A stretch of 64,000 nt of DNA from an uncultured Clostridia bacterium (lineage in GTDB: Bacteria; Bacillota; Clostridia; Oscillospirales; Oscillospiraceae), in assembly GCA_945877365.1 (NCBI GenBank), contig CAMCRV010000010.1, positions 1-64,000 of the forward strand. The letters are read 5' to 3'. This document shows, in pieces, positions 1-64,000 of this stretch (its first letter is position 1; each line of letters begins with the position of its first letter). The translations under genes were made by a program, and so were the position numbers. A model generated the notes under the pieces. The model saw only the letters and a program-made list of their open reading frames with translations, ran no database searches and was not told the origin of the DNA.

Positions 1-981
1 CTGAAGATGGACGCCAAGTATGAGACCTATCTGCTGGGCACCGCCTTCGCCCGGCCCGTCATCGGCAAGAAGCTGGCCGAAATCGCCCTGGCAGAGGGCG
101 CCGACGCCATCGCCCATGGCGCCACCGGCAAGGGCAACGATCAGGTTCGGTTTGAGCTGGCCATCAAGCGCTTCGCCCCGGATATGAAGATCATCGCCCC
201 CTGGCGTGAGTGGGATATCAAGTCCCGGGACGAGGAAATCGACTACGCCGAGGCTCACCACATCCCCCTGAAGATCAGCCGGGAGACCAGCTACTCCAAG
301 GACAAGAACCTGTGGCACCTGAGCCACGAGGGTCTGGATCTGGAAGACCCCGCCAACGAGCCGGATCTGGACAAGCCCGGCTTCCTGGAAATGGGCGTGT
401 CCCCCTATCAGGCTCCCGACACCCCCACCTATGTCACCATCGACTTTGAGGCCGGCGCCCCCGTAGCCATCGACGGCGAGAAGATGAAGGCCAGCAAGAT
501 CATTGAAAAGCTCAACGCTCTGGGCGGCGCCAACGGCATCGGCATCATCGACATCGTGGAAAACCGGCTGGTGGGCATGAAGGATCGGGGCGTATACGAG
601 ACCCCCGGCGGCACCATCCTCTACTTTGCCCATGCCCAGCTGGAAATGATCACCATGGACAAGGACACCCTCCATGTGAAGCAGAAGCTGGCAGTGGACT
701 ACGCCGACCTGCTGTACAACGGCAAGTGGTACTCCCCCCTGCAGGAGGCTCTCACCGCCTTCGCCAACGAGGCCAACAAGTATGTCACCGGCTCCGTGAA
801 GCTGAAGCTGTACAAGGGCAACATCATCCCCGCCGGAACCACCAGCCCCTATTCTCTGTACTCCGAGAATCTGGTGACCTTCGGCGAGAGCGACTACGAC
901 CAGGCACAGAGCGCAGGCTTCATCAATCTGTGGGGTCTGCCCACCAAGGTGCAGGCACTGCGGGAGCAGGGGAAACTGTAA
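1..981 (+). CDS. argG: Argininosuccinate synthase, C-terminal part (5' end outside window)
   Basis: The frame is open from base 1, so the gene starts upstream and its N-terminal ATP-binding region is missing. The visible part contains segments typical of argininosuccinate synthase: [16 protein letters not shown] near the start, then [16 protein letters not shown], then the citrulline/aspartate-binding stretch with IAPWREW. The enzyme joins citrulline and aspartate using ATP, in the next-to-last step of arginine synthesis. argH follows on the same strand after a 452-bp spacer full of repeats, so the two genes are probably functionally paired. The stop is TAA at 979-981. Confidence 0.96.
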
Positions 982-982
982 G

Positions 983-1413
983 CAATTGACAGTTGACAAT
1001 GGACAATTGACAATTATCCAAAAATCAGCGTGTCCGTGGGGGCGTCCAATGGTCGCCCCTGCGATTGCGTTTCAGCCTTATTCTAAATTGTATATCGTCT
1101 TGCGTCAGCAAACGGACAAATTGGAATTTGGCGAGGCAATGCCTTCCCCTTTGGGGAAGGTGGCACGCCGCAGGCGTGACGGAAGAGGTGCAGCACCGAC
1201 TAATTCTTGGCGGCGCACCCGGGCAAATTGGCGCGGAACCTCTCCCGACCTCGCTGACGCTCGGCCACCCTCCCCAAAGGGGAGGGCTTGGGCATCCCCA
1301 CAAATTCCAATCTATCAAGCATCTGAGCAAAACCAACAAGCACATTCTAAATTTTCATTCATCCCCGAAGGGGATACCACAATTGTCAATTCTCAATTGT
1401 CAATTGTCAATTT
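983..1413. repeat. Heptad-armed repeat (family D, copy 1) interrupted by other repeats
   Basis: This fills the argG-argH gap. The left arm (983-1018) is tandem 7-mers of the TTGACAA type. The right part (about 1352-1413) has the palindrome TCATCCCCGAAGGGGATACC followed by CAATTGT-type 7-mers. Between the arms lie a short hairpin element (about 1030-1068, GGGGGCG...CGCCCC) and a complete family B element (1118-1313). I read this as nested insertions. No gene is visible in the gap. Confidence 0.7.
1118..1313. mobile_element. MITE-like element, family B copy 1
   Basis: About 196 bp with terminal inverted repeats AAATTGGAATTTG (1118) and AAATTCCAATCT (1302-1313). Inside are the GC-rich palindromes CCTTCCCCTTTGGGGAAGG and CCCTCCCCAAAGGGGAGGG and a hairpin CACGCC-GCA-GGCGTG (1164-1178). 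It has no coding capacity. It resembles copies at 27275 and 31519 and shares its termini with family A. It lies inside a family D element. Confidence 0.7.
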
Positions 1414-1433
1414 CTTCAAAAGGTGGTAAGTTT

Positions 1434-2825
1434 ATGTCTAAGCTCTGGGCCGGGGTGACCTCCGGCGAAACCGACGCGCTGGCAGACGATTTCAATTCCT
1501 CCATCCGCTTCGACTGCCGGATGTACCGGCAGGATATCGAAGGCTCCATAGCCCACGCTGCCATGCTGGGGATGCAGAATATCATCACCCCTCAGGAAGC
1601 CCGGCAGCTTCAGGAGGGTCTGAAGGAAATTCTGGCGGATTTGGACAGCGGAAAGCTGGCCTTCGACATGACCTGTGAGGACATCCATATGTTCGTGGAG
1701 CAGGTGCTGACCCAGCGGCTGGGAGATGTGGGCAAAAAGCTCCACACCGCCAGAAGCCGCAACGATCAGGTGGCACTGGATCTGCGGCTGTACCTCCGGG
1801 AAGAAGGGAAAAAGCTGATGCAGGAGCTGACCGCCCTCATCGCCGCCATTACCGATCAGGCGGAGAAGTGCAAGACCTTCGTGGCTCCGGGCTACACCCA
1901 TTTGCAGCGTGCCCAGCCCATTTTGTTCGGTCACCATCTGCTGGCCTACAGCATGATGCTCCTCCGGGATGCCGGACGGCTCCGGGACGCCATAGAGCGG
2001 ATGAATGTCAGTCCCATCGGCTGCTGCGCACTGGCAGGCACCACCTACCACACCGACCGCTGGGCGGAAGGCCTACTGCTGGGCTTTCCGGATATCGCCC
2101 GGAACAGCATCGACGGTGTCTCCGACCGGGACTTCTGTCTGGAGCTGCTGTCCTGCCTTTCCATTGCCATGATGCACCTGTCCCGGTTTTCCGAGGAGCT
2201 GATTCTGTGGAGCAGCTGGGAGTTCAAATTCATAAAGCTGTCCGACAGCTTCACCACCGGCTCCTCCATCATGCCCCAGAAGAAAAACCCGGACATGGCG
2301 GAGCTGATCCGGGGCAAGACCGGCAGGGTCTACGGCGACCTGATGGCGCTGCTCACCACCCTGAAGGGGCTGCCCCTGGCCTACAACAAGGATATGCAGG
2401 AGGACAAGGAGGCCATTTTTGATGCGGTGGACACCGTCCATATGTGCCTCGGGGTCATGACCCCCATGATTGCCTCCATGGAGGCTCTGCCGGAGAATAT
2501 GTACAAGGCCGCCCAGAACGGCTTCATCAACGCCACGGACTTGGCAGACTATCTGGTGAAGAAAGGTTTGCCCTTCCGCACCGCCTACAAGCTCTCCGGC
2601 GGCATCGTGGCAGCGTGTATGGAAAAGGGCTGGGTGCTGGAAACCATGCCGCTGGAAGAATACCAGAAGTTCAGCCCCCTGTTTGCCAGGGATGTGTATC
2701 CGGCCATCGACCTGAAGGCCTGCGCCTCCTCCCGGATTTCCGTGGGCGGCACCTCCCCGGAGAGCGTGGAGCAGCAGCTGGCCTATGTCCGGCAGCAGGT
2801 GGAAAAATTGACAATTGATAATTGA
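1434..2825 (+). CDS. argH: Argininosuccinate lyase
   Basis: The 463-aa product cleaves argininosuccinate to arginine and fumarate, the last step of arginine synthesis. It has the fumarase/aspartase superfamily signature GSSIMPQKKNP (about residues 275-285), the HTARSRNDQ segment, and the N-terminal LWAG start typical of ArgH. The ATG at 1434 follows AGGTGG (1421-1426); a longer frame upstream only reads through repeat DNA. The last codons (KLTIDN then TGA) come from a family D repeat, so the natural C-terminus seems to have been replaced by repeat sequence. Confidence 0.97.
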   Translation: MSKLWAGVTSGETDALADDFNSSIRFDCRMYRQDIEGSIAHAAMLGMQNIITPQEARQLQEGLKEILADLDSGKLAFDMTCEDIHMFVEQVLTQRLGDVGKKLHTARSRNDQVALDLRLYLREEGKKLMQELTALIAAITDQAEKCKTFVAPGYTHLQRAQPILFGHHLLAYSMMLLRDAGRLRDAIERMNVSPIGCCALAGTTYHTDRWAEGLLLGFPDIARNSIDGVSDRDFCLELLSCLSIAMMHLSRFSEELILWSSWEFKFIKLSDSFTTGSSIMPQKKNPDMAELIRGKTGRVYGDLMALLTTLKGLPLAYNKDMQEDKEAIFDAVDTVHMCLGVMTPMIASMEALPENMYKAAQNGFINATDLADYLVKKGLPFRTAYKLSGGIVAACMEKGWVLETMPLEEYQKFSPLFARDVYPAIDLKACASSRISVGGTSPESVEQQLAYVRQQVEKLTIDN

Positions 2826-2876
2826 TAATGTGAATCAAAAGTTAATGGGATAAAAGAACGAAAAATGTCCCACTTT

Positions 2877-2991
2877 TGTCATCCTGAGCGCAGCGCGAAG
2901 CGCGTAGTCGAAGGATCTTCGCATTCTGTTTCTGCTAAGCAGTGGGTCAGTGCGAAGATCCTTCGACTCGTTTCACTCGCTCAGGATGACA
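2877..2991. repeat. Palindromic repeat, family C copy 1
   Basis: About 115 bp with inverted ends TGTCATCCTGAGC...GCTCAGGATGACA and inner inverted arms GTCGAAGGATCTTCGCA / TGCGAAGATCCTTCGAC. The whole element could fold into a long hairpin. It matches copies at 5531 and 54194. It occupies the argH-tatD gap. Confidence 0.75.
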
Positions 2992-3024
2992 GGGGTTTTA
3001 CTGCTAACCGCTCACTCATAACTG

Positions 3025-3058
3025 AAAACCAGGCGTGCTGCGGCACGCCTGGTTTTTT
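3025..3058. terminator. Bidirectional terminator between argH and tatD
   Basis: AAAACCAGGCGTGC / GCACGCCTGGTTTT arms around a TGCG loop, with T runs on both strands. It fits termination of argH (+) and of the convergent tatD gene (-). Confidence 0.85.
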
Positions 3059-3818
3059 ATATCCTATAGAGCCGTTTTCCGTTTTCTACGGTGATTTCGT
3101 GGATTCTCTCCACCGGCAAAGACCGCAGCTGCGCCAGCTTTTCCGCCATATAGCAGAGCCTGCTGGGGTCATTGCGCTTGCCCCGGAAGGGCTCCGGGGA
3201 CATATAGGGGCAGTCCGTTTCCAGCACAATCCGTTCCAGGGGAATGCTCTGCGCCACCTCCACCGCCTTTCGGGCGTTTTTGAAGGTCAGCACCCCGGTG
3301 AAGCCGATGTACCAGCCCCGCTCCACCAGCAGCTTCGCCATTTCCGCAGAGCCGGAGTAGCAGTGGAACACCCCCGTCACCTCCGGAAATTCCGAGATGA
3401 TCTTCAGTCCGTCCTCGTGAGCCTCCCGTTCGTGGACAATCACCGGCAGATCCAGCTCCCGAGCCAGCTCCAGCTGCATCCGAAAGGCGCGCTGCTGAAT
3501 TCCTCGGGGGATGTCCTCGTAGTGGTAGTCCAGCCCGATCTCCCCGATGGCCTTGATTTTGGGATTCAGTTTACATAACTTCCTATATTCCTCCAAAACT
3601 GCCTCATCCACCTCGTCGGCGGCATCGGGATGGGAACCAACGGCGGCATAGATATAGTCGTATTCCTGAGAGAGTCGGGAGGCTGCCCGGGAGGATGCCA
3701 GGGAACAGCCCGGATTCATCAGCAGAGCAATGCCCCGTTCCGGCAGGGAGGACAACAGCTCCTCCCGGTCATCGTCAAAGGCTCTGTCGTCCATGTGGGC
3801 ATGGGTATCAAACAGCAT
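3057..3818 (-). CDS. tatD: TatD family metal-dependent hydrolase
   Basis: The 253-aa protein belongs to the TatD family of TIM-barrel metal hydrolases, usually DNases. It has the N-terminal metal ligands in DTHAHMD (His6, His8), the AIGEIGLDYH glutamate motif, IVHERE, FHCYSG and the LETDCPY motif. The ATG at 3818 has an AGGAG site just upstream; a longer frame reads into the adjacent repeat. The gene stands alone and is convergent with argH. The substrate cannot be inferred from sequence. Confidence 0.93.
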   Translation of the reverse strand: MLFDTHAHMDDRAFDDDREELLSSLPERGIALLMNPGCSLASSRAASRLSQEYDYIYAAVGSHPDAADEVDEAVLEEYRKLCKLNPKIKAIGEIGLDYHYEDIPRGIQQRAFRMQLELARELDLPVIVHEREAHEDGLKIISEFPEVTGVFHCYSGSAEMAKLLVERGWYIGFTGVLTFKNARKAVEVAQSIPLERIVLETDCPYMSPEPFRGKRNDPSRLCYMAEKLAQLRSLPVERIHEITVENGKRLYRI

Positions 3819-3871
3819 GGGGGTTCTCCTTCTTTCGTAGTGAGTAGTTGTTGTCCTTTCTTCAGGAAGGA

Positions 3872-4039
3872 AAATTGGAATTTGGCGATCTAAAGGCCCC
3901 CTTGTGTAAAGGGGGCTGTCAGCGCAGCTGACTGGGGGATTGACATTTGTCAGGACAACCCCTCCGGCAAAAATCAATAGATTTTTGCCACCTCCCCTTA
4001 CACAGGGGAGGCTTTGGGCACCCCCGCAAATTCCAATTT
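3872..4039. mobile_element. MITE-like element, family A copy 1
   Basis: 168 bp bounded by AAATTGGAATTTG and CAAATTCCAATTT. Internal hairpins are CCCCCTTGTGTAAAGGGGG, GTCAGC-GCA-GCTGAC (3918-3932), GGCAAAAATC-AATA-GATTTTTGCC, and CTCCCCTTACACAGGGGAG. Copy 2 at 55905 has the same length and copy 3 at 63255 is inverted. The right terminus overlaps the stop codon of the next gene. No protein is encoded. Confidence 0.8.
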
Positions 4040-4571
4040 ACAGTGCATCGATGATATTGGGGTCATCGTCCCCGGAATCCAGCTTCCGATAGCGAAAGCG
4101 ATCCCAGATCAGGCCACCGCCCACCGCCATCAGCACGATGCCGCACAGGGCGAACATCAACCGGGAGGCGGTCATGGGTGACAGCACCAGCACCACGCCC
4201 ACCCCAAGGGTGATCAGGCACATGGTCTTGCCGGCGGTGCCCCGGTACAGGCTGGCACCGGCCTCACCGGCCAGCAGGATTCCCAGAAACCGGCTGAGAT
4301 TTTTCGCCAGAAACAGCGGATTGCCCAGCAGAAAGCCCCCCAGCCCCAGGCCGATCACCGCCCAGAGAATTCCCTGCACCCGACCCACAGGCCAGGTCAT
4401 CACGGTATAAAGAATACTGAGCAGTCCCACGCCCATGAGAATCCATGCCAGAACCCGGGTCACCAGAATTGTAGCCGCATCCGGGTTCACCAGCAGCACA
4501 AGGCCGATGCCCACCAGCATCACCGGCACCAGAAGGTCGTTCAAAAGATTCAAAAATGTATTCCTTTTCAT
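4038..4571 (-). CDS. HdeD/DUF308-like integral membrane protein
   Basis: A 177-aa protein with about six hydrophobic segments arranged as short Gly-rich helices (VMLVGIGLVLLV, ILMGVGLLSILY, GLGLGGFLLG and others). This is the pattern of the DUF308/HdeD family, whose exact role is mostly unknown. The N-terminus is basic and the C-terminus is acidic and polar. The stop codon TAA (4038-4040) lies inside the terminal repeat of the adjacent family A element, so the end of the protein may have been set by that insertion. Confidence 0.75.
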   Translation of the reverse strand: MKRNTFLNLLNDLLVPVMLVGIGLVLLVNPDAATILVTRVLAWILMGVGLLSILYTVMTWPVGRVQGILWAVIGLGLGGFLLGNPLFLAKNLSRFLGILLAGEAGASLYRGTAGKTMCLITLGVGVVLVLSPMTASRLMFALCGIVLMAVGGGLIWDRFRYRKLDSGDDDPNIIDAL

Positions 4572-4638
4572 AGCAGCACCTCATTTCTGTCATCAGTATA
4601 GCCCGAAAATGCAGCCCTGTCAATTATGGGTAAAACTG

Positions 4639-4682
4639 TCGTGGAGTTTCCTTCCTTCCCCTGCCGGTTTCGTGGAGTTTCC
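4639..4682. promoter_or_regulatory. Two direct repeats TCGTGGAGTTTCC upstream of the ParB/Noc gene
   Basis: The 13-mer occurs at 4639-4651 and 4670-4682, 31 bp apart (about three helical turns), ending about 50 bp before the ATG at 4733. The spacing suggests a protein-binding site such as an operator. No known operator was recognised, and it is not a parS site. Confidence 0.35.
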
Positions 4683-4732
4683 CTTTCCCGGATGCTTACA
4701 ATGGAGGCAGTATTCACAAGGGAGGAAGGGCA

Positions 4733-5515
4733 ATGCAATGCCAGAAGCTGAAAACCTATATGGAAACCGGCCGGGTGGTATTTCTCCCGGTGCGCTCCAT
4801 CCGCCCCAACCCAAGCCAGCCCCGGAAGGTATTCCAGCCGGAGCCGCTGCAGGAGCTGGCTGACTCCATCGCCCGCCATGGGATTTTGCAGCCCCTGTCC
4901 GTCCGCCGGATTCCCGGGGGCTATGAGCTGATTGCCGGAGAACGGCGGCTTCGGGCGGCTCAGATTGCAGGACTTTCCGAGGTGCCCTGCATCGTCATGC
5001 AGATGGACGCCCGGGAATCCGGTATGGCTGCCATGGTGGAAAATCTCCAGCGGCAGGATCTGGATTTCATCGAGGAAGCTCTGGGCATCCGCCATCTGCT
5101 GGAGGAATACCAGATGAGCCAGGAGCAGGCCGCCCGGCTGCTGGGGAAGAGCCAGAGCGCCGTAGCCAACAAGCTGCGTCTGCTGCGCCACAGCGACGCG
5201 GTGCTGGCGGCGCTGCGGCAGGGGGAGCTGACAGAACGCCACGGCCGGGCGCTGCTGAAGCTGCCCACGGAGGAGCAGAAACTCACCGCCATTGCGGAAA
5301 TCGTCCGGCAGGGGATGAGTGTGGCACGGACGGAAAAGTACATCGAAGCCCTGCTGAGCAAATGCCCGGAAACCCCGAAAAAGGCCAATGTGGGGGCATT
5401 TCTCAACAGCCTGACCCAGTCCCTGCAAAAAATCCAGCTCTCCGGCATTCCTGCTGTCTCCGAACGCCGGGAGACGGACAGCCAGATTGTGCTGACCATC
5501 ACCATACCCAAGTGA
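4733..5515 (+). CDS. ParB/Noc family CTP-dependent DNA-binding protein
   Basis: The 260-aa product has a ParB N-terminal domain with GERRLRAA (CTP-binding box, about residues 68-75) and ENLQRQDL. A helix-turn-helix domain with QAARLLGKSQSAVANKLRLL follows, then a C-terminal dimerisation-like region. It is either a chromosome-partition ParB or the Noc paralogue; no parA is adjacent. Noc is often encoded beside rsmG, but here rsmG lies 30 kb away in the same window. The ATG follows GGAGG at 4721-4725. Two 13-bp direct repeats lie upstream. Confidence 0.85.
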   Translation: MQCQKLKTYMETGRVVFLPVRSIRPNPSQPRKVFQPEPLQELADSIARHGILQPLSVRRIPGGYELIAGERRLRAAQIAGLSEVPCIVMQMDARESGMAAMVENLQRQDLDFIEEALGIRHLLEEYQMSQEQAARLLGKSQSAVANKLRLLRHSDAVLAALRQGELTERHGRALLKLPTEEQKLTAIAEIVRQGMSVARTEKYIEALLSKCPETPKKANVGAFLNSLTQSLQKIQLSGIPAVSERRETDSQIVLTITIPK

Positions 5516-5530
5516 GGCATTTAAACCCCC

Positions 5531-5644
5531 TGTCATCCTGAGCAGCTGTGCGAGTCGAAGGATCTTCGCACTGGTTTCATGCTGTGCAGTGGGAAAATGC
5601 GAAGATCCTTCGACTTCGCACTTCGTGCTACGCTCAGGATGACA
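5531..5644. repeat. Palindromic repeat, family C copy 2
   Basis: It has the same TGTCATCCTGAGC / GCTCAGGATGACA ends and GAAGGATCTTCGCA inner arms as the copy at 2877. The segments next to the ends differ between copies. It fills the gap after the ParB/Noc gene together with a terminator. Confidence 0.75.
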
Positions 5645-5673
5645 CACTTTTCTGCGGAGATAAACTCCTAACT

Positions 5674-5703
5674 GAAAAAGGACTGCCCGCGGCAGTCCTT
5701 TTC
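5674..5703 (-). terminator. Terminator of the zinc-ribbon membrane protein gene
   Basis: AAAGGACTGCC-CGC-GGCAGTCCTTTT, located just past the stop codon at 5704 on the minus strand and followed by T-rich sequence. It may work in both directions. Confidence 0.8.
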
Positions 5704-6117
5704 CTATGTCTTTTTTACAAACCGCTCCTTGCAGCGGGGGCAGGTGATGGAGATTTTTCCCTTGCCCCGGGGAACCCGAACGGTCTGGCGGCACTTGGGG
5801 CAGGCATAGTAGCGGTGATCCCGATCCTTAATCTGCTCCGTCAGCTGGAAGAATTTCCGGTTTTCCATGTACCGCCGGTAGGTGTTCCGGGACAGGCACC
5901 GGAAAATCGCCCAGAACATCAGGCCGTAGCTCAGCACCCACAGAATCAACCCGATGGCAGGCTGCCGCACCAGCATGGACAGCAGACTTGCCACCAGCCC
6001 GGCGCAGAGAATCACCATATTCAGCCGGTCTGTGCCGTAGCGCCCCTCCATAAAGCTGCGCATGGCTGCAGAAAGATTCGTCGAAAGCCGATAGAGAAAA
6101 TTACGAAGTTCGTTCAT
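5704..6117 (-). CDS. Membrane protein with C-terminal zinc ribbon
   Basis: A 137-aa protein with two adjacent hydrophobic helices (about residues 34-52 and 55-74). A basic stretch and a C-terminal zinc-ribbon-like module follow, with CPKC (about 106-109) and CPRC (about 126-129). The cytoplasmic zinc ribbon probably contacts nucleic acid or protein. I do not recognise a characterised homologue. It is monocistronic, with its own terminator. Confidence 0.7.
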   Translation of the reverse strand: MNELRNFLYRLSTNLSAAMRSFMEGRYGTDRLNMVILCAGLVASLLSMLVRQPAIGLILWVLSYGLMFWAIFRCLSRNTYRRYMENRKFFQLTEQIKDRDHRYYACPKCRQTVRVPRGKGKISITCPRCKERFVKKT

Positions 6118-6251
6118 AGCCTACATGATCACCTTTTGCTGTTTGTCTTGCTTTTTTCTTATTATATTGCTTTCCCGGCAGATTTCAACCGCCAGAAAAG
6201 AATGTTTACGGATTATTTAAGATTTGGCAGGCCTTCACGGACATTCCCCCC

Positions 6252-6280
6252 TTGGCGAATGGGGGATTGTATGGTATACT
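6252..6280 (+). promoter_or_regulatory. SigA-type promoter for the GH25 gene
   Basis: TTGGCG, 17-bp spacer, TATACT. The predicted RNA starts around 6287, and the TTG start codon is at 6322. Confidence 0.6.
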
Positions 6281-6321
6281 GGGTCGAAAGATGACGAAAC
6301 CCGGAAAAGGAGGGCTTTGCC

Positions 6322-7308
6322 TTGGACGATCTGGAGCAGCTGCAGGAAATACTGAGGGAGGATCCCGCTCCCACCCCCACACCCCGGCACATCCGCCCGG
6401 AGCTGATTATGGGAATTCTGGCCGGTGTGCTGGCAGTGGCCTTTCTGGTGCTGCTGGTGATGTGTATGCCTTATTTCTCCGCCGGAAAGAACGAAGATCC
6501 CCAGGCCCTGCGCCGCCCTGAGCCGCCCCTGCTGCTGGCAGAGCCGGAGGCGCAGACAGACAGCACCGAGAGCAGCGAGCCAGCCGAGGAGGAGACCACA
6601 CCCCCCACCATCCCACCGGAGGCCAACCCCTACGGACGGCTGCACTTCCAGTACAACCGCAGCAACTATCTCTACTGCACCGAGCAGCCCAGCTACGCCG
6701 GGGTGGATGTCTCCGCCTTTCAGGGGGACATCGACTGGCAGAAGGTGAAGGACAGCGGCATCTCCTTTGCCATGCTCCGGCTGGGCTACCGGGGCTGGGG
6801 CAAAAAGGGAACCCTGGTGGAGGATGAGTACATCCAGAAAAATCTGGAAAAGACAGAGGCCGTGGGGCTGCCCATCGGCGCCTACTTCTTCTCCCAGGCC
6901 ACCTCCATCCAAGAGGTGGATGAGGAGATCGAGTTCATGCTGAAAATTCTGGGGGACTACACCCTGAGCCTGCCCATCGTGCTGGACTGGGAGATTCCCG
7001 GCGGCGCCGAGAACCCCCGTACCGCCAACATGGACCCCCGAACTCTGACGGAGATGCAGAAGCACTTTTGTCAGGAGATGGAGAAAAAGGGCTTTGAGCC
7101 CATGATCTACTTCAACTGGACCCAGTCCAGCAACCTGCTGTACCTCAGCGAGCTGGAGGACTACGCCTTCTGGCTGGCACTGTATCAGGATCGGATGGTG
7201 TACCCCTGGCATGTGGAGATGTGGCAGTACACCCAGTCCGGCACGGTGCCGGGCATTCAGGGTCCGGTGGATATCAATGTGTATATGCCCAAGCTGTATA
7301 AGCAGTAA
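6322..7308 (+). CDS. Membrane-anchored GH25 family lysozyme (muramidase)
   Basis: A 328-aa protein: short cytoplasmic N-terminus, one transmembrane helix (about 28-50), a Pro/Glu/Thr-rich linker (about 60-105), then a glycoside hydrolase 25 domain. Visible catalytic-type motifs are GVDVSAFQGDIDW (Asp129) and VLDWE (Asp222, Glu224). It probably cuts peptidoglycan outside the cell while tethered to the membrane. The start is TTG at 6322, with AAAGGAGG at 6306-6313. It is preceded by a clear promoter and followed directly by a family E repeat. Confidence 0.92.
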   Translation: MDDLEQLQEILREDPAPTPTPRHIRPELIMGILAGVLAVAFLVLLVMCMPYFSAGKNEDPQALRRPEPPLLLAEPEAQTDSTESSEPAEEETTPPTIPPEANPYGRLHFQYNRSNYLYCTEQPSYAGVDVSAFQGDIDWQKVKDSGISFAMLRLGYRGWGKKGTLVEDEYIQKNLEKTEAVGLPIGAYFFSQATSIQEVDEEIEFMLKILGDYTLSLPIVLDWEIPGGAENPRTANMDPRTLTEMQKHFCQEMEKKGFEPMIYFNWTQSSNLLYLSELEDYAFWLALYQDRMVYPWHVEMWQYTQSGTVPGIQGPVDINVYMPKLYKQ

Positions 7309-7313
7309 AAAAG

Positions 7314-7444
7314 AACTGTCATTGCGAAGGTGACCGCAGGTCACCTGTGGCAATCCGTATTCCCCTTGAAATGCTCAAATGATTGGCGTTTTTCAGGAGA
7401 ACGGATTCCCACGCCATCCTTCCGGATGACTCGGAATGACAGTT
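7314..7444. repeat. Palindromic repeat, family E copy 1
   Basis: Inverted ends AACTGTCATTGCGA / TCGGAATGACAGTT. Near the left end is a hairpin GTGACCGCAGGTCAC (7330-7344); near the right end is GCCATCC-TTCC-GGATGAC. The middle has CAATCCG...CGGATT arms. Close relatives are at 26820 and 15044. Confidence 0.7.
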
Positions 7445-7466
7445 TTTCTTTTCCTTGGTTGAATTT

Positions 7467-8393
7467 TTATACCTTCGCCGCTTCCTTCGCCGCCCAGGTC
7501 AGACCTCTGGGGTAGAAGAAGCGGAGCTTCTCCTCCGCCACGGTGAAGACTGCCTCCCTGCTCCGGCGCAGCTCGCCGTCCAGATTGATGGCGTTTTCCC
7601 GGTCGCAGCGGACGATGACCTTATCCGTCCGGTAGTGTTTTATCAGCTTATGCAGCTCCCGATGGCGGCCGTTTTTATACTTGCTGATGACGAAGGGTAC
7701 CTGCAGCCGGGAGACCTTCTTCACCAGCAGCACATCCAGCTTGCCGTCGCAGGGGTCGGCCTCGGGAACGGGGTTGAAGCCGCCGCCGTAAAATCTGCCA
7801 TTGCAGATGCACACGAAGGTCTGTTCCCCATCCACCGTTTCGCCGTTGATCTCCACCACATAGTGCTCGCCGATGCCCCGGATCACATTCACCACCGTGG
7901 ACACCGCATAGGCTTTGAAGCCGCTGAAGCCGGGAATCCGTTTATAGCTGGCAACATCCGTGCCAATCCGGGCATCCAGACCCACAGAGCAGATGTTGAT
8001 AGCCAGATCGTCGTTGCAGCGGATCATGTCAAATTCCACTTCCTCCGCGTCCAGCAGCCGCTCCAGATCGAAAAAGGCCTCCGGCTCGTTGAAGATCCGG
8101 ACAAAGTCATTGCCGCTGCCCCCGGACAGCACCGTCACGGCGGCATTGGGGCAGCCAGCCGCGCCGGAGGCCACTTCATTCAGGGTGCCGTCGCCGCCGC
8201 AGGCGTAGATGCGGATTTCCTCCCCGGTCTGGGCGGCCTCCCGTGCCAGACGGGCACACTCCCCGGGGGCGGCGGACACCTCGATGCGGTAGTCAAGCCC
8301 CCGCTTGCCGCAGGCTTCTTCGATCTGCCGGGTGTAGCTCTCCGTGCGGTCACAGCTTCCGGCGGCAGGGTTGATGATGAACAGGTGTTTCAT
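7467..8393 (-). CDS. YegS/DgkB-like lipid (diacylglycerol) kinase
   Basis: A 308-aa protein of the diacylglycerol kinase catalytic family. It has the N-terminal FIINPAAG phosphate loop, the nucleotide motif CGGDGTLNEVASG and SGGSGNDFVR. The C-terminal half carries the GLDARI and CNGRFYGGGF motifs common in YegS/BmrU proteins. It probably phosphorylates diacylglycerol or a related lipid at the inner membrane face. The ATG at 8393 lies 2 bp after the stop of the methyltransferase gene upstream, so the genes are in one operon (QueH, methyltransferase, kinase). Confidence 0.9.
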   Translation of the reverse strand: MKHLFIINPAAGSCDRTESYTRQIEEACGKRGLDYRIEVSAAPGECARLAREAAQTGEEIRIYACGGDGTLNEVASGAAGCPNAAVTVLSGGSGNDFVRIFNEPEAFFDLERLLDAEEVEFDMIRCNDDLAINICSVGLDARIGTDVASYKRIPGFSGFKAYAVSTVVNVIRGIGEHYVVEINGETVDGEQTFVCICNGRFYGGGFNPVPEADPCDGKLDVLLVKKVSRLQVPFVISKYKNGRHRELHKLIKHYRTDKVIVRCDRENAINLDGELRRSREAVFTVAEEKLRFFYPRGLTWAAKEAAKV

Positions 8394-8395
8394 GG

Positions 8396-9532
8396 TTATC
8401 GACTCTTCTTTCTCTGGTTGTCGGTATACATATAGTAATCGCACTTGATCATGCCGTTGTAGAGCTTGCGCTTTTTGTCCGCCCGGCGGCCGAAGTAGTG
8501 CTCAAACTCCGGCTCGGAGGTGATGATATACTTTTTCCAGCCGTCGGCATATTTCAGGTGCCGCCCCAGAGCCTGATACAGCCGCTGGGCGCTCTGCTGC
8601 TCCAGCATCCGCTGACCGTAGGGGGGATTGCAAATCAGACAACCTTCCTGGGCAGGCAGATCCATTTTGGTGGCGTCCCCATCCCGGAAGCAGATGCAGT
8701 CCCCCACCCCGGCCTTCCGGGCATTGGCGATAGACAGGGAAATGCACTTGGGGTCATTGTCGGAGCCAAGGATCTGGTATTTGCCGTGAAACTCCTTGTC
8801 CTTTGCCTCCGTCCGTACATCGCCCCAGATTGCAGGCTCCACCCAGGAAAACGCCTCGGCAGCGAACCGGCGGTTCATGCCGGGAGCCCGGTTCCGGGCG
8901 ATGAGGGCGGCCTCGATGGGAATGGTGCCGGAGCCACAGAAGGGATCCCAGATGAAATCCCGACCCCGGTAGTGGGTCAGCTGCACCATGGCGGCAGCCA
9001 GCGTCTCCCGGAGGGGGGCGTCGTTGCCCACAGCCCGATAGCCCCGCTTGTGCAACCCCGACCCGGAGGTGTCCAGATACAGCTGCACCCGGTCGTTCAT
9101 AATGGAAAATTGCAGCTGGTATTTTGCCCCGGTTTCCGGCAGCCAGCTGACGCCGTATTTCTCCCCCAGCCGCTTGCAGGCGGCTTTTTTGATGATGGCC
9201 TGACAGTCCGGCACGCTCATGAGCTGGGAGTTCAGGCAGTGCCCCTTCACGGGGAAGCTGCCGTCTTTGGGGATGAAGTCCTCCAGATTGGTGCGGACGA
9301 CCCCCTGAAACAGCTCCTCAAAGGTGGTGGCCCGGAAATCCGCCAGCACCAGCAGCACACGCTCACCGGTGCGCAGGCAAAGATTCGCCTTGGCCATCTC
9401 CCGGACGCCGCCGGAAAACAGCACCCGTCCGTTCTCCACCCGGACATTCTGTGCATCCATCCGGCGCAGCTCGTCACCGGCCAGTCCCTCCAGCCCGAAC
9501 AGGCAGGGGACGGAAAATTCCAAATTCGACAT
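8396..9532 (-). CDS. THUMP-domain SAM-dependent rRNA methyltransferase (RlmL N-terminal-like)
   Basis: A 378-aa protein with an N-terminal THUMP/ferredoxin-like RNA-binding part (about 1-160) and a class I methyltransferase domain. Seen motifs are DPFCGSGTIPIEAAL (SAM motif I, about 195-209) and NPPYGQRM (catalytic motif IV, about 303). This matches the YpsC/RlmL family that makes m2G in 23S rRNA; the exact target base is inferred only. The last codons leave a 2-bp gap to the kinase gene. An upstream ribosome site with GGAGG precedes the ATG. Confidence 0.92.
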   Translation of the reverse strand: MSNLEFSVPCLFGLEGLAGDELRRMDAQNVRVENGRVLFSGGVREMAKANLCLRTGERVLLVLADFRATTFEELFQGVVRTNLEDFIPKDGSFPVKGHCLNSQLMSVPDCQAIIKKAACKRLGEKYGVSWLPETGAKYQLQFSIMNDRVQLYLDTSGSGLHKRGYRAVGNDAPLRETLAAAMVQLTHYRGRDFIWDPFCGSGTIPIEAALIARNRAPGMNRRFAAEAFSWVEPAIWGDVRTEAKDKEFHGKYQILGSDNDPKCISLSIANARKAGVGDCICFRDGDATKMDLPAQEGCLICNPPYGQRMLEQQSAQRLYQALGRHLKYADGWKKYIITSEPEFEHYFGRRADKKRKLYNGMIKCDYYMYTDNQRKKSR

Positions 9533-9548
9533 AGTACCTCCGTGATTC

Positions 9549-10094
9549 CTATGGGATGATCTTATTTGCCTTCAGATAGCGCTCCTCCTCGGAGAAGACG
9601 CAGCCGCAGTATTTCTGCATATAGAATCCATGCTCCCGGGCGAAGGTCTGCCCGTCCCGGAAATAGGGGCGGAAGTCCCGGTAGAGAAATTCCACACCGT
9701 ACTCCGCCGCGGCACGCTCTGCCACCTCACGCATCAGCTCGTGGTTCTGGTAGGGGCTGATGAACAGGGAGGAGGTGAAGCTGTCAAAGCCCCCTTCCGC
9801 CGCCTGCCGGGCGGTTTCAAACAGCCGCATTTCGTAGCACTTGACGCAGCGGTGGGGGATATCCTCCGCCACGGCACGGACAAAGGGGCGCAGGCCATAG
9901 TCGTTGCGCTCGATGACCGGCAGTTCGATGGTCTGGGCGTATTCTCTCAGGCAGTTGCGCCGGGCGCGGTATTCCGTAAAGGGGTGGATATTGGGATTGT
10001 ACCAGAAGCCGGTGACCTCCAGACCATCGCCCCGGAGCACCTCAATGGGCTGGTTGGCGCAGGGGGCACAGCAGATGTGTAAGAGGGTGTTCAT
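9549..10094 (-). CDS. queH: Epoxyqueuosine reductase QueH
   Basis: A 181-aa protein of the QueH (former DUF208) family, which reduces epoxyqueuosine to queuosine in tRNA. It shows the N-terminal CCAPC motif (Cys8, Cys9, Cys12) and HRCVKCYEMRL, plus a late cysteine pair in YCGCVFS. These supply the iron-sulfur and metal ligands known for the family. The ATG at 10094 follows AAAGGAGG; the longer frame reads into a family D repeat. It is the first gene of a three-gene minus-strand operon. Confidence 0.93.
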   Translation of the reverse strand: MNTLLHICCAPCANQPIEVLRGDGLEVTGFWYNPNIHPFTEYRARRNCLREYAQTIELPVIERNDYGLRPFVRAVAEDIPHRCVKCYEMRLFETARQAAEGGFDSFTSSLFISPYQNHELMREVAERAAAEYGVEFLYRDFRPYFRDGQTFAREHGFYMQKYCGCVFSEEERYLKANKIIP

Positions 10095-10110
10095 GGGGAA
10101 AGCCTCCTTT

Positions 10111-10241
10111 AGTTCAGTTGACAGTGTACAGTTGATAGTTGACAGTTGTGATGTCCCTTCGGGACAAATTAAAAAAACTATTTTATTCATCCCCGAAGGG
10201 GATACCTTAACTGTCAACTGTCCACTTTCAACTGTCAACTA
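10111..10241. repeat. Heptad-armed repeat, family D copy 2 (complete)
   Basis: The left arm is tandem 7-mers of the type TTGACAG; the right arm is CTGTCAA 7-mers. Between them are GTCCCTTCGGGAC and ATCCCCGAAGGGGAT, separated by an A/T-rich spacer. It is the clearest full copy of the family. It lies directly upstream of the queH ribosome site. Nothing else is seen in the 292-bp gap apart from the terminator at its left end. Confidence 0.75.
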
Positions 10242-10354
10242 AATATTCCTTTTTTCAAAGACATTCCCTCAGAGGGGAAGGCATTGACCGGCAGAATTTT
10301 TCAAATCAAGTCATTATAACATGGCATTTTTCCGATTGCAAGGCAGTTTTTGCA

Positions 10355-10384
10355 GAAAAAGGAGCCGCATTGCGGCTCCTTTGG
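10355..10384 (-). terminator. Terminator of the SH3 lipoprotein gene
   Basis: AAAGGAGCCGCA-T-TGCGGCTCCTTT just after the stop at 10387 (minus strand), with T/A-rich tails. Confidence 0.8.
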
Positions 10385-10386
10385 TT

Positions 10387-11253
10387 TTATCCGTGGAAAT
10401 CTCCCGTCATGGCGTTGACAGTCACATAGGGCACCAGCTCATCGTTGATGCGCACATAGACCTGATAGATATTCGTGTCAATCTCCTCGTAGCGCTCCGG
10501 CTTCACCTTGTACTCCTCCCACAGCTTCTTTTCAAAAACCTCCTGCCAGTCTGCCGGGGGCGAGGGGACGGCTGCCGGGGTATCGTCGGGGAAGGCATCC
10601 CGCCAAACGGTGGTGCTGGCCTCGCAGGTCCATTTGCCGCTCTTGCTGGGCTGGTAGCGGCGGCCGTCGGTGTCGTACCAGTTTCCGTCGGTGGCCTTGT
10701 AGACCTGAATGGACTGACTCTTATCCTCGGTGTAAAGGGTAAAGCTCTCCGTGGTGAGCTTCAATCCCATGCTTTCCGCGGTGGGCTTGGTCTTGCCGAT
10801 GTACATGGAGGCCACATAGGCGGTCTTGCCGTTATAGTTGATGCGGTACCAGCCGATGTCCACGCCGTTCTCCTGCACGGAGCCGTTGACCTCCACCTCC
10901 GTGCCCAGAAACAGTCCTCCCAGACGGGTGGATGCAGCGTTGGGCTGGGAACGGACATTCAGCTGCTGGGCATTGGTGACATAGCCCGTAAACTGCACCG
11001 AAGCGATGGTCTGCTGGGGCTTTGTGGCCTCCGTGGGGGCAGTGGTGGGTGCCGTGGTAGGGGCGGTGGTAGGCTCCGTGGTGGGAGCGGTGGTGGGTGC
11101 GGTGGTGGGTGCAGTGGTTGGAGCAGTGGTTTCCGCAGTGGTGGGTTCCTCCGTCACCAGCATGGGAGCGGTAGGCTCCGGTTGTTTCTTCCTGCCGCAG
11201 CCGGTGAGCACCAGCGACAGCAGCACAAGTGTGAGAATCAGCAGTCTTTTCAT
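10387..11253 (-). CDS. SH3-domain lipoprotein with PTTA tandem repeats
   Basis: A 288-aa protein. Residues 1-18 are a signal peptide with lipobox LTGC (Cys19). Residues about 38-75 are a 4-residue repeat, mostly PTTA with one PTTE. A bacterial SH3 domain follows (about 90-150, with LNVRSQPNAAS and GWYRINYNGKTAYVAS), then an unrecognised C-terminal domain. The Thr/Pro tract is probably a flexible or glycosylated spacer across the wall, and the SH3 domain may bind peptidoglycan. The 12-bp DNA repeat could change length by slippage. It starts 10 bp after mtaB ends, in the same operon. Confidence 0.8.
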   Translation of the reverse strand: MKRLLILTLVLLSLVLTGCGRKKQPEPTAPMLVTEEPTTAETTAPTTAPTTAPTTAPTTEPTTAPTTAPTTAPTEATKPQQTIASVQFTGYVTNAQQLNVRSQPNAASTRLGGLFLGTEVEVNGSVQENGVDIGWYRINYNGKTAYVASMYIGKTKPTAESMGLKLTTESFTLYTEDKSQSIQVYKATDGNWYDTDGRRYQPSKSGKWTCEASTTVWRDAFPDDTPAAVPSPPADWQEVFEKKLWEEYKVKPERYEEIDTNIYQVYVRINDELVPYVTVNAMTGDFHG

Positions 11254-11263
11254 AGTTTCCTCC

Positions 11264-12550
11264 TCAGATCAGGGTGCCCTGCACGCCGTCGGCGTACAGG
11301 CCGGTAATTGCGACCTTTGCGATCACATTGTGCAGATCCTCCCCCGGGGCATAGACCCGGATGTAATTCCTCCCGTGGCCGGTGTAAAAGGGTCCGGCCT
11401 TCTCTTCAAACAAAACCTCCTGAACCGTGCCCACCAGAGACTGCCGGTAATCCCGGTTCATCTCCTCCGCCACAGCCATGGCTGCCCGGCTCCGCTCCTC
11501 CTTCACGGCGTTGCCCAGCTGACCGGGCATCTTATCCGCCGGAGTTCCGGGGCGGCGGGAGTAGGGGAAGATGTGCATATCCGCAAAGCCGCATCTGCGG
11601 ATAAAGCGCAGGCTCTCCTGAAACTCCTCCTCGCTTTCCCCGGGGAAGGCCACGATCATGTCCGTGGTGATGGCACAGCCGGGGAAATGGGCTTTCAGAA
11701 GCTCCACACTTTCCAGATACCGGGCAGTGTCGTACTTCCGGCGCATCCGCTGGAGCACCGTGTCGCAGCCCGACTGCATGGAAAGGTGAAACTGGGGGCA
11801 CAGATTGGGAAACGCTTTCAGCCGGAGGCAGAAATCCTCCGTGACGATCCGGGGCTCCAGACTGCCCAGCCGGATCCGCAGTTCGGGAACGGCGGAACAA
11901 ATGGCGGCAATCAGGTCGATAACCGGGGGCTTCCCCGGCAGATCCACGCCCCAACTGGCAATTTCGATACCGGTGAGGACAATCTCCCGGTAGCCCCGGT
12001 CTGCCAGCTCTTTGGCCTGCTCCACCGCCAGCTCCAGTGGCGCGGAGCGGACGGGACCCCGGGTATAGGGAATGATGCAGTAGGAGCAGAAATTGACGCA
12101 GCCGTCCTGCACCTTCAGCATGGCTCGTGTGCGCTCCTCCAGACCGCCGGCCGGCAGAACCTCAAAGCTGCGGCGGCTCAGGGCGTTGTCCAGATGCTCC
12201 TGATGCTGCCGGGTGGACAGAGCCTTCAAAAAATCCTCCAGAAATTCCTGCCGGTTTCCGCTGCCTCCCAGCACATCGATGCCCAGCTCCCGGACGGCCT
12301 CCGGGGCGTGCTGGCAGTAGCAGCCGCAGACCCCCAGAATGGCATCGGGATTCTCCCGGCGGCACCGGCGGATCACCGCCCGGTTTTTCTTGTCCGCCAC
12401 GGCGGTGACGGAGCAGGTATTGATGATATAGCCGTCACAGCGTTCCGAAAAGGAGCCGATGGTGTGACCCAGCTCCGTCAGGATACGCTCCATGGCCTGT
12501 GTCTCATATTGATTGGTTTTGCATCCAAGGGTATAAAAAGCTACTTTCAT
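11264..12550 (-). CDS. mtaB: tRNA t6A37 methylthiotransferase MtaB
   Basis: A 428-aa radical-SAM methylthiotransferase. The N-terminal domain has Cys10 (TLGCKTN), the cysteine in NTCSVT, and GVCGCY for the auxiliary cluster. The radical SAM site is CVNFCSYC (CxxxCxxC), and a TRAM-like C-terminal region follows. MtaB converts t6A37 to ms2t6A37 in tRNAs reading ANN codons; the choice over MiaB and RimO rests on overall sequence resemblance. The ATG at 12550 has GGTGG eight bases upstream; an ATG two codons earlier is also possible. Confidence 0.9.
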   Translation of the reverse strand: MKVAFYTLGCKTNQYETQAMERILTELGHTIGSFSERCDGYIINTCSVTAVADKKNRAVIRRCRRENPDAILGVCGCYCQHAPEAVRELGIDVLGGSGNRQEFLEDFLKALSTRQHQEHLDNALSRRSFEVLPAGGLEERTRAMLKVQDGCVNFCSYCIIPYTRGPVRSAPLELAVEQAKELADRGYREIVLTGIEIASWGVDLPGKPPVIDLIAAICSAVPELRIRLGSLEPRIVTEDFCLRLKAFPNLCPQFHLSMQSGCDTVLQRMRRKYDTARYLESVELLKAHFPGCAITTDMIVAFPGESEEEFQESLRFIRRCGFADMHIFPYSRRPGTPADKMPGQLGNAVKEERSRAAMAVAEEMNRDYRQSLVGTVQEVLFEEKAGPFYTGHGRNYIRVYAPGEDLHNVIAKVAITGLYADGVQGTLI

Positions 12551-12606
12551 TGTCATTTCCACCAAATATAATATTACCAAACTGTGAATATTGTCTCATT
12601 TCCCAG

Positions 12607-12635
12607 TTGAAAACCCCTATTTCACCTGATATAAT
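12607..12635 (+). promoter_or_regulatory. SigA-type promoter for the HPr-like gene
   Basis: TTGAAA, 17-bp spacer, TATAAT. It gives a leader of about 95 nt before the ATG at 12737. Confidence 0.65.
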
Positions 12636-12736
12636 ACATTACATCCATAAATAAATTCGGGTAAAAAGAGGCTTATCAATTCTTGCCTCCCAATTATACA
12701 CGATAGAATCCTGTTTGTACAGTCTGGGAGGAAAAC

Positions 12737-12967
12737 ATGACACTGGAAATTAAACTGGAATCGGTAAAGGATGTGCAGGACTTTGTGTCCATGGCCACCG
12801 CCTGCCACTACCCGGTTGCGGTAGACTGCGGTGGATTTTCGGTAAACGGAAAGAGCTTTATGGAAATGTTCTGCATCGATCTGCGCAGGAGGCTGACCGT
12901 CACCGTGGACTGTGGCAATGATCCCTGCCCTGATTTCTGCCAGGCAGCAGCCCGGTTCCAAATTTAA
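12737..12967 (+). CDS. Small HPr-fold-like protein without the phosphorylatable histidine
   Basis: A 76-aa protein. The order of segments (LESVKDVQDFV, VDCGGFSVNGKSFMEMFCIDL, LTVTV) resembles HPr phosphocarriers, where KSIMGIFSLDL is the usual equivalent. The active-site GLHARPA motif of true HPr is absent: the region reads TACHYPVAV. It is therefore unlikely to be the PTS phosphocarrier and may be regulatory. Cysteines are unusually common (five). The ATG follows GGGAGG closely. A terminator and a conserved 95-nt element follow. Confidence 0.65.
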   Translation: MTLEIKLESVKDVQDFVSMATACHYPVAVDCGGFSVNGKSFMEMFCIDLRRRLTVTVDCGNDPCPDFCQAAARFQI

Positions 12968-12982
12968 ATATGGCTCTAGCAG

Positions 12983-13016
12983 CACCGTCCCGGGAATACC
13001 TGGGGCGGGTTTTTTT
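12983..13016 (+). terminator. Terminator after the HPr-like gene
   Basis: Imperfect GC-rich hairpin (CCGTCCCGGG / CCTGGGGCGG) followed by a run of seven T. Confidence 0.65.
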
Positions 13017-13110
13017 GTCCGGATGCCCGGGCGGGCAATTACGAGAGGTTAGTCCGGTGGTAATCTTTCCATCCTCTGGGCGCGCCCGGTTCGTGACTGC
13101 GGAAACAATC
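13017..13110 (+). other. Conserved 95-nt element, copy 1 (candidate structured RNA)
   Basis: Read on the plus strand it begins with the hairpin GTCCGG-ATGC-CCGGGC (13017-13032). It then has ACGAGAGG, CCATCC, and a short hairpin GGG-CGCG-CCC followed by GGTTCG (13078-13093). It ends near GCGGAAACAATC, just before a terminator hairpin. Homologous copies lie after pnp and after rpsR. No protein is encoded. I do not recognise a named RNA family. Confidence 0.6.
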
Positions 13111-13117
13111 TATTGAA

Positions 13118-13147
13118 AAAGTCCTCCCCATTTGGGGAGGACTTCTT
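13118..13147. terminator. Terminator shared by thiT and the upstream element
   Basis: AAGTCCTCCCC-ATT-TGGGGAGGACTT, with A/T runs on both sides, between the conserved element (+) and the thiT stop codon (-). Confidence 0.8.
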
Positions 13148-13148
13148 C

Positions 13149-13799
13149 TTATGCCATTTTCCTGACGATGCCGGGAATCCGTGCAATCAGCAGGGCTGCC
13201 ACAGCGGTGAGGATCATCTCGGGAATCATGTACATTCCGTTGTACACCAGGGAATAGACCCAGCCCAGAGCGGTGGGGGACAGGCTGGACACCAGATTGG
13301 CGCCCCACTGGGGGAAGCCCTCCTGCGTAAAGAACCACTCAGCCCAGCCGGAGAACAGGATGTAGCCGGACAGGACATGGGCGGCATACCGGGCGGCCAG
13401 AGCCAGGAGGCTTCCCAGCATCAGGCCTCTGCCGGGCTTGCTGTCATTCCGGAAGGCACCACCCAGACCCAGCAGGGTGTAGGCCAGAATGTAGTCCAGC
13501 AGGCACATGATGCAGGCGTTCAGCAGCATGGCGTCGTCACCGAAGTAACCGGGCTGGAAGGCGGCGGCCACGGTCTTGGCGCCGATGAGCATCTCAATCA
13601 GGGCATAGGTGAAGGAGGCCACGAAGCCCCACTTCATGCCATAGCGGTAGGAAATCAGCACCACCGGCAGCATACTCACCAGTGTCACCTGTCCGCCGAA
13701 GGGCATCTCGGGAATGATCATCTTGGCGGTGAACTCCAGCACCACTGCCAGAGCCAGCAGCATGGCGCTTTCCGTCAGGCGTTTTGTCTTGTTTGTCAT
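13149..13799 (-). CDS. thiT: Thiamine-specific ECF transporter S component (ThiT-like)
   Basis: A 216-aa membrane protein with about six hydrophobic helices, beginning with TNKTKRLTESAMLLALAVVLEF, as in ThiT proteins. ThiT binds thiamine at the outer membrane face and works with shared ECF T and A subunits, which are not in this window. Two things support the substrate assignment: the family resemblance and a TPP riboswitch directly upstream. The ATG at 13799 follows AAAGGAG. A terminator hairpin between riboswitch and start provides the control point. Confidence 0.85.
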   Translation of the reverse strand: MTNKTKRLTESAMLLALAVVLEFTAKMIIPEMPFGGQVTLVSMLPVVLISYRYGMKWGFVASFTYALIEMLIGAKTVAAAFQPGYFGDDAMLLNACIMCLLDYILAYTLLGLGGAFRNDSKPGRGLMLGSLLALAARYAAHVLSGYILFSGWAEWFFTQEGFPQWGANLVSSLSPTALGWVYSLVYNGMYMIPEMILTAVAALLIARIPGIVRKMA

Positions 13800-13824
13800 G
13801 GTAATTTGCTCCTTTACAGAAAAA

Positions 13825-13860
13825 TGTCGCATTGCAAACCCGTCCAGGTGCAATGCGACA
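13825..13860 (-). terminator. Riboswitch expression-platform terminator
   Basis: A perfect 12-bp stem, TGTCGCATTGCA / TGCAATGCGACA, with a 12-nt loop. On the minus strand it is followed by ATTTTTC. It lies between the TPP aptamer and the thiT ribosome site, so TPP binding probably favours this hairpin and stops transcription. Confidence 0.8.
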
Positions 13861-13883
13861 CAAAAAAGCATCCCATATGTGCA

Positions 13884-13985
13884 TCTTTCCCTCCGACGGT
13901 ACTGACCGTATCAGGTTCACGGGTCTGGGCTACCAAGCCCACTCTCAGCCGGATGCACCCGGCTCCCCGAAGACTAATCTGTTCT
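13884..13985 (-). promoter_or_regulatory. TPP riboswitch (THI element)
   Basis: The minus strand carries the conserved THI-box blocks: GGGGAGCC...GGCTGAGAG, then ACCCGTGAACCTGATACGG, then CGGAGGGAAAG. Between them is a variable stem (GGGCTTGGTAGCCC). The order and spacing match the TPP aptamer. It sits between a strong promoter (13997-14024) and the thiT terminator. Confidence 0.95.
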
Positions 13986-13996
13986 GCGATGCTCCT

Positions 13997-14024
13997 ATTA
14001 TAGCGCGGTGGCGAAATTTGTCAA
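13997..14024 (-). promoter_or_regulatory. Promoter of the TPP riboswitch-thiT transcript
   Basis: TTGACA, 16-bp spacer, TATAAT on the minus strand. The -35 box overlaps the 3' end of the upstream HIT gene. Confidence 0.8.
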
Positions 14025-14362
14025 GCCATTTCCAGTGCCAGAGCCTTGCCCCCCAGAATGTGGAAGTGCAGGTGCTGCACCGTCTGGCCGGCATCGGCGC
14101 CGCAGTTGGAAACCACCCGGTAGCCCCCGGTCAGATTCTCGGCAGCGGCGATTTTGGGAATCTGGGTGAAGATGTGAGCCACCACGCAGGCGTTGTCGGC
14201 GGTGATGGCGTTGCAGTCGGCAATGTGGGTCTTGGGCACCACCAGGATGTGGGTGGGAGCCTGGGGGTTGATGTCCCGGAAGGCCAGAATCCTGTCGTCC
14301 TCATACACCTTTGTGGAGGGGATCTCCCCGGCCACGATCTTGCAGAATAAGCAGTTTTCCAT
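14021..14362 (-). CDS. hinT: HIT family (HinT-like) purine nucleotide hydrolase
   Basis: A 113-aa protein with the histidine triad QHLHFHILGG at the C-terminus, the N-terminal zinc-type CLFCKI start, and HILVVPKTHI. HinT proteins hydrolyse nucleoside phosphoramidates such as adenylated amines. Length and motifs match the family. It ends inside the -35 region of the thiT promoter, so the two units are tightly packed. Confidence 0.94.
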   Translation of the reverse strand: MENCLFCKIVAGEIPSTKVYEDDRILAFRDINPQAPTHILVVPKTHIADCNAITADNACVVAHIFTQIPKIAAAENLTGGYRVVSNCGADAGQTVQHLHFHILGGKALALEMA

Positions 14363-14397
14363 AGTTCTTCTCCTTTATTTTATTCTGATTCTCTTTT

Positions 14398-14429
14398 AAA
14401 ATGTTTCATCGATTCGGATGAAACATTTT
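14398..14429 (-). terminator. Terminator of the small exporter gene
   Basis: AAAATGTTTCATC / GATGAAACATTTT, 13-bp stem, loop CGATTC region, 16 bp past the stop of the exporter gene at 14445. It is A/T-rich with four T after the stem on the minus strand. Confidence 0.65.
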
Positions 14430-14444
14430 CATTGGAGAATCATA

Positions 14445-14918
14445 TTACAGGCCGAATACATGGATGCCAACCTTGCTGACAAACCCCATAATCAGACCCG
14501 CCAGAATCACGCCAAGTGACACCGCCGCACTAGTGGACTTGATGCCCATGTCCAGAAAGCTGGCAGCCAGAGTTCCCGTCCAGGCACCGGTGCCGGGGAT
14601 GGGAATCCCCACAAACAGCAGCAGCGCCATGAAGGAGCCGCCCCGCCCGGCACGCTGGGTCAGCCTGTGACCGCCCCGCTCCCCCTTCTCCAGACAGTGC
14701 AAGAAGAAGGGGCCGATGTATTTTTTGTTGCTGCCCCAGATCAGCACCTTCCGGGCAAAGAAATAGATAAAGGGTACCGGCAGCATATTGCCGATCACGC
14801 ACACGGCAAGTGCCTTGAAATAATCCAGGCCCATGCCCACCGCCATGACAACACCGCCCCGCAGCTCGATCAGCGGCACCATGGACACCAGAAAGACAAG
14901 CAGATATTTCCTCAGCAT
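14445..14918 (-). CDS. Small multidrug-export family membrane protein
   Basis: A 157-aa membrane protein with four or five hydrophobic segments and the motifs PLIELRGGVVMAVGMG, GNMLPVPFIYFFARKVL and VGIPIPGTGAWTG. These are characteristic of the Pfam small multi-drug export protein group (distantly DedA-like). The transported substrate is not known. The start ATG at 14918 follows GGGAG; the longer frame upstream has no ribosome site and reads through A/T-rich DNA. Confidence 0.8.
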   Translation of the reverse strand: MLRKYLLVFLVSMVPLIELRGGVVMAVGMGLDYFKALAVCVIGNMLPVPFIYFFARKVLIWGSNKKYIGPFFLHCLEKGERGGHRLTQRAGRGGSFMALLLFVGIPIPGTGAWTGTLAASFLDMGIKSTSAAVSLGVILAGLIMGFVSKVGIHVFGL

Positions 14919-15043
14919 TTCATTCTCCCAACGGATATTTGACCCAAGTATATCACAGTTTTTTCCCCTTCGCAACGGGATTTCCGGGAAAATGCTGAAA
15001 AAGGGTATGAATTTTTGGTGAATTTTTCCTGCTATCAATCATT

Positions 15044-15243
15044 CTGTCATTGCGAGCCAGTGCGCACACTGGCGTGGCAATCCGTTCTCCAAACGCTTTT
15101 GTCTTTATTGCGTTTTACGGCATATCTGTGCTTTCTTGGGCAAACGGATTCCCACGGCCGCTTCGATGAATGATAGAATGATTGCCACCGGCAATCATTG
15201 AGATTGCAGATTCGCTGCGCGGAGCACCACCTCGGAATGACAT
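15044..15243. repeat. Palindromic repeat, family E copy 3 (long form)
   Basis: Inverted ends CTGTCATTGCGA / TCGGAATGACA. It has a hairpin CCAGTG-CGCA-CACTGG (15055-15070), CAATCCG / CGGATT arms, and extra inverted sequence around ATGATTGCC...GGCAATCAT. With the terminator at 15262 it fills the 385-bp gap. No gene is visible there. Confidence 0.65.
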
Positions 15244-15261
15244 ACTCTTTTTTGCTACGCT

Positions 15262-15289
15262 AAAGGGCGCTGCGTTTGCAGCGCCCTTT
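15262..15289 (-). terminator. Terminator of the ROK kinase gene
   Basis: AAAGGGCGCTGC-GTTT-GCAGCGCCCTTT right after the stop at 15304 (minus strand). Confidence 0.8.
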
Positions 15290-15303
15290 GGGGAATTGAT
15301 CAT

Positions 15304-16683
15304 TTAGAGAATCGGAAGAGATGCGGCTGCCACGGACTGACCAACCCGGCGCATCTTCTCATCGGGCAGGGTGACGCAGCACTTGGCTGCCAGCTCGGGG
15401 TACTCGTCTGCCAGAATCTCGTTGCACACCCGCAGGATGGTGTCGCCGCCCTTGCCGGACATGACACGGCCCAGCAGCATCATGTAGTCGATGTTGTAGA
15501 ACTGAGAGTACAGCACCACGGTGTAAGCAAGGTATGCGCCGATGGTCTCGAAGACAGCGATGGCACGCTCGTCGTCAGCCTCCATCAGCTTCTGGACGAA
15601 CTTCAGCTTCTCGGCCAGAGACAGATCCTCGGGGATCTGGATGCCTGCCCAGGGGGCCAGCTTGATAACGGCATCCTGAGAGAAGTACTTGCAGCCCACG
15701 CCGTAGTCGGTGGACCACTCGTCCTGCATGGCACCGTCCTGCAGGTCAACGGGGGCAAAGGCCAGCTCATTGATCCAGCCCAGAACATTCTTGTCCTCGT
15801 CCACATAGCCCACGGCCTCGGAGGTGCCCATGGCGATGCCCATCAGGTTGCCCTTGCCCAGACCCATGGCGCCTGCCAGAGCGGAGACATCGCCGTCGTT
15901 TGCCACCAGAATGGGGACATTGGGGTCGATTTCCGCAGCAGCGCGGTCGTAGATGGTCTTCACCTTGTCCCAGTTGGAGCGGGGAACCTTGATGAACAGA
16001 GAGGCCACCATGGGAGCGTTGCCGATGAAGGTACCGGCGGAGGAAACGCCGATGGCGTCCACCCGGGGCATCTTGGAAGCGGCGGTCTTGAAGGCCTCAA
16101 CGATGTGACCGAAGTGGTAGTCGGGATCCTCCTGCAGTTTGGGGAACCAGACCACTTCCTCGGAGTAGACGCACTCGCCGTCGATGACAGCGGAGACCTT
16201 CCGGTCGGAGCCGCCGGCGTCGAAGCCGATGCGGCAGCCGTCCATATGGCCGCCCATGGGCTCAGCCACCTCGTTGGCGGCAGGGCACTCCTCCAGAGGC
16301 AGATCCAGAATCTCCAGATCCCGCTCGTAGAGCTGATTGACGAAGGTAAAATCAAAGTGGCGCTCACCCTCGGGGGTGTAGGCCTTCTTCAGCCGCTGCG
16401 CCAGCTCGCTGCAGCCGCAGATGGACACCCGGAAGCCGCCGGTGGACCACAGCAGGAACTTGACATAACGCTCCACATAGCGGTAGTCGGCCTCTGCCAT
16501 TTCGGGGGTGCCGTGGATCATGGTGTGGTGGACGGAAACCCGACCCTTGTCCCGCTCCAGTGCGATGGCCAGAGGCTTGGAAGCGCCCTTCAGATACGCC
16601 TCGCGCCAGACACCAAAGGGAATAAAGGTGGGATCCAGCTTGGGTGCGTGCTTCATTTCATAGTTAACGCCTAAGTACTGCAT
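15304..16683 (-). CDS. Atypical ROK-family sugar kinase (candidate amino-sugar kinase)
   Basis: A 459-aa protein. Residues about 152-170 are an actin-fold phosphate loop (IGFDAGGSDRKVSAVIDGE). Later motifs are AIGVSSAG, VANDGDVSALAGAMGLGKG and GIAMGTSEAVGYV, as in ROK kinases. About 150 N-terminal residues precede the kinase fold and match nothing I recognise. The ROK zinc motif CxCGxxGC is absent. It sits downstream of the sialic-acid genes, so GlcNAc or ManNAc are the likely substrates; this is inference from context. It ends at a strong terminator. Confidence 0.7.
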   Translation of the reverse strand: MQYLGVNYEMKHAPKLDPTFIPFGVWREAYLKGASKPLAIALERDKGRVSVHHTMIHGTPEMAEADYRYVERYVKFLLWSTGGFRVSICGCSELAQRLKKAYTPEGERHFDFTFVNQLYERDLEILDLPLEECPAANEVAEPMGGHMDGCRIGFDAGGSDRKVSAVIDGECVYSEEVVWFPKLQEDPDYHFGHIVEAFKTAASKMPRVDAIGVSSAGTFIGNAPMVASLFIKVPRSNWDKVKTIYDRAAAEIDPNVPILVANDGDVSALAGAMGLGKGNLMGIAMGTSEAVGYVDEDKNVLGWINELAFAPVDLQDGAMQDEWSTDYGVGCKYFSQDAVIKLAPWAGIQIPEDLSLAEKLKFVQKLMEADDERAIAVFETIGAYLAYTVVLYSQFYNIDYMMLLGRVMSGKGGDTILRVCNEILADEYPELAAKCCVTLPDEKMRRVGQSVAAASLPIL

Positions 16684-16780
16684 GGGATTTTCCTCCTCTT
16701 ATCATTGAAATCGTAAATTCATTATAGCACAGCTGGGCATACTTGCAATAGAATTTTCGCCATCTTTTTTGTCATTTTAA

Positions 16781-17431
16781 CTATTTTGCCAGCTGTTTAT
16801 CATAGCCCATATCAACAAGCTGACGAAAAGCCTCCCAAGCCTGCTCCGGAATCTCCTGAGGAAGCTGGTAGCCCAGTCTGGCATACAAATCCATCCGCTG
16901 GAAGTCCCCAACGATGACGCTGATGGAGCCCTCCCGGGTCATGCCCTGCCGCTCCGCCTCCCGGAGGTATTCCGGAATGGTGACCTGGGGGGAGGTGACC
17001 CGGAAGCTCTGCTCCGGCCAGTACACCCCCATGGCGGCGCAGATCCGCCGCTCCATGAAGGGCTGGTGCACACCCAGAATCCTCTCGTGCTTCAGCTCCA
17101 GCCGCTCCAGCATTTCCCGGGTGAACAGGATATTCTCCTTGGTGTTGGTGGATTGATCCTCCCGGAGGATATCCCCCTCCGGTACGCCGCATTCCATGGC
17201 CACCCGGGCAAACCGCTCTGCCTCCGGCTCCGACAAAAGATTTTTGGTGTTCCGGCCAAGGCCGCCGGTGAACAGAATTTTGGGGGCATAGCCCTGCAAA
17301 TACAGCTCCGCCGCCCGGCGGGCGATGTTGTCATTGAAATTGCCGAAGCCCACAATCACATCGGCCTTTTCCGGCTTCTGGTGCATCCCCAGATAGTCCC
17401 AGAGAATCTGCAAAGGGGGTAAAAAGTCCAT
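16781..17431 (-). CDS. YdcF/SanA-like DUF218 protein
   Basis: A 216-aa protein with the DUF218 core: DVIVGFG near the N-terminus, KILFTGGLGRNT, SEPEAERFARVAMECGVPEGDI and EDQSTNTKENI. Members bind nucleotide-like ligands or act in envelope integrity; the substrate is unknown. It has no N-terminal membrane helix and is therefore cytoplasmic. The ATG at 17431 is preferred because GGAGA lies six bases upstream; an in-frame ATG at 17443 is possible. It lies between nanA and the ROK gene, after a terminator. Confidence 0.8.
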   Translation of the reverse strand: MDFLPPLQILWDYLGMHQKPEKADVIVGFGNFNDNIARRAAELYLQGYAPKILFTGGLGRNTKNLLSEPEAERFARVAMECGVPEGDILREDQSTNTKENILFTREMLERLELKHERILGVHQPFMERRICAAMGVYWPEQSFRVTSPQVTIPEYLREAERQGMTREGSISVIVGDFQRMDLYARLGYQLPQEIPEQAWEAFRQLVDMGYDKQLAK

Positions 17432-17455
17432 AGTTTTCTCCATTTTTCTGAAAAA

Positions 17456-17482
17456 CGCCGCCGGAGAAACTCCCCGGCGGCG
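17456..17482 (-). terminator. Terminator after nanA
   Basis: CGCCGCCGG / CCGGCGGCG stem followed by TTTTT on the minus strand, 7 bp past the nanA stop. It separates nanA from ydcF, though read-through is possible. Confidence 0.8.
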
Positions 17483-17488
17483 AAAAAC

Positions 17489-18397
17489 TTAGCAGTACTT
17501 AGCTTCGGCGGCGCGGATCATGGCGACGCACTCGTCCACGATGGGCATATCGGCCTCAATCAGCTCAGCCAGAGGAGCCCGGACAGAGCCGCAGTCGATG
17601 CCGTGGTGCTTGCGCAGAATCTCCTTGATGACGGCATACATATTGCCGTGGGCGGAGCACATCTTGTAGATGATGCGGCAGCATTCGTTCTGGATCTCCA
17701 GAGCGGTGGCCAGATCGCCCTCCTTCACCAGCTTGAACAGCTTCACATACAGGCCGGGCATGACGCCGTAGGTGCCGCCGATGCCGCCGGTGGCGCCCAT
17801 CACCAGACCGGAAATCAGCTGCTCATCGGGGCCGTTGAAGACGATGGCACCCTCGTCCCGCCACATCTGGATGTCCTGAGTGGGCATGGAGGAGTTCTTG
17901 ACGCCGATGCACCGGGGATTCTTCAGCATCTCCTTCAGCAGAGGCACGGACAGAGCCACACCGGCCAGCTGGGGGATGTTGTAGATGATGAAATCGGTGT
18001 TGGGAGCGGCTGCGGAGATGTCATTCCAATACTTGGCAATGGCATAGGGGGGCAGCTTGAAATAGATGGGGGGGATGGAGGCGATGGCATCCACGCCCAG
18101 GCTCTCGGCATGGGCAGCCAGCTCCTGAGAGTCGGCGGTGTTGTTGCAGGCCACATGGGCGATGATGGTGAGCTTACCCTTGGCCTCAGCCATGACATTC
18201 TCCAGAACGATCTTCCGATCCTCCTTGCTCTGGTAGATGCACTCGCCGGAGGAGCCGCCCACATACAGGCCCTTGACACCCTGAGCGATGAACCAACGGG
18301 TCAGGCTGCGGACGCCTTCGGGGTTGATCTTACCTTCTGCGTCGTAGCAGGCGTAGAAAGCGGGAATAATGCCTTCATACTTTTTTGTATCAACCAT
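17489..18397 (-). CDS. nanA: N-acetylneuraminate lyase
   Basis: A 302-aa DHDPS-superfamily aldolase. It has LYVGGSSGECIYQS (the lyase form of the GSTGE substrate loop), IYNIPQLAG (catalytic Tyr) and CIGVKNSS (Schiff-base Lys). The Q-S after the loop and NIPxLxGV favour sialic acid lyase over DapA, and a separate dapA exists at 42749. It splits N-acetylneuraminate into ManNAc and pyruvate. The ATG at 18397 follows GGAG at eight bases; an upstream in-frame GTG has no better site. It is last in the importer operon. Confidence 0.9.
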   Translation of the reverse strand: MVDTKKYEGIIPAFYACYDAEGKINPEGVRSLTRWFIAQGVKGLYVGGSSGECIYQSKEDRKIVLENVMAEAKGKLTIIAHVACNNTADSQELAAHAESLGVDAIASIPPIYFKLPPYAIAKYWNDISAAAPNTDFIIYNIPQLAGVALSVPLLKEMLKNPRCIGVKNSSMPTQDIQMWRDEGAIVFNGPDEQLISGLVMGATGGIGGTYGVMPGLYVKLFKLVKEGDLATALEIQNECCRIIYKMCSAHGNMYAVIKEILRKHHGIDCGSVRAPLAELIEADMPIVDECVAMIRAAEAKYC

Positions 18398-18426
18398 GAT
18401 AAACACTCCTAAATATCTTGAAATGT

Positions 18427-18449
18427 CCGGGCAGGAAAACCCTGCCCGG
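18427..18449 (-). other. Intercistronic hairpin between permease and nanA
   Basis: CCGGGCAGG / CCTGCCCGG without a T run, so it is more likely an RNA-stability or attenuation element than a full terminator. Confidence 0.5.
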
Positions 18450-18457
18450 TATTTGAT

Positions 18458-19414
18458 TTAACCCTTGACGGCACCCATGGTGATGCCCTTGGTGAAGTAC
18501 TTCTGGAAGATCAGGAACACGATGATGATGGGCACGGAGGCCAGCGCAGAGCCTGCCATCAGAATACCAAAGTCCGTGGAGTTTTCTGCCTGCATGGAGG
18601 CAATGCCCAGAGAGATGGTCAGGTTCTTGGTGGAGGTCAGCATGACCAGCTGCATGAAGTAGTCGTTCCAGGAGTTAATGAAGGTGAAGATAGCCAGAGC
18701 ACCGACACCGGGCTTAATCATGGGGAACATGACATCGGTAAAGGTTCTCCACTCGGAGGCACCGTCGATGCGGCAGGCCTCCACCATTTCGGTGGGGATG
18801 CCCTCGGCAAACTGCTTCAGCAGGAACACGCCGAAGGGCCAGCCCACGATGGGGAAGATAACTGCCCAGATGGTATCATACAGCTTCAGTGCGGACATTT
18901 CCCGGAGCAGAGGGATCAGGATAACCTGCTTGGGCAGAGCCATGGCGCAGACGATGAGGGAAAACAGAATGCCACGACCCCAGAAGCGCTTCTTTGCCAG
19001 AACATAGCCTGCCATAGCAGAGGTAATGCAGGTGATAATCATGGAAGTCACAGCCATGAAAACGGTATTCACCAGCCAGCGCATGGCAGCAGGAACCGTG
19101 GGTCCGGCAATGACATACTTGGCAAAGGAGAACCGATAGCCAAACAGATTCACCGCCCAGCCGCCGATGGAAATATCAAACAGAGGGGCAGAACGCTTGC
19201 TCATCAGGTTTTCAAAGTTGATTTTTACAAACTCACTGGGCCACCACACGGGGGTTGTAGCCAGAATTTCCTGCTTTGTCTTGAAGGCACCGGTCAGAAT
19301 CCAGTACAGGGGGAACAGGAACAGGAAAGCAATGATGATGATAACCACATAGGAGAAGATGGTATAGGCCTTGCTTCTGGCGGCCTGTGCATCCAAATGG
19401 TTCTGATTATTCAT
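18458..19414 (-). CDS. Carbohydrate ABC transporter permease (MalG type)
   Basis: A 318-aa permease with six predicted membrane helices and the EAA loop EACRIDGASEWRTF (about residues 212-225) that contacts the ATPase. The C-terminus FTKGITMGAVKG is typical of MalG-type CUT1 permeases. It pairs with the permease gene ending 15 bp upstream. No ATPase gene is present, so a shared MsmX-type ATPase encoded elsewhere is expected. The neighbours imply sialic acid or a related amino sugar as cargo. Confidence 0.93.
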   Translation of the reverse strand: MNNQNHLDAQAARSKAYTIFSYVVIIIIAFLFLFPLYWILTGAFKTKQEILATTPVWWPSEFVKINFENLMSKRSAPLFDISIGGWAVNLFGYRFSFAKYVIAGPTVPAAMRWLVNTVFMAVTSMIITCITSAMAGYVLAKKRFWGRGILFSLIVCAMALPKQVILIPLLREMSALKLYDTIWAVIFPIVGWPFGVFLLKQFAEGIPTEMVEACRIDGASEWRTFTDVMFPMIKPGVGALAIFTFINSWNDYFMQLVMLTSTKNLTISLGIASMQAENSTDFGILMAGSALASVPIIIVFLIFQKYFTKGITMGAVKG

Positions 19415-19429
19415 ATCTTCACTCCTCCC

Positions 19430-20338
19430 TTATTTCTCTTGCCCCAGCTTGAACTGGACAGCAGACAGGATGGCGATGATGATGGCCAGAATCACACCCA
19501 TGGCATTGCCGTAGCCGTACTTGTACAGCTTGAAGGCGTTGTAATAGATGTAGTACATGATGGTCATGGTGGAGTTGTTGGGGCCGCCGGAGGTCAGCAG
19601 CTGAATCAGCGCGAAGCACTGGAAGGAATTGATGGTGGTGATGACCAGAATGTACAGGGTGGTGGGCATCATCTGGGGCCACTTGATCTTCCAGAAGGCC
19701 TGCATCTGGGTGGCGCCGTCCACTTCGGCGGCCTCCACCAGAGACTTGTCCACATTGTCCAGAGCGGAGACATACAGCACGATGGGCTGGCCCACAGAGG
19801 TGGTCAGAAGAATCATAATGATACAGCCCAGGGCAAATCTCTCATCACCCAGCCAGTTGATTCTCTCATCAAACAGTCCCAGATTGTTGCCGAGGTAATT
19901 GAAAATACCATAGTAGTTATTGAACATCCACTTCCAGACCACGGTAACGGCAACAGAACCGGTAACCACGGGCAGATAGAAAATGCAGCGGAAGGCAGAG
20001 GTGGCAGCTACAGGCATCTTGCTGATAGCAGAAGCCACCCACAGAGAGAATGCGCAGGTCACAGGAACGGAGACAAGAACGATAATCAGGGTGTTCCACA
20101 GACCCTTCCAGAAAACCGGATCCTTGCTCAGCTGCACATAGTTTGCAAAGCCGACAAAAATATCCTCTCTACCCATGGTGGCATCAAAAAAGCTGGTATA
20201 CACACACATGAACATGGGATACAGAACGAAGCCCACGAAGAAGATCATGAACGGCAGCATGAACAGGTAGGAGGTTGCCGTCTCATGGATCATCAGCTTG
20301 TGATTCTTCGTGTTCAAAACAACTCTTTTGTTAGACAA
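19430..20338 (-). CDS. Carbohydrate ABC transporter permease (MalF type)
   Basis: A 302-aa permease with six membrane helices and EAA motif EAAEVDGATQMQAF (about 202-215). It starts with TTG (20338) behind GAGGGGG. It forms the importer channel with the next gene. It is separated from the binding-protein gene by about 180 bp that hold a strong hairpin and a second inverted repeat, so the permeases are probably made in lower amount than the lipoprotein. Confidence 0.93.
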   Translation of the reverse strand: MSNKRVVLNTKNHKLMIHETATSYLFMLPFMIFFVGFVLYPMFMCVYTSFFDATMGREDIFVGFANYVQLSKDPVFWKGLWNTLIIVLVSVPVTCAFSLWVASAISKMPVAATSAFRCIFYLPVVTGSVAVTVVWKWMFNNYYGIFNYLGNNLGLFDERINWLGDERFALGCIIMILLTTSVGQPIVLYVSALDNVDKSLVEAAEVDGATQMQAFWKIKWPQMMPTTLYILVITTINSFQCFALIQLLTSGGPNNSTMTIMYYIYYNAFKLYKYGYGNAMGVILAIIIAILSAVQFKLGQEK

Positions 20339-20371
20339 GAATATCCCCCTCTCAAATTAACGATCTTCCCA

Positions 20372-20441
20372 ACGGACAATAGTGAATAAATGAACTGTCT
20401 CCGTTGTCTTTTGCAGACAACTCACCTATTCACTATTGCAC
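20372..20441 (-). other. Inverted repeat flanking the permease leader
   Basis: CAATAGTGAATA ... TATTCACTATTG, a 12-bp inverted pair around a region with GTTGTCTTTTGCAGACAAC. It can fold into a branched stem upstream of the first permease. Its role is unknown. Confidence 0.5.
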
Positions 20442-20456
20442 ATGATTTTGCAAATC

Positions 20457-20484
20457 AGCCCCTCCCCTCAGGAGGGGAGGGGCT
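20457..20484 (-). other. Strong hairpin after the binding-protein gene
   Basis: AGCCCCTCCCCTC / GAGGGGAGGGGCT, a near-perfect 13-bp stem with almost no loop and no T run. In ABC operons such hairpins protect the binding-protein mRNA from 3' decay. Confidence 0.65.
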
Positions 20485-20520
20485 TTGCGGTTATGCTATA
20501 TCTTTCAGACCGGAACCCAA

Positions 20521-21879
20521 TTACTGGGCGCTGGCAGCTGCGTTGGCAGCGGTCTGAGCTGCTTCCAGCTCAGCCAGGATAGCAGCGGAGGAGCCGTCGG
20601 TCTTGGCAATGCGCTGCAGAGCGTTCCACATCTCGGTACGGAACTCAGCCCAGCCCTTGGTGATCTGGTAGTAGTCACCGAACCAGGGAGCGAACTTGCC
20701 GTACTGGCTCATAACCTCGTCGCCTGCGTACAGGTCAACACCCAGGTCACGAGTGGGCCACTGGCCGGCAGCCAGAACAGCCTCGGTGTAGATAGCGTCG
20801 TCGGAGGTCATCCACTCGATGAAGGTCTTGGCAGCCTCGGCACGGGCAGCGTCCTTGTTGTCGAACACGCCCAGGCAGTAGAAGCCACCGGCCAGAGCGG
20901 GAGCTGCTTCGTCAGTAGGGAATGCCATGGGCAGGACATTGAAGTTGATGGCATCCTTGTTGTTGTTGTACAGAGTTGCGTTCCAGCAGTTGCCCATAGC
21001 CAGGACACCCTGCACGAACAGGTTGATCTCGTCACCAGCGACGATAGCGGGGTCGAAGGAAACGCCGTCCTGAGCGTAGAAACGAGCCAGGATGTCGGCA
21101 TTTGCCTGAGTAGCGAAGGTGTACTGGGTGTGCTCAGGGTTGCTCCAGGGAGTGTTGCCGGCGGGGCAGGAGATCATGTGACGGGTGCCCTGGTCGCCGC
21201 CCTGGCCGCCGCAGTAGATGGTCATAACATCCTTGTGGCCGGAGTCGTAAACAGCCTGAATGGCGTTGAAGTAATCGTCAACGGAGTTCCAGGTGCCGGT
21301 CTCCTCGTTCAGGTACTTCAGAGCGTCAGCCTTCTCGAAGATGTCGCGGTTGATAACCATGCAGTGAGCCATCTGGGAGATGGGGAAGGCATACATCTTG
21401 CCGTCAATGGAGCAGGTGTTGACGATGGAGGGGTACAGACCCTTGCCGCCGGCGGTTTCCTTCAGATCGGTCAGATCCAGCAGCAGGCCACGGGCTGCGT
21501 ACTGAGCAATCAGACGCTCGGGGCCTTCGAAGATCAGGTCAGGAGCCTGGCCGCCTTCGATAGCGGTGTTCAGCTTGTCATCGCCGGCCTGGTAGTCCAG
21601 GTACTCCACCTTGACGGTGATGTGGGGATACTCAGCCTGGAAAGCCTCGATCCAGCCGTTGACGGTGGCTTCTTCGCCCCACTTGCCAACGGGGAAAGTC
21701 CACAGGGAGATCTCAACGGGTGCGGCAGCAGCCTCGGTTGCGGCAGGAGCCTCAGCCTTGGGAGCCTCGGTTGCAGCAGGAGCAGCGGTAGGTGCGGGAG
21801 CCTCGGTCTTCTCGACGGAGCAGGCAGCCAGGCCCAGAACCATGACCAGAGCCAGTGCAAGTGCAATGATCTTCTTCAT
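20521..21879 (-). CDS. Extracellular sugar-binding lipoprotein (ABC importer)
   Basis: A 452-aa family 1 solute-binding protein. The signal peptide ends in lipobox GLAAC (Cys20). An Ala/Pro/Glu/Thr linker (about 24-53) follows, then a substrate-binding fold with EISLWTFPVGKW at its start and the GGQAPDLIFEGPE segment. It captures the substrate outside the membrane for the two permeases. The link to sialic acid comes from nanA and the epimerase next door. It has its own strong promoter and AGGAGG site. Confidence 0.92.
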   Translation of the reverse strand: MKKIIALALALVMVLGLAACSVEKTEAPAPTAAPAATEAPKAEAPAATEAAAAPVEISLWTFPVGKWGEEATVNGWIEAFQAEYPHITVKVEYLDYQAGDDKLNTAIEGGQAPDLIFEGPERLIAQYAARGLLLDLTDLKETAGGKGLYPSIVNTCSIDGKMYAFPISQMAHCMVINRDIFEKADALKYLNEETGTWNSVDDYFNAIQAVYDSGHKDVMTIYCGGQGGDQGTRHMISCPAGNTPWSNPEHTQYTFATQANADILARFYAQDGVSFDPAIVAGDEINLFVQGVLAMGNCWNATLYNNNKDAINFNVLPMAFPTDEAAPALAGGFYCLGVFDNKDAARAEAAKTFIEWMTSDDAIYTEAVLAAGQWPTRDLGVDLYAGDEVMSQYGKFAPWFGDYYQITKGWAEFRTEMWNALQRIAKTDGSSAAILAELEAAQTAANAAASAQ

Positions 21880-21988
21880 TATGTTTCCTCCTAAGTTAGA
21901 TTCTTAATATGCTCACGGCAGTGTGCCGTAAAAGCCTCTTTACCGGATACCCGGATGTGGGCAGAATCGACCCACATTTTTCATTGTC

Positions 21989-22017
21989 ATATTAGCCCAC
22001 AAAGAGTTTCTTGTCAA
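21989..22017 (-). promoter_or_regulatory. Promoter of the importer-nanA operon
   Basis: TTGACA, 17-bp spacer, TAATAT on the minus strand, giving a leader of about 100 nt before the lipoprotein ATG. A GC-rich inverted repeat (ACGGCA / TGCCGT) lies in the leader. Confidence 0.8.
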
Positions 22018-22110
22018 TTCATTTGTGAAAAGAATTTCCAGTGAAATGAATCTTTGTAAATTACTTACAAACCCAGGCACCTGATTTGGGGCAATATGCC
22101 CAAAGGGAAT

Positions 22111-22737
22111 TTATTCCTCCCCCTCCGGTTTTGGCAGAAAAGGCCGAAACATGGGCTCCAGCAGCCATGTGGACAAAAGGCTTGCCAGCGCCGGGAGGAA
22201 AAACAGAGGAAACACATAGGCAGCGCACAGCAGCACCGCAGCGCAGTTCAGAATCCCCAGCACCAGTGTCCGGGGCATATTGGCCATAGCCAGGAGCACG
22301 GTGTTTTTCAGCAGCCGGGCCGTGGTATTTTCAAACCGGGACAGCAGGGGAAACAGCACACTGAGGATTCCTGCCAGCAGCACCGCCACCACCATGGCCG
22401 AGGCAAAGAGCATCCAGCTCAGCTGCCCCCACACCGCCAGATTCCAGCACCGCACCATGCCCTGAACCAGCAGCGCCGTCAAAGGCCAGAACACCAGCGC
22501 AGGCACCAGCGAGGGGCGGAAATTGGCCTTGAAGCTGCCCCAGAACCGCTGCCAGGTGTGCTTTTCCCCCTGCCGGAAGCCGTGGTACACCGCATCGTAC
22601 AGCGCCGCAGTGGAGGCTCCGGCGGTGAAAACCGGAAAGCACCCCACCAGCCAGAACAGGCTGAGGAAAATACAGTCCGTAATCTGGGTCATGGTAATCA
22701 TCAGGGGACTGTCGGGTCTGAGAATGTTTCGGAACAT
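22111..22737 (-). CDS. YesL-like (DUF624) membrane protein
   Basis: A 208-aa protein with about five hydrophobic helices. Motifs include DCIFLSLFWLVGCFPVFTAGASTAALY and FWGSFKANFRPSL, as in the YesL/DUF624 family, whose genes commonly neighbour CUT1 sugar transporters. Its function is not established. It lies just upstream of the importer promoter on the same strand and ends before it, so co-transcription is possible but not needed. Confidence 0.85.
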   Translation of the reverse strand: MFRNILRPDSPLMITMTQITDCIFLSLFWLVGCFPVFTAGASTAALYDAVYHGFRQGEKHTWQRFWGSFKANFRPSLVPALVFWPLTALLVQGMVRCWNLAVWGQLSWMLFASAMVVAVLLAGILSVLFPLLSRFENTTARLLKNTVLLAMANMPRTLVLGILNCAAVLLCAAYVFPLFFLPALASLLSTWLLEPMFRPFLPKPEGEE

Positions 22738-22755
22738 TTTATTACCTCTCTTTGC

Positions 22756-22882
22756 AAATTGACAATTTACAATGGAAAATTGACAATGAAGGAATCCCCT
22801 TCGGGGATGAAAAATTTCTTTATTTAAAATCGTCCCGAAGGGACACCAGAATTGTCAACTGTCAACTGTCAATTGTCAATTT
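22756..22882. repeat. Heptad-armed repeat, family D copy 3
   Basis: TTGACAA-type 7-mers, the palindrome ATCCCCTTCGGGGAT, an A/T-rich middle, GTCCCGAAGGGAC, then GTCAACT / GTCAATT 7-mers. The core palindromes are in the opposite order from copy 2, so this copy is inverted. It occupies the divergent gap with the epimerase promoter. Confidence 0.75.
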
Positions 22883-22956
22883 TTCTTCATCATACCACAT
22901 TTCCTTCCCTTCCGCCAGTGGGCTGAAAAAAGTTTTCACAAATTGTGTTTTTTGCA

Positions 22957-22985
22957 TTGCAATCCGTTTTTTCAGGTGGTATGAT
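22957..22985 (+). promoter_or_regulatory. Promoter of the epimerase-rpiR-lrgAB operon
   Basis: TTGCAA, 17-bp spacer, TATGAT. The leader is about 50 nt and ends with an AGGAGG site before ATG 23042. Confidence 0.75.
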
Positions 22986-23041
22986 GAGAGCGTAAAAATC
23001 CATTCCCAAAAAATCTTTGGAGATATACAGGAGGAAACCTT

Positions 23042-24232
23042 ATGGATCGTCAGAAATTACTTGCCGAGCGCAAGTGGATTCAGGATCAGCTGGCCGGTGT
23101 TGCCGACTTCTGGCTGAAAAACGGCATGGATCATGAGCACGGCGGCATCTACACCTGTCTGGACCGCACCGGCAAGATCTACTCCACCGACAAGAGCGTG
23201 TGGATGCAGGGTCGCTGCGGCTGGACCTACGCCTACCTTTGCAAGGTCTACGGCGTGAAGGAGGAGTGGCTGGCTGCCTCCAAGAGCTGCATCGACTTCC
23301 TGGAAAAATACTGCGTCAACCATGAGGCCGGCGGCCGCCTCTACTTCACCGTCACCGGCGACGGTCAGCCCCTGCGCCAGCGCCGCTACTGCTTCAGCGA
23401 GGCCTTCTACTGCATCGCCAACGCAGAATACTACGGCATCACCGGGGAAAAAGAGCATCTGGAGCGGGCTCGCCGTGCCTACGATATGTACTGGAACCTG
23501 AACCACGGCATGGCTGACCCCACCGGCATGGGTCCCAAGTCCACCCGCACCGGCCGCAGTCTGGGCATCCCCATGATCATCCTCAATGTCACCGGCGTTA
23601 TGAAGCGGGTTGACCCTGCCAACACCGCCCTGTACGATCAGCGGGCAAAGGAGTGCATCCACGACATCTTCGCCTACCATGTGAAGCCCGACCTGAAGTG
23701 CACTCTGGAGAATGTGGCTCCCGATGGCACCCCCCGGCTGGACATCACCGAGGGTCGTATGGTGAACCCCGGCCACGACATCGAGTGCAGCTGGTTCCTG
23801 ATGGACTATGCCAACGAGGTTGGCGACAAGGAGCTTCACGCCAAGGCCATTGATGTGTTCGACATGGCCTTCAACATGGGCTGGGACAAGGAATATGGCG
23901 GCATCCTGTACTTCATGGACTGCCTGGGCAATCCCCCCGAGGCCTACGAGCATGACATGAAGCTGTGGTGGCCCCACAACGAGGCTCTCATCGCCTCCCT
24001 GATGATCTACCGCGACACTAAGGATGAGAAGTATCTGGGCATCTTCTACCAGATCCTGGACTACTGCAAGAAGTACTTTGCCGACGAGTACGGCGAGTGG
24101 TACGGCTATCTGCGCCGGGACGGCAACCCCACCCAGCCCGCCTGCAAGGGTTCCACCTTCAAGGGTCCGTTCCATGTGCCCCGCTGCCTGATCCTGGTGG
24201 ATCAGATGATGGGTCAGATTCTGGGCGAATAA
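23042..24232 (+). CDS. N-acylglucosamine 2-epimerase (AGE family)
   Basis: A 396-aa (alpha/alpha)6-barrel epimerase. It shows the expected catalytic histidine segments VNPGHDIECSWFLMD and LWWPHNEALIA, and the arginine-rich RCGWTYAYL and FSEAFYCIANAEYY motifs. AGE enzymes interconvert ManNAc and GlcNAc without phosphate. With nanA nearby this gives a route from sialic acid to GlcNAc that does not need NanE. The ATG follows AGGAGG. It is first in the divergent operon; a hairpin (24243-24272) separates it from the regulator. Confidence 0.92.
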   Translation: MDRQKLLAERKWIQDQLAGVADFWLKNGMDHEHGGIYTCLDRTGKIYSTDKSVWMQGRCGWTYAYLCKVYGVKEEWLAASKSCIDFLEKYCVNHEAGGRLYFTVTGDGQPLRQRRYCFSEAFYCIANAEYYGITGEKEHLERARRAYDMYWNLNHGMADPTGMGPKSTRTGRSLGIPMIILNVTGVMKRVDPANTALYDQRAKECIHDIFAYHVKPDLKCTLENVAPDGTPRLDITEGRMVNPGHDIECSWFLMDYANEVGDKELHAKAIDVFDMAFNMGWDKEYGGILYFMDCLGNPPEAYEHDMKLWWPHNEALIASLMIYRDTKDEKYLGIFYQILDYCKKYFADEYGEWYGYLRRDGNPTQPACKGSTFKGPFHVPRCLILVDQMMGQILGE

Positions 24233-24242
24233 TCCGAAGCAA

Positions 24243-24272
24243 CGCAGGGTGGGAGACAGCTCTCACCCTGCC
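24243..24272 (+). terminator. Hairpin between epimerase and rpiR genes
   Basis: GCAGGGTGGGA / TCTCACCCTGC with one mismatch, followed by CTTTCATTC. It is probably a partial terminator, because the regulator gene starts 30 bp later. Confidence 0.55.
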
Positions 24273-24301
24273 TTTCATTCCCACCCATAAAGGAGGCCAT
24301 T

Positions 24302-25153
24302 GTGGAAGATAAGAGCAGTAATATTTTGGAGCATATCCATACCTCCTATTTTCAGCTCACCGCCGCCGAACGGAAAATCGCCGACTATGTGCTGGCTCAG
24401 TATCCCCAGATCCAGTTCATGTCCATCACCCAGCTGGCGGAGGAATGCGGCACCGCCGAGGCCACCGTCTCCCGGTTCTGCCGGAGCCTGCAGCTGCCGG
24501 GCTTCAACGCCTTCAAAATCGAGCTGGCACGGCACTGTGCCGGCTCCAGCCCCCGGCCTGCCCCCTCCCATGCCCCGGACACCCCCGGCGCCCGGGCTGA
24601 GGAGATCAGCCGTCTGTCCACGGATGCCATCCGCCAGACCCTGGAGCTGCTGGATCACACCCGGGTGGAGCAGGCAGTCGCGCTTCTGGAAAAGGCATCC
24701 ATGGTGCTGTGCATGGGCTCCGGCGGCAGTATGATTATGGCGCAGGAATTTGCCCACCTGTTTTCCAATGTTTCCGGCAAATTCCACACCATCACCGATT
24801 CCCATATGCAGCTTTCCGCTGCCGCCACCATGGAGCCCGGCGGGGTGATTGTGCTGTTCTCCTATTCCGGTGCAACCCTGGGGGGAATCCAGATTCTGGA
24901 GCACGCCAAAGAGCGGAACATCCCCACCATTCTCATTACCCGGTTCCCCAAATCCCCAGCAGCCAAGCTGGCTCGGGTGGTGCTGCAGTGCGGCTCCAAC
25001 GAATCCCCCTTCCAGTTTGGCTCCGTCCCTGCCCGGGTGGCGCAGCTCATCGTCACCGATGTGGTATTTCAGGAGTACTGCGCCCGGAACGCCCGGAGCT
25101 GTGAGGAAAATATCCAGCGGATTGCCGCTGCCCTTTCGGAGAAACACATATGA
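24302..25153 (+). CDS. MurR/RpiR family transcriptional regulator
   Basis: A 283-aa protein. The N-terminal helix-turn-helix is in residues about 1-75, with LTAAERKIADYVL and ITQLAEECGTAEATVSRFCRSLQLPGF. The C-terminal SIS sugar-phosphate-binding domain is about 115-250, with MGSGGSMIMAQEF and LFSYSGATLG. Such regulators sense phosphosugars, here probably GlcNAc-6-P or ManNAc-6-P, and control the catabolic genes around them. The start is GTG, with AAAGGAGG just before it. It overlaps lrgA by ATGA. Confidence 0.93.
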   Translation: MEDKSSNILEHIHTSYFQLTAAERKIADYVLAQYPQIQFMSITQLAEECGTAEATVSRFCRSLQLPGFNAFKIELARHCAGSSPRPAPSHAPDTPGARAEEISRLSTDAIRQTLELLDHTRVEQAVALLEKASMVLCMGSGGSMIMAQEFAHLFSNVSGKFHTITDSHMQLSAAATMEPGGVIVLFSYSGATLGGIQILEHAKERNIPTILITRFPKSPAAKLARVVLQCGSNESPFQFGSVPARVAQLIVTDVVFQEYCARNARSCEENIQRIAAALSEKHI

Positions 25154-25509
25154 AATATCTGTCTCAATTCTGTATCATTCTGGGCTTTACCCTTCTGGGG
25201 GAAACCCTGCAGCGACTGCTGCCCCTGCCCATCCCCTCCTCGGTGTATGGGCTGGTGCTTCTGTTTCTGGCGCTGTGCTTCGGCATTGTGAAGCTGGAGC
25301 AGGTAAAGGCCGCAGGCGCCTTTCTCACCGGCATCATGTCGGTGCTCTTCGTCTCCCCGGCGGTGAGCATCGTGTCCAACTGGGAGCTGATCCGCCCCCA
25401 GCTGCTGCCCATCTGCCTGCTGATTCTCGCCTCCACGGTGATCACCTTCGGCATCAGCGGCAGCGTCACCCAGCTGCTGCAAAAGAAGGGAGGGGCAAGC
25501 CATGACTGA
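25150..25509 (+). CDS. lrgA: LrgA/CidA holin-like membrane protein
   Basis: A 119-aa protein with four hydrophobic helices and the motif LPLPIPSSVYGLVLLFLAL typical of LrgA/CidA. Together with LrgB it modulates murein hydrolase activity or exports small metabolites such as pyruvate. Pyruvate is released by the sialic acid lyase encoded in this locus, so a role in pyruvate handling is plausible. It overlaps the regulator by 4 bp and lrgB by 8 bp, which implies translational coupling. Confidence 0.88.
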   Translation: MKYLSQFCIILGFTLLGETLQRLLPLPIPSSVYGLVLLFLALCFGIVKLEQVKAAGAFLTGIMSVLFVSPAVSIVSNWELIRPQLLPICLLILASTVITFGISGSVTQLLQKKGGASHD

Positions 25510-26191
25510 GCTGCTGTCCGTTCCCATTCTCCCTCTGATTCTCACCCTTGCCGCCTTTCAGGTGGGCAGAGTGCTGCAGGCCAGATTCCGTTCCCCGTTT
25601 TTAAATCCCATTCTCATCGCCGTGATTCTGGTGCTGGCCTTCCTGTTTGCCACCGGAATGCCTGTGGCAGAATATCAGCTGGGCATGGGGAGCATCTCCT
25701 GGCTTCTGACCCCGGCCACCATCTGTCTGGCCATCCCCATGTATGAGCAGTTTCAGGTGCTGAAAAAGAACCTGCCCATGATTCTGGCAGGTGTGGTGGC
25801 AGGAAGTCTTTCCTGCATGGCCATGGTGGTGTGCACCGGGCTTTTCCTCCGGTTTCACCCTCTGCTCACCGTTTCTCTGCTGCCCAAGAGTATCACCACC
25901 GCCATCGGCGTGGCCCTGACGGAGATGTCAGACGGGATGCCGGGCATCACCACCGCCGCCATCATTTTCACCGGTATTCTGGGGAGTATCCTTGGCCCCG
26001 TGTTATGTAAACTTTTCCATCTGACAGACCCGGTGGCACAGGGCGTGGCCTTCGGCACCGCCGCCCATGTCATCGGCACCGCCAAGGCCACGGAGCTGAA
26101 CGCCCTTTCCGGCGCCGTCAGCAGCCTGTCGCTGGTGGTGGCAGGCCTGCTCACCGCCGTGGTGTTCCCCCTGATTACCGCAATGCTTTAG
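25502..26191 (+). CDS. lrgB: LrgB family membrane protein
   Basis: A 229-aa partner of LrgA with about eight hydrophobic segments. It has the conserved LLPKSITTAIGVALTEMSDG and GTAAHVIGTAKATELN stretches of the LrgB family. Its start overlaps lrgA by 8 bp. The two genes probably form one complex controlled with the epimerase and the RpiR regulator. Confidence 0.92.
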   Translation: MTELLSVPILPLILTLAAFQVGRVLQARFRSPFLNPILIAVILVLAFLFATGMPVAEYQLGMGSISWLLTPATICLAIPMYEQFQVLKKNLPMILAGVVAGSLSCMAMVVCTGLFLRFHPLLTVSLLPKSITTAIGVALTEMSDGMPGITTAAIIFTGILGSILGPVLCKLFHLTDPVAQGVAFGTAAHVIGTAKATELNALSGAVSSLSLVVAGLLTAVVFPLITAML

Positions 26192-26207
26192 GATGGAGGA
26201 AGCCGAA

Positions 26208-26774
26208 ATGCCTTCCTTATTGCAATCCACACGAAATACCCGCGCACTGCCCACCGGGGATCTGCGTTTCATCCGAAGTGACTGCCCGGATAACCTGACG
26301 GACGGGGAAGTGGAATGGCTGCGGCAAAACCACATTACCACCGTTGTAGACTTACGGGAAAAGAAGGAATATGAACGAAAGCCCTGCCGTCTGGAAACAG
26401 AGGATGGCTTCACCTTTTATCATATGCCGGTAACCGGCGGCGGAGATGTCCCCAAATCCCCCGGAGATGTGGCATCTGTCTATCTGGGTATGCTGGATGA
26501 ACAGATGGACAGGATTATCCGGACGATTCTGGATGCAGAAAGCAATGTTCTGTATTTCTGCGGAGCCGGAAAGGACAGGACCGGTGTTGTATCCGCGATC
26601 CTGCTGAAGAAGCTGGGCTTTGACGATCAGACAATTATAGATGATTATATGAAAACCAAAGAGAATCTGCTGGATTTTCTCACCGCTTATGTCAGGGAGC
26701 ATCCCCAGGTGGATCTCAACACCATCCTGCCCAACGAGAATACCATCAGAACGGTTTTGGATGCCATTTCGTAA
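26208..26774 (+). CDS. Tyrosine/serine protein phosphatase (Y_phosphatase3-like)
   Basis: A 188-aa protein with the phosphatase P-loop FCGAGKDRTG (Cys118, Arg124, CX5R), the upstream ITTVVDLREKKEY segment, and DDQTIIDDY as the general-acid side region. It matches bacterial dual-specificity or tyrosine phosphatases of the MptpB type. The ATG at 26208 has GGAGGA in front; the ATG at 26193 does not. It follows lrgB closely and is probably last in the operon. Substrate unknown. Confidence 0.9.
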   Translation: MPSLLQSTRNTRALPTGDLRFIRSDCPDNLTDGEVEWLRQNHITTVVDLREKKEYERKPCRLETEDGFTFYHMPVTGGGDVPKSPGDVASVYLGMLDEQMDRIIRTILDAESNVLYFCGAGKDRTGVVSAILLKKLGFDDQTIIDDYMKTKENLLDFLTAYVREHPQVDLNTILPNENTIRTVLDAIS

Positions 26775-26819
26775 AACAGGCAGGCGCTGCCTCACAAAAG
26801 AAAATCGCATAAATAGAAG

Positions 26820-26926
26820 AACTGTCATTGCGAAGGTGACCGCAGGTCACCTGTGGCAATCCGTATTCCCCTTTCAAGGAGAGCGGATTCCCACGCCATC
26901 CTGTCGGATGGCTCGGAATGACAGTT
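26820..26926. repeat. Palindromic repeat, family E copy 2
   Basis: Inverted ends AACTGTCATTGCGA / TCGGAATGACAGTT with hairpins GTGACCGCAGGTCAC (26836-26850) and GCCATCC-TGTC-GGATGGC. Nearly identical to the copy at 7314, apart from the middle and the second hairpin loop. Confidence 0.75.
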
Positions 26927-26934
26927 TTTCTTTT

Positions 26935-27216
26935 TTAGAACCGATACCCGGCATCCAGCAGGCGGCTCAGGGCGTTGTTGGCCTCCTCATCGGAGAACAG
27001 CTGGGTGAACCGCCTGTCCACGGCAAGGGCTTCCAGGCTCAGCTCCAGATGTCCGGCCTTGGCCAGCGCATCGAAGCCGTCGCTGAGGCGGCTGCCCCCC
27101 AGCACAAAGTGGGCGGTTTTCATGGCAGTTGCCGGGTCAACCGGGCGCATCCGCGCCCCAAAGGCAGCTGCCTTCTCCCGGTTCTGCATCCACGCGGCGA
27201 TGAATTTTTCTTCCAT
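26935..27216 (-). CDS. Small protein of unknown function
   Basis: A 93-aa soluble, mostly helical protein (rich in Ala, Leu, Glu, Arg), with a DGFDALAKAGHLELSLE stretch in the middle. I do not recognise the family. The start ATG at 27216 follows AAGGAA; upstream codons read into a family B element. It lies alone between repeats, convergent with the phosphatase gene. Confidence 0.55.
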   Translation of the reverse strand: MEEKFIAAWMQNREKAAAFGARMRPVDPATAMKTAHFVLGGSRLSDGFDALAKAGHLELSLEALAVDRRFTQLFSDEEANNALSRLLDAGYRF

Positions 27217-27274
27217 AGCTGTGTTCCTTTCTGTAAATATGAAAATGCTTACGGCAGTGAGATGACAGCACGGC

Positions 27275-27459
27275 AAATTGGAATTTGACGAGGAGATGCC
27301 TTCCCCTTTGGGGAAGGTGCCCCAGTGCGCACACTGGGGCGGAAGAGGGCGGTGAAGCGTAAATCATTTCTTATGTTTCGGTGAAACGATAGGAGCCTCT
27401 CCCGACCTCGCTTACGCTCGGCCACCCTCCCCAAAGGGGAGGGCTTTTGGCATCCCCAG
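27275..27459. mobile_element. MITE-like element, family B copy 2 (right end missing)
   Basis: Left terminus AAATTGGAATTTG, hairpin GCCCCAGTG-CGCA-CACTGGGGC (27319-27340), and the GC-rich palindrome CCCTCCCCAAAGGGGAGGG. It is almost identical to the copy at 31519, but it stops at GGCATCCCC without the right terminal repeat, exactly where the transglutaminase stop codon begins. Confidence 0.7.
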
Positions 27460-29469
27460 CTAAAACAGCGCCAGCCAATAGCGGTAATACAGCCGTTTCC
27501 AGCCGGTTTGCTGCCGCAGCTGCCGCAGACACTGTCGGTTGTGGGCCTCCAGCCGCTGCAATTCCTCGGTAGTCAGGCTCCGGGGGCCGAATTTGGCCTT
27601 CTGCGCCAGATCCAGCAGCTCCTCCGATGGATTCTGTCCCAGCAGGCGGCAGAGTCTTTCCGCCTCCTGCCAGCACAGCAGTGCCTGAGCGTTCACCGGT
27701 TCCCGGCGGTAATGCCGCCGCCGCAGCCAGATCCGCACCGACCGCTGCAACTCCACCGCGCACCACAGTGCCGCCGCTGCCAATGCGCCGAGCCATAGAT
27801 TCCGCACCCATCCCAGATCCGGGGGCTGACTTTCCGCCGCAGGTGTGGAAGGACTTTCCGTCTGCGATGCAGAAGGCCGGGGAAGCTCCACGGGTGTATT
27901 CTCCCCGGTGGGGGCGGAGGCCGGGACTTCCTCCTGCAAGGATGGGGTGGCCTCCAGCACAGTCCAGCAGCTCTGCCCCGTGTCATAATACTCCGCCCAG
28001 GCGTGGGCATCCTGTTCCGTCACGGCAGCCGGCTTCCCGGCAGCGGTGTGCGCCAGATAGCCGGTGACATACCGGGCGTTCACCCCGGCGCTCCGGAGCA
28101 GCGCCACCGCCGCCGAGGCGAAGTGGACGCAGTAGCCCCGATCGGATTCCTCCAGAAACCAGAGGACGAAGTCCCCCTGCTCCCGGGGCATCTGAGGGGT
28201 ATTCAGGTCATATTCGGCGCAGCCCCGGAGATAGGCTCCAATGGCCGCCGCCTTCTGGGCATCGCTGCCCTCCGCCCCGGGAATCCGGGAGATCATCTCC
28301 GCAAGCCCCTGACGGCTGGTTTCCGGCAGAGCCAGATATTCCGCCCCCGGCATCTGGCTGCTGCCTCTGCGCAGCCCCGGCACTTTGGTGCACTGGACGG
28401 TATACTCCCGAAGGCGCAGGGGATTCTCCGCCCGGCCGCCCACAAGGGTGACCTCCTCCGCAGTGTAGCAGGGCAGGAAGAACCAGTCCAGCGCATCCGC
28501 CGTCCGCACCGTCACGGTGCTGGCCTGAGCGGCGGAGGGGGGCAGCACTTCCTGCCGGGTCTGGGTGGAAATCCAGCGTTTGCCGTCATAGGTGTCATAA
28601 TCCTGCCCCCGGAGATACAGCAATCCCCCTTCCTCCCCGGTCACCGTCAGCACCGCCCGGGCGCTGGCGCGATGGGGCGTAAGGGTGTCCAGCGCAACCT
28701 CATTGGTCTGCACCCGAGCCTGGGGCAGCAGCTTTTCCAGCGTAGTGTGAACCTGCTGAGGGGGATTTTGCAGCCATTGGATCGCTTTTTCCTGAAACTT
28801 CCGGGGGGTCTCATAGCCGCCCCGGGGCAGCACCGTCAGCAGAAGCACCAGCATCAGCGATACCGGCAGCGCCGCAGCCGCCGTCAGCCGCAGACCCTGC
28901 CACGGGTTTTCCCGGCGGACGGCTCCCGGCAGGATCAGCAGGATCAGGCCGGCCAGCAGGCAGAACACCCATTTTCTCCCCGGCACGGTATCCGTCACCA
29001 CGGTGCACAGGCTCACGGGAATCAGCACCGCCAGCACCGAAAGGGAACTGCCCTTTTTCCGGCAGACACAGAAGCTGACGATCATCACAAGGCCAAAGCC
29101 CAGCGCCAGCAGGGCTTCATCCACAGGCCCGGCCTTCAGCCCGAACACATTCAGGGTTCCCCAGCCGTAGGCGCTGTGGTAAGTATCGGCAATGATTTTG
29201 GCGGCATAGAGAAACTTGCCGGGGATCTGCCCCTGCTGCCAGAAATACCCCAGCCCCAGTGCCCCCAGGCACAGCAGGGTAAGCGTGGTTCGCCGGTTCA
29301 GAAAGGCCAGGCTGCACACCACTGCCCATGCCCCGAGGCCTGCCGCCAGAAAGCCCTCCTTGGCTACCGGCAGAGCAAAGGCCGTGGCAAGGCAGCCCAC
29401 GCTGCCCAATGCCAGCAGAAAGGAGAGCGCCGCCGCCTGAATACAGAGGCTCCCATATTCACGCTTCAT
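27460..29469 (-). CDS. Membrane-bound transglutaminase-like protein (TgpA-like)
   Basis: A 669-aa protein with N-terminal membrane helices (about six in residues 10-210). The extracellular transglutaminase core follows, with RGYCVHFASAAVALLRSAGVNARYVTGYL (catalytic Cys) and DAHAWAEYYD (catalytic His). A Pro/Ser/Thr-rich linker, one more helix (about 565-585) and a DUF4129-like C-terminus complete it. It is the third gene of a MoxR-DUF58-transglutaminase set. The start at 29469 has GGGAGGGG and lies inside the DUF58 gene end, so translation is coupled. The stop abuts a truncated MITE. Confidence 0.88.
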   Translation of the reverse strand: MKREYGSLCIQAAALSFLLALGSVGCLATAFALPVAKEGFLAAGLGAWAVVCSLAFLNRRTTLTLLCLGALGLGYFWQQGQIPGKFLYAAKIIADTYHSAYGWGTLNVFGLKAGPVDEALLALGFGLVMIVSFCVCRKKGSSLSVLAVLIPVSLCTVVTDTVPGRKWVFCLLAGLILLILPGAVRRENPWQGLRLTAAAALPVSLMLVLLLTVLPRGGYETPRKFQEKAIQWLQNPPQQVHTTLEKLLPQARVQTNEVALDTLTPHRASARAVLTVTGEEGGLLYLRGQDYDTYDGKRWISTQTRQEVLPPSAAQASTVTVRTADALDWFFLPCYTAEEVTLVGGRAENPLRLREYTVQCTKVPGLRRGSSQMPGAEYLALPETSRQGLAEMISRIPGAEGSDAQKAAAIGAYLRGCAEYDLNTPQMPREQGDFVLWFLEESDRGYCVHFASAAVALLRSAGVNARYVTGYLAHTAAGKPAAVTEQDAHAWAEYYDTGQSCWTVLEATPSLQEEVPASAPTGENTPVELPRPSASQTESPSTPAAESQPPDLGWVRNLWLGALAAAALWCAVELQRSVRIWLRRRHYRREPVNAQALLCWQEAERLCRLLGQNPSEELLDLAQKAKFGPRSLTTEELQRLEAHNRQCLRQLRQQTGWKRLYYRYWLALF

Positions 29470-30385
29470 GGGCATCCCCTCCCACATGGTACTGCCAGGC
29501 GGCATTCGTCACCTGCTGCCGCAGATCTCCCTCTGCGGTGGGGCTGCTGCACAGCAGGGTATCCACCGCCTTCCACAGTGCCTCCTCCCCGGCCACCGGG
29601 AAGGTCAGCAGTCCATTTCCTGTCAGGGCGCGAATCTCAAAGCTCAGCCCCTGCCCCAGCAGGTGTCCACCCATCCACAGAAGCCTGCCGAACTTCCGGT
29701 CCAGCTCCTCATCGGTTCCCCGGAGGTTCAGGGTCAGAAGCAGCAGGCCGCGCTCCGGCTCCATGGCCTCCCGGACGATGCGCTTGCCGGTTTTGGCGCT
29801 GAGCTTCCAGTGGATCTGGTTCATGGGATCCCCGGGGCGGTACAGCCGCAGCTCATGCTGCTCCGAAAAGCCGCCCCCTGGCTTGGGTCGCCACGCCCGA
29901 GCCAGATAGCGCTGCAAATCCTCCTGCAGCGGCACCGGAATGGGGGTGGGGCGGACGATCACAGTTATTTCTGCCGGGTGCCTTGCCCGGAAGGCAAACA
30001 GCCCCAGATAGTCAAAGATTTTCAGCTTTTCCGTGGTGATGCAGATGCCGCCGCAGTGGTCGGTGAGCAGTCCCTTATTCTCCTGATACCGCCAGGATTC
30101 CCCGGTGAGGCACCGGCGCAGCCGCAGCCATCCCCGGAAGGGAGGCATGGGCAAATCACAGCTTCCCAGCAGCCACAGCTTGCCCTCCTGCCCCATTTCC
30201 AGCCGCTCCGGGCCGGAGGGTTCAATCCGAATCCGCGCCAGCGCCGGCACTGACAGCAGCAGGGAAAGCCCCGGCAGCACCACCAGCACGATAAGCACCA
30301 CCGCCGAAAGCCACTGCCCATACAGCAGGAAAAACAGGACGCCTCCCAGCAGCAGTCCGAAATAACACAGCCGCCGCCCAGCCAT
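29459..30385 (-). CDS. DUF58 domain protein
   Basis: A 308-aa protein with two N-terminal hydrophobic helices (about 8-45) and a DUF58 region. In this region RLYRPGDPMNQIHWKLSAKTGK is the family signature. DUF58 proteins usually work with MoxR ATPases, and their role is not settled. Its start codon shares a base with the moxR stop, and its end overlaps the transglutaminase start by 11 bp. Confidence 0.9.
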   Translation of the reverse strand: MAGRRLCYFGLLLGGVLFFLLYGQWLSAVVLIVLVVLPGLSLLLSVPALARIRIEPSGPERLEMGQEGKLWLLGSCDLPMPPFRGWLRLRRCLTGESWRYQENKGLLTDHCGGICITTEKLKIFDYLGLFAFRARHPAEITVIVRPTPIPVPLQEDLQRYLARAWRPKPGGGFSEQHELRLYRPGDPMNQIHWKLSAKTGKRIVREAMEPERGLLLLTLNLRGTDEELDRKFGRLLWMGGHLLGQGLSFEIRALTGNGLLTFPVAGEEALWKAVDTLLCSSPTAEGDLRQQVTNAAWQYHVGGDAHEA

Positions 30386-31338
30386 CAGCGCAGCTTGGGG
30401 GCGGGGACGGTTTCCAGAATCTGACGGAGAATCTCCTCCGGCGTTTCATTCTGAGCCTGCGTCAGCGGTGTCAGCAGCAGACGGTGGGCGATGGTATAGA
30501 CAAAGACCTCCCGGACATCCCCGGGCACCACATAGTCCCGTCCCCGGAGCCGCGCCACGGCCTTGGCCATAGCCGTCACCGCCAGAGTTGCCCGGGGGCT
30601 GGCTCCCCGGAGGATTTTGCTGTGATTCCGGGTGGCGCAGATGAGATCCACAATGTAATTCACCACGGATTCGCTGACATAGGTCTCCTCCACCGCCTGC
30701 TGCAGAGCCACGAGATCTTCCCGGGACATCAGGGTCTGTGCCTGCGCCAGAGGGTCGCCCCCCTGCCGGTTCAGCACCATATTCACCTCGTCCCTGGGGC
30801 TGGGGTAGCCCAGACTCAGGCGCACCATGAACCTGTCCATCTGGCTGTCCGGCAGCAACTGGGTTCCGGCGGCACCGATGGGATTCTGGGTGGCAATGAC
30901 CACAAAGGGATTGGGCAGGGGATGGCTGACGCCGTCCACAGTGACCTGTCCCTCCTCCATGGCTTCCAGCAGGGCGGACTGGGTGCGGGAAGTGGCACGG
31001 TTCAGCTCATCCGCCAGAAACAGGTTACATAACACCGCCCCGGGCTGGTACTGCATCTTCCCGGTGACCGGGTCCATGACGGTATAGCCCGTGACATCCG
31101 AGGGCAGCACATCCGGGGTAAACTGCATCCGGCTGTATTGTAAGTCCAGCACCCGGGAAAAGGCCAGCGCCATGGTGGTCTTGCCCACCCCGGGGATATC
31201 CTCCAACAGGATATGGCCTCTGGCCAGAATGGCCGCCAGCACCCACAGCAGGGTGGTATCCTTACCCACCACCACCTTCCGGATCTGGCTGAGAATTTGC
31301 TGGGCGTGTCCTGTCACCGCCGTCTCTCTGGTCGGCAT
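30385..31338 (-). CDS. MoxR family AAA+ ATPase
   Basis: A 317-aa AAA+ protein. It has Walker A in DIPGVGKTTMA (about residues 38-48), Walker B-type FLADELNRA, and sensor motifs near ATQNPIG and the C-terminal lid. MoxR ATPases act as chaperones for partner proteins, here probably the DUF58 protein. The operon has three genes on the minus strand and is bounded by family B elements on both sides. Confidence 0.93.
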   Translation of the reverse strand: MPTRETAVTGHAQQILSQIRKVVVGKDTTLLWVLAAILARGHILLEDIPGVGKTTMALAFSRVLDLQYSRMQFTPDVLPSDVTGYTVMDPVTGKMQYQPGAVLCNLFLADELNRATSRTQSALLEAMEEGQVTVDGVSHPLPNPFVVIATQNPIGAAGTQLLPDSQMDRFMVRLSLGYPSPRDEVNMVLNRQGGDPLAQAQTLMSREDLVALQQAVEETYVSESVVNYIVDLICATRNHSKILRGASPRATLAVTAMAKAVARLRGRDYVVPGDVREVFVYTIAHRLLLTPLTQAQNETPEEILRQILETVPAPKLR

Positions 31339-31477
31339 TCCACCGCCCCCTTTCGTGTTTGATCTATTGTACTATCTGCCGGCATAAAAAACAAGTCGAA
31401 GCAGGTCACCAATTTGTGAACAATTTGGCTGTTTGCAGGCAGGAGATTGTCGCCTCGCTTGGAACGCGGCAATGCAA

Positions 31478-31502
31478 AACACCCCGGGTTCCCCGGGGTG
31501 TT
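31478..31502. terminator. Palindromic terminator-like hairpin
   Basis: AACACCCCGG-GTTCC-CCGGGGTGTT with four T on the minus-strand side. No obvious gene reads into it; it may belong to an insertion. Confidence 0.45.
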
Positions 31503-31518
31503 CCTTGCGCTGTGCGAT

Positions 31519-31718
31519 AAATTGGAATTTGGCGAGGAAATGCCTTCCCCTTTGGGGAAGGTGCCCCAGTGCGCACACTGGGGCGGAAGAGGGCGGTGAA
31601 GCGTAAATCATTTCTTATGTTTCGGCGAAACGATAGGAGCCTCTCCCGACCTCGCTTACGCTCGGCCACCCTCCCCGAAGGGGAGGGCTTTGGCAGACAC
31701 ACCGCCAAATTCCAATTT
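31519..31718. mobile_element. MITE-like element, family B copy 3 (complete)
   Basis: 200 bp with perfect 12-bp termini AAATTGGAATTT / AAATTCCAATTT, each preceded or followed by TA. The internal hairpin GCCCCAGTG-CGCA-CACTGGGGC is at 31563-31584. Outer palindromes match the copies at 1118 and 27275. It lies in the 548-bp gap between moxR and pnp, which otherwise holds a family D fragment (31725-31760), terminators and the conserved element. Confidence 0.8.
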
Positions 31719-31724
31719 ATTTCA

Positions 31725-31760
31725 TCCCCGAAGGGGATACCGAAACTTCTAACTCCTAAC
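31725..31760. repeat. Family D fragment with TCCTAAC-type heptads
   Basis: ATCCCCGAAGGGGAT core, then short heptads of CTTCTAA / CTCCTAA type. It sits directly before a terminator hairpin. A similar heptad-then-terminator arrangement is seen at 54326-54386. Confidence 0.5.
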
Positions 31761-31762
31761 GA

Positions 31763-31793
31763 AAAAGAGCGTGCTTTCGCACGCTCTTTTCAG
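31763..31793 (-). terminator. pnp terminator
   Basis: AAAAAGAGCGTGC-TTTC-GCACGCTCTTTT, T-rich on both sides. On the minus strand it follows pnp and the conserved element. An almost identical hairpin is at 54357-54386. Confidence 0.8.
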
Positions 31794-31794
31794 A

Positions 31795-31886
31795 CTATTT
31801 CCGCAAAAACGAACCGGGCGAGCCCAGAGGATGGAAAGACCACAGCCAGTCCCAAATCTCGTAGGTGCCAGCCGGGGCATCCCGGC
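31795..31886 (-). other. Conserved 95-nt element, copy 2 (pnp 3' UTR)
   Basis: Read on the minus strand it starts right after the pnp TAA with hairpin GCCGGG-ATGC-CCCGGC (31886-31871). It then has TACGAGA, CCATCC, GGG-CTCG-CCC-GGTTCG, and ends near GCGGAAATAGTC before the terminator at 31793. The 5' hairpin differs from copy 3 by a swapped base pair. It is probably transcribed as part of the pnp mRNA. Confidence 0.6.
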
Positions 31887-34004
31887 TTAGCCGTTCATTT
31901 CCTTCAGGGCGTCCTTACGGGAGAAGTTGGCACGGCCCTTCTCGTCGAAGCCCATGAACTTGACCCAGGTCATGTCGCCCAGATTCAGAACATCCTCCAC
32001 CTTTTCCACACGGCGGTTCTCCAGCTTGGAGATGTGCACCATGCCGTCATGGCCGGGAGCGATTTCCACAAAGGCGCCGATGGGCAGGATGCGAACCACC
32101 TTGCCGTAGTACAGCTTGCCCACCTCGGGAACGAAGCAGATGTCGTCCACCATCTTCTTGGCGGCGTAGGCAGCGGCGGCGTCCACGGCGGAGATGAAGA
32201 CGGAGCCGTCGTCATCGATGTCCACCTTGGCGCCGGTGTCGGCGCAGATCTTCTGGATGGTCTTGCCGCCGGAGCCGATGACCTCCCGGATCTTGTCCAC
32301 GGGGATCTTCAGGCTGATCATCTTGGGAGCGTACTCGCTCACCTCGGCGCGGGGCTCGGGGATGCAGGGCAGAATTACCTCGCTGAGAATCTCCAGACGG
32401 GCCTTGCGGCAGCGTTCCAGAGCGTCGGCGATGATCTCCATGGTCAGACCCTTGTTCTTCAGATCCATCTGAATGGCGGTGATGCCCTCGGTGGTACCGG
32501 CCACCTTGAAGTCCATCTCGCCGTGGAAGTCCTCAACGCCCTGAATATCGGTGAAGGTTCTCCATGCGCCGGTCTCCTGATCGGAGATGAGGCCGCAGGA
32601 AATACCGGCAACAGGCCGCTTGATGGGCACGCCGGCGTCCATCAGAGCCAGGGTAGAGCCGCAGATGGAGCCCTGAGAGGTGGAGCCGTTGGAGCTAAGC
32701 ACCTCGGAAACCACCCGGATGGCGTAGGGGAACTCCTCCACGCTGGGGATCACAGGCAGCAGAGCCTTTTCCGCCAGTGCGCCGTGGCCGATTTCCCGAC
32801 GGGAGGTGGAGCGGGCGGCTCTTGCCTCGCCGGTGGAGAAGGCGGGGAAGTTGTAGTGGTGGATATACCGCTTGGTCTCCTCGGGGTAGATGGTGTCCAG
32901 CTTCTGGGCGGCGGACAGGGGATTCAGGGTGCAGATGCTCAGCACCTGAGTCTGACCACGGGAGAACAGGCCGGAGCCGTGGACTCTGGGCAGCACGCCA
33001 ACCTCGGCATCCAGAGGACGGATCTCGTCCATGCCGCGGCCGTCCACACGCTTGCCCTCCAGCAGCCACTTCTTGACCACCTTCTTCTGCATCTTGTACA
33101 GGCAGACCTCGATGTGGGTCTCGAAGTCCTCGTACTTGTCGGCAAACTTGTCGGCAAAGTCCAGACGGGCAGCGGTGAGCCGCTCCTCCCGGACATTCTT
33201 GTCGTCGGTGTCCAGAGCGTACTCGATCTGGGGAAGGCCGTAGGCCATCAGGTCGTCCAGCAGCTCGTGGTTGACGGCGGCCTTCTCGAAGGTGAACTTG
33301 GGCTTGCCGATCTCGGCCACGATGCCATTGATGAACTTGACGATCTCCATGTTGGTCTCGTGGGCCACACGGATGCACTCGTAGACGATATCCTCGGGAG
33401 CCTCGTTGGCCTCGGTCTCGATCATCACCACCTTCTCGAAGGTGGAGGAGATGCACACGAAGCACTTGCAGGCCTCACGCTGCTCAGCAGAGGGGTTGAT
33501 GATATACTCGCCGTCCAGGTAAGCCACATTGGTGGTGGCCACAGGGCCGTTCCAGGGCACATCGGAGGAAGCGATGGCGATGGAGGCGCCCAGAGAGGCT
33601 ACGATCTCCACGGGGTTCTCGTAGTCGTTGGCCAGCACGGTGCAGGTGACCACGGTGTCGTTGCGCAGCTCCTCGTCAAAGAGAGGGCGCATGGGGCGGT
33701 CGATGATCCGGCTGTTGAGGATGCCCCGCTCGGAGGGCTTTCCCTCCCGGCGGTTGAAGGAGCCGGGGATGCGGCCCACGGCATACATCCGCTCCTCAAA
33801 CTCGATGGTCAGGGGGAAGTAGTCGATGCCGGCCTTGGGGATGGGGTTGCAGGTGCAGGTGGTCAGCACCACGGTGTCGCCGTAGCGGCAGATGCACTCG
33901 GCGTTGGCCAGCTCAGCCACCTTGCCGGTTTCCACGGTGAAGGTGCGGCCGCCGATTTCCATCTCATAAACATGATGGTTGGGATACTGCTTGCGCTTGA
34001 TCAT
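31887..34004 (-). CDS. pnp: Polyribonucleotide nucleotidyltransferase (PNPase)
   Basis: A 705-aa phosphorolytic 3'-5' exoribonuclease. It has two RNase PH-like domains (about 10-230 and 300-540, with GSTSQGSICGSTLALMDAGVP in the second), a KH domain (about 555-615, GSGGKTIQKI) and a C-terminal S1 domain (about 622-695, GKVVRILPIGAFVEI). Length and order match the family. It degrades mRNA and can add tails. The ATG at 34004 has CAGGAGG. It lies downstream of rpsO in the usual order. The 3' UTR holds the conserved 95-nt element. Confidence 0.97.
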   Translation of the reverse strand: MIKRKQYPNHHVYEMEIGGRTFTVETGKVAELANAECICRYGDTVVLTTCTCNPIPKAGIDYFPLTIEFEERMYAVGRIPGSFNRREGKPSERGILNSRIIDRPMRPLFDEELRNDTVVTCTVLANDYENPVEIVASLGASIAIASSDVPWNGPVATTNVAYLDGEYIINPSAEQREACKCFVCISSTFEKVVMIETEANEAPEDIVYECIRVAHETNMEIVKFINGIVAEIGKPKFTFEKAAVNHELLDDLMAYGLPQIEYALDTDDKNVREERLTAARLDFADKFADKYEDFETHIEVCLYKMQKKVVKKWLLEGKRVDGRGMDEIRPLDAEVGVLPRVHGSGLFSRGQTQVLSICTLNPLSAAQKLDTIYPEETKRYIHHYNFPAFSTGEARAARSTSRREIGHGALAEKALLPVIPSVEEFPYAIRVVSEVLSSNGSTSQGSICGSTLALMDAGVPIKRPVAGISCGLISDQETGAWRTFTDIQGVEDFHGEMDFKVAGTTEGITAIQMDLKNKGLTMEIIADALERCRKARLEILSEVILPCIPEPRAEVSEYAPKMISLKIPVDKIREVIGSGGKTIQKICADTGAKVDIDDDGSVFISAVDAAAAYAAKKMVDDICFVPEVGKLYYGKVVRILPIGAFVEIAPGHDGMVHISKLENRRVEKVEDVLNLGDMTWVKFMGFDEKGRANFSRKDALKEMNG

Positions 34005-34131
34005 TGGAAAAAACCTCCTGTAAAAATTTTTTGTTTCTTCGGGAGGTTTAGCACTTGAAACTGACGCCGCGAGGCGCGGAATCACTTTCAACTGCTAAAA
34101 TTCTCCCGGAATGGATGAAATATATCAAACC

Positions 34132-34161
34132 AGAAGCGGCGATGTTTCCACCGCCGCTTCT
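34132..34161 (-). terminator. Hairpin between rpsO and pnp
   Basis: AGAAGCGGCG / CGCCGCTTCT, 10-bp stem, just after the rpsO stop on the minus strand. It has little T tail, so it may be an attenuator or RNase processing site rather than a strict terminator. Confidence 0.6.
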
Positions 34162-34171
34162 TATTGATATC

Positions 34172-34438
34172 TTACTTACGGATACCCAGCTTGGCGATCA
34201 GAGCACGGTAACGGTTGATGTCCTTCTTTGCCAGATAGTCCAGCATCTTGCGGCGCTTACCAACCATCATCAGCAGGCCACGACGGGAGTGGTTGTCGTG
34301 CTTGTGGACACGCAGGTGCTCGGTCAGCTCGTTGATGCGGGCGGTGAGGATGGCAACCTGAACCTCGGGGGAGCCGGTGTCGCCCTCATGGGTAGCGTTC
34401 TCCAGGATGACCTGGGTCTTCTTTTCCTTCAGAATCAT
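34172..34438 (-). CDS. rpsO: 30S ribosomal protein S15
   Basis: An 88-aa protein, the exact family length. It has the S15 signature from [26 protein letters not shown] to [20 protein letters not shown]. It binds 16S rRNA early in 30S assembly. The ATG at 34438 follows AGGTGG at eight bases; a GTG four codons upstream is not supported. The leader of about 120 nt contains hairpins, and S15 often represses its own translation. Confidence 0.97.
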
Positions 34439-34567
34439 TGTGTTTTCCACCTTTCAAAACATTTTCCCGGAAGCCAAGTAAGGGGCTGATGGAATGCCGT
34501 TTTTCGGCCTTCTCCCGAAACTGAGCAACGGGCATAGAAATATCGTCCGGCTTGCGCCAGCTTTTTG

Positions 34568-34596
34568 ATAGTATCATAAGTCTGCCCAAAAGTAAA
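34568..34596 (-). promoter_or_regulatory. rpsO promoter
   Basis: TTTACT, 17-bp spacer, TACTAT on the minus strand. It gives a leader of roughly 120 nt containing a GCCG-AAAAA-CGGC hairpin and others. Confidence 0.6.
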
Positions 34597-34631
34597 GGAG
34601 AATTTTCGGATTTTCCCGAAAATTCTCCTTG
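34594..34631 (-). terminator. plsY terminator
   Basis: AAGGAGAATTTTCGG / CCCGAAAATTCTCCTT arms just past the plsY stop. The stem partly overlaps the rpsO -35 box. Confidence 0.75.
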
Positions 34632-34638
34632 AAATCTT

Positions 34639-35259
34639 CTATTGCTTCCGCAGATTTGCCAGCTTCTCCACCAGATACGACCGCACCGGGGTTTCCTGAT
34701 GGTTCTTGGCTTTTTTCACATTATCCATGTGCATATGCACCAGCACCAGTCCGGCAACGGCGGCAATGGCCACCTCCGCAAAGTCCCCGGAGCGCAGCGC
34801 CACCACCACCGGGAAGAGGATTCCGGCGGAGATGGGGCCGGCAAAGCCATAGTCAAAAATAGCTACCTGCAAAATTCCGAAGCCGAAGAGGGACAGGAAC
34901 ACCGCGGGGCTGTAGGCCAGCAGCAGGCCGCCGAAGGCCGCCACGCCCTTTCCTCCCTTAAAATGCAGGAACAGGGAAAAATCATGGCCGATCATGGCCC
35001 CCAGACTGCCCAGCATCCCGGCGTATTTCAGCATGGGAAACAGCTTCTGCGCCAGATGGGCAGAAAGAATCGCCTTGGCCACATCCAGAAGCATCACAAT
35101 CAGGCCGCAGCCCTTGCCCAGCAGCAGCATGGTGTTGGTGGCACCCAGATTGCCGGTGCCGTTGGTCTTCAGATCCACATGCTTCCACCGGGAAAACAGA
35201 GCCGCCGGGTTGATGCTGCCTATGAAGTAGCCCAGACCCAAACTCATAATCGCTTCCAT
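34639..35259 (-). CDS. plsY: Glycerol-3-phosphate acyltransferase PlsY
   Basis: A 206-aa membrane protein. The three PlsY motifs are visible: GYFIGSINPA with NGTGNLGATNT, GHDFSLFLHFKGGKGVA, and the later hydrophobic helices. PlsY transfers acyl groups from acyl-phosphate to glycerol-3-phosphate, the first step of phospholipid synthesis. The C-terminus is somewhat longer and charged. The gene has its own terminator. Confidence 0.93.
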   Translation of the reverse strand: MEAIMSLGLGYFIGSINPAALFSRWKHVDLKTNGTGNLGATNTMLLLGKGCGLIVMLLDVAKAILSAHLAQKLFPMLKYAGMLGSLGAMIGHDFSLFLHFKGGKGVAAFGGLLLAYSPAVFLSLFGFGILQVAIFDYGFAGPISAGILFPVVVALRSGDFAEVAIAAVAGLVLVHMHMDNVKKAKNHQETPVRSYLVEKLANLRKQ

Positions 35260-35329
35260 TCTATCTCTCCTTTCCCCAAACGGGAAACCTAATATCGCCA
35301 GATGCGCGTTGGATAAAGAAAAATCAGCA

Positions 35330-35475
35330 AATTGATAATTGACAATTGACAGTTGACAATAATTGTGTCCCTGGAGGACAGATTAAAATAATATCCGTAA
35401 ATTTCAGTCGATTTCTTTTTCTTCCATCCCAAAGGGATTCCTTAATTGTCAATTTTCCATTGTCAATTGTCAATT
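35330..35475. repeat. Heptad-armed repeat, family D copy 4
   Basis: Left 7-mers TTGACAA, core with GTCCCTGGAGGAC and ATCCCAAAGGGAT, right 7-mers TTGTCAA. It lies in the plsY-rsmG gap, 8 bp from the rsmG stop. Confidence 0.7.
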
Positions 35476-35482
35476 GAATAAC

Positions 35483-36184
35483 TTAAAGCGGCATTTGCTT
35501 GATTTTGGCAAAGCGACGGGGGTATTGCCTGGGGGTGGGAGCCACCTTGCGCAGCACGATCACCGCATGGGCGGTGCCGTCGATGGGAAATTCCCGGACT
35601 TCCTCCAGCTTCAGCCCCAGCTTTTTCATGGCGTTGCCGCACTCCGCCAGCTCTTCCCTGGCGGCGGCGCCCTTCATAGCCAGCACCGCGCCCCCCACCT
35701 TCACATAGGGTGCCGTCAACTCCAGCAGGATATTCAGTCGGGCAACCGCCCGGGAGGTGGCAAAATCGTAGCTCTCCCGACGGGTGGCAACTGCCTCCTC
35801 CGCCCGGGCTGTGACGCACTCCGCCCGGATGCCCAGCTGGGGCAGGACAGCTTCCAGCCATTTCATCCGCTTGCCAAGGGAATCCAGCAGCGTGATGTCC
35901 GCTTCCGGGCAGGCGATGGCCAGGGGCACCCCGGGGAAACCTGCACCGCAGCCCACATCCACCAGCCGCTTTCCGGAAAGATCCTGCGTTGCCAGCACCG
36001 TCAGGGAATCCAGCAGGTGCAGATTGGCAACGCCCTTATCGTCGGTGATGCCCGTCAGGTTCATCACCTCGTTCTGCTTCACCATGGCACGGCCAAAGGC
36101 GCAGAGGGTATCGATTTTCTCCTCCGTCAGGTGTAGGCCCAGTTGGGGCAGCCCTTCCGTCAGAGTCTGTTTCATCTCATCCAT
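35483..36184 (-). CDS. rsmG: 16S rRNA (guanine527-N7)-methyltransferase RsmG
   Basis: A 233-aa methyltransferase with MNLTGITDDKGVANLHLLDSL in the N-terminal part, SAM motif VDVGCGAGFPGVPLAIA (about 75-91) and the LDSLGKRMKWLE segment. RsmG makes m7G527 in the 30S decoding region. The ATG at 36184 has AAGGAA upstream; a longer frame reads into the DUF3810 gene end. It is 13 bp from that gene. Confidence 0.94.
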   Translation of the reverse strand: MDEMKQTLTEGLPQLGLHLTEEKIDTLCAFGRAMVKQNEVMNLTGITDDKGVANLHLLDSLTVLATQDLSGKRLVDVGCGAGFPGVPLAIACPEADITLLDSLGKRMKWLEAVLPQLGIRAECVTARAEEAVATRRESYDFATSRAVARLNILLELTAPYVKVGGAVLAMKGAAAREELAECGNAMKKLGLKLEEVREFPIDGTAHAVIVLRKVAPTPRQYPRRFAKIKQMPL

Positions 36185-36197
36185 AGTAAATTTTTCC

Positions 36198-37361
36198 TTA
36201 GTGAATAATGTCGCTGACATCCACCTGATTTCTGTCGAAGGGGTCAAAGACGAACTCCTCCGTGCTGATGGAGGGCAGCACCACCTGCTGGATATGCCAG
36301 TTCACCAGCAGATCGCAGACCTGACTGTAGGAGCCGATGCCGGCGCTGTCTCCGCTGGAGCGCAGGTAGGTGTCATTGGCGGTATCGGCAAAGCTGGCGG
36401 CGGCATCGTTCCGCTTTTGGGAAAAGAAGCTGCTGTAGTTGTTGAGATCCGTTTGCAGCTTCTGACCCACCCCCTCCTTAATCTCCTTTGCCGCCAGCAC
36501 GCCGTCCTGGGTTCGGATGGTGGACAGGGCATTGAAGCAGTAGCGGTAGGCCATGAAGTAGGCGGAATACTCAAATTCCACATCCGGGTGGACACTGCAG
36601 GCAAGGAATGCGGCGAAGTTAGCGTCCCGTTCGTTGGCGATGCACATCCGGTGTGCCATCTCATGACACATTGTAAAGGGCAGGGCCACATCGGGAATCT
36701 GGGGATTCACGGCGGCCTCACCGGTGATGCCAAAGGTGACGCCGGTGATACCCATGGAGGAATACATATCCGCCCAGCCCAGCTTCTTTACCGGCAGCTT
36801 ACATCCGGCAAACACGGGGTAGGAGTGTTCCAGGGTCAGAACCTCAAAGCCCTCCCCGGCTCTTTCTGCCAGGGTATCGAAATCGGCAAGCTGGGCAACG
36901 CCGCTGCCGTCCCGCTTCACCTGCTCCGACAGGATGTTGGCCTTGTCCCGGTAGTATTCCGTGGCCTCCTTCAGCTCAGACAGGGTATACTGAGCCACCT
37001 CCAGCCGCAGATCGTCGGACAGGGGACCGGCATAGTAGTTGAGCCCCCACATCAGGGTATGCAGCATATACACTGCGGCGGCGATGCTCAGCATCCAGCC
37101 GCCCCATCCAATGAGGCTGCGCCGGGTGGCGACGACCACCACCAGAGATGCCAGCACAATGACACCCAGCACCACTGCCAGAAACTGCCACAGCAGGAAA
37201 TCCACCTGCCCCGACCAGCCTGCCAGAAAATCCTCCATGGTGCGCACCACATAGGGGTAAACCATATCCACCAGGGTGGAGTACCGGGAGCCAAACTGCT
37301 GCAGCACCCAGGTAAATCCGGCGAGGATGCCGGCAACCAGATAACCGAACCAATATTTCAA
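36198..37361 (-). CDS. DUF3810 membrane metalloprotease-like protein
   Basis: A 387-aa protein with three N-terminal membrane helices (about 2-20, 55-80, 88-108). A large soluble domain contains the zinc-protease motif TMCHEMAHRM (HExxH, about residues 232-241) and a downstream ANERDANF where the glutamate may be the third ligand. This fits DUF3810. Substrate unknown. It is upstream of rsmG in the same direction. Confidence 0.85.
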   Translation of the reverse strand: MKYWFGYLVAGILAGFTWVLQQFGSRYSTLVDMVYPYVVRTMEDFLAGWSGQVDFLLWQFLAVVLGVIVLASLVVVVATRRSLIGWGGWMLSIAAAVYMLHTLMWGLNYYAGPLSDDLRLEVAQYTLSELKEATEYYRDKANILSEQVKRDGSGVAQLADFDTLAERAGEGFEVLTLEHSYPVFAGCKLPVKKLGWADMYSSMGITGVTFGITGEAAVNPQIPDVALPFTMCHEMAHRMCIANERDANFAAFLACSVHPDVEFEYSAYFMAYRYCFNALSTIRTQDGVLAAKEIKEGVGQKLQTDLNNYSSFFSQKRNDAAASFADTANDTYLRSSGDSAGIGSYSQVCDLLVNWHIQQVVLPSISTEEFVFDPFDRNQVDVSDIIH

Positions 37362-37454
37362 AGGAAACGCCTCCTTGTATCTGTCAAAAGGGATAGTTCG
37401 TTATAGTATATCATATTTTTCTTCGCTTGTCTGCCCTCAAATTGTAAAAATTTT

Positions 37455-37521
37455 GCCCGGATGCCCGGGCAGGCGTGGCAATCCGTTCCCCAATTGTCAA
37501 TTGTCAATTATCAATTGTCAA
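37455..37521. repeat. Composite of family E fragment and family D heptads
   Basis: GCCCGG-ATGC-CCGGGC hairpin and GGCGTGGCAATCCG (family E-like), directly followed by CAATTGT-type 7-mers (37491-37521). The heptads run into the spoIIP coding end. The hairpin is the same as in the conserved 95-nt element. Confidence 0.55.
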
Positions 37522-38497
37522 TTTCCACGCTTCCGCCTCCCAACGCCGCAATCGCCTGCGCCAGCTTTTCCGCCGCCAGAAGAGCCTCCTGTCTTGTGTT
37601 TCCTGCGGCACCCACCTCAATCAGCAGGCTTCCGGGGCACAGATCCTGATTGAACCGCTGCTCTGTCAGGGAAATGGGGCGCATGATCCCCGGGGTATCC
37701 CGTTCCAGAAGAACATAGAGCTTTTCTCCCAGCGCCAGATTTTCCTGCCAATGGTCATGGTTTGTCCCCAGCACCAGCATCAGCTGAGCTGCTGTCCCCG
37801 TATCGGTTTCCGCCTGCGTCCGGAGCTGATTGCCCACGGTTCCGGCGGCATCCCGGTGCAGATCCAGAATCAGCCGGATTCCCGGGTTTTCCGCCAGAAT
37901 TTTTTCTGCCGTTTCCCGGGAGTGGCCGTAAGAGCCGTTATAGGAAGGATAGTCGTGGAGGGTGGTGTCATGGATCACCCCGATGCCCTGCTGCTCCAGA
38001 ATTTCCGCCACCCGGCTGCCGATGCACAGCATATTCCAGTCCTCATCCAGGGTGCGGTAGGCGCCGCTTTCTTCGTAGTCCTCCCCCTCCTGGGTATAGC
38101 TCTCCGTGGCGTGGGTGTGGAGAATCAGCACCCGTTTTTCCCCGTCTGCCAGATTCCAGTCCAGGGGCTGGGTCAGCAAAGCCTGCAAATCCGGCCGATG
38201 CTGGCAGCTGTAGCGGATGGCGATGTCCTCCGCCTCCTGCCGGGAGAACACCGCCCTGTCCGGCTCGGGCAGCACAGGGGCAGGGGATTCCCGGGAAAAT
38301 GCCGCCACGGTGTTCTTCCGGGATAAAGAAAACCGGACATCCCGTCCGGTTTCTAAGTATATCAGGAACGATGCCATATCCGGCTGGGACAGCCGCCGTA
38401 AAACTCTCTCCGGCACCCCGGCCATCCACAGCCGGAGCACCAGCGCCCATGCAATAGCCGCCTTGCCCACCTGCAGGCTGCGGCGATAGGAATTCAT
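37511..38497 (-). CDS. spoIIP: Stage II sporulation protein P
   Basis: A 328-aa protein with an N-terminal membrane anchor (about 10-27) and the SpoIIP amidase domain, with RVLILHTHATESYT (about 140-153), LHRDAAG and a C-terminal LLIEVGAAGNT segment. SpoIIP cuts the septal peptidoglycan with SpoIID during engulfment, so the organism probably can sporulate. The last residues VEIDN and the stop are encoded by heptad repeat DNA. It starts 15 bp downstream of tadA. Confidence 0.92.
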   Translation of the reverse strand: MNSYRRSLQVGKAAIAWALVLRLWMAGVPERVLRRLSQPDMASFLIYLETGRDVRFSLSRKNTVAAFSRESPAPVLPEPDRAVFSRQEAEDIAIRYSCQHRPDLQALLTQPLDWNLADGEKRVLILHTHATESYTQEGEDYEESGAYRTLDEDWNMLCIGSRVAEILEQQGIGVIHDTTLHDYPSYNGSYGHSRETAEKILAENPGIRLILDLHRDAAGTVGNQLRTQAETDTGTAAQLMLVLGTNHDHWQENLALGEKLYVLLERDTPGIMRPISLTEQRFNQDLCPGSLLIEVGAAGNTRQEALLAAEKLAQAIAALGGGSVEIDN

Positions 38498-38512
38498 AGC
38501 ACTCCTCCATCC

Positions 38513-39001
38513 TCAGTTTTCCGTTTTCGGCCTCCATTTCGGCCGGGAGCGCAGCTCCACCCGAAGCTCCTGAAAGAAGGCTTTCAGCAGCGCCGCGGCC
38601 TCCTCCTCCCGAACACCCCGGACTACCTCCGGGTGGTGGTTGAAATTCATGGAAAACAGGCTGCACACGGAATCCACCGCGCCGCATTTGCTGTCCGCCG
38701 CCCCGTAGACCACCCGGGGAATCCGGGCGTTGAGGATGGCGCCGGCGCACATGGGGCAGGGCTCCAGGGTCACATACAGGGTGCACTCCCACAGCCGCCA
38801 GCCCCCCAGGTTCCGGCAGGCATCGTTGATGGCCTCCAGCTCCGCATGACCCAGCGCGGTTCTGTCCCCCTCCCGGCGGTTGCGGCCCCGGCCTACCACC
38901 TCGCCGTTGCGGACGATGACGCAGCCCACCGGCACCTCTCCGGCAGCGTCGGCCTGCCGCGCCAGCTCCAGCGCCTGATCCATAAATTCCAAATCCTCCA
39001 C
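38513..39001 (-). CDS. tadA: tRNA-specific adenosine deaminase TadA
   Basis: A 162-aa zinc deaminase. The catalytic motif GHAELEAIN and the PCPMCAGAI ligands mark the cytidine/deoxycytidylate deaminase fold, and FNHHPEVVRGV is typical of TadA. It converts A34 to inosine in the arginine tRNA anticodon. I prefer GTG 39001, which follows GGGGGA; an ATG six codons later (38983) with GGAGG is the alternative. Confidence 0.92.
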   Translation of the reverse strand: MEDLEFMDQALELARQADAAGEVPVGCVIVRNGEVVGRGRNRREGDRTALGHAELEAINDACRNLGGWRLWECTLYVTLEPCPMCAGAILNARIPRVVYGAADSKCGAVDSVCSLFSMNFNHHPEVVRGVREEEAAALLKAFFQELRVELRSRPKWRPKTEN

Positions 39002-39042
39002 GAAAGATCCCCCCTTTTTCTTATGATACCCCAAAACCACCG

Positions 39043-39069
39043 GTTTGGGAAGAGGGTTCTTTCCCAAAC
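39043..39069. promoter_or_regulatory. Perfect inverted repeat upstream of tadA
   Basis: GTTTGGGAA / TTCCCAAAC, 9-bp arms with a 9-nt centre, between tadA and the small-ORF trio. It could be an operator. TATACT-like boxes lie on both strands nearby. Confidence 0.35.
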
Positions 39070-39126
39070 AGTATACGCCACTGTCCCCTGCGAATGCTAC
39101 CGAAAAAGCTCCACCGGATTATTCGA

Positions 39127-39155
39127 CGGACAAGGGCCTTCCCGCGTGGTATACT
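39127..39155 (+). promoter_or_regulatory. Extended -10 promoter for the small-ORF trio
   Basis: CGGACA, 17-bp spacer, TGGTATACT. The predicted start falls at the ribosome site (AAGGAGG, 39162-39168), so the leader would be nearly absent. Confidence 0.5.
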
Positions 39156-39175
39156 GCCTGCAAGGAGGGACGAAA

Positions 39176-39499
39176 TTGCATGGAATCGAAGATATTTTGC
39201 ACACGGATCCCCAGTGTGCCACCCCGGCAGGATTCTGCCCGGTCTGCGGAGGGGAATGTTACCGTCCGAGTCTTTACTGTATCCGATGCGAAAGGAGCCT
39301 GTATGACATTACTGGAGATCAGCCACGACTACGAGACCTCTGCGGCGCTGCTGCAGAAGCGACTGAAGGAGCTGCGGCAAATGATGAAAACGGAAACCGA
39401 TCCGGAAAAGCTGTGGCATATCCGGCGCAGGATTGTGGCACTGACGCCCCTGCTCACCGAGATGAACGAGCTGGCGGAACTCACCGCTCATTACTATGA
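39176..39499 (+). CDS. Small zinc-ribbon ORF (real end uncertain)
   Basis: A TTG at 39176 stands 8 bases behind GGAGG, an ideal site. The first 42 codons read as a zinc ribbon: FCPVCGGECYRP then CIRCER. The frame then runs on for about 65 codons through the next gene in another frame, with composition that looks non-native. So either the two genes overlap heavily, or the ribbon protein has lost its own stop through a frameshift. Function unknown; such small ribbons often accompany phage-type regulators. Confidence 0.4.
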   Translation: MHGIEDILHTDPQCATPAGFCPVCGGECYRPSLYCIRCERSLYDITGDQPRLRDLCGAAAEATEGAAANDENGNRSGKAVAYPAQDCGTDAPAHRDERAGGTHRSLL

Positions 39500-39536
39500 C
39501 AGGGGGTACTGGCGGAATGAAAAGTACACCGTATAA
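39303..39536 (+). CDS. Small conserved-looking helical protein
   Basis: A 77-aa protein, mostly coiled helix: ALLQKRLKELRQMM, RRRIVALTPLLTEMNELAEL, then TAHYYDRGYWRNEKYTV. The ATG at 39303 follows AAAGGAG. I know of similar short proteins near phage-like sigma genes in clostridia but cannot assign a function. It overlaps both the zinc-ribbon frame and the sigma-like gene. Confidence 0.6.
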   Translation: MTLLEISHDYETSAALLQKRLKELRQMMKTETDPEKLWHIRRRIVALTPLLTEMNELAELTAHYYDRGYWRNEKYTV

Positions 39537-39759
39537 CAGCTGCAAGGCAAGCCGCCGGGACCGGGATTTGCAGCTGGAACGGGTACACCGGATTCTCAAT
39601 CAGGAGCTGACCCCTGCCCAGCGGGAGGTGTATACCGCCCACTATCTGCAGGGAATGAGCATCCCGGCCATCGCCCGGATGCGGGGCGTAAACAAAACCT
39701 CTGTCTACCGCATTTTCTACCGGGCGGAGAAAAAGATGCAGAAATTTCTGATGTATTAG
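39517..39759 (+). CDS. Small sigma-70 region 4-like HTH protein
   Basis: An 80-aa protein whose second half is a helix-turn-helix: LTPAQREVYTAHYLQGMSIP then ARMRGVNKTSVYRIFYRAEKKMQ, as in sigma factor region 4. It lacks region 2, so it cannot be a complete sigma factor. It overlaps the previous ORF by 20 bp and is the last of the trio. Proteins of this type control late genes in phages or mobile elements; here no other phage gene is visible. Confidence 0.65.
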   Translation: MKSTPYNSCKASRRDRDLQLERVHRILNQELTPAQREVYTAHYLQGMSIPAIARMRGVNKTSVYRIFYRAEKKMQKFLMY

Positions 39760-39788
39760 GGAGCAGTGAGAAGTTAGCAGGGGGAGGT

Positions 39789-39830
39789 CGGATTGCCACG
39801 CCATTGTGCGCAATGGCTCGCAATGACAGA
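39789..39830. repeat. Family E half-element
   Basis: CGGATTGCCAC, hairpin GCCATTG-TGCG-CAATGGC, then TCGCAATGACAG. Only the half with one terminus is present. It abuts the conserved element copy 3. Confidence 0.6.
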
Positions 39831-39928
39831 GATAGACCATACAGGCACAAACGAACCGGGAATGCCCTAAGGATGTAACGACTACCACCAGACTTACCTC
39901 TCGCCATTGCCCGCCCGGGCATCCGGGC
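39831..39928 (-). other. Conserved 95-nt element, copy 3 (after rpsR)
   Basis: On the minus strand: hairpin GCCCGG-ATGC-CCGGGC (39928-39913), GGCGAGAGG, TGGTGGTAGTC, CATCC, then GGG-CATT-CCC-GGTTCG and a tail through GTGCCTGTATGG. It starts right after the T run of the rpsR terminator, the same position as copy 1 after its gene. Confidence 0.6.
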
Positions 39929-39931
39929 AAA

Positions 39932-39966
39932 AAATCCCCCTGTGGAATGTTCCACAGGGGGATTTA
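39932..39966 (-). terminator. rpsR terminator
   Basis: AAATCCCCCTGTGGAA / TTCCACAGGGGGATTT, a long perfect stem followed by T on the minus strand. Confidence 0.9.
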
Positions 39967-39974
39967 TTCTGCAA

Positions 39975-40211
39975 TTAGTCAGCCACATAGGGCAGCAGGG
40001 CGATCTGACGGGCACGCTTGATGGCGCTGGTCAGGTCACGCTGGTGAGCTGCGCAGGTACCGGTGGTACGGCGGGGCAGGATCTTGCCGCGCTCGGACAG
40101 GTAACGGCGGAGCTTAGCGGTGTCCTTGTAGTCGATAGCGGTGACTTTATCAACGCAGAATGCGCAAACCTTCTTGCGCTTGCGCTGACGCATACGCTGT
40201 TCGTTAGCCAT
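39975..40211 (-). CDS. rpsR: 30S ribosomal protein S18
   Basis: A 78-aa protein with the S18 pattern [40 protein letters not shown] and the basic C-terminal [12 protein letters not shown]. The cysteines CAFC and TGTC fit a zinc-binding S18 form. It is last in the standard rpsF-ssb-rpsR operon and has a strong terminator. Confidence 0.97.
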
Positions 40212-40253
40212 GGATGTTCCCTCCTTGTAAGTCTGGTAGAAAAGTTCAGAAGA

Positions 40254-40757
40254 TTAGAACGGAAGCTGGGCGTCGTCGTCCTCCAGCATCGCAAAGTCGG
40301 ATGCAGGAGCGCTGGCCGGGGCGCTGTAGCCGCCGTAGCTGGGCGCAGGAGCATTATAGCCGCCGTTGTTGGGGGCATAATTGCCGTAGCTGCTGCCGGT
40401 GCTGCCGCCGTAAGCGGACCCGGCATCGCTGCTGCGCTTGCTCTCACCGAAGTAGACATTGTCTGCCACAACCTCAGCGGAGCGACGCTTGTTGCCGTCC
40501 TTGTCGTTCCAGTTGCGAATCTGGAGACGACCGGAAACCACGATCATGCTGCCCTTGGTGAAATACTTGGAGACGAACTCTCCGGTCTGACGCCAGGCGA
40601 CACAGTCAATGAAATCGGTTTCCTTCTCGCCGCCGTCTCTGCCGCCGAAGTCACGGTCGACAGCCACGGTGAAGCTGGTCACGGCGATGCCGCTGCCAGT
40701 CCGGCGAAGCTCAGGGTCACGAACCAGGCGACCCATGATGGTGATGTGGTTGAGCAT
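40254..40757 (-). CDS. ssb: Single-stranded DNA-binding protein
   Basis: A 167-aa protein. The OB-fold starts with MLNHITIMGRLVRDPELR; then a Gly/Tyr/Ala/Ser-rich linker (about 110-150); and the acidic protein-docking tip EDDDAQLPF. It binds ssDNA in replication and repair. Its start lies 3 bp after the rpsF stop, so it is translated with the ribosomal genes. Confidence 0.97.
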   Translation of the reverse strand: MLNHITIMGRLVRDPELRRTGSGIAVTSFTVAVDRDFGGRDGGEKETDFIDCVAWRQTGEFVSKYFTKGSMIVVSGRLQIRNWNDKDGNKRRSAEVVADNVYFGESKRSSDAGSAYGGSTGSSYGNYAPNNGGYNAPAPSYGGYSAPASAPASDFAMLEDDDAQLPF

Positions 40758-40760
40758 TTC

Positions 40761-41057
40761 TTACTCCTCCACGACAGTGGTCAGGCAGCGCAGGACGCCA
40801 TCGGTGATCTTCATCACACGCTCCAGCTCTGCAGGGAACTCGGGCTTGGTCTCGAAGTTCATGAGAACATAGTAGCCCTCGGTCAGATCGTTGATGGGGT
40901 ATGCCAGACGACGCTTGCCCCACTCATCGATGTTGGACAGAGTACCCTCCGCCTCCACCATTGCCTTGAACTTTTCCACAAGTGCTGCGATGCCCTCCTC
41001 GCCCTGAGCAGGGTCGATGATGTAGAGCACCTCGTACTTACCGGTGATCTTAGCCAT
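40761..41057 (-). CDS. rpsF: 30S ribosomal protein S6
   Basis: A 98-aa protein with the S6 fold sequence KYEVLYIIDP, WGKRRLAYPINDLTEGYYVLMNFE. It pairs with S18 in the 30S platform. The ATG at 41057 has AAAAGGAGG upstream. A strong promoter lies 80-110 bp upstream, with two hairpins between. These could be the S6:S18 binding site that controls this operon in many bacteria. Confidence 0.97.
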   Translation of the reverse strand: MAKITGKYEVLYIIDPAQGEEGIAALVEKFKAMVEAEGTLSNIDEWGKRRLAYPINDLTEGYYVLMNFETKPEFPAELERVMKITDGVLRCLTTVVEE

Positions 41058-41087
41058 GTTGATTGCACCTCCTTTTGGACTTTTGGC

Positions 41088-41131
41088 CCACGGTCGCGCC
41101 GTGAGCAAGGATCTGTCTGCATTCGCAGACC
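41088..41131 (-). promoter_or_regulatory. rpsF leader hairpins (candidate S6:S18 site)
   Basis: On the minus strand: GTCTGC-GAAT-GCAGAC then GCTCACGG-CGCGA-CCGTGGGC. They lie between promoter and ribosome site. Autoregulation by S6:S18 is known for this operon elsewhere; the conserved bulge was not confirmed here. Confidence 0.4.
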
Positions 41132-41136
41132 AGTTT

Positions 41137-41165
41137 ATAGTATCGGATTTCCCCCGATTTGTCAA
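41137..41165 (-). promoter_or_regulatory. Promoter of rpsF-ssb-rpsR
   Basis: TTGACA, 17-bp spacer, TACTAT on the minus strand: consensus -35 and a near-consensus -10. Confidence 0.85.
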
Positions 41166-41174
41166 GAATTATTT

Positions 41175-41245
41175 TGAGAATTGTCCCGAAGGAACACCGT
41201 AATTGTCAATTGTCAATTGTCAATTATCAATTCTCAATTTCCAAT
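41175..41245. repeat. Family D fragment at the dapF 3' end
   Basis: GTCCCGAAGGAAC core followed by five CAATTGT-type 7-mers. The heptads extend into the dapF reading frame and supply its stop codon. Confidence 0.65.
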
Positions 41246-42015
41246 TCATACGCCTGCACCATCTGGGCAGGGCCTTCCAGAAATACTCCGGTGATCTTCT
41301 GCCCCTCATGGGTCAGGGTGATTCTCAGGGTGCCGCCGGGATTGTGGGCGGTCAAAGTGCCCCCGGGGAGCTTTCCGGCCCGGTACAGGGCGCAGGCAGT
41401 GCTGCCGGTGCCGGTGCCGCAGGCCAGGGTAAAATCCTCCACCCCACGCTCAAAGGTCAGCATCCGCACCTCCGCATCCCCAAGCCACTGGTAGTAGTTG
41501 ACATTGGCGCCCTTGGGGAAGGCAGGGTCAAAGCGAAGTCGCCGCATTTCCTCCCGGAGGGCATCCCGATCCTGCCACAGATCGCCTTTGTACTCCGCCA
41601 CGGCATGGGGCACCCCGGGATCGCCCAGCTCCACATAGGCCACATCCCCCTTGCGGTGCAGATCCAGCACCAGGGGGTCGTTGAGCTTCACCCGGTAGCA
41701 GTCCTCCGCCAGCCGCCAGCCGTACACCAGCCCGGCGTCGGTTTCCACCACCATTTCCGCGCCGGCAATGCCCTTGTCATAGGCATAGCGGCAGATGCAC
41801 CGGGCGCCGTTGCCGCACATTTCCCCCCGGGTGCCGTCGGAATTATAGAAATGGAGCTTGAAGTCCGCCTTCCGGGAGTAATCCACCGCCAGAAAGCCGT
41901 CGGCTCCTGCAAGTTTACATAACTTTATTGCCAGAGCCTGAAAATCCAGCTTCAGTCCCCGGGCGTCCATGACCATGAAGTCGTTTCCGGCTCCGTTCAT
42001 GTAGGTGATTTCCAT
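41227..42015 (-). CDS. dapF: Diaminopimelate epimerase
   Basis: A 262-aa enzyme that converts LL- to meso-diaminopimelate. It has both catalytic cysteines: EMCGNGARC and LACGTGTGSTA, plus the GAGNDF start. The final residues (YELEIEN) and stop come from heptad repeat DNA. It follows dapB after a 17-bp gap in a dapA-dapB-dapF operon that supplies lysine and cell-wall DAP. Confidence 0.95.
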   Translation of the reverse strand: MEITYMNGAGNDFMVMDARGLKLDFQALAIKLCKLAGADGFLAVDYSRKADFKLHFYNSDGTRGEMCGNGARCICRYAYDKGIAGAEMVVETDAGLVYGWRLAEDCYRVKLNDPLVLDLHRKGDVAYVELGDPGVPHAVAEYKGDLWQDRDALREEMRRLRFDPAFPKGANVNYYQWLGDAEVRMLTFERGVEDFTLACGTGTGSTACALYRAGKLPGGTLTAHNPGGTLRITLTHEGQKITGVFLEGPAQMVQAYELEIEN

Positions 42016-42032
42016 TTGCAGTTCCTTTCCCG

Positions 42033-42752
42033 TTAGCCCAGCATATCCTGCATATTGTACAGGCCTGCAGGCTTTCCTGCTACGAATCTTGCGGCCTCCA
42101 CGCCGCCCTCGGCCAGCATATCCCGGGTCACGGCCTCGTGGCGCAGGGTCAGCCGCTGGGAACCGGCATCGATGTGCACCTCGTGGATGCCCACCACATT
42201 TCCCAGCCGAAGGGAGGAAATGCCGATTTCCTCCGCTGTGCGCTTGCCCTCTCCGGCTCTGCCGCAGTGCTCGACGGCCTGAGGCCGAACCTGACGGATG
42301 GCATCGAAGATCATGTGGGCGGTGCCGCTGGGGGCATCCACCTTCCGGGTGTGGTGCACCTCCACAATCTCAATATCCGCCTGGGGGAAGGCGGCGGCGG
42401 CCTGCTTTGCCAGACGGCACAGCACCGCAATGCCAAGGCTCATGTTCCCGGAGTAGAACACGGGAATCCGCTGGGATGCAGCCTGAATCATGGCCTTCTC
42501 CTCCGGTGTGTGCCCGGTGGTGCCGATGACGGCGGCAGCCCCGATTTCCTCGGCATATTCCAGAACCCCGGATACGGCGGTGTGATGGGAGAAGTCGATG
42601 ACCACATCGGCCTCCACCCGACCCAGCTCCTGGGCGGTTCTGGGCACGCCGTTCTCTCCGTCGATGCTGACCCGACCCACAATTTCATCCTTCAGGATGC
42701 TGTCAATCAGCTTGCCCATGGCGCCGTTAGCGCCCCAGAGGATGCATCTCAT
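42033..42752 (-). CDS. dapB: 4-hydroxy-tetrahydrodipicolinate reductase
   Basis: A 239-aa enzyme with nucleotide loop GANGAMG (residues about 7-13), IGTTGH, and the catalytic segment EVHHTRKVDAPSGTA. It reduces the DapA product with NAD(P)H. The ATG at 42752 overlaps the dapA stop as ATGA; the longer frame upstream is inside dapA and has no support. Confidence 0.95.
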   Translation of the reverse strand: MRCILWGANGAMGKLIDSILKDEIVGRVSIDGENGVPRTAQELGRVEADVVIDFSHHTAVSGVLEYAEEIGAAAVIGTTGHTPEEKAMIQAASQRIPVFYSGNMSLGIAVLCRLAKQAAAAFPQADIEIVEVHHTRKVDAPSGTAHMIFDAIRQVRPQAVEHCGRAGEGKRTAEEIGISSLRLGNVVGIHEVHIDAGSQRLTLRHEAVTRDMLAEGGVEAARFVAGKPAGLYNMQDMLG

Positions 42753-43636
42753 ACCGGCATACCCAGCTTTCTCATCTCGCAGAGCAGAACCTCCCGGTGT
42801 CCAGCCTCCATGGGGGTCAGGGGCAGACGGAGGTAGTCCTCGCCAAAGCCCAGAGCGGACACGGCGGCCTTCACGGGGATGGGGTTGACCTCGCTGAACA
42901 GGGCGTTGATGAGAGGCAGCAGCTTGCACTGCCATGCGGCGGCTTCCTCAATCTTTCCGGCAAAGAAGGCATCGGTCATGGCGACGGACTCCTTGGGTGC
43001 CACATTGCTCAGGACGCTGATGGTACCGGCTGCGCCCATAGCCAGCATGGGAACCGTCAGGGCATCCTCGCCGGAGTAGACATCGATCTGATCGCCGCAC
43101 AGAGCCATCAGCTCCACCAGCTGAGCCATGCTGCCGCTGGCCTCCTTGATGGCCACGATGTTGGGGTGCTTTGCCAGCTCTGCCACGGTCCTGGGCAGCA
43201 GGTTCACCCCGGTGCGGCTGGGAACATTGTACAGAATCACCGGAACGGAGGAGGCATCGGCCACGGCAGTGAAGTGGGTGATCAGACCCTTCTGGGTGCC
43301 CTTGTTGTAGTAGGGGGTTACCACCAGCACGGCGTCGGCACCCACCTCACAGGCGTTTTTGGTGTTCTGCAGCACATGAGCGGTGTTGTTGGTGCCGGTA
43401 CCGGCGATGACGGGAACCCGGTGGTTCACCTTCTCCACCACGAAGCGGATGACCTCCTTCTGCTCCCAGGGCTCCAGAGTGGCGTTTTCGCCGGTGGTGC
43501 CCATCACCACCAGAGCATTGATGCCGTTTTCAATCTGGAACTCAATGAAACGCTCCATGGCCTCATAGTCCACGCCCTGGGCGTTCATGGGGGTAATCAT
43601 GGCGGATGCCATGCCGGTGAAAATTCTGTTTTTCAT
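42749..43636 (-). CDS. dapA: 4-hydroxy-tetrahydrodipicolinate synthase
   Basis: A 295-aa aldolase with the DapA substrate loop MGTTGENATL, catalytic YNVPSRTG (Tyr) and VAIKEASG (Schiff-base Lys). It condenses pyruvate with aspartate semialdehyde, the entry to lysine/DAP synthesis. It is a paralogue of nanA at 17489 and is distinguished by GTTGE and the SRTG arginine. It has an AAGGAG site before the ATG. Confidence 0.95.
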   Translation of the reverse strand: MKNRIFTGMASAMITPMNAQGVDYEAMERFIEFQIENGINALVVMGTTGENATLEPWEQKEVIRFVVEKVNHRVPVIAGTGTNNTAHVLQNTKNACEVGADAVLVVTPYYNKGTQKGLITHFTAVADASSVPVILYNVPSRTGVNLLPRTVAELAKHPNIVAIKEASGSMAQLVELMALCGDQIDVYSGEDALTVPMLAMGAAGTISVLSNVAPKESVAMTDAFFAGKIEEAAAWQCKLLPLINALFSEVNPIPVKAAVSALGFGEDYLRLPLTPMEAGHREVLLCEMRKLGMPV

Positions 43637-43677
43637 GGTATCTGTCTCCTTTTTTATTCTATAACAATCTTTGGCGA

Positions 43678-43898
43678 AGTTAGGAGTGATGAGTTAGGAG
43701 TGAGGAGTTATGGTATCCCCTTCGGGGATAGATTAAAAACGGGAGAACAATCCTTACACTTCTTCGTAGGGGCGGCCATTGGCCGCCCACAACCCTTGAT
43801 GCGGAACTGCCCGGTTCGGGCGGCCGATGGCCGCCCCTACGAAAGAAGTGGAAGAATGCAATCACTCCTAACTCCTAATTCCTAACTCCTCACTTCTG
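43678..43898. repeat. Heptad-armed repeat with GTTAGGA units and a nested hairpin element
   Basis: Left arm of GTTAGGA-type 7-mers, then TATCCCCTTCGGGGATA. A nested element follows (about 43762-43842) with inverted ends TCGTAGGGGCGGCCATTGG / CGATGGCCGCCCCTACGA, and finally a right arm of CTCCTAA 7-mers. It fills the 276-bp gap between dapA and the DUF2461 gene. Confidence 0.65.
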
Positions 43899-43912
43899 CA
43901 CAATTTTCCGAA

Positions 43913-44566
43913 TTACTCTCCAAACTTCTGAAAATAGGTATACAGGGGAATCAGCTTCTCAAAAAAGTCCGAAACCTCCTGCGCAAGCTCCCGGCGGAAC
44001 ATTGCCTCCCCCGGCTCCAGAGCGCGGACACAGCTGATATCCCCCTTCCAGGCGAAGAACCGCTGCAATGCCGGATTCTGGGTGGGCTTGGGGCGTTTAT
44101 AGGCTTCCGCTGTGATGGGCTGACCCACCGCCGCCTCCGTCTGCTCTATCAGCTCCAGAAACGGCTGCGGGTTGGCCTCCAGCTCCTTGCGGAAGGCTTC
44201 CATGGCTGCCGCTTTGGGATGCCAGAAGCAGAAGCCGTAGCTGATCCCCTCCGGGCGGATCTCAAAATACAGGCAGGGATTCTCTGCCCACCACTGGACA
44301 TCCTGCCGGATGCAGATCCACAGGCTCTCCTTGTAGGGGTCGGGGTGGTGGAGCCGGGCATCCCGGTAGATGCGGCTCACCTTCAGCACGGTGCCGGGAA
44401 GCTCCTGAAAGGGTTCAAACAATTCCTTTCCCAGCGCCTTCATGGGCTCGTAAAGGCTATTTACATACTGCTGCTTATGCTGGGTAAACCAGTCCCGGTT
44501 GTTGTTCAGGCGAATGCCCCAGAGAAAATCCACGCTCTCCGGGGTGAAGCCGGTAAATTCATTCAT
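43913..44566 (-). CDS. DUF2461 family protein
   Basis: A 217-aa protein with FLWGIRLNNNRDWFTQHKQQY near the N-terminus and SRIYRDARLHHPDPYKESLWICIR in the middle. Both are hallmarks of DUF2461 (TIGR02453), a family without assigned activity. It is the last gene of an operon with the phosphoesterase and the BMP fusion protein, starting 6 bp after the phosphoesterase stop. Confidence 0.85.
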   Translation of the reverse strand: MNEFTGFTPESVDFLWGIRLNNNRDWFTQHKQQYVNSLYEPMKALGKELFEPFQELPGTVLKVSRIYRDARLHHPDPYKESLWICIRQDVQWWAENPCLYFEIRPEGISYGFCFWHPKAAAMEAFRKELEANPQPFLELIEQTEAAVGQPITAEAYKRPKPTQNPALQRFFAWKGDISCVRALEPGEAMFRRELAQEVSDFFEKLIPLYTYFQKFGE

Positions 44567-44572
44567 AGTGTT

Positions 44573-45244
44573 CTAATCCTTTTTGTACCAATTCTTCTGA
44601 CGGGTGCGATAGATCACCTGACCGTATTTTTTCATATCCGGGCAGGGTGGCTCCTGTATGTCCAGCACATAGCGCTCGCAGGCGTTGACGATGGTGGTGG
44701 GGCCATATTCCAGGGTTCTGGACTGGACGGCGCCGTATCGGGTATGGACATGACCGTGAATCAGATATTGGGGATGGTACTCATCCAGCAGCTCCTTCAG
44801 GGCGGCAAAGCCCCAGTGGGCAGGATCCTCTCCGTCTCCCAACCCCGCCGGAGGCGAGTGGGTCACCACAATGTCCACGCCCCCCAGAAGTTTCAGCCGC
44901 CATTTCAGTTGGCGGATCCGGGCGCGCATTTCCTTTTCCGTGTACTGGTGCTCCCCGGGGTGATACCGCAGGCAGCCTCCCAGCCCCAGAATCCGCAGGC
45001 CGTTGTATTCCACAATGGCCTCGTCGATGCAGTCGCAGCCCTCCGGGGGCCGGGTGCGGTAGCTGCCGTCATGGTTGCCATGGACATACAGCACCGGACA
45101 CCTTGCCATGGTCACCAGAAAGCTGAGATAGCTGGCGTTCAGATCGCCGCAGGAGAGGATCAGGTCGTACTCTCTCAGCCGCCCGGGGACATAGAAATCC
45201 CACAGGGCAAGACACTCTTCATCAGATATGGTCAGTATTTTCAA
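44573..45244 (-). CDS. Metallophosphoesterase
   Basis: A 223-aa calcineurin-like phosphoesterase with the metal motifs LSCGDLN, VHGNHD (about residues 56-61), VTHSPP and IHGHVHT. The first family motif (DxH) is replaced by TISDEE, so one metal ligand differs. The TTG at 45244 follows GGGAG and lies 23 bp inside the preceding gene. A longer frame upstream is unlikely, because it would overlap that gene. Substrate unknown. Confidence 0.85.
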   Translation of the reverse strand: MKILTISDEECLALWDFYVPGRLREYDLILSCGDLNASYLSFLVTMARCPVLYVHGNHDGSYRTRPPEGCDCIDEAIVEYNGLRILGLGGCLRYHPGEHQYTEKEMRARIRQLKWRLKLLGGVDIVVTHSPPAGLGDGEDPAHWGFAALKELLDEYHPQYLIHGHVHTRYGAVQSRTLEYGPTTIVNACERYVLDIQEPPCPDMKKYGQVIYRTRQKNWYKKD

Positions 45245-47201
45245 TGATCGCTCCCTCTCTCTCTGGCGGAATCTGATCCCGGTAGATGCCCAGCTCCCGA
45301 ACCAGCGGCTGGGAAGCCGGCAGCAATTCCTCAAATTTGGGAATATATCCCACCACATTGTCGCACAGCCAGTCCATGTGGAGGATCTGCTCCGGGGTAA
45401 AGACTTTGGTGCCGTCGTTGCGCACCGTACCGTCCTGAGAGACGATGCGGCGGCAGAAGGGGTCGATGCTGCCGTCAATAATCCCCTTGCGCAGCATCAT
45501 AGCCATCTGCCGGACGCCCTCCGGCAGCCGCTTAGACAGCTTCACATCAATGACGCCGCTGTCCATGCCCAGCCAGTAATTCAGGGCAATGGAATCGGAG
45601 CGGTCATTTTTCCAGTTCCCGGAAAAGAGGCTCTGCAGCACATACTCATAGAACTTGCCCCACAGCCACACCGGAGAGCCAAGGGGATTCAGCTCCCCCC
45701 GGTCGTCCAGCAGGTAGGTGCCGTAGCTGCAAAAATCCAGATAGGGCTGGTTCTTCACCGGCACGCTGCGGTTGGAGATCACCCGGATGTTGTCGGCAAA
45801 GAAATCCTTCTGGGGCGTGCCCGGCAGGCAGCTCCAGCGAAGCTCCACCTGCGCCCGGGGATTGGTAAGCTGGGCTCCCAGGGCAAAGGCGTTGATGGAA
45901 GCAGGCACTCCGAAAATGGGATAGGAGGTGATAAAGCCGATGCGGTCATTGCTTGCCATGGCGCCGGCAATGGCGCCGGTGATAAACTTGCCCTCATACA
46001 CCCGAGCGTAGTAGGTTCGCAGGCTGGAATAGGGCTGATCCACAGAGCAGTTGAGAAAATGCACCTTGGGATGCTCCACTGCCGCCTTCAAAGTCGCTCT
46101 GCTCAGGGGTGGGGAGGTGGTGAACACCACCTGCGCCCCGTCCGCCACTGCGTGCTGGATGGCGGCCTCCGCCTCCTCCGGGGTGTTGGCATCGTAGTAG
46201 CTGCGGACGGTGATCTGACCCTTGAACACACGCTGGATATGCTCCCGTCCCTCCTCGTGACCCATGACCCAGGTGCTGGTCTCCGGGGTCAGCTGGTGGA
46301 CAAAGGCCACATCCATATGATCCATGCCGGTGCTCAGAATCCGCTTCAGCAGAGAATTCCGGGTGGCCTCCTCCTCCGGCTTGGTCTGCACTTTCACGGA
46401 GTCCTCCTTGTTGGCCGCCACCACATCATCCCACAGGGAGCCCAGAACCTTCTTCAGCTGGGAAGCGGAGAGGTTGGACAGGCTCTTGAAGGGGTAGATG
46501 TCCAGCCACAGCAGCAGCGCCTCCTCCGGCAGGAGATCCTCCCCGTGGTGCAGGGACTGGAAGGCATCCTGCAGATAGTGGAAGCCGGCGTTGAAGGTGC
46601 GCCGCTCCTCCTCCGTCCAGGGCTCGCCCATTTCCTTGCCCAGATGGCTCAGGAGCTTGGCATAGTCTCCGGGTCGCCGGAACTGCACGGTGTACAGCCG
46701 GGCACCCTTGAAAAATTCCAGAAATTCATAGTAGGCCTTGATCCGGGGCTCCTCGCTTTGGGGCGGCAGAATCCGCTTCACATAGCCGGGAATCCGGGGG
46801 GCGCCGAAGTGCCGCAGGACGCTGACCCGCTTATTGCCCTCCTGCACATAGAAATTGCCCAGATATTCAAAGCACTGGATGGGATCGGTGATGCCCGTCT
46901 CGCTGAGATGGGCGGCGCACAGGTTCATCCACTTGGTGCCAAACTCCGACCTCGGCTCCAGCAGGGGGCGGAAGGAGGCGGTGAAGGCGGTGATCCGTCC
47001 GGCGGATTTCACGCCGATAATCCGCTCCGCAGGCAGCTCCATAAGCCCCACATCCTGCACGGAGTCGGTGGCGTTGTCCGGCAGAATCTCGTCCAGCACC
47101 ACGGGATGGGGGTTCTTTCCCTCCATCATCAGCTCCCGGTATTCCTTCTGACCCTTTCTCAGCGCCTGTGCATATTCTTCAACTGCGTCCTGATGCGACA
47201 T
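45222..47201 (-). CDS. ParB-like domain fused to a BMP/periplasmic-binding domain, no signal peptide
   Basis: A 659-aa protein. The N-terminal part (about 60-175) has GNFYVQEGNKRVSVLRHFGAP, similar to the ParB nuclease-fold loop. The C-terminal part (about 295-590) is a BMP/nucleoside-binding fold, with AVADGAQVVFTTSPP and the YEGKFITGAIAGAMAS segment. There is no signal peptide or lipobox, so it is probably cytoplasmic. It likely binds a nucleoside-like ligand and senses rather than imports; this is inference. It has its own promoter and AAGGAGG site. Confidence 0.75.
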   Translation of the reverse strand: MSHQDAVEEYAQALRKGQKEYRELMMEGKNPHPVVLDEILPDNATDSVQDVGLMELPAERIIGVKSAGRITAFTASFRPLLEPRSEFGTKWMNLCAAHLSETGITDPIQCFEYLGNFYVQEGNKRVSVLRHFGAPRIPGYVKRILPPQSEEPRIKAYYEFLEFFKGARLYTVQFRRPGDYAKLLSHLGKEMGEPWTEEERRTFNAGFHYLQDAFQSLHHGEDLLPEEALLLWLDIYPFKSLSNLSASQLKKVLGSLWDDVVAANKEDSVKVQTKPEEEATRNSLLKRILSTGMDHMDVAFVHQLTPETSTWVMGHEEGREHIQRVFKGQITVRSYYDANTPEEAEAAIQHAVADGAQVVFTTSPPLSRATLKAAVEHPKVHFLNCSVDQPYSSLRTYYARVYEGKFITGAIAGAMASNDRIGFITSYPIFGVPASINAFALGAQLTNPRAQVELRWSCLPGTPQKDFFADNIRVISNRSVPVKNQPYLDFCSYGTYLLDDRGELNPLGSPVWLWGKFYEYVLQSLFSGNWKNDRSDSIALNYWLGMDSGVIDVKLSKRLPEGVRQMAMMLRKGIIDGSIDPFCRRIVSQDGTVRNDGTKVFTPEQILHMDWLCDNVVGYIPKFEELLPASQPLVRELGIYRDQIPPEREGAIIENTDHI

Positions 47202-47238
47202 GGCAAAGCCTCCTTAGAAAAACAACGATTCATCTTAC

Positions 47239-47267
47239 ATGATACCGTTTTTCCGGAAGAATTGCAA
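47239..47267 (-). promoter_or_regulatory. Promoter of the BMP-fusion operon
   Basis: TTGCAA, 17-bp spacer, TATCAT on the minus strand; leader of about 30 nt. Confidence 0.7.
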
Positions 47268-47283
47268 CCGGAAAATAGGAAAA

Positions 47284-47372
47284 ACCCCTGCAAAAACCAG
47301 GGGCTTCCAGAAGAAATCTTTGTATAAAATTACAAAAACAGGACTTCCGCGGTTTCTTCCCGGAAGTCCCGT
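47284..47372 (-). terminator. Tandem terminators of the polysaccharide operon
   Basis: Two hairpins with T runs on the minus strand: GGGACTTCCG / CGGAAGTCC (47340-47372) and GCCCCTGG / GCAGGGG (47284-47304). Confidence 0.8.
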
Positions 47373-47381
47373 TGTATATGT

Positions 47382-48293
47382 TCAGTCCTTCAGCAGTCTG
47401 CCGTATCTGACCATGTAGTACCAGTAGATCAGGTATGCCGCCGGGAGGACGGCAGCGGTGAGCAGCCGGTTGGGGCTGTGGGGAATGCCCCGGAGCATGG
47501 AGCCATGGGCAATCTTGTAATAGATGTCGTACAGCAGCGCCCCCTTCACCCGGACGATCCCCACGAACCGGGAATCCATCAGCAGGGCGGCGTTCTCGTA
47601 CATTCCCACCGGATTGCGCAGCTTGTTTTTCCGGACATTTCTGGTCAGGCCGTCCGCCAGATAGTCCCCGATGTAGATGGCCTCGTTGAGAAACAGCATA
47701 TCGTAGTCAAAGGCGATGCGGATCCACACGATGTTCTCCTGCAAAAACCGCTCCCCGGGATACACCGGGAAGGGACAGGCCTTCAGCACCTCTGTCAGAT
47801 AGACCTCCGCCTTATCCGCCAGCTCATCGTGGCTGTTGATGCGCCTGTCGATGAAGTTGCCCACAACCTCATTGTCCCGGGGCATTTCTCCGTTGGTCTT
47901 TCCGTCGGGATAGGCCCGGAGAAAGCACAGGGCGCTGATTTTCCGCCGGGCATCATACCCGGGAATTCTGTCTGCATAAAACCGGATGCGCTCCACGGCG
48001 TTTTCCGTCAGCCAGTCGTCGCTGTCCACGATAAAAGTCCAGGCAGAATCGATGGCGGCGATGCCCACATTCAAAGCATCGTGCTTGCCCCCGTTTTCCT
48101 TGTGGATATAGCGGATGGGAAAGGCGTTTTCTGCAATGTAGCCCTGCATCAGCTCCCGGGTATCATCCACGCTGCCGTCATCCACCACCAGCCATTCAAA
48201 ATCCCGGTCTGTCTGAGCCTTCAGGGACTGGTAGAGCCTTGGCAGACTGTAGGCGCGGTTGTAAGCCGGGGTCAAAATCGTCACAAGACTCAT
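47382..48293 (-). CDS. Family 2 glycosyltransferase
   Basis: A 303-aa GT-A enzyme with LTPAYNRAYSLPRLYQSL, WLVVDDGSVDDT and FIVDSDDWLT (DXD-type). One hydrophobic stretch near the C-terminus (about 278-292) may attach it to the membrane. It adds a sugar to a surface-polysaccharide intermediate. The start ATG at 48293 overlaps the previous gene stop by ATGA. It is the last gene in the operon. Confidence 0.92.
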   Translation of the reverse strand: MSLVTILTPAYNRAYSLPRLYQSLKAQTDRDFEWLVVDDGSVDDTRELMQGYIAENAFPIRYIHKENGGKHDALNVGIAAIDSAWTFIVDSDDWLTENAVERIRFYADRIPGYDARRKISALCFLRAYPDGKTNGEMPRDNEVVGNFIDRRINSHDELADKAEVYLTEVLKACPFPVYPGERFLQENIVWIRIAFDYDMLFLNEAIYIGDYLADGLTRNVRKNKLRNPVGMYENAALLMDSRFVGIVRVKGALLYDIYYKIAHGSMLRGIPHSPNRLLTAAVLPAAYLIYWYYMVRYGRLLKD

Positions 48294-49534
48294 GGATTTC
48301 TCCTTTTCTGCTCCAGAAGCTCCGTATACAGAGCCAGCAGCTTGTCCAGATAGGCCTGCGCGTTGTAATCCCGCTTTGCCTTCTCCACCGCGGCCTGACA
48401 CATGGCCTCGTATTCCTCCGGGCTCAGGGTGAAAATCCGATCCATCTTTTGGGCGAGATCCCCGGCGTTTCCGGTCTGGCAGACATAGCCGTTGACGCCA
48501 TCCTCCACCGCCTCCGGCAAACCGCCCAGATTGCTGACGATGCAGGGAGTGCCGCAGGCAGAGGCCTCCGCAATGGCGTAGGGGCCGTTTTCATACCATT
48601 CCGAGGCCAGCACCACGCACCTTGCCCGGCGGATGGTGCTTTCCAGCTCTTCGCCGCTGAGGAAGCCCAGAAACCGGACTCTGTCCTCCAAATGATTCTC
48701 CGCCACAAACTGCTCCAGCATGGGGCGAAGGTCGCCGGTTCCTGCCACATACAGCCGCTTCTTCTGCTCCATGAGAGAAACCGCCCGGAGCAGAGTGGGC
48801 AGTCCCTTTTCCCTGGACAGCCGTCCAAAGTAGAGGATGTAGTCCTCCCGTTCCGCAGTCTTTCCGTAAACCGTGTCCATGGGGAGCAGATTTTTGAAAT
48901 GGTAGATGGGGCGGCTGGTAAAGCCGCTGGAGCCCACCTTGTCCCGGACAAAGGCCGAGGGGGCGATGTAGGCATCGATGTCGTTGTAGACCCCCATGCG
49001 GTAGTAGTTCCACTGCTCCGCCGCTGCCAGCACGCTTTTGAACAGGGAGTCCTTGACGCACCGCTCCCGGATGCAGTGGGAGAAATGACCTCCCAGGCAC
49101 TTTTCGCAGACCTGCCCGTGGGAGAGCATCATATAGTTGGGGCAGGCGCAGATCACATCGTGCATCACAAACACCATGGGGATATTCCGTTTTTTGATCT
49201 CGCTGACCACCGACAGGGTGATCTGGTGGTGGATATGGTTCAGGTGCACCACATCCGGCTTCTCCCGATCCAGGAGCTTTGCGATTTTCCGCTTGGCCTC
49301 CAGAGAATAGGGATACTTGGCGGCGTATTTCAGCTTTTTCACCGGATCCGTGGTGTTGTAGTCGATGTTCTCCACAAACAGATCCTCGTTTTTATCCGGC
49401 CAGTTCCGGCTATCGCGCATGGAGAAGAAGACCACCTCGTGGCCTGCCTGCTTCAGGGCATCCGCCAGATTGAAGCAGTAGGTATCCGAACCGCCCACAA
49501 TCCGGAAAAACTTGTTGACTATCAATATTTTCAT
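48290..49534 (-). CDS. Family 4 glycosyltransferase
   Basis: A 414-aa GT-B enzyme. The donor domain has LYFGRLSREKGLPTLL and the EX7E motif in SEWYENGPYAIAEASACGTP (about 315-334). A cysteine-rich insert (CACPN, CEKCLGGHFSHC, ERC; about 130-165) may bind zinc. It is unusual but known in some GT4 proteins of gut bacteria. The start is at 49534; the longer frame upstream is not supported. Confidence 0.92.
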   Translation of the reverse strand: MKILIVNKFFRIVGGSDTYCFNLADALKQAGHEVVFFSMRDSRNWPDKNEDLFVENIDYNTTDPVKKLKYAAKYPYSLEAKRKIAKLLDREKPDVVHLNHIHHQITLSVVSEIKKRNIPMVFVMHDVICACPNYMMLSHGQVCEKCLGGHFSHCIRERCVKDSLFKSVLAAAEQWNYYRMGVYNDIDAYIAPSAFVRDKVGSSGFTSRPIYHFKNLLPMDTVYGKTAEREDYILYFGRLSREKGLPTLLRAVSLMEQKKRLYVAGTGDLRPMLEQFVAENHLEDRVRFLGFLSGEELESTIRRARCVVLASEWYENGPYAIAEASACGTPCIVSNLGGLPEAVEDGVNGYVCQTGNAGDLAQKMDRIFTLSPEEYEAMCQAAVEKAKRDYNAQAYLDKLLALYTELLEQKRRNP

Positions 49535-49544
49535 GGCATCTCCC

Positions 49545-50609
49545 TTACCTGGCCTTCTGGGCAACCCAGGAGCGGAGCTTATAGAACAGATAGGAAAAAT
49601 GCTTCTTGGCAAAGCCGATGGTGTGACCCATGAGGAAGCACAGCCAGCGGCACTTCCACTTCAGAGGCAGGATGCAGATCTGCAGCGCCAGAGAATCCGG
49701 GTGCACATCGTGCAGGATGGTAACGGTCATGGGATCCTTCAGAATCAGCTCCAGCTCGCTGTCCCGCTGTTCCGGGGTGAAGGTGGGGTTGCACACCGTC
49801 TCCGCCACGCACTCCACCAGCCGTCCGGCCTGATAGACATACAGGGTGTTGATGGTCTGGGGGTCATTGACGCCCCAGTGGGCAAAGACATCCATGGTAT
49901 GCCGGAAGTGCTCCCGTTTCTTCTGGTTCAGGAATTTATGATAGACCTCCTGAGAGTCGGTGCCGGGACGGGAGCGATTGTAATGGTAGAAGGACTCTCC
50001 CATGATGTACACCCGTTCCACATCGTAGATGAAATCCATGTTGAAGTGGTGATCCTCCAGCTTGGTGTTGCGGAAGCGGATGTTGTGCTCCCGGATGTAT
50101 TGCAGGCTGTACAGCTTGTTCCAGGGCACCGTCAGCAGGGTACGGGTCAGATATTTGGCCGCGTTGGCCCGGAACTCCGCCTGATTGTAAAAGTGCTCAT
50201 CCGGGCGGTTTTCGTAGGAGGCGGCAATGCCCTGCTGGTAATATTCCATATAGTAGCCTGCCACCACATACTGGGCATTGGTGCGTTTGGCGGCAGCGTA
50301 CATCTTTTCCAGCATATCCAGCTCCGCGGTGTCGTCGGAGTCGATGAGATACAGGTACTCCCCGGTGCACTGATCCATGGCCATATTCCGGGCCAGGGCG
50401 ATGAACACATTTTCTTCGTTCCGCAGCACCCGGATGCGGCTGTCCTTCGCCGCGTATTCCTGAATGATCCGGCTGGAGCCGTCGGTGCAGCCGTTGTCGA
50501 TAATCAGGAATTCATAATCCCGGAAGGTCTGATTCAGGATACACTCGATGGCCTTGGCCACATATTTTTCCGTGTTGTAGACGGGCATCACCACTGAAAT
50601 TGCCGGCAT
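49545..50609 (-). CDS. Family 2 glycosyltransferase
   Basis: A 354-aa GT-A enzyme with SVVMPVYNTEKYVAKAIECIL, YEFLIIDNGCTDGSS and YLYLIDSDDTAE. The C-terminal region is basic. It probably works at the membrane face in repeat-unit assembly. It lies 3 bp after the epimerase gene and 10 bp before the GT4 gene. Confidence 0.92.
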   Translation of the reverse strand: MPAISVVMPVYNTEKYVAKAIECILNQTFRDYEFLIIDNGCTDGSSRIIQEYAAKDSRIRVLRNEENVFIALARNMAMDQCTGEYLYLIDSDDTAELDMLEKMYAAAKRTNAQYVVAGYYMEYYQQGIAASYENRPDEHFYNQAEFRANAAKYLTRTLLTVPWNKLYSLQYIREHNIRFRNTKLEDHHFNMDFIYDVERVYIMGESFYHYNRSRPGTDSQEVYHKFLNQKKREHFRHTMDVFAHWGVNDPQTINTLYVYQAGRLVECVAETVCNPTFTPEQRDSELELILKDPMTVTILHDVHPDSLALQICILPLKWKCRWLCFLMGHTIGFAKKHFSYLFYKLRSWVAQKAR

Positions 50610-50612
50610 GGC

Positions 50613-51197
50613 TTACTCACTTCCTTCTTTTGCACACTGACGCAGATAGTCCTTCAGGCTCATCAGGTGCAGATCCTTGTCGCTGATGATGAGGTTTTCC
50701 TTTCCCCCGATGCCGTCAAAAGGCCACTGGATGCCGATGTCCGGATCGTCATAGGCGATGCCGGAGTCCCCGGGGCCGTAGAACACCTCTGCGCATTTAT
50801 AGCTGACCACGGAGTCCTCAAGCACCAGATAGCCGTGGCCGAACTGCTCCGGCACCAGCAGCATATCGGTATTCTCCCCGGTGAGGTGGAAGCCCCGCCA
50901 CTGGCCGAAGGTGGGGGAGTCCGGCCGCAGGTCTACGATGACATCATAGACATGGCCGCTGATGCACCGCACCAGCTTGGCCTGCTGCTTTTCCAGCTGA
51001 AAGTGGGTGGCCCGGATCACGCCTTTTTTGGAGACGGTGTAGAATACCTCCTTCAGGTCGTGACAAATCCCGTTCTCCCGGAACACATCCACATTGTAGT
51101 CCTTGATCAGTCCGCCCCGGTGATCCGTGGCGTAAAAGGGCTTGATGAGCCAGGCGCCCTTGAGATCCAGCTCCTGAAATTCAAATTTCTGTATCAT
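50613..51197 (-). CDS. RmlC-like cupin sugar 3,5-epimerase (CDP-sugar)
   Basis: A 194-aa protein with the RmlC-family cupin motifs: FYATDHRGGLIKDY, FYTVSKKGVIRATHFQ (His as catalytic base) and VPEQFGHGYLVLED. Because the neighbouring genes make a CDP-sugar, it probably epimerises CDP-4-keto-6-deoxyglucose at C3 and/or C5 rather than the dTDP form. Its start overlaps the next gene stop by 4 bp. Confidence 0.85.
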   Translation of the reverse strand: MIQKFEFQELDLKGAWLIKPFYATDHRGGLIKDYNVDVFRENGICHDLKEVFYTVSKKGVIRATHFQLEKQQAKLVRCISGHVYDVIVDLRPDSPTFGQWRGFHLTGENTDMLLVPEQFGHGYLVLEDSVVSYKCAEVFYGPGDSGIAYDDPDIGIQWPFDGIGGKENLIISDKDLHLMSLKDYLRQCAKEGSE

Positions 51198-52117
51198 TGG
51201 CTTTCCTCATTTCGGATGGCATCCGCAGTCATGCGGATACCCTCCGCAAAGGGGATCTGATTGTGGTAGCCGGTGTCCCGGGCCACCTTAGTCAGGTCAA
51301 ACTGGCTGTAGTCGATGTCCGCCCCCTGAAAGGGCAGATCCCCCAGCCCCAGCTCCGCCTCCGGCGCCACCACATCCCGCATTTCCAGCAGGAACTGCCG
51401 CAGCTGCTTCGGCTCGCCGCTGCCGATATAGTAGCGGTGGAAGCTCTGACCCTTTTCCGCCACGGCGAGGATGGAGGCGATGGCGTCCGTCAGGTAAATA
51501 AAATCATAGGTCTGGTAGCCTGCCGTGAAGGAGCAGTGCTCCCCCTTCAGCAGCTTGCGGACGGCGGTGTTGATCATCCGGGCGGAGACCTCCCCCGCGC
51601 CGTAGATGTTGGTGATGATCACCGGGATAAAATCCACGCCGCTGAGCTTAGCCACCGTCTCCCCCATGAGATGGGCAGCCAGCTTGCCGGTGCCGTAGAT
51701 ATAGCCCCCGGCAGGGGAAATGCCGTCGGATTGGAGATACTCATAGGTCTCCATCTCGTTGATGCTGGAGGCATACACCACCCGGCTGCAGCCGATGGCC
51801 TTGCACAGCTGAATATAGTCGCAGGTCAGCTTCACATTGTTCAGCTGCAGCACATAATCCGCTCTGGCAGGGCCGGAGGTGCCTGCCCAGGCCAGATGGA
51901 AAAGGCAGTCGTAAGTCCTTTGGGGAATCTCCCCCTCCAGCGCGGCAACCTCCTTGCCGCCCACATTCACGCAGGTCACCCGATTGTCCTGCGCCAGCAC
52001 ATCGTCAAAGCGAATATCCAGCGCCACCACATGGCAGCCCCGTTCCAACAGCGCCTTTACCAGCGTCTTGCCGATAAATCCGTTGGCGCCGGTTACCAGT
52101 ACATTTTTCAAGCCCAT
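51194..52117 (-). CDS. SDR family NAD-dependent sugar reductase/epimerase
   Basis: A 307-aa extended SDR with the VTGANGFIGKTLV nucleotide loop, VVYASSINEME and YGTGK (YxxxK) catalytic residues. In this operon it most likely reduces the 4-keto group of the CDP-6-deoxyhexulose, completing the nucleotide sugar. The ATG at 52117 follows the rfbG stop by 5 bp, so the ribosome site (AAGGGTG) is inside the overlap region; a GTG one codon earlier is possible. Confidence 0.82.
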   Translation of the reverse strand: MGLKNVLVTGANGFIGKTLVKALLERGCHVVALDIRFDDVLAQDNRVTCVNVGGKEVAALEGEIPQRTYDCLFHLAWAGTSGPARADYVLQLNNVKLTCDYIQLCKAIGCSRVVYASSINEMETYEYLQSDGISPAGGYIYGTGKLAAHLMGETVAKLSGVDFIPVIITNIYGAGEVSARMINTAVRKLLKGEHCSFTAGYQTYDFIYLTDAIASILAVAEKGQSFHRYYIGSGEPKQLRQFLLEMRDVVAPEAELGLGDLPFQGADIDYSQFDLTKVARDTGYHNQIPFAEGIRMTADAIRNEESQ

Positions 52118-52122
52118 CACCC

Positions 52123-53181
52123 TTATGCTTTCAGAAATTGCCCGATCTGTTCATCCATGCAGCCGCGGATATCGCCGCAGTCTGCCCAGCATTTGCTCCA
52201 CTGCACCACCATCTCCATGGCGGTGTCCAGATTCCACCGGGGCTTCCAGCCGAAGGCGGCCTTCAATTTGGAGCAGTCCAGCTTCAGGAAATTTGCCTCA
52301 TGGGGGCCGCCGTCCCAGCGGTTGACCCACCGCAGATCGCCGCCCCACTTCTTCACAAACAGATCCACCAGTGCCCCGGTCTGGAAGCAGTCCCCGTCGT
52401 CGGGGCCTACATTGTACCACCCGGCAAGACTTTCATCCTGATACTGCCCGGCGGCAATCATTAGGTAGGCGTACAGCGGCTCCAGCACATGCTGGTAGGG
52501 TCGGGTGGAGTAGGGATTGCGCACCACGATATCCTCATGGCGCAGGGCGGCGCGGACGCAGTCCGGGACAATCCGGTCATTGGCAAAGTCGCCGCCGCCG
52601 ATGACATTTCCGGCCCGGGCTGTGGAAACCGCCACGCTCCCCTGGGGGAAAAAGCTGTTTTTGTAGGAATGGGTCACCAGCTCGGAGCAGGACTTGGAGT
52701 TGGAGTAGGGGTCGTAGCCGTCCAGCTCCTCATTCTCCCGGTAGCCCCAGACCCACTCCCGGTTCCGGTAGACCTTGTCGGTGGTCACATTCAAAAAGGA
52801 CTTTACACAGTCGGATGTGCGGATGCACTCCAGAATGTGCACCGTGCCCATGACATTGGTTTCATAGGTATACACAGGGTCCCGGTAGCTGTCCCGGACG
52901 ATGGGCTGGGCAGCCAGATGCAGGACAATCTCCGGCTGAGCCTCGTCAAAGGCGGCCTTCAGGGCGGCATAGTCCCGGATGTCCCCGATGACGGAATGGA
53001 CATCCCGGGCAATCCCGGCGATTTCAAACAGGGAAGGCTCCGTGGGGGGATTCAGGGAAAAGCCGGTAACCTCCGCCCCGGCCAGCGCCAGCATCCTGCA
53101 CAGCCATGCGCCCTTGAAGCCGGTGTGTCCCGTGACGAACACCCGTTTTCCCCGGTAAAAGGAAAGGTCAAAATTTTCCAT
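52123..53181 (-). CDS. rfbG: CDP-glucose 4,6-dehydratase
   Basis: A 352-aa SDR dehydratase. It has VFVTGHTGFKGAWLC, LHLAAQPIVRDSYRDP, TTDKVYRN, YDPYSNSKSCSE (YxxxK) and the family-typical ARAGNVIGGGDFANDRIVPD. It makes CDP-4-keto-6-deoxyglucose. The start ATG at 53181 lies 5 bp past the rfbF stop; upstream codons are inside rfbF and lack support. Confidence 0.93.
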   Translation of the reverse strand: MENFDLSFYRGKRVFVTGHTGFKGAWLCRMLALAGAEVTGFSLNPPTEPSLFEIAGIARDVHSVIGDIRDYAALKAAFDEAQPEIVLHLAAQPIVRDSYRDPVYTYETNVMGTVHILECIRTSDCVKSFLNVTTDKVYRNREWVWGYRENEELDGYDPYSNSKSCSELVTHSYKNSFFPQGSVAVSTARAGNVIGGGDFANDRIVPDCVRAALRHEDIVVRNPYSTRPYQHVLEPLYAYLMIAAGQYQDESLAGWYNVGPDDGDCFQTGALVDLFVKKWGGDLRWVNRWDGGPHEANFLKLDCSKLKAAFGWKPRWNLDTAMEMVVQWSKCWADCGDIRGCMDEQIGQFLKA

Positions 53182-53186
53182 AGGGC

Positions 53187-53969
53187 TTATTCCTCCCACT
53201 GCTTCCACGGGGCGCGGCCGGACTCCCACAGCTGTTCCAGCTGCTGCTTTTCCCGGAGAGTGTCCATGCACTGCCAGTAGCCCCGGTGGACATAGCCCAT
53301 CAGCTGCTTGCGCTCCACCAGTTTGGTGAGGGTTCCCTTTTCCAGAATGGTGCCGTCGCCGTCGATGCAGTCGAATACCTCCGGCTGAAAGACCATGAAG
53401 CCGATGTTGATGAGGTCGCCGTCCATGTCGGACTTCTCCCGGAAGGCGGTGATTTCCCCATCGGAGCCGGCCTCCACCACGCCCTTGTTCTGGCCGAAGT
53501 TGTACATGGATACCGTGCCGATTCTGCCGTGGGCTTTATGGAACTCCAACAGTGCGTGGATGTCCACATCCCCCACCGCGTCGCCGTAGGTCAGCATAAA
53601 GGGCTCATCTCCGATATAGTTCTGAATCCGTTTGACACGGCCGCCGGTCTGGGTGTTCAGGCCGGTATCCACCACCGTCACCCTCCAGGGCTCTGCACGC
53701 TTGTCATGGACGATAATCTCATTTTTTCCGCCGGTGTAGTCAAAGGTAATATCGGAGGTGTGCAGAAAATAGTCGGCGAACCATTCCTTAATCATATGCT
53801 GCTTGTAGCCTGCGCAGATGACGAACTCATGGAAGCCCTGGGCAGAATAGGTTTTCATAATGTGCCACAGAATGGGCATGCCGCCGATCTCGATCATGGG
53901 CTTGGGTCTGAATGCGGACTCTTCGGAAATGCGGGTGCCGAAGCCGCCTGCCAGAATGACAACTTTCAT
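53187..53969 (-). CDS. rfbF: Glucose-1-phosphate cytidylyltransferase
   Basis: A 260-aa nucleotidyltransferase with the signature VVILAGGFGTRISEES, RPKPMIEIGG and MLTYGDAVGDVD. It makes CDP-glucose from CTP and glucose-1-phosphate. It is first in the operon; the ATG at 53969 follows GAGGA. The promoter is about 70 bp upstream. Confidence 0.94.
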   Translation of the reverse strand: MKVVILAGGFGTRISEESAFRPKPMIEIGGMPILWHIMKTYSAQGFHEFVICAGYKQHMIKEWFADYFLHTSDITFDYTGGKNEIIVHDKRAEPWRVTVVDTGLNTQTGGRVKRIQNYIGDEPFMLTYGDAVGDVDIHALLEFHKAHGRIGTVSMYNFGQNKGVVEAGSDGEITAFREKSDMDGDLINIGFMVFQPEVFDCIDGDGTILEKGTLTKLVERKQLMGYVHRGYWQCMDTLREKQQLEQLWESGRAPWKQWEE

Positions 53970-54039
53970 GGAGGATCCTCTTCCTGCGCTCTGCCGGAGA
54001 GACTTCCGGATACAGCACGCTTTTTGCATATTTTTGTCC

Positions 54040-54068
54040 ATGATATCACATTTCCCCCGGTTAATCAA
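54040..54068 (-). promoter_or_regulatory. Promoter of the CDP-sugar/glycosyltransferase operon
   Basis: TTGATT, 17-bp spacer, TATCAT on the minus strand. A terminator (54091-54118) lies just upstream. Confidence 0.75.
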
Positions 54069-54090
54069 GGCTTGATGCTCCGCAAAAAAC

Positions 54091-54118
54091 AGATCCCCCG
54101 TCCGAAGACGGGGGATCT
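54091..54118 (-). terminator. Terminator upstream of rfbF
   Basis: AGATCCCCCGTC-CGAA-GACGGGGGATCT followed by TGTTTTTTG on the minus strand. It insulates the operon from the nrdR unit. Confidence 0.85.
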
Positions 54119-54193
54119 GAGATTATCGAATATGCTTATCGGTTTTACTCAGCCGCTTGATAAATTGGAATTTGGCGGGTTCTCCACCCACGC

Positions 54194-54312
54194 TGTCATT
54201 CTGAGCGTAGCGACCATAGGGAGCGAAGTCGAAGAATCTTCGCTTTTTTCCGCTGCATGGCAGGAACTAAATGCGAAGATCCTTCGACTCGTTTCACTCG
54301 CTCAGGATGACA
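54194..54312. repeat. Palindromic repeat, family C copy 3
   Basis: Ends TGTCATTCTGAGC / GCTCAGGATGACA, inner arms GAAGAATCTTCGC / GCGAAGATCCTTC. A lone family A/B terminus AAATTGGAATTTG sits just before it (54164-54176). With the heptads and terminators it fills the 419-bp gap before the nrdR unit. Confidence 0.7.
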
Positions 54313-54325
54313 TGGTTTCACTGCT

Positions 54326-54357
54326 AACTCCTCACTCCTAATTCCTAACTCCTAACT
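54326..54357. repeat. TCCTAAC-type heptad array
   Basis: Five 7-mers of the form CTCCTAA, directly followed by a terminator, as at 31740-31793. Confidence 0.55.
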
Positions 54358-54386
54358 AAAAGAGCGTGCTTTCGCACGCTCCTTTT
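54357..54386 (-). terminator. Terminator of the nrdR unit
   Basis: AAAAGAGCGTGC-TTTC-GCACGCTCCTTTT, just past the stop at 54389, almost identical to the pnp terminator. Confidence 0.8.
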
Positions 54387-54388
54387 GC

Positions 54389-54922
54389 TTATTTTCTTCT
54401 GTTGTTCCGGGGTGCAGGCTTTCCCCGTCTGCGGGGCAGGCCGTGGGCATCGAACAGGTAGGCCGTCACGCCCCAGATGGCGGCGTTGGCAAGCAGAGCC
54501 AGCACCGCCTGAAAAATCAGGCAGTACACGGCGCGCCACGCGGCATCCATGGGCTCCCTTGCGGAAAGCCCTATGCTGACGATCAGGGCTATCACGGTGA
54601 GCACCAGCCCCAGAGCCCCCAGTACAATTCCGGCCAGGCGTTGGGTGAACTGCCAGCTCTCCACGCTGCCCATGCCATAGTAGCAGCGGTAGCCGAAGTG
54701 ATAGTTGGCCTCCTTGGGGGAGAGGAACAGATAGGCAAGCCCCATCCCCAGCAGGATCACGGGGCCGATGAAAATGGCGAATCTGCTGAGCCGGACAGCC
54801 AGCTCCAGCAGGGAATCCAGCTCCGGCAGCAGGGAGGCCGGATCAAAGCCGTCCATCATTTCCTTGATGGACGCAACATCCAGCGCCGGATCGGCGTTGA
54901 GTACAGTAGGATCGGTGCTCAT
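54389..54922 (-). CDS. SdpI-like small membrane protein
   Basis: A 177-aa protein with three or four membrane helices. Between helices 1 and 2 is EANYHFGYRCYYGMGSVESWQF, which resembles the SdpI family signature (Asn, Gly-Tyr-Arg, Trp). SdpI confers immunity to the SdpC toxin in Bacillus, but most homologues are unassigned. Its C-terminus is basic (RRRGKPAPRNNRRK). The start shares bases with the nrdR stop (TAATG). Confidence 0.65.
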   Translation of the reverse strand: MSTDPTVLNADPALDVASIKEMMDGFDPASLLPELDSLLELAVRLSRFAIFIGPVILLGMGLAYLFLSPKEANYHFGYRCYYGMGSVESWQFTQRLAGIVLGALGLVLTVIALIVSIGLSAREPMDAAWRAVYCLIFQAVLALLANAAIWGVTAYLFDAHGLPRRRGKPAPRNNRRK

Positions 54923-55377
54923 TATTTTTCCTCCAGGAATTTGCTGATCTCACGCATGAAGCTGTTGGCATCCTGGAAGCGGTGATAGATGGAGGCGAAG
55001 CGGATGTAGGCCACCTCGTCCAGAGGCTTCAGCCGCTCCATCACCATTTCTCCCACCTTTTCGGTGGAGATTTCCCGCTCCAGGGTGTTCTGAATGGTCT
55101 GCTCGATCTCGGTAGCAATTCGCTCCAGATCCGACACATCCACCTTCCGCTTGTCAAAGGCCCGCATCATGCTGTTGATGATCTTGTTCCGGTCAAAGTT
55201 CTGGCGGGAGCCGTTGCGCTTGACCACGATGATGGGCAGGGTTTCCACGATTTCATAGGTGGTGAACCGGCGCTGGCACCGGGCACACTCCCGGCGGCGG
55301 CGGATACTCTGGTTGTCCTCGCTGTGTCGGGAATCTACGACCTTGCTTTCCTGGTCGCCGCAAAAAGGACACTTCAT
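54922..55377 (-). CDS. nrdR: Transcriptional repressor NrdR
   Basis: A 151-aa repressor with the N-terminal zinc ribbon (Cys3, Cys6, Cys31, Cys34: CPFC...CARC) and an ATP-cone domain with VVKRNGSRQNFDRNKI. It represses ribonucleotide reductase genes in response to dATP; no nrd gene is in the window. Length and motifs match. It is preceded by a clear promoter. Confidence 0.96.
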   Translation of the reverse strand: MKCPFCGDQESKVVDSRHSEDNQSIRRRRECARCQRRFTTYEIVETLPIIVVKRNGSRQNFDRNKIINSMMRAFDKRKVDVSDLERIATEIEQTIQNTLEREISTEKVGEMVMERLKPLDEVAYIRFASIYHRFQDANSFMREISKFLEEK

Positions 55378-55411
55378 GGATAAACCCTCCAATTTTTGTA
55401 CATTATTCTCC

Positions 55412-55440
55412 ATTATAGCAGATTTTCATACCCCTGTCCA
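55412..55440 (-). promoter_or_regulatory. nrdR promoter
   Basis: TGGACA, 17-bp spacer, TATAAT on the minus strand; leader of about 30 nt. Confidence 0.75.
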
Positions 55441-55531
55441 GAAAATTTTTGTTCCGGCACAGATGTGCAGTTCCCTTGCCTTTTTCCCAAGGCCGGGGTA
55501 AAATAGGGAAAAACCGTAAGGAGATTTGTCC

Positions 55532-55906
55532 ATGTCAAAGAAAATGCTGTATGCCCTCTGGGGAGCTTTGTTTGTATTGTGTGCCGTGCTGGGGCTGCTG
55601 CCCGATGCCGGTGTCTGGGGAATCGCCGCCGCGCTGATCTTCTTCCTGCCCCCGGCGTGGCTTCTGTACCGGGGCGACAGACAGACCCGGTGCCTTGTGC
55701 GGAACCTTTCTGCCCTGTCGCTGGCTCTGACGGCGGTGATGCTGGTGGTGAGTATGCTCACCGCCGCCGGGTCGGAGACTCTGGGCAACAGTCTGCACTA
55801 TGTGCTGGGAATCATCTCCGTGCCCATGTTCGCCGCCCGGTACTGGGTGCTGAGCCTGTTCCTGTGGGCGTGCCTGCTGGTGGCAGCGGGGAAGAAGGGT
55901 AGATAA
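55532..55906 (+). CDS. Small membrane protein of unknown function
   Basis: A 124-aa protein with about four hydrophobic helices and short polar loops. I do not recognise the family. The ATG at 55532 follows AAGGAG; a TTG two codons earlier is less likely. It stands alone, divergent from nrdR, and runs directly into a family A element. Confidence 0.6.
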   Translation: MSKKMLYALWGALFVLCAVLGLLPDAGVWGIAAALIFFLPPAWLLYRGDRQTRCLVRNLSALSLALTAVMLVVSMLTAAGSETLGNSLHYVLGIISVPMFAARYWVLSLFLWACLLVAAGKKGR

Positions 55907-56072
55907 ATAGGAATTTGGTGATCTAAAGGCCCCCTTGTGTAAAGGGGGCTGTCAGCGCAGCTGACTGGGGGATTGACATTTGTCAGGACAACCCCTCCGG
56001 CAAAAATCAATAGATTTTTGCCACCTCCCCTTACACAGGGGAGGCTTTGGGCATCCCCACAAATTCCAATTT
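55905..56072. mobile_element. MITE-like element, family A copy 2
   Basis: 168 bp with termini AAATAGGAATTTG / AAATTCCAATTT, each next to TA. It has the internal hairpins seen at 3872, including GTCAGC-GCA-GCTGAC (55951-55965). It abuts the stop codon of the small membrane protein. The following 158 bp are A/T-rich leader of the exporter operon, where I see no gene. Confidence 0.8.
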
Positions 56073-56230
56073 ATCTCACCCCTGCAGAGGATGCCTTACC
56101 TCCTGACTGCTCACGAATTCTCGTTTTGTTTATAAATCGTTTACAACCATATGCTATCCTTTTCAGGATAGATTTACCTTTTTGCGCTAGAATAATCCCA
56201 TCATTTGGGAGAAATCCGAAAGGAGAAACT

Positions 56231-57865
56231 ATGGAACAGGAAAAAAATACCAACGGTGCCAGGGACGATGCCCTGTTTGAGGCACTGGGAAAATCCAGAA
56301 AGCAGCGCCGCCGCAGGATCCTGCTGACGGTGGGCATTACGCTGCTGACTCTGGCGGTGGTGCTGGTGGTGGGAGTTGCCGCCCTGCGCCGTCAGGTTCG
56401 GGAGAAGTTCGCCTCTCTGGATACCGAGGTGCTCAGCTATACCGTCAGCCGGGGCACCATCAGCTCGCTGGTCTCCGGCTCCGGCACCCTCAGCAATGTG
56501 GATGCCCGGGAGCTTACCGTCCCCGAGGGGGTGGAGGTCACGGAAACCCTGGTGGAATACGGCGACATTGTGAAGGAAGGCGACCTGCTGGCGCTGGTGG
56601 AGATGGCTACCGTTCGCAGCGCCATGACGGATGTGCAGGATGAAATCAAGTCCCTGGACAAGCAGCTGGCCTCCGCCAAGGAGGATACCGTCAGCAGCGG
56701 TGTCACCGCCGGGGTTTCCGGCCGGGTGAAGACACTCTATGGCAAGGAAGGTGACAAGGTCACCGACCTGATGGTGGAGTATGGCGCACTGGCTGTGATT
56801 TCTCTGGACGGCCATATGGCTGTGGAGGTGGAAACCAATGCGCTTGCCAAGGGGGACAGCGTAGCCGTCACCCTGAGCAACGGGCAGGAGGTGGAAGGCC
56901 GGGTGGACTCCCTGCTGGCAGGCACCGCCACCATCCTTCTGACGGATGACGGCCCCGCAGTAGGGGAGGAGGTCACCATTTCCCGGGAGGGTCAGACCCT
57001 GGGCACCGGCAGCCTGTATATCCATACCCCCCTGCCGGTCACCGGCTACGCCGGCACCATCAGCCGGGTGAATGTGAAGGAAAACGACAAGGTTTCCTCC
57101 TCCATGTACATCTATACCCTCAGCGACACCACCACCGATGCCGACTACAATGCCCTGCTGCGCACCCGTCAGGAGAAGGAGGAGACCCTGCTGGAGCTGT
57201 TGCAGCTGCAGAAATACGGCGGTCTCACCGCCCCCATTGACGGCAGCGTGTTCTTTGTGGCGGATCTGGACGACGATACGCAGGAGCTGGAGGAAATCGT
57301 CACCCTGTCCCCGGATAAGCGTATGTCCGTGGTCATCAGCGTGGACGAATCCGACATTCTCTCCCTGAAGCTGGATCAGCAGGCGGAGGTCACCGTCAGC
57401 TCCGTCAGCGAGGATATTCTCTCCGGCGTGGTGACGGAAATCGACAAAACCGCCTCCGACGGCGCCTACACCGCGGAAATCACGCTGGATAAGGTCACCG
57501 GGATGCTCCCCGGCATGACCGCCGAGGTGGATATCCGCATTGAGGGTGTGGAAAATGCCCTGATTATTCCTGTGGATGCCCTCCACAAGACCGCAGGCGG
57601 CGCCTTTGTGTACACCACCTATGACGAGGAGACCAAGCAGTACGGCGGTCGGGTGGATGTGGTCACCGGCCTGAGCAACGACGACTATGTGGAGATCACC
57701 TCCGGCCTGTCCGAGGGGGATACCGTCCGCTATACCGAAACCGTGGAGTTCTTCTTCTTTGGCGGTATGGGCAACATGGGCGGCGGTCAGAAGCCCAACC
57801 GCAGCAGCGGCAGCGCCATGCCGGCCATGCCTGCCGGCGGCGGAATGTCCGCCCCCCGGGGATAA
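56231..57865 (+). CDS. HlyD-like membrane-fusion adaptor of an ABC exporter
   Basis: A 544-aa protein. A cytoplasmic basic N-terminus, one membrane helix (about 33-52), then biotinyl-lipoyl-like and beta-barrel domains (LTVPEGVEVTETLVEYGDIVKEGDLLAL; later VEIDKTASDGAYTAEITLD). It resembles adaptors of MacA type in Firmicutes. The C-terminal end is Gly/Met/Pro-rich (MGNMGGGQ, AMPAMPAGGGM). The ATG at 56231 follows AAAGGAG; upstream frame is repeat DNA. It is first in a four-gene exporter operon. Confidence 0.88.
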   Translation: MEQEKNTNGARDDALFEALGKSRKQRRRRILLTVGITLLTLAVVLVVGVAALRRQVREKFASLDTEVLSYTVSRGTISSLVSGSGTLSNVDARELTVPEGVEVTETLVEYGDIVKEGDLLALVEMATVRSAMTDVQDEIKSLDKQLASAKEDTVSSGVTAGVSGRVKTLYGKEGDKVTDLMVEYGALAVISLDGHMAVEVETNALAKGDSVAVTLSNGQEVEGRVDSLLAGTATILLTDDGPAVGEEVTISREGQTLGTGSLYIHTPLPVTGYAGTISRVNVKENDKVSSSMYIYTLSDTTTDADYNALLRTRQEKEETLLELLQLQKYGGLTAPIDGSVFFVADLDDDTQELEEIVTLSPDKRMSVVISVDESDILSLKLDQQAEVTVSSVSEDILSGVVTEIDKTASDGAYTAEITLDKVTGMLPGMTAEVDIRIEGVENALIIPVDALHKTAGGAFVYTTYDEETKQYGGRVDVVTGLSNDDYVEITSGLSEGDTVRYTETVEFFFFGGMGNMGGGQKPNRSSGSAMPAMPAGGGMSAPRG

Positions 57866-57875
57866 GGAGCGGCCT

Positions 57876-58550
57876 ATGATTGATATTCAGGATCTGAGCA
57901 AGGTGTATCTGGTGGGCGACGAACGGGTTCGGGCACTGGATCACGCCACGCTCCATATCTATCCCCACGAATTTGTCAGCATCATCGGCCCCTCCGGCAG
58001 CGGCAAGTCCACCCTGATGAACATCATCGGCTGTCTGGATGTGGCGGACGGGGGAAAATACCTGCTGGACGGTCTGCCCATTGAAGCCTACAGTGAAAAT
58101 GAGCTGGCGCGGATCCGGAACCAGAAGATCGGCTTCGTGTTCCAGAGCTTCAACCTGATTCCCAAGCTCACCGCCGAGGAAAATGTGGAGCTGCCCCTCA
58201 TCTATCAGAAGGTGCCCCGGGCAGAGCGGCAGAAACGGGTGCAGGAGGCGCTGGAACGGGTGAAGCTGCTCCACCGGGCGAAGCACCTGCCCACGGAGCT
58301 TTCCGGCGGTCAGCAGCAGCGGGTGGCCATCGCCCGGGCGCTGGTGACCCGTCCTGCCCTGATTCTGGCGGACGAGCCCACCGGCAATCTGGACTCCAAG
58401 ACCTCAATGGAGATCATGGAGATTTTCCATGAGCTTCACGCCCAGGGCAATACCATCATTCTCATCACCCACGACAACGAGGTGGCAAAGCAGGCCTCCA
58501 GAGCCATTCACATTCTGGACGGCCGGATTACGGAGGTGACGCTGTCATGA
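57876..58550 (+). CDS. MacB/LolD-type ABC transporter ATPase
   Basis: A 224-aa ATPase: Walker [10 protein letters not shown] (38-46), Q-loop in [12 protein letters not shown], signature LSGGQQQR (about 141-148), Walker [13 protein letters not shown]. The family drives mechanotransmission export (macrolides, lipopeptides, peptides). It starts 10 bp after the adaptor stop and overlaps the permease by 4 bp. Confidence 0.95.
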
Positions 58551-59737
58551 TGTCTTTCAAAATGGCGCTGCGTTCCATCGCCTCCAACAAAATGCGGGCA
58601 GTGCTCACCATGCTGGGCATCATCATCGGCGTCATGGCGCTGGTGGTGCTGGTGAGCCTTGTCAATGGTGCCACCAGCTCCGTCACAGGAGCCGTGGCGG
58701 ATTTGGGCAGCAGCATGGTCAGCGTCACCGTTTCCGACGACAAGGGCAAGCCCATCCGGCTGGATACCCTGAACCAATGGGCGCAGGAGGAGCCGGGGCT
58801 GGGCATCATGGCCCCCTATACCACCAGCACCCTCACCGGACGGGCAAACGGCGAAACCGGCTCCGTCACGGTGTACGGCACCACCGCCGAATACTACACC
58901 ATCCAGAATCAGCAGCTGGCCATGGGGCGGTTCCTGAAGCCCAGCGATGTGGAAAACAACGCCTATGTCTGCGTGCTGAACGAAACAGCCGCGGAGGAGC
59001 TGATGGGCTATGTGGACTGCGTGGGGGAGGCGGTGAGCCTGAACAATGTGCCCTTTACCATTGTGGGCGTGCTGGCCTCGGATGAGGACACCCTCACCGG
59101 CGTGCTCACCTCCGGTATGCTCATGGCCTATGTTCCCTACCCCACCCTTGTCCGGGTCAGCACCACTGCCGTCAACGACATCACCACCTTCTACATCGCC
59201 GCCCCGGAGGGGGGCACCGTGGAGGGCGCAGAGGCTGTGATGGAGGACCTTCTGATGGAACGCTTTGAGGAGGACGAGGATGCCTTCGACCTTTCCAGCC
59301 AGAATATGCTGGAGGAGGCCATGAACAACATCACCTCCGTGCTGACCATCCTTTTGGGCGGTATCGCCGCCATTTCTCTGGTGGTGGGCGGCATCGGTAT
59401 TATGAACATCATGATGGTCACCGTCACCGAGCGTACCCGGGAAATCGGCATCCGCAAGGCCATCGGCGCCAGCCGGGGCACCATCCTCACCCAGTTTCTC
59501 ATAGAGGCCGTGGTGCTGTGCATGATGGGCTGCGCACTGGGAATTTTCCTCAGCTGGGCCATTTTGCAGATTGTCAGCACCATTGTGGCAAGCCTGGACA
59601 TCGTGTTCTATCTGGATCCCGGTGTGGTGGTGCTGGCTGTGGTGTTCTGCTTCTTCATCGGCATCATCTTCGGCCTCTACCCTGCCAACAAGGCAGCCAA
59701 AATGAAGCCCATCGATGCCCTGCATTACGGAGGATAA
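58547..59737 (+). CDS. MacB-type ABC transporter permease
   Basis: A 396-aa permease with one N-terminal helix (about 17-40), a large extracellular MacB domain (about 45-260) and three C-terminal helices in the FtsX domain with VTERTREIGIRKAIGAS. It pairs with the ATPase and probably moves a substrate from the membrane to the adaptor. The final residues (KAAKMKPIDALHYGG) are typical of the family. Confidence 0.95.
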   Translation: MMSFKMALRSIASNKMRAVLTMLGIIIGVMALVVLVSLVNGATSSVTGAVADLGSSMVSVTVSDDKGKPIRLDTLNQWAQEEPGLGIMAPYTTSTLTGRANGETGSVTVYGTTAEYYTIQNQQLAMGRFLKPSDVENNAYVCVLNETAAEELMGYVDCVGEAVSLNNVPFTIVGVLASDEDTLTGVLTSGMLMAYVPYPTLVRVSTTAVNDITTFYIAAPEGGTVEGAEAVMEDLLMERFEEDEDAFDLSSQNMLEEAMNNITSVLTILLGGIAAISLVVGGIGIMNIMMVTVTERTREIGIRKAIGASRGTILTQFLIEAVVLCMMGCALGIFLSWAILQIVSTIVASLDIVFYLDPGVVVLAVVFCFFIGIIFGLYPANKAAKMKPIDALHYGG

Positions 59738-59740
59738 GCC

Positions 59741-61831
59741 ATGGAACGGAAAAACAAAAAGCACCTGCTGCGCTGGATTGCTCTGGCTCTGGTGGTGGTG
59801 CTGCTGGCGGCCATGCCTGCCATGGCAGGCAGCGGCGAGGAGGATGACGAGCCCAAGCAGAGCATCCTCTCCGTGAAGCCGGAGCAGGGCAGCATCGACA
59901 TCGCCCTGAAGGGCGGCGGTCAGCTGGCCAGCCAGAGCCCGGAGGAAATCACCATTCCGGCGGAGGTGAAGCTGACAAAATATCTGGTGAAAAACGGAGA
60001 AACTGTCGCCGAGGGCGACCCCATCGCCCGGGTGGATCGGGTCAGTGTGATGAAGGCCATCGCCTCGGTGCAGGAAACCCTGCAGTACCTGTCGGGGCAG
60101 ATTGCCGATACCCGGGATGACGAAGCCCCCACCACCGTCACCGCACAGGCCGGTGGCTGGGTGAAGTACCTCTATGCCCAGGAAGGGGATGCCGTCGAGG
60201 ATGTGATGCTGGAGCACGGCGCGCTGGCAATCCTGTCTCTGGACGATAAAATGACCATTACCGTGGAATGCAATACAGACCTTGCCATGGGTGATTCCGT
60301 CACTGTCCGGCTGGAAGGCGGGCAGCAGGAGAAGGGCAGGGTGGAGTCCAATCTGGAGGGGAAGCTCACCGTGGTGTTCCCCGACAACGACTACGACTCC
60401 GGCCTGACGGCTGCTGTTTTGCTGGATGGGCAGGAGCTTGGCTCCGGGGAAATCCAAATCCACAGCCCGTGGAAAGCCCTCGCCACCAGCGGCACCGTGA
60501 AGAAGGTGCAGGTGAAGGAGGGGGAAAAGCTCCCCACCGGCAAGACCATGGTGGAGCTGGAGGACACCGGACACACCGCCCAGTATCTGACCTTGCTGGA
60601 TCAGCGGCAGGACTACGAGGAAATGATCCGGGATCTGTTCGTGATGTACGAAACCCAGGAGCTCACCGCCCCCTGTGACGGCATCGTCACAGGGGTGGAC
60701 GAGGACGGGGCATTTCTTCTGTCCCAGACCGGAGATGCAGAAATCACCCCCATTCTGCTGGGCAGCAGCGGAGACTACCGCTTTGTGCTGCTGGGCAGTG
60801 GTGACACCGATCCTGATACCGATCCTGACACCGATCCTGACACCGATCCTGACCCTGACACCGATCCCGACCCTGTCGATCCGCCAGATCAACCGCAGTA
60901 TCCCCAGACTAAAATAAGCTATCAGGGCTACTACCTTCAGGTGGTGTCCGTGGAGGGCGGCACGGTACTGGTGAAAATGGGACGCAGCTTCATACCCACC
61001 AGTCCCTATGACACCCCGGAGCCTTACGACATTGGAGGAGACCCGGTTCCCTGCGGCGAGGCATCGGTGGTGAATGCCGGTTTCCAGCCGGGGGATATCG
61101 TTGCGGTGATTACCGAGACCATCGCCACAACCATTGAAGAAGGGAATACCGTGACAGAAACCAGAACCTATGCTCAAAAGGTGGGCGGCGGCTCCGGAAT
61201 GCCCGGTATGGGCGATCTGGCCGGGGCAATGGGCAGCATGGTCGGTATGATGGGAGGCGTAGGCGGCATGGGCGGCGGAACAGTCGCCACCTTTGAGCCC
61301 TATTCTCTGGAGACAATTACCGTGGCCAGCGTCACCTCCCAGAACGAAATGACCCTGGAAATTACCATCGATGAGCAGGATATTGCCAAGGTCTCCCCCG
61401 ATATGGCAGCCACCGTGACGCTGGATGCCCTGCAGGGCGAGTCCTTCCCGGCAACGGTGACCTCCATCGGCGCCGAGGGCGTCAATTCCGGCGGCAGCAG
61501 CAAGTTCACCGTGGAGCTGACCCTGGAAAAGAGTGCCAATATGCTCCCGGGCATGAGCGCCAGCGCCGTGCTGCCCCTGTACCGGGCAGAGGGGGTGCTG
61601 CGGCTTCCGGCGGAGGCACTGTCCCAACAGGGAACCGAAACCATCGTCTATACCGGCTTCGATGAGGAGGGGGAAGCCCTCATAAACCCGGTAACCGTCA
61701 CCACCGGCGTATCCGACGGTCAGTGGGTGGAGATTCTCTCCGGACTGTCTGAGGGCGATACCATCTGGTACGGCTACTACGACACCCTGCCCCTGTCCCT
61801 GACCCCGGACTCCGGCATCAAAGTCCGATAA
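59741..61831 (+). CDS. Second membrane-fusion adaptor with DPDT repeats
   Basis: A 696-aa paralogue of the first adaptor. It has an N-terminal hydrophobic segment (about 9-28) and lipoyl/barrel regions, with VTAQAGGWVKYLYAQEGDAV. An acidic (Asp-Pro-Asp-Thr)n tract lies at about 350-376, then a new domain, then a Gly/Met-rich loop (about 482-512) and a C-terminal barrel. The DPDT tract is a 12-bp DNA repeat, and such acidic repeats often bind calcium. It begins 3 bp after the permease stop. It is the last gene of the operon. Confidence 0.8.
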   Translation: MERKNKKHLLRWIALALVVVLLAAMPAMAGSGEEDDEPKQSILSVKPEQGSIDIALKGGGQLASQSPEEITIPAEVKLTKYLVKNGETVAEGDPIARVDRVSVMKAIASVQETLQYLSGQIADTRDDEAPTTVTAQAGGWVKYLYAQEGDAVEDVMLEHGALAILSLDDKMTITVECNTDLAMGDSVTVRLEGGQQEKGRVESNLEGKLTVVFPDNDYDSGLTAAVLLDGQELGSGEIQIHSPWKALATSGTVKKVQVKEGEKLPTGKTMVELEDTGHTAQYLTLLDQRQDYEEMIRDLFVMYETQELTAPCDGIVTGVDEDGAFLLSQTGDAEITPILLGSSGDYRFVLLGSGDTDPDTDPDTDPDTDPDPDTDPDPVDPPDQPQYPQTKISYQGYYLQVVSVEGGTVLVKMGRSFIPTSPYDTPEPYDIGGDPVPCGEASVVNAGFQPGDIVAVITETIATTIEEGNTVTETRTYAQKVGGGSGMPGMGDLAGAMGSMVGMMGGVGGMGGGTVATFEPYSLETITVASVTSQNEMTLEITIDEQDIAKVSPDMAATVTLDALQGESFPATVTSIGAEGVNSGGSSKFTVELTLEKSANMLPGMSASAVLPLYRAEGVLRLPAEALSQQGTETIVYTGFDEEGEALINPVTVTTGVSDGQWVEILSGLSEGDTIWYGYYDTLPLSLTPDSGIKVR

Positions 61832-61876
61832 CCTGTCAGGGGCTGTATCACGAAAGGCAAATTGTACAAACAGAAG

Positions 61877-61926
61877 AACTGTCATTGCGAACCGGTAACC
61901 GATGTTACTGGCTCACAATGACAGTT
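61877..61926. repeat. Family E short element
   Basis: AACTGTCATTGCGA / TCACAATGACAGTT ends around hairpin CCGGTAAC-CGAT-GTTACTGG (61892-61911). This is the smallest version of the family. It may also act as a terminator for the exporter operon. The rest of the gap to 62024 shows nothing. Confidence 0.6.
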
Positions 61927-62023
61927 CTTTCTTTTCTTCTGCACGATTTGACGAAAGGGTTCCCTGGTGAGACAGAGCCTTTTGGCAGCAGTTGTCGGTC
62001 AATGAAGAATGGCTGCTGACCGT

Positions 62024-63199
62024 TCACTGATTGAAGGCTGCGGAGTCGAAGGTAACGACCAGATAGTAGGTCTTATCCTCTCCCTCGTTGACTCTGTCCG
62101 TCAGCTCCTGCAAAATGGATTCGCTGCGGCCTCTCAGGTCGCTGGGCAGCGCCACATCAAAAATCAGATTGGTGTGACCCTTGCCCTGCACCATCCGAAA
62201 ATCGTGGAGGGTCAGCCGGTCGTCGATGGTTTTCAGGGCGGCTCTGGCCTTCTCCTTCATCCGGGAAAGCTCAGGGTCATCGGTGACCACGGGGTCGTAG
62301 TGGATTACCAGCTGCACCTTGTGGTTAACATAACATTCCCGTTCCATGTCGTCAATCAGCTCGTGGCAGGTCAGAGGATCCTCCCGGGAATCCATCTCCA
62401 CATGGAGGCTGGCAAACCGCTGGCCGGGGCCGTAGTCATGCACCATCAGATCGTGGTAGCCCAGCACCTTGGGGCAGCTCTGTATGTAGTCCACCAGCTG
62501 CCGCCGCAGCTCCGGGTTGGCACCCTCCCCCAGAATGGGGTTGATGGTGTCCCGAGCCAGATTCAGACCGCTGTGGAGAATAAAGACTGCCACCGCCAGA
62601 CCTGCCACGCCGTCCACCCGGATGTTGGCATACCGCTCCAGCAGCGCAGCTCCCAGCACCGCCGCGGTGGTGATGCAGTCGTTGCGGCTGTCGATGGCGG
62701 TAGCCATCAAAGTGGTGGAGCCGATATGGCTGCCCAGACGGCGGTTAAAGACAAACATCCACAGCTTCACCAGAATGGAGGCCGCCAGAACCCCTGCCGC
62801 CACCGCGGAGAATTCCACAGCCGTGGGGTGGATGATCTTTTCCAGAGAGCTTTTTCCCAGCTCAAAGCCGATGAACAGAATCAGCACCGCCACTGCCAAA
62901 CCGCTGAGATACTCAAACCGGGCATGGCCGTAGGGATGCTCCTCGTCGGCAGGCTTGCTTGCCAGCCGGAAGCCCACCAGCGTCAGAATGGAGCCGGAGG
63001 CATCCGACAGGTTGTTCAGCGCGTCGGCGGTGATGGACACGGAGCAGGACACCGTTCCCACAATGAGCTTTCCCAGAAACAGCAGCAGGTTGCATACGAT
63101 GCCCGTCAGGCCGCTGAGGGTGCCGATTCTGCCCCGGACGGCGGCATCCTCCTTGTTTTCATGGTTGGGTACAAAGAGCTTTAAAAGCAGATCCGTCAT
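62024..63199 (-). CDS. Cation diffusion facilitator (CDF) transporter
   Basis: A 391-aa transporter with six membrane helices. The metal-site motifs are TADALNNLSDA and HPYGHARFEYLSG in helix 2 and the loop, and later DSRNDCITTAAVLGA. A long C-terminal cytoplasmic domain with HYD and YGPGQRF follows. It exports Zn2+, Mn2+ or another divalent ion; Asn and Asp in the helix 2 site suggest Mn2+ may be possible, but this is not proven. Monocistronic. Confidence 0.93.
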   Translation of the reverse strand: MTDLLLKLFVPNHENKEDAAVRGRIGTLSGLTGIVCNLLLFLGKLIVGTVSCSVSITADALNNLSDASGSILTLVGFRLASKPADEEHPYGHARFEYLSGLAVAVLILFIGFELGKSSLEKIIHPTAVEFSAVAAGVLAASILVKLWMFVFNRRLGSHIGSTTLMATAIDSRNDCITTAAVLGAALLERYANIRVDGVAGLAVAVFILHSGLNLARDTINPILGEGANPELRRQLVDYIQSCPKVLGYHDLMVHDYGPGQRFASLHVEMDSREDPLTCHELIDDMERECYVNHKVQLVIHYDPVVTDDPELSRMKEKARAALKTIDDRLTLHDFRMVQGKGHTNLIFDVALPSDLRGRSESILQELTDRVNEGEDKTYYLVVTFDSAAFNQ

Positions 63200-63254
63200 A
63201 GTTATCGCCTCGTTTTTTCGTTTTGTGCTTATCGGGTTTACGCGTCAGTGCTGC

Positions 63255-63411
63255 AAATTGTTATTTGTGGGGATGCCCAAAGCCTCCCCTGTGTAAGGGG
63301 AGGTGGCAAAAATCTATTGATTTTTGCCGGAGGGGTTGTCAATCCCCCAGTCAGCTTCGCTGACAGCCCCCTTTACACAAGGGGGCCTTTGAGCTCACTA
63401 AATTCCAATTT
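63255..63411. mobile_element. MITE-like element, family A copy 3 (inverted)
   Basis: 157 bp, reverse orientation relative to copies 1 and 2. Termini AAATTGTTATTTG and AAATTCCAATTT; hairpin GTCAGC-TTC-GCTGAC (63350-63364), where only the loop changed. It fills the gap between the CDF and deaminase genes with the terminator that follows. Confidence 0.75.
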
Positions 63412-63451
63412 ATCCACCTGCTGCGTCAGGTCGATATACTTTTTTCAAAAA

Positions 63452-63478
63452 CACACCAGGAGGAGAGCCCCTCCTGGT
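63452..63478 (-). terminator. Terminator of the dCMP deaminase gene
   Basis: ACCAGGAGG / CCTCCTGGT, then TGTGTTTTT on the minus strand, after the stop at 63490. Confidence 0.85.
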
Positions 63479-63489
63479 ATAGGATATGA

Positions 63490-63981
63490 TTATCGTTCTT
63501 CTTCGGGAACAAAGTCCAGGGTAATGGACTTGAGGTCGGTTTTCAGCTGGGTGAACTTCACCCCGGCGGACAGCATCATCCGCTTGGAGGCCAGGGTGGA
63601 CATGGAGTCGGCGTACTTGTCGGAGAGGTAGTAGACCTCCTTCACACCGCTCTGGATAATGGCCTTGGCGCACTCGTTGCAGGGGAATAGCGCCACATAC
63701 AGGCGGCTGCCCCGCAGGTCACGGCCGTTGGCGTTGAGAACGGCGTTCAGCTCCGCGTGCACCACATAGGGGTACTTGGTTTCGGCTCCCTCCCGTTCCC
63801 AGGGGTACTCGTCATCGGAGCAGCCCTTGGGCATTCCGTTGTAGCCGGTGGAGATGATGATATTGTCCTGTGAGACAATGCAGGCACCCACCTGGGTGTT
63901 GGGGTCCTTGCTCCGGCGAGCCGCCAGCAGGGCAATGCCCATGAAATATTCGTCCCAGTTGATGTAATCCCCACGCTTCAT
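63490..63981 (-). CDS. Deoxycytidylate deaminase (ComEB-like)
   Basis: A 163-aa zinc deaminase with VVHAELNAVLN (His, Glu) and FPCNECAKAI (two Cys ligands). The N-terminal GACIVSQDNIIISTGYNGMPKGC is typical of dCMP deaminase. It makes dUMP from dCMP for thymidylate synthesis. The ATG at 63981 follows GGGAGG; an in-frame upstream start at 63999 has no better site. The upstream neighbour is outside the window. Confidence 0.92.
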   Translation of the reverse strand: MKRGDYINWDEYFMGIALLAARRSKDPNTQVGACIVSQDNIIISTGYNGMPKGCSDDEYPWEREGAETKYPYVVHAELNAVLNANGRDLRGSRLYVALFPCNECAKAIIQSGVKEVYYLSDKYADSMSTLASKRMMLSAGVKFTQLKTDLKSITLDFVPEEER

Positions 63982-64000
63982 AACGGTTCCTCCCGGCAAT

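Follow-up and report, generated by a model that had tools for sequence, protein, structure and literature searches.

The 64,000-nt stretch of DNA analyzed here (the window) belongs to contig CAMCRV010000010.1 of an uncultured Clostridia bacterium (GCA_945877365.1; genome 2.15 Mb). It holds three copies of an element of about 95 nt, each in sense orientation to its upstream gene, as the initial annotation had stated and as direct reading of the sequence bears out. Two copies begin where a terminator T run ends, 49 nt (copy 1) and 46 nt (copy 3) past the stop codon of the respective upstream gene, and one lies directly behind the stop codon of pnp. The features are listed below; terminators were read from the sequence, with a hairpin scan in addition for pnp.

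12984..13016, + strand: terminator-like hairpin and T run preceding copy 1
13017..13110, + strand: copy 1, sense, directly behind the terminator T run of a 76-aa gene (12737-12967)
13017..13032, + strand: hairpin 1 of copy 1, GUCCGG-AUGC-CCGGGC
13025..13036, + strand: loop-tail complementarity of copy 1, 13025-13026 (GC) with 13035-13036 (GC), covarying in the family
13035..13100, + strand: possible long-range stem P2 of copy 1 (minimum-energy fold; RNAalifold on the own copies; weak covariation)
13118..13149, + strand: terminator-like hairpin and T-rich tail following copy 1
31761..31788, - strand: pnp terminator, 3′ of copy 2
31795..31886, - strand: copy 2, sense, between the TAA of pnp (31887-34004, - strand) and the terminator
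31871..31886, - strand: hairpin 1 of copy 2, GCCGGG-AUGC-CCCGGC
39788..39828, - strand: second repeat, TGTCATTGCGAGCC..GGCGTGGCAATCC, adjoining copy 3 and also present behind several other own copies
39831..39928, - strand: copy 3, sense, directly behind the rpsR terminator's T run
39913..39928, - strand: hairpin 1 of copy 3, GCCCGG-AUGC-CCGGGC
39929..39963, - strand: rpsR terminator
39975-40211, - strand: rpsR (Ribosomal_S18 match)

The mean column identity of the three copies is 79% (MAFFT), and a search of the own genome with copy 1 recovered both others (copy 3, E 9.1e-18; copy 2, E 1.6e-14), a likeness far above chance. Copy 1 scores 106.9 bits with model R1, which was built from sequences that include it. 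The gene before copy 1 had been called HPr-like; its PTS-HPr match is sub-threshold (E 0.032), and we describe it as weakly HPr-like. A second terminator had been proposed behind two copies. A hairpin of that kind, with a T-rich tail, does lie behind copies 1 and 2, but at pnp it is the gene's sole terminator; copy 3 is followed by the repeat beginning TGTCATTGCGAGCC. The stem letters GTCCTCCCC/GGGGAGGAC of the hairpin at 13118..13149 recur behind the groEL copy elsewhere in the genome.

The element is not confined to the window. The own genome yields 45 BLAST matches at E <= 1, the three window copies included, and 78 model matches. Across the genus, 58 of 136 genomes, counting the own, have a match at E <= 0.001. 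In an order-wide sample, 16 of 295 genomes match, the own genome and one congener among them, and strong matches outside the genus occur only in G387 and G169. A class-wide sample gave matches at E <= 1e-4 in four of 291 genomes: the own, G197 (same order) and two outside the order, whose matches lie within predicted genes, have a poor hairpin and were judged to be chance. Each unit comprises a 6-bp hairpin of freely varying sequence (hairpin 1), then approximately NCAAT-CG, then a core of about 60 nt, which may be closed by the predicted long-range stem P2. Tandem units measure 75-77 nt in the own genome and 65-124 nt in other genomes.

That the initial annotation knew no family with this pattern agrees with Rfam, where the element found no match at gathering or permissive thresholds; above the gathering score, the window contains only a TPP riboswitch elsewhere, and ten copy-bearing loci contain nothing. 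Literature searches (open-licence papers) found no described family. Phage records and two viral-contig patterns gave no match to the element, which speaks against a phage source at that sensitivity. The element adds a large structured-repeat family of uncultured gut bacteria for which these searches found no Rfam model.

The 5′ hairpin is real. Its base changes across the three copies are as earlier described, and among 140 distinct rows 98.9% of its pair cells are intact, with two-sided changes at all six pairs, although these counts are favored by the fitting of model A3 to hairpin 1. A new feature, absent from the models, is that the last two loop bases complement and covary with the two bases just 3′ of the stem (model positions 9-10 and 19-20, corresponding in copy 1 to 13025-13026 and 13035-13036). 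Loop position 10 and position 19 combine as C-G 64 times, U-A 32 times and G-C once, and are unpaired 25 times. For hairpin 1 plus the loop-tail pair, the covariation score is 0.508 compared to 0.123 in shuffles (0/500). Hairpin covariation and loop-tail complementarity together uphold the claim of a structured strand. The argument that a G-U pair singles out the sense strand is weak: hairpin 1 overall has 10 G-U versus 5 A-C, which is not decisive.

Further structure is less clear. RNAalifold and the covariation analysis of P2 and of a second hairpin (hp2) used 118 of 142 rows, split by hand into own copies, one clade and others. In copy 1, the predicted fold pairs 13035-13037 and 13039-13045 with 13090-13096 and 13098-13100. 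P2 cells are paired in 90.4% and 86.0% of cases in two subsets, levels that 3 and 1 of 500 shuffles reach; two-sided changes are few (1 and 6) and are equalled by 34 and 33 of 500 shuffles. Other base changes are consistent with P2, CGA/CGG going with TTCG and CGT/CGC with TATCG or TAACG. One clade is predicted by RNAalifold to fold differently. The second hairpin, GGG-NNNN-CCC, is present in all three window copies as claimed, but its pairing is disrupted in other copies, and it shows no covariation past shuffles.

Position and orientation were scored in 145 copies, comprising the matches of a model search over 98 loci plus 11 groEL/pnp matches; the 80 loci from relatives were hand-picked from among the matches listed, and genes were called with a small codon-usage finder trained on pnp. 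Of 105 simple copies, which have neither a carrier (see below) nor another unit in front, 70 lie sense to the upstream gene, 23 lie antisense and 12 are undecided, so the sense bias noted earlier holds. At own sites the sign test gives 10/11 (L042, which has a carrier 5′ end, excluded), a test that overstates independence because the sample is not random and counts array members and shared sites separately. Hairpin 1 sits flush behind stop codons (TAA/G or TA/G, the slash marking the junction) or at terminator T-run ends, and in 23 of the 105 simple copies it is within 2 nt of the sense-gene stop codon. The only copies with an antisense gene start no more than 20 nt away, L204, L084 and L229, all lie near an apparent RBS complement, indicating that target letters may outweigh transcript sense. 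The initial annotation had argued for function at the RNA level from compensatory changes in a fixed orientation, and had expected a DNA repeat to show both orientations and no covariation. The outcome is mixed: stem covariation is strong, yet orientation is not fixed and both are seen.

Sites and arrays differ among related species, and orthologous positions are not conserved. Behind pnp in 60 relatives, chosen from those whose pnp match extends to the gene end, R2 finds no match directly behind the stop codon (one contig, ending 9 nt past it, is uninformative), while matches within about 600 nt occur in 6 of 60. In G076, a degenerate element-like stretch lies directly behind the pnp stop codon. 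A BLAST comparison with 114 relatives, insensitive to diverged copies and with ends transcribed by hand, gave no alignment beyond query position 2123, whereas the element spans 2119-2213. Where the C terminus was found, 4 of 29 groEL loci and 2 of 29 rpsR loci are filled, the own counted in each. Three relatives have nearly identical oadB-like coding ends, yet the units that follow this stop codon differ among them. A few sites are common to related genomes or within subclades. Comparison of filled with empty orthologous sites yielded neither clean borders nor a precise empty/filled pair, which leaves the 3′ end of simple copies, and any target duplication, undefined.

We favor, with modest confidence, the interpretation that the family is a dispersed, probably mobile, MIRU/REP-like repeat of Oscillospirales that is recognized as a folded strand and settles at gene ends. 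A mobile repeat, which the initial annotation had kept as an alternative, fits the copy number, the tandem arrays, the carrier copies in both orientations and the non-conserved sites, and the discrete, conserved RNA gene of about 125 nt that it had suggested is not supported. A putative enzyme would recognize the folded single strand and insert it behind A/T-rich target letters; because such letters mark one particular strand at a stop codon or T run, they would set the sense orientation, and gene-end spots would be tolerated because the coding region, terminator or RBS is left intact. The pattern can be explained without selection on an RNA at every site, although some copies may have an RNA role. 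Counting against this interpretation, no mobilizing enzyme of the Y1_Tnp or RVT_1 families was found in the own genome, no precise empty/filled pair was obtained, and T-rich target letters alone fail to explain the exactness at stop codons. The 70 to 23 sense bias and the sharing of a few sites by related genomes also weigh against it, as does hairpin 1 staying intact despite about 20% difference among own copies, which would fit selection on each copy.

A functional 3′-region RNA, acting in cis on mRNA 3′-end stability or termination or released as a 3′-derived small RNA, is possible but doubtful. On this account, copies would fold in the transcript (hairpin 1, loop-tail, P2), spread by recombination and be kept as useful. 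The covariation of hairpin 1, of the loop-tail pair and of position 10 with 19 speaks for it, as do the sense bias, the P2-consistent changes and a P2 pairing that shuffles rarely reach. So do the order stop codon, element, terminator at pnp, groEL (L002), L240 and L270, and the 3-unit arrays behind groEL in three relatives. However, orthologous sites are mostly empty, and a terminator-like hairpin precedes copies 1 and 3 of the window, so that these two would enter the main mRNA only upon read-through. Of 29 copies located at a stop codon or close to one, 8 have a perfect-stem, terminator-like hairpin within the next 330 nt on the sense strand and 5 on the antisense strand, too few for a unit that in general brings its own terminator. 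In sense, the three copies do not fold at lower energy than shuffles (z -1.25, -0.40, -0.34; antisense z -0.70, 0.05, -0.41), two-sided P2 changes are few, hp2 has none past shuffles, and one clade is predicted to fold differently. Covariation of a hairpin cannot tell RNA from single-stranded DNA; since dispersed repeats may covary too, it is by itself no proof of RNA function.

A more novel reading is a new class of mobile repeat, one recognized as a folded single strand with a loop-tail contact and placed by a putative enzyme precisely where translation or transcription stops; what is inserted might be RNA, or else the non-template strand where paused machinery exposes it. We regard this as unlikely. 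The placement of the family, with its hairpin flush with a stop codon or terminator end, makes it testable how repeats target gene ends.

Some copies form composites of two inverted units inside AAATTGGAATTTG ends (a MITE-like carrier); of five composites that were parsed, two have an 8-bp repeat on the outside. By string test, the own genome has 22 composite copies (9 sense, 13 antisense) and four more followed by carrier sequence; in the sample, 22 of 145 copies are carrier-flanked (12 sense, 10 antisense). From these numbers the unit might be the inner part of the AAATTGGAATTTG carrier, with simple copies as decayed carriers. We find this quite improbable, given that stop-codon copies lack carrier ends, that in none of the 22 carrier-flanked copies does hairpin 1 come within 2 nt of one and that carrier-free arrays are present in several genomes. 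An own composite (L036) directly behind a TGA lacks the carrier 5′ end, suggesting that it is the composite that can arise first. Least probable is a mutational artefact, in which template switching perfects quasi-palindromes and copies recombine without selection or transposition: few G-U or mismatched states and joint change of both arms would fit, but the loop-tail covariation, the spread to new loci and the stop-codon position are left unexplained.

Among known systems, the Correia/NEMIS, bcr1 and RUP/BOX-like repeats are dispersed, non-coding and can be co-transcribed. The present family resembles them as dispersed non-coding repeats. At its simple copies, for which no empty counterpart was found, no terminal inverted repeats or target duplication were seen; some carrier composites alone show such features. 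With the structured RNAs in Rfam it shares a covarying hairpin on the sense strand, and covarying secondary structure of the kind seen in a cis-regulatory RNA or sRNA gene is present (hairpin 1 and loop-tail; weakly, P2). We rejected a conserved gene of that kind, as most orthologous pnp, groEL and rpsR positions are empty.

REP palindromes carry a fixed GTAG-type tetranucleotide in front; before hairpin 1 of the 105 simple copies, inspection by eye revealed TAA, TA, T runs and others, and no fixed tetranucleotide. Y1_Tnp (PF01797) has no match in the own genome at E <= 1e-5 and is found in 55 of the 136 genomes of the genus, some of which also have the family (G018, G125, G080); the high-copy genomes G076, G004, G026 and G036 are not among the 55. 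In relatives, 30 loci that surround Y1 genes gave no R2 match. With no own Y1 gene at threshold, below which weak or broken genes may exist, and no repeat flanking these loci, REP/RAYT membership was rejected. So was a group II intron-derived element, as the own genome, 97.3% complete, has no RVT_1 (PF00078) match at E <= 0.001. REP/BIME repeats are treated in PMC2817692. In general form, the family is similar to them in being high-copy, extragenic and hairpin-based, with single units and inverted-pair composites, and differs in its longer unit, conserved core and freely varying stem.

MIRU are short repeats, dispersed and in tandem, that are oriented with genes, lie at gene boundaries and do little damage, and the family likewise consists of short repeats, dispersed and in tandem, gene-oriented, at gene boundaries and with little damage there. 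MIRU sit at start codons, unlike the family with its stop codons and terminator ends, its hairpin at the 5′ end and its different phylum. MIRU also have an internal ORF that is coupled to the neighbouring gene; in ten own copies of the present family, frame 0 is free of stops in seven and frame 1 in six, few stops being expected in about 97 G+C-rich nt.

Direct reading of the sequence confirmed the three copies of the ~95-nt element at the positions reported by the initial annotation, and an alignment of the three has a mean column identity of 79%.

13017-13110 (+), copy 1, behind a weakly HPr-like gene
31886-31795 (-), copy 2, behind pnp
39928-39831 (-), copy 3, behind rpsR

As a BLAST query against its own genome (GCA_945877365.1; 2.15 Mb, 61 contigs, 97.3% complete), copy 1 yielded 45 matches at E <= 1, and R1, a covariance model built from 21 own copies, yielded 78 at E <= 0.1, many of the weaker ones being inverted partners of stronger matches. 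The three window copies are therefore a sample of a dispersed family. At E <= 0.001, R1 has matches in 58 genomes out of the 136 in the genus, counting the own genome; the named records nearest by PNPase are uncultured Oscillospiraceae and relatives, including Candidatus Faecousia, and we infer the genus name. Run over 295 genomes of the order, a second model, R2, made from 142 matches, hit 16. Outside the genus, G387 (tandem, 77 nt) and G169 alone have strong R2 matches; the weaker order-wide matches have mainly the 5′ part in common, and in some the start again falls at a T run (L324, L333). Two matches outside the order, from a class-wide sample of 291 genomes, were judged to be chance. Other tandem repeats of the order (L326/L367 in G197, L325, L330, L331, L332) open with the same kind of hairpin and an NCAA/NCGA stretch and differ in their 3′ parts.

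Copies in the own genome were sorted by layout. Seventeen were classed as simple, a set that takes in array members and two copies, L003 and L042, with the 5′ end of a carrier (a MITE-like sequence with inverted ends); 14 have a sense upstream gene, one (L038) has an antisense one, and for two the contig holds no upstream gene. When each array is counted as one site, L003 and L042 are excluded and L004 (5′ end free, carrier behind) is added, 10 of the 11 sites with an upstream gene are sense. Hairpin 1, the 6-bp stem and loop at the 5′ end of the element, begins with an offset of -1, 0 or +1 nt from the stop codon at six simple sites:

groEL (L002)
ABC transporter (L006)
pnp (L011)
upp (L013)
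dnaA (L014)
DUF4015 gene (array L019/L010)

At three own sites (L001, rpsR L008 and L004), it starts where the terminator T run ends. Tandem arrays with a spacing of 75-77 nt lie on contigs C16 and C20. In each of the 22 near-identical composites picked out by a string test, the tail of one unit meets the tail of a diverged unit in inverted orientation; most of the composites lie inside AAATTGGAATTTG inverted ends, and the upstream gene is sense in 9 and antisense in 13. In two of the five composites with parsed outer ends (L018, L020), a longer inverted repeat, TGTGCWTATCGG, is flanked by an 8-bp direct repeat. MITE-like carriers with AAATTGGAATTTG ends are also found at window 27275-27447 and 31519-31691.

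Placement was scored for 145 distinct copies. Of the 105 simple copies, 70 have a sense upstream gene, 23 an antisense one and 12 none assigned; the corresponding figures are 15, 2 and 1 for the 18 copies directly behind another unit, and the 22 carrier-flanked copies divide into 12 sense and 10 antisense. Among simple copies, 23/105 have the start of hairpin 1 no more than 2 nt from the stop codon of a sense gene and 35/105 no more than 20 nt from it, while 3/105 lie within 20 nt of the start of an antisense gene, each by an apparent complement of a ribosome-binding site. At L254, L209 and L253, the upstream reading frame enters the element and ends at the element's own TGA 18 nt in, which lengthens the protein by a few residues.

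For pnp, 60 relatives were chosen among those with a pnp match reaching the gene end, and their 3′ regions were read (the contig of L408 stops 9 nt past the stop codon, and 11 stop codons were read by eye). Directly after the stop codon, these 60 contained no R2 match and no perfect 6-bp hairpin; in G076 (L426), a degenerate stretch resembling the element occupies that position. Farther 3′, within ~600 nt, R2 matches were present in 6/60, five sense and one opposite. These six include G076, with the match where the terminator T run ends, and G060, with the match close to that point. By BLAST, which diverged copies would escape, no alignment among 114 relatives extended beyond query position 2123; the element occupies 2119-2213 of the query. 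Behind groEL, the element directly follows the TAA in 4 of the 29 loci (from 30) in which the C terminus was found, namely own, G009, G131 and G151; apart from the own locus, each of these has three units. Behind rpsR, it stands at the T-run end in 2 of 29 loci found (from 30), own and G030, and G104, from outside this set, is a third genome with the element behind this gene. The end of an oadB-like gene is nearly identical in three relatives, and at this one stop codon they carry different units. Some other sites are common to two or three related genomes, which differ there in the number of units or in the hairpin. Element sites are thus gained and lost, yet the same spots are reused.

Hairpin 1 is paired in 98.9% of cells across 140 distinct rows of alignment A3, with two-sided changes at each of its six pairs. 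The eight-pair structure has a covariation score of 0.508 versus 0.123 for shuffled alignments (0/500 reach 0.508), and scores 0.024-0.093 when slid along the alignment. Part of this signal is built in because A3 was fitted to hairpin 1. The fit did not include the contact of the last two loop bases (9-10) with bases 19-20, which directly follow the stem on its 3′ side. Pair 9-20 is G-C in 134/135 cells; pair 10-19 is C-G in 64, U-A in 32, G-C in 1 and unpaired in 25. In a slightly different count, C-U accounts for 18 of the unpaired cells, from the loop type TGC before GTC. By eye, the same rule holds for loops in further families of the order (AGC with GGC, AGT with GAC). Only two bases lie between the stem and its tail, which would strain a classical pseudoknot spanning six pairs, and we therefore speak of loop-tail complementarity, implying no geometry.

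The minimum-energy folds of all three window copies contain a possible long-range stem, P2 (GCA..CGAG with TTCG..TGC), and RNAalifold places it in own and most other copies, with one clade predicted to fold differently. Its paired cells reach 90.4% in own and 86.0% in other copies (matched by 3/500 and 1/500 shuffles), and its two-sided changes number 1 and 6 (34/500 and 33/500). Among 110 parsed copies, CGA/CGG occurs together with TTCG in 52, CGT/CGC with TATCG/TAACG in 41 and CGT with TTCG in 7, leaving 10 other combinations; 22 further copies could not be parsed, and clade structure confounds these counts. The second hairpin proposed initially, GGG-NNNN-CCC, gave no signal above shuffles in the covariation test, and fold energies of the window copies were no better than those of shuffles.

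The data most likely fit a repeat that spreads as DNA and takes its identity from the fold of one strand; copy number, arrays, species differences, placement and covariation are all direct observations on this family. Such a repeat would also expand as DNA; strand-specific target letters (the TA of the stop codon, the T run) would set its orientation, and these spots may be tolerated. The enzyme, its target rule and mobility itself we infer. The main rival is an RNA role of the element in the 3′ region. Against the mobile-repeat reading, Y1_Tnp and RVT_1, the two enzyme families searched, gave no match in the own genome, no empty/filled site pair was found, and hairpin integrity lasts.

Judged by the tests applied, the family is not a REP/RAYT system. 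MIRUs, reported to be mobile and to do little damage when they insert at start codons (PMC12548453), are nearest to the family in behavior. In 10 own copies checked for an internal ORF, frame 0 is free of stops in 7 and frame 1 in 6, over ~97 G+C-rich nt in which stops should be rare anyway; the placement of the family also differs, so we liken it to MIRUs rather than assign it to them. We file the family with the dispersed bacterial repeats, as a new variant.

A second palindromic repeat (TGTCATTGCGAGCC..GGCRYGGCAATCC) adjoins the 3′ side of copy 3 (window 39788-39828) and also lies directly behind own copies L005, L006, L007, L010, L014 and L042; it stands alone at 15043-15090, with similar sequences at 7390-7452 and 26872-26934. 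The window also holds a TPP riboswitch at 13871-13979 (-), with 68.3 bits, above the Rfam gathering score, and 12-bp tandem repeats within long open reading frames at 11009-11157 and 60790-60873.
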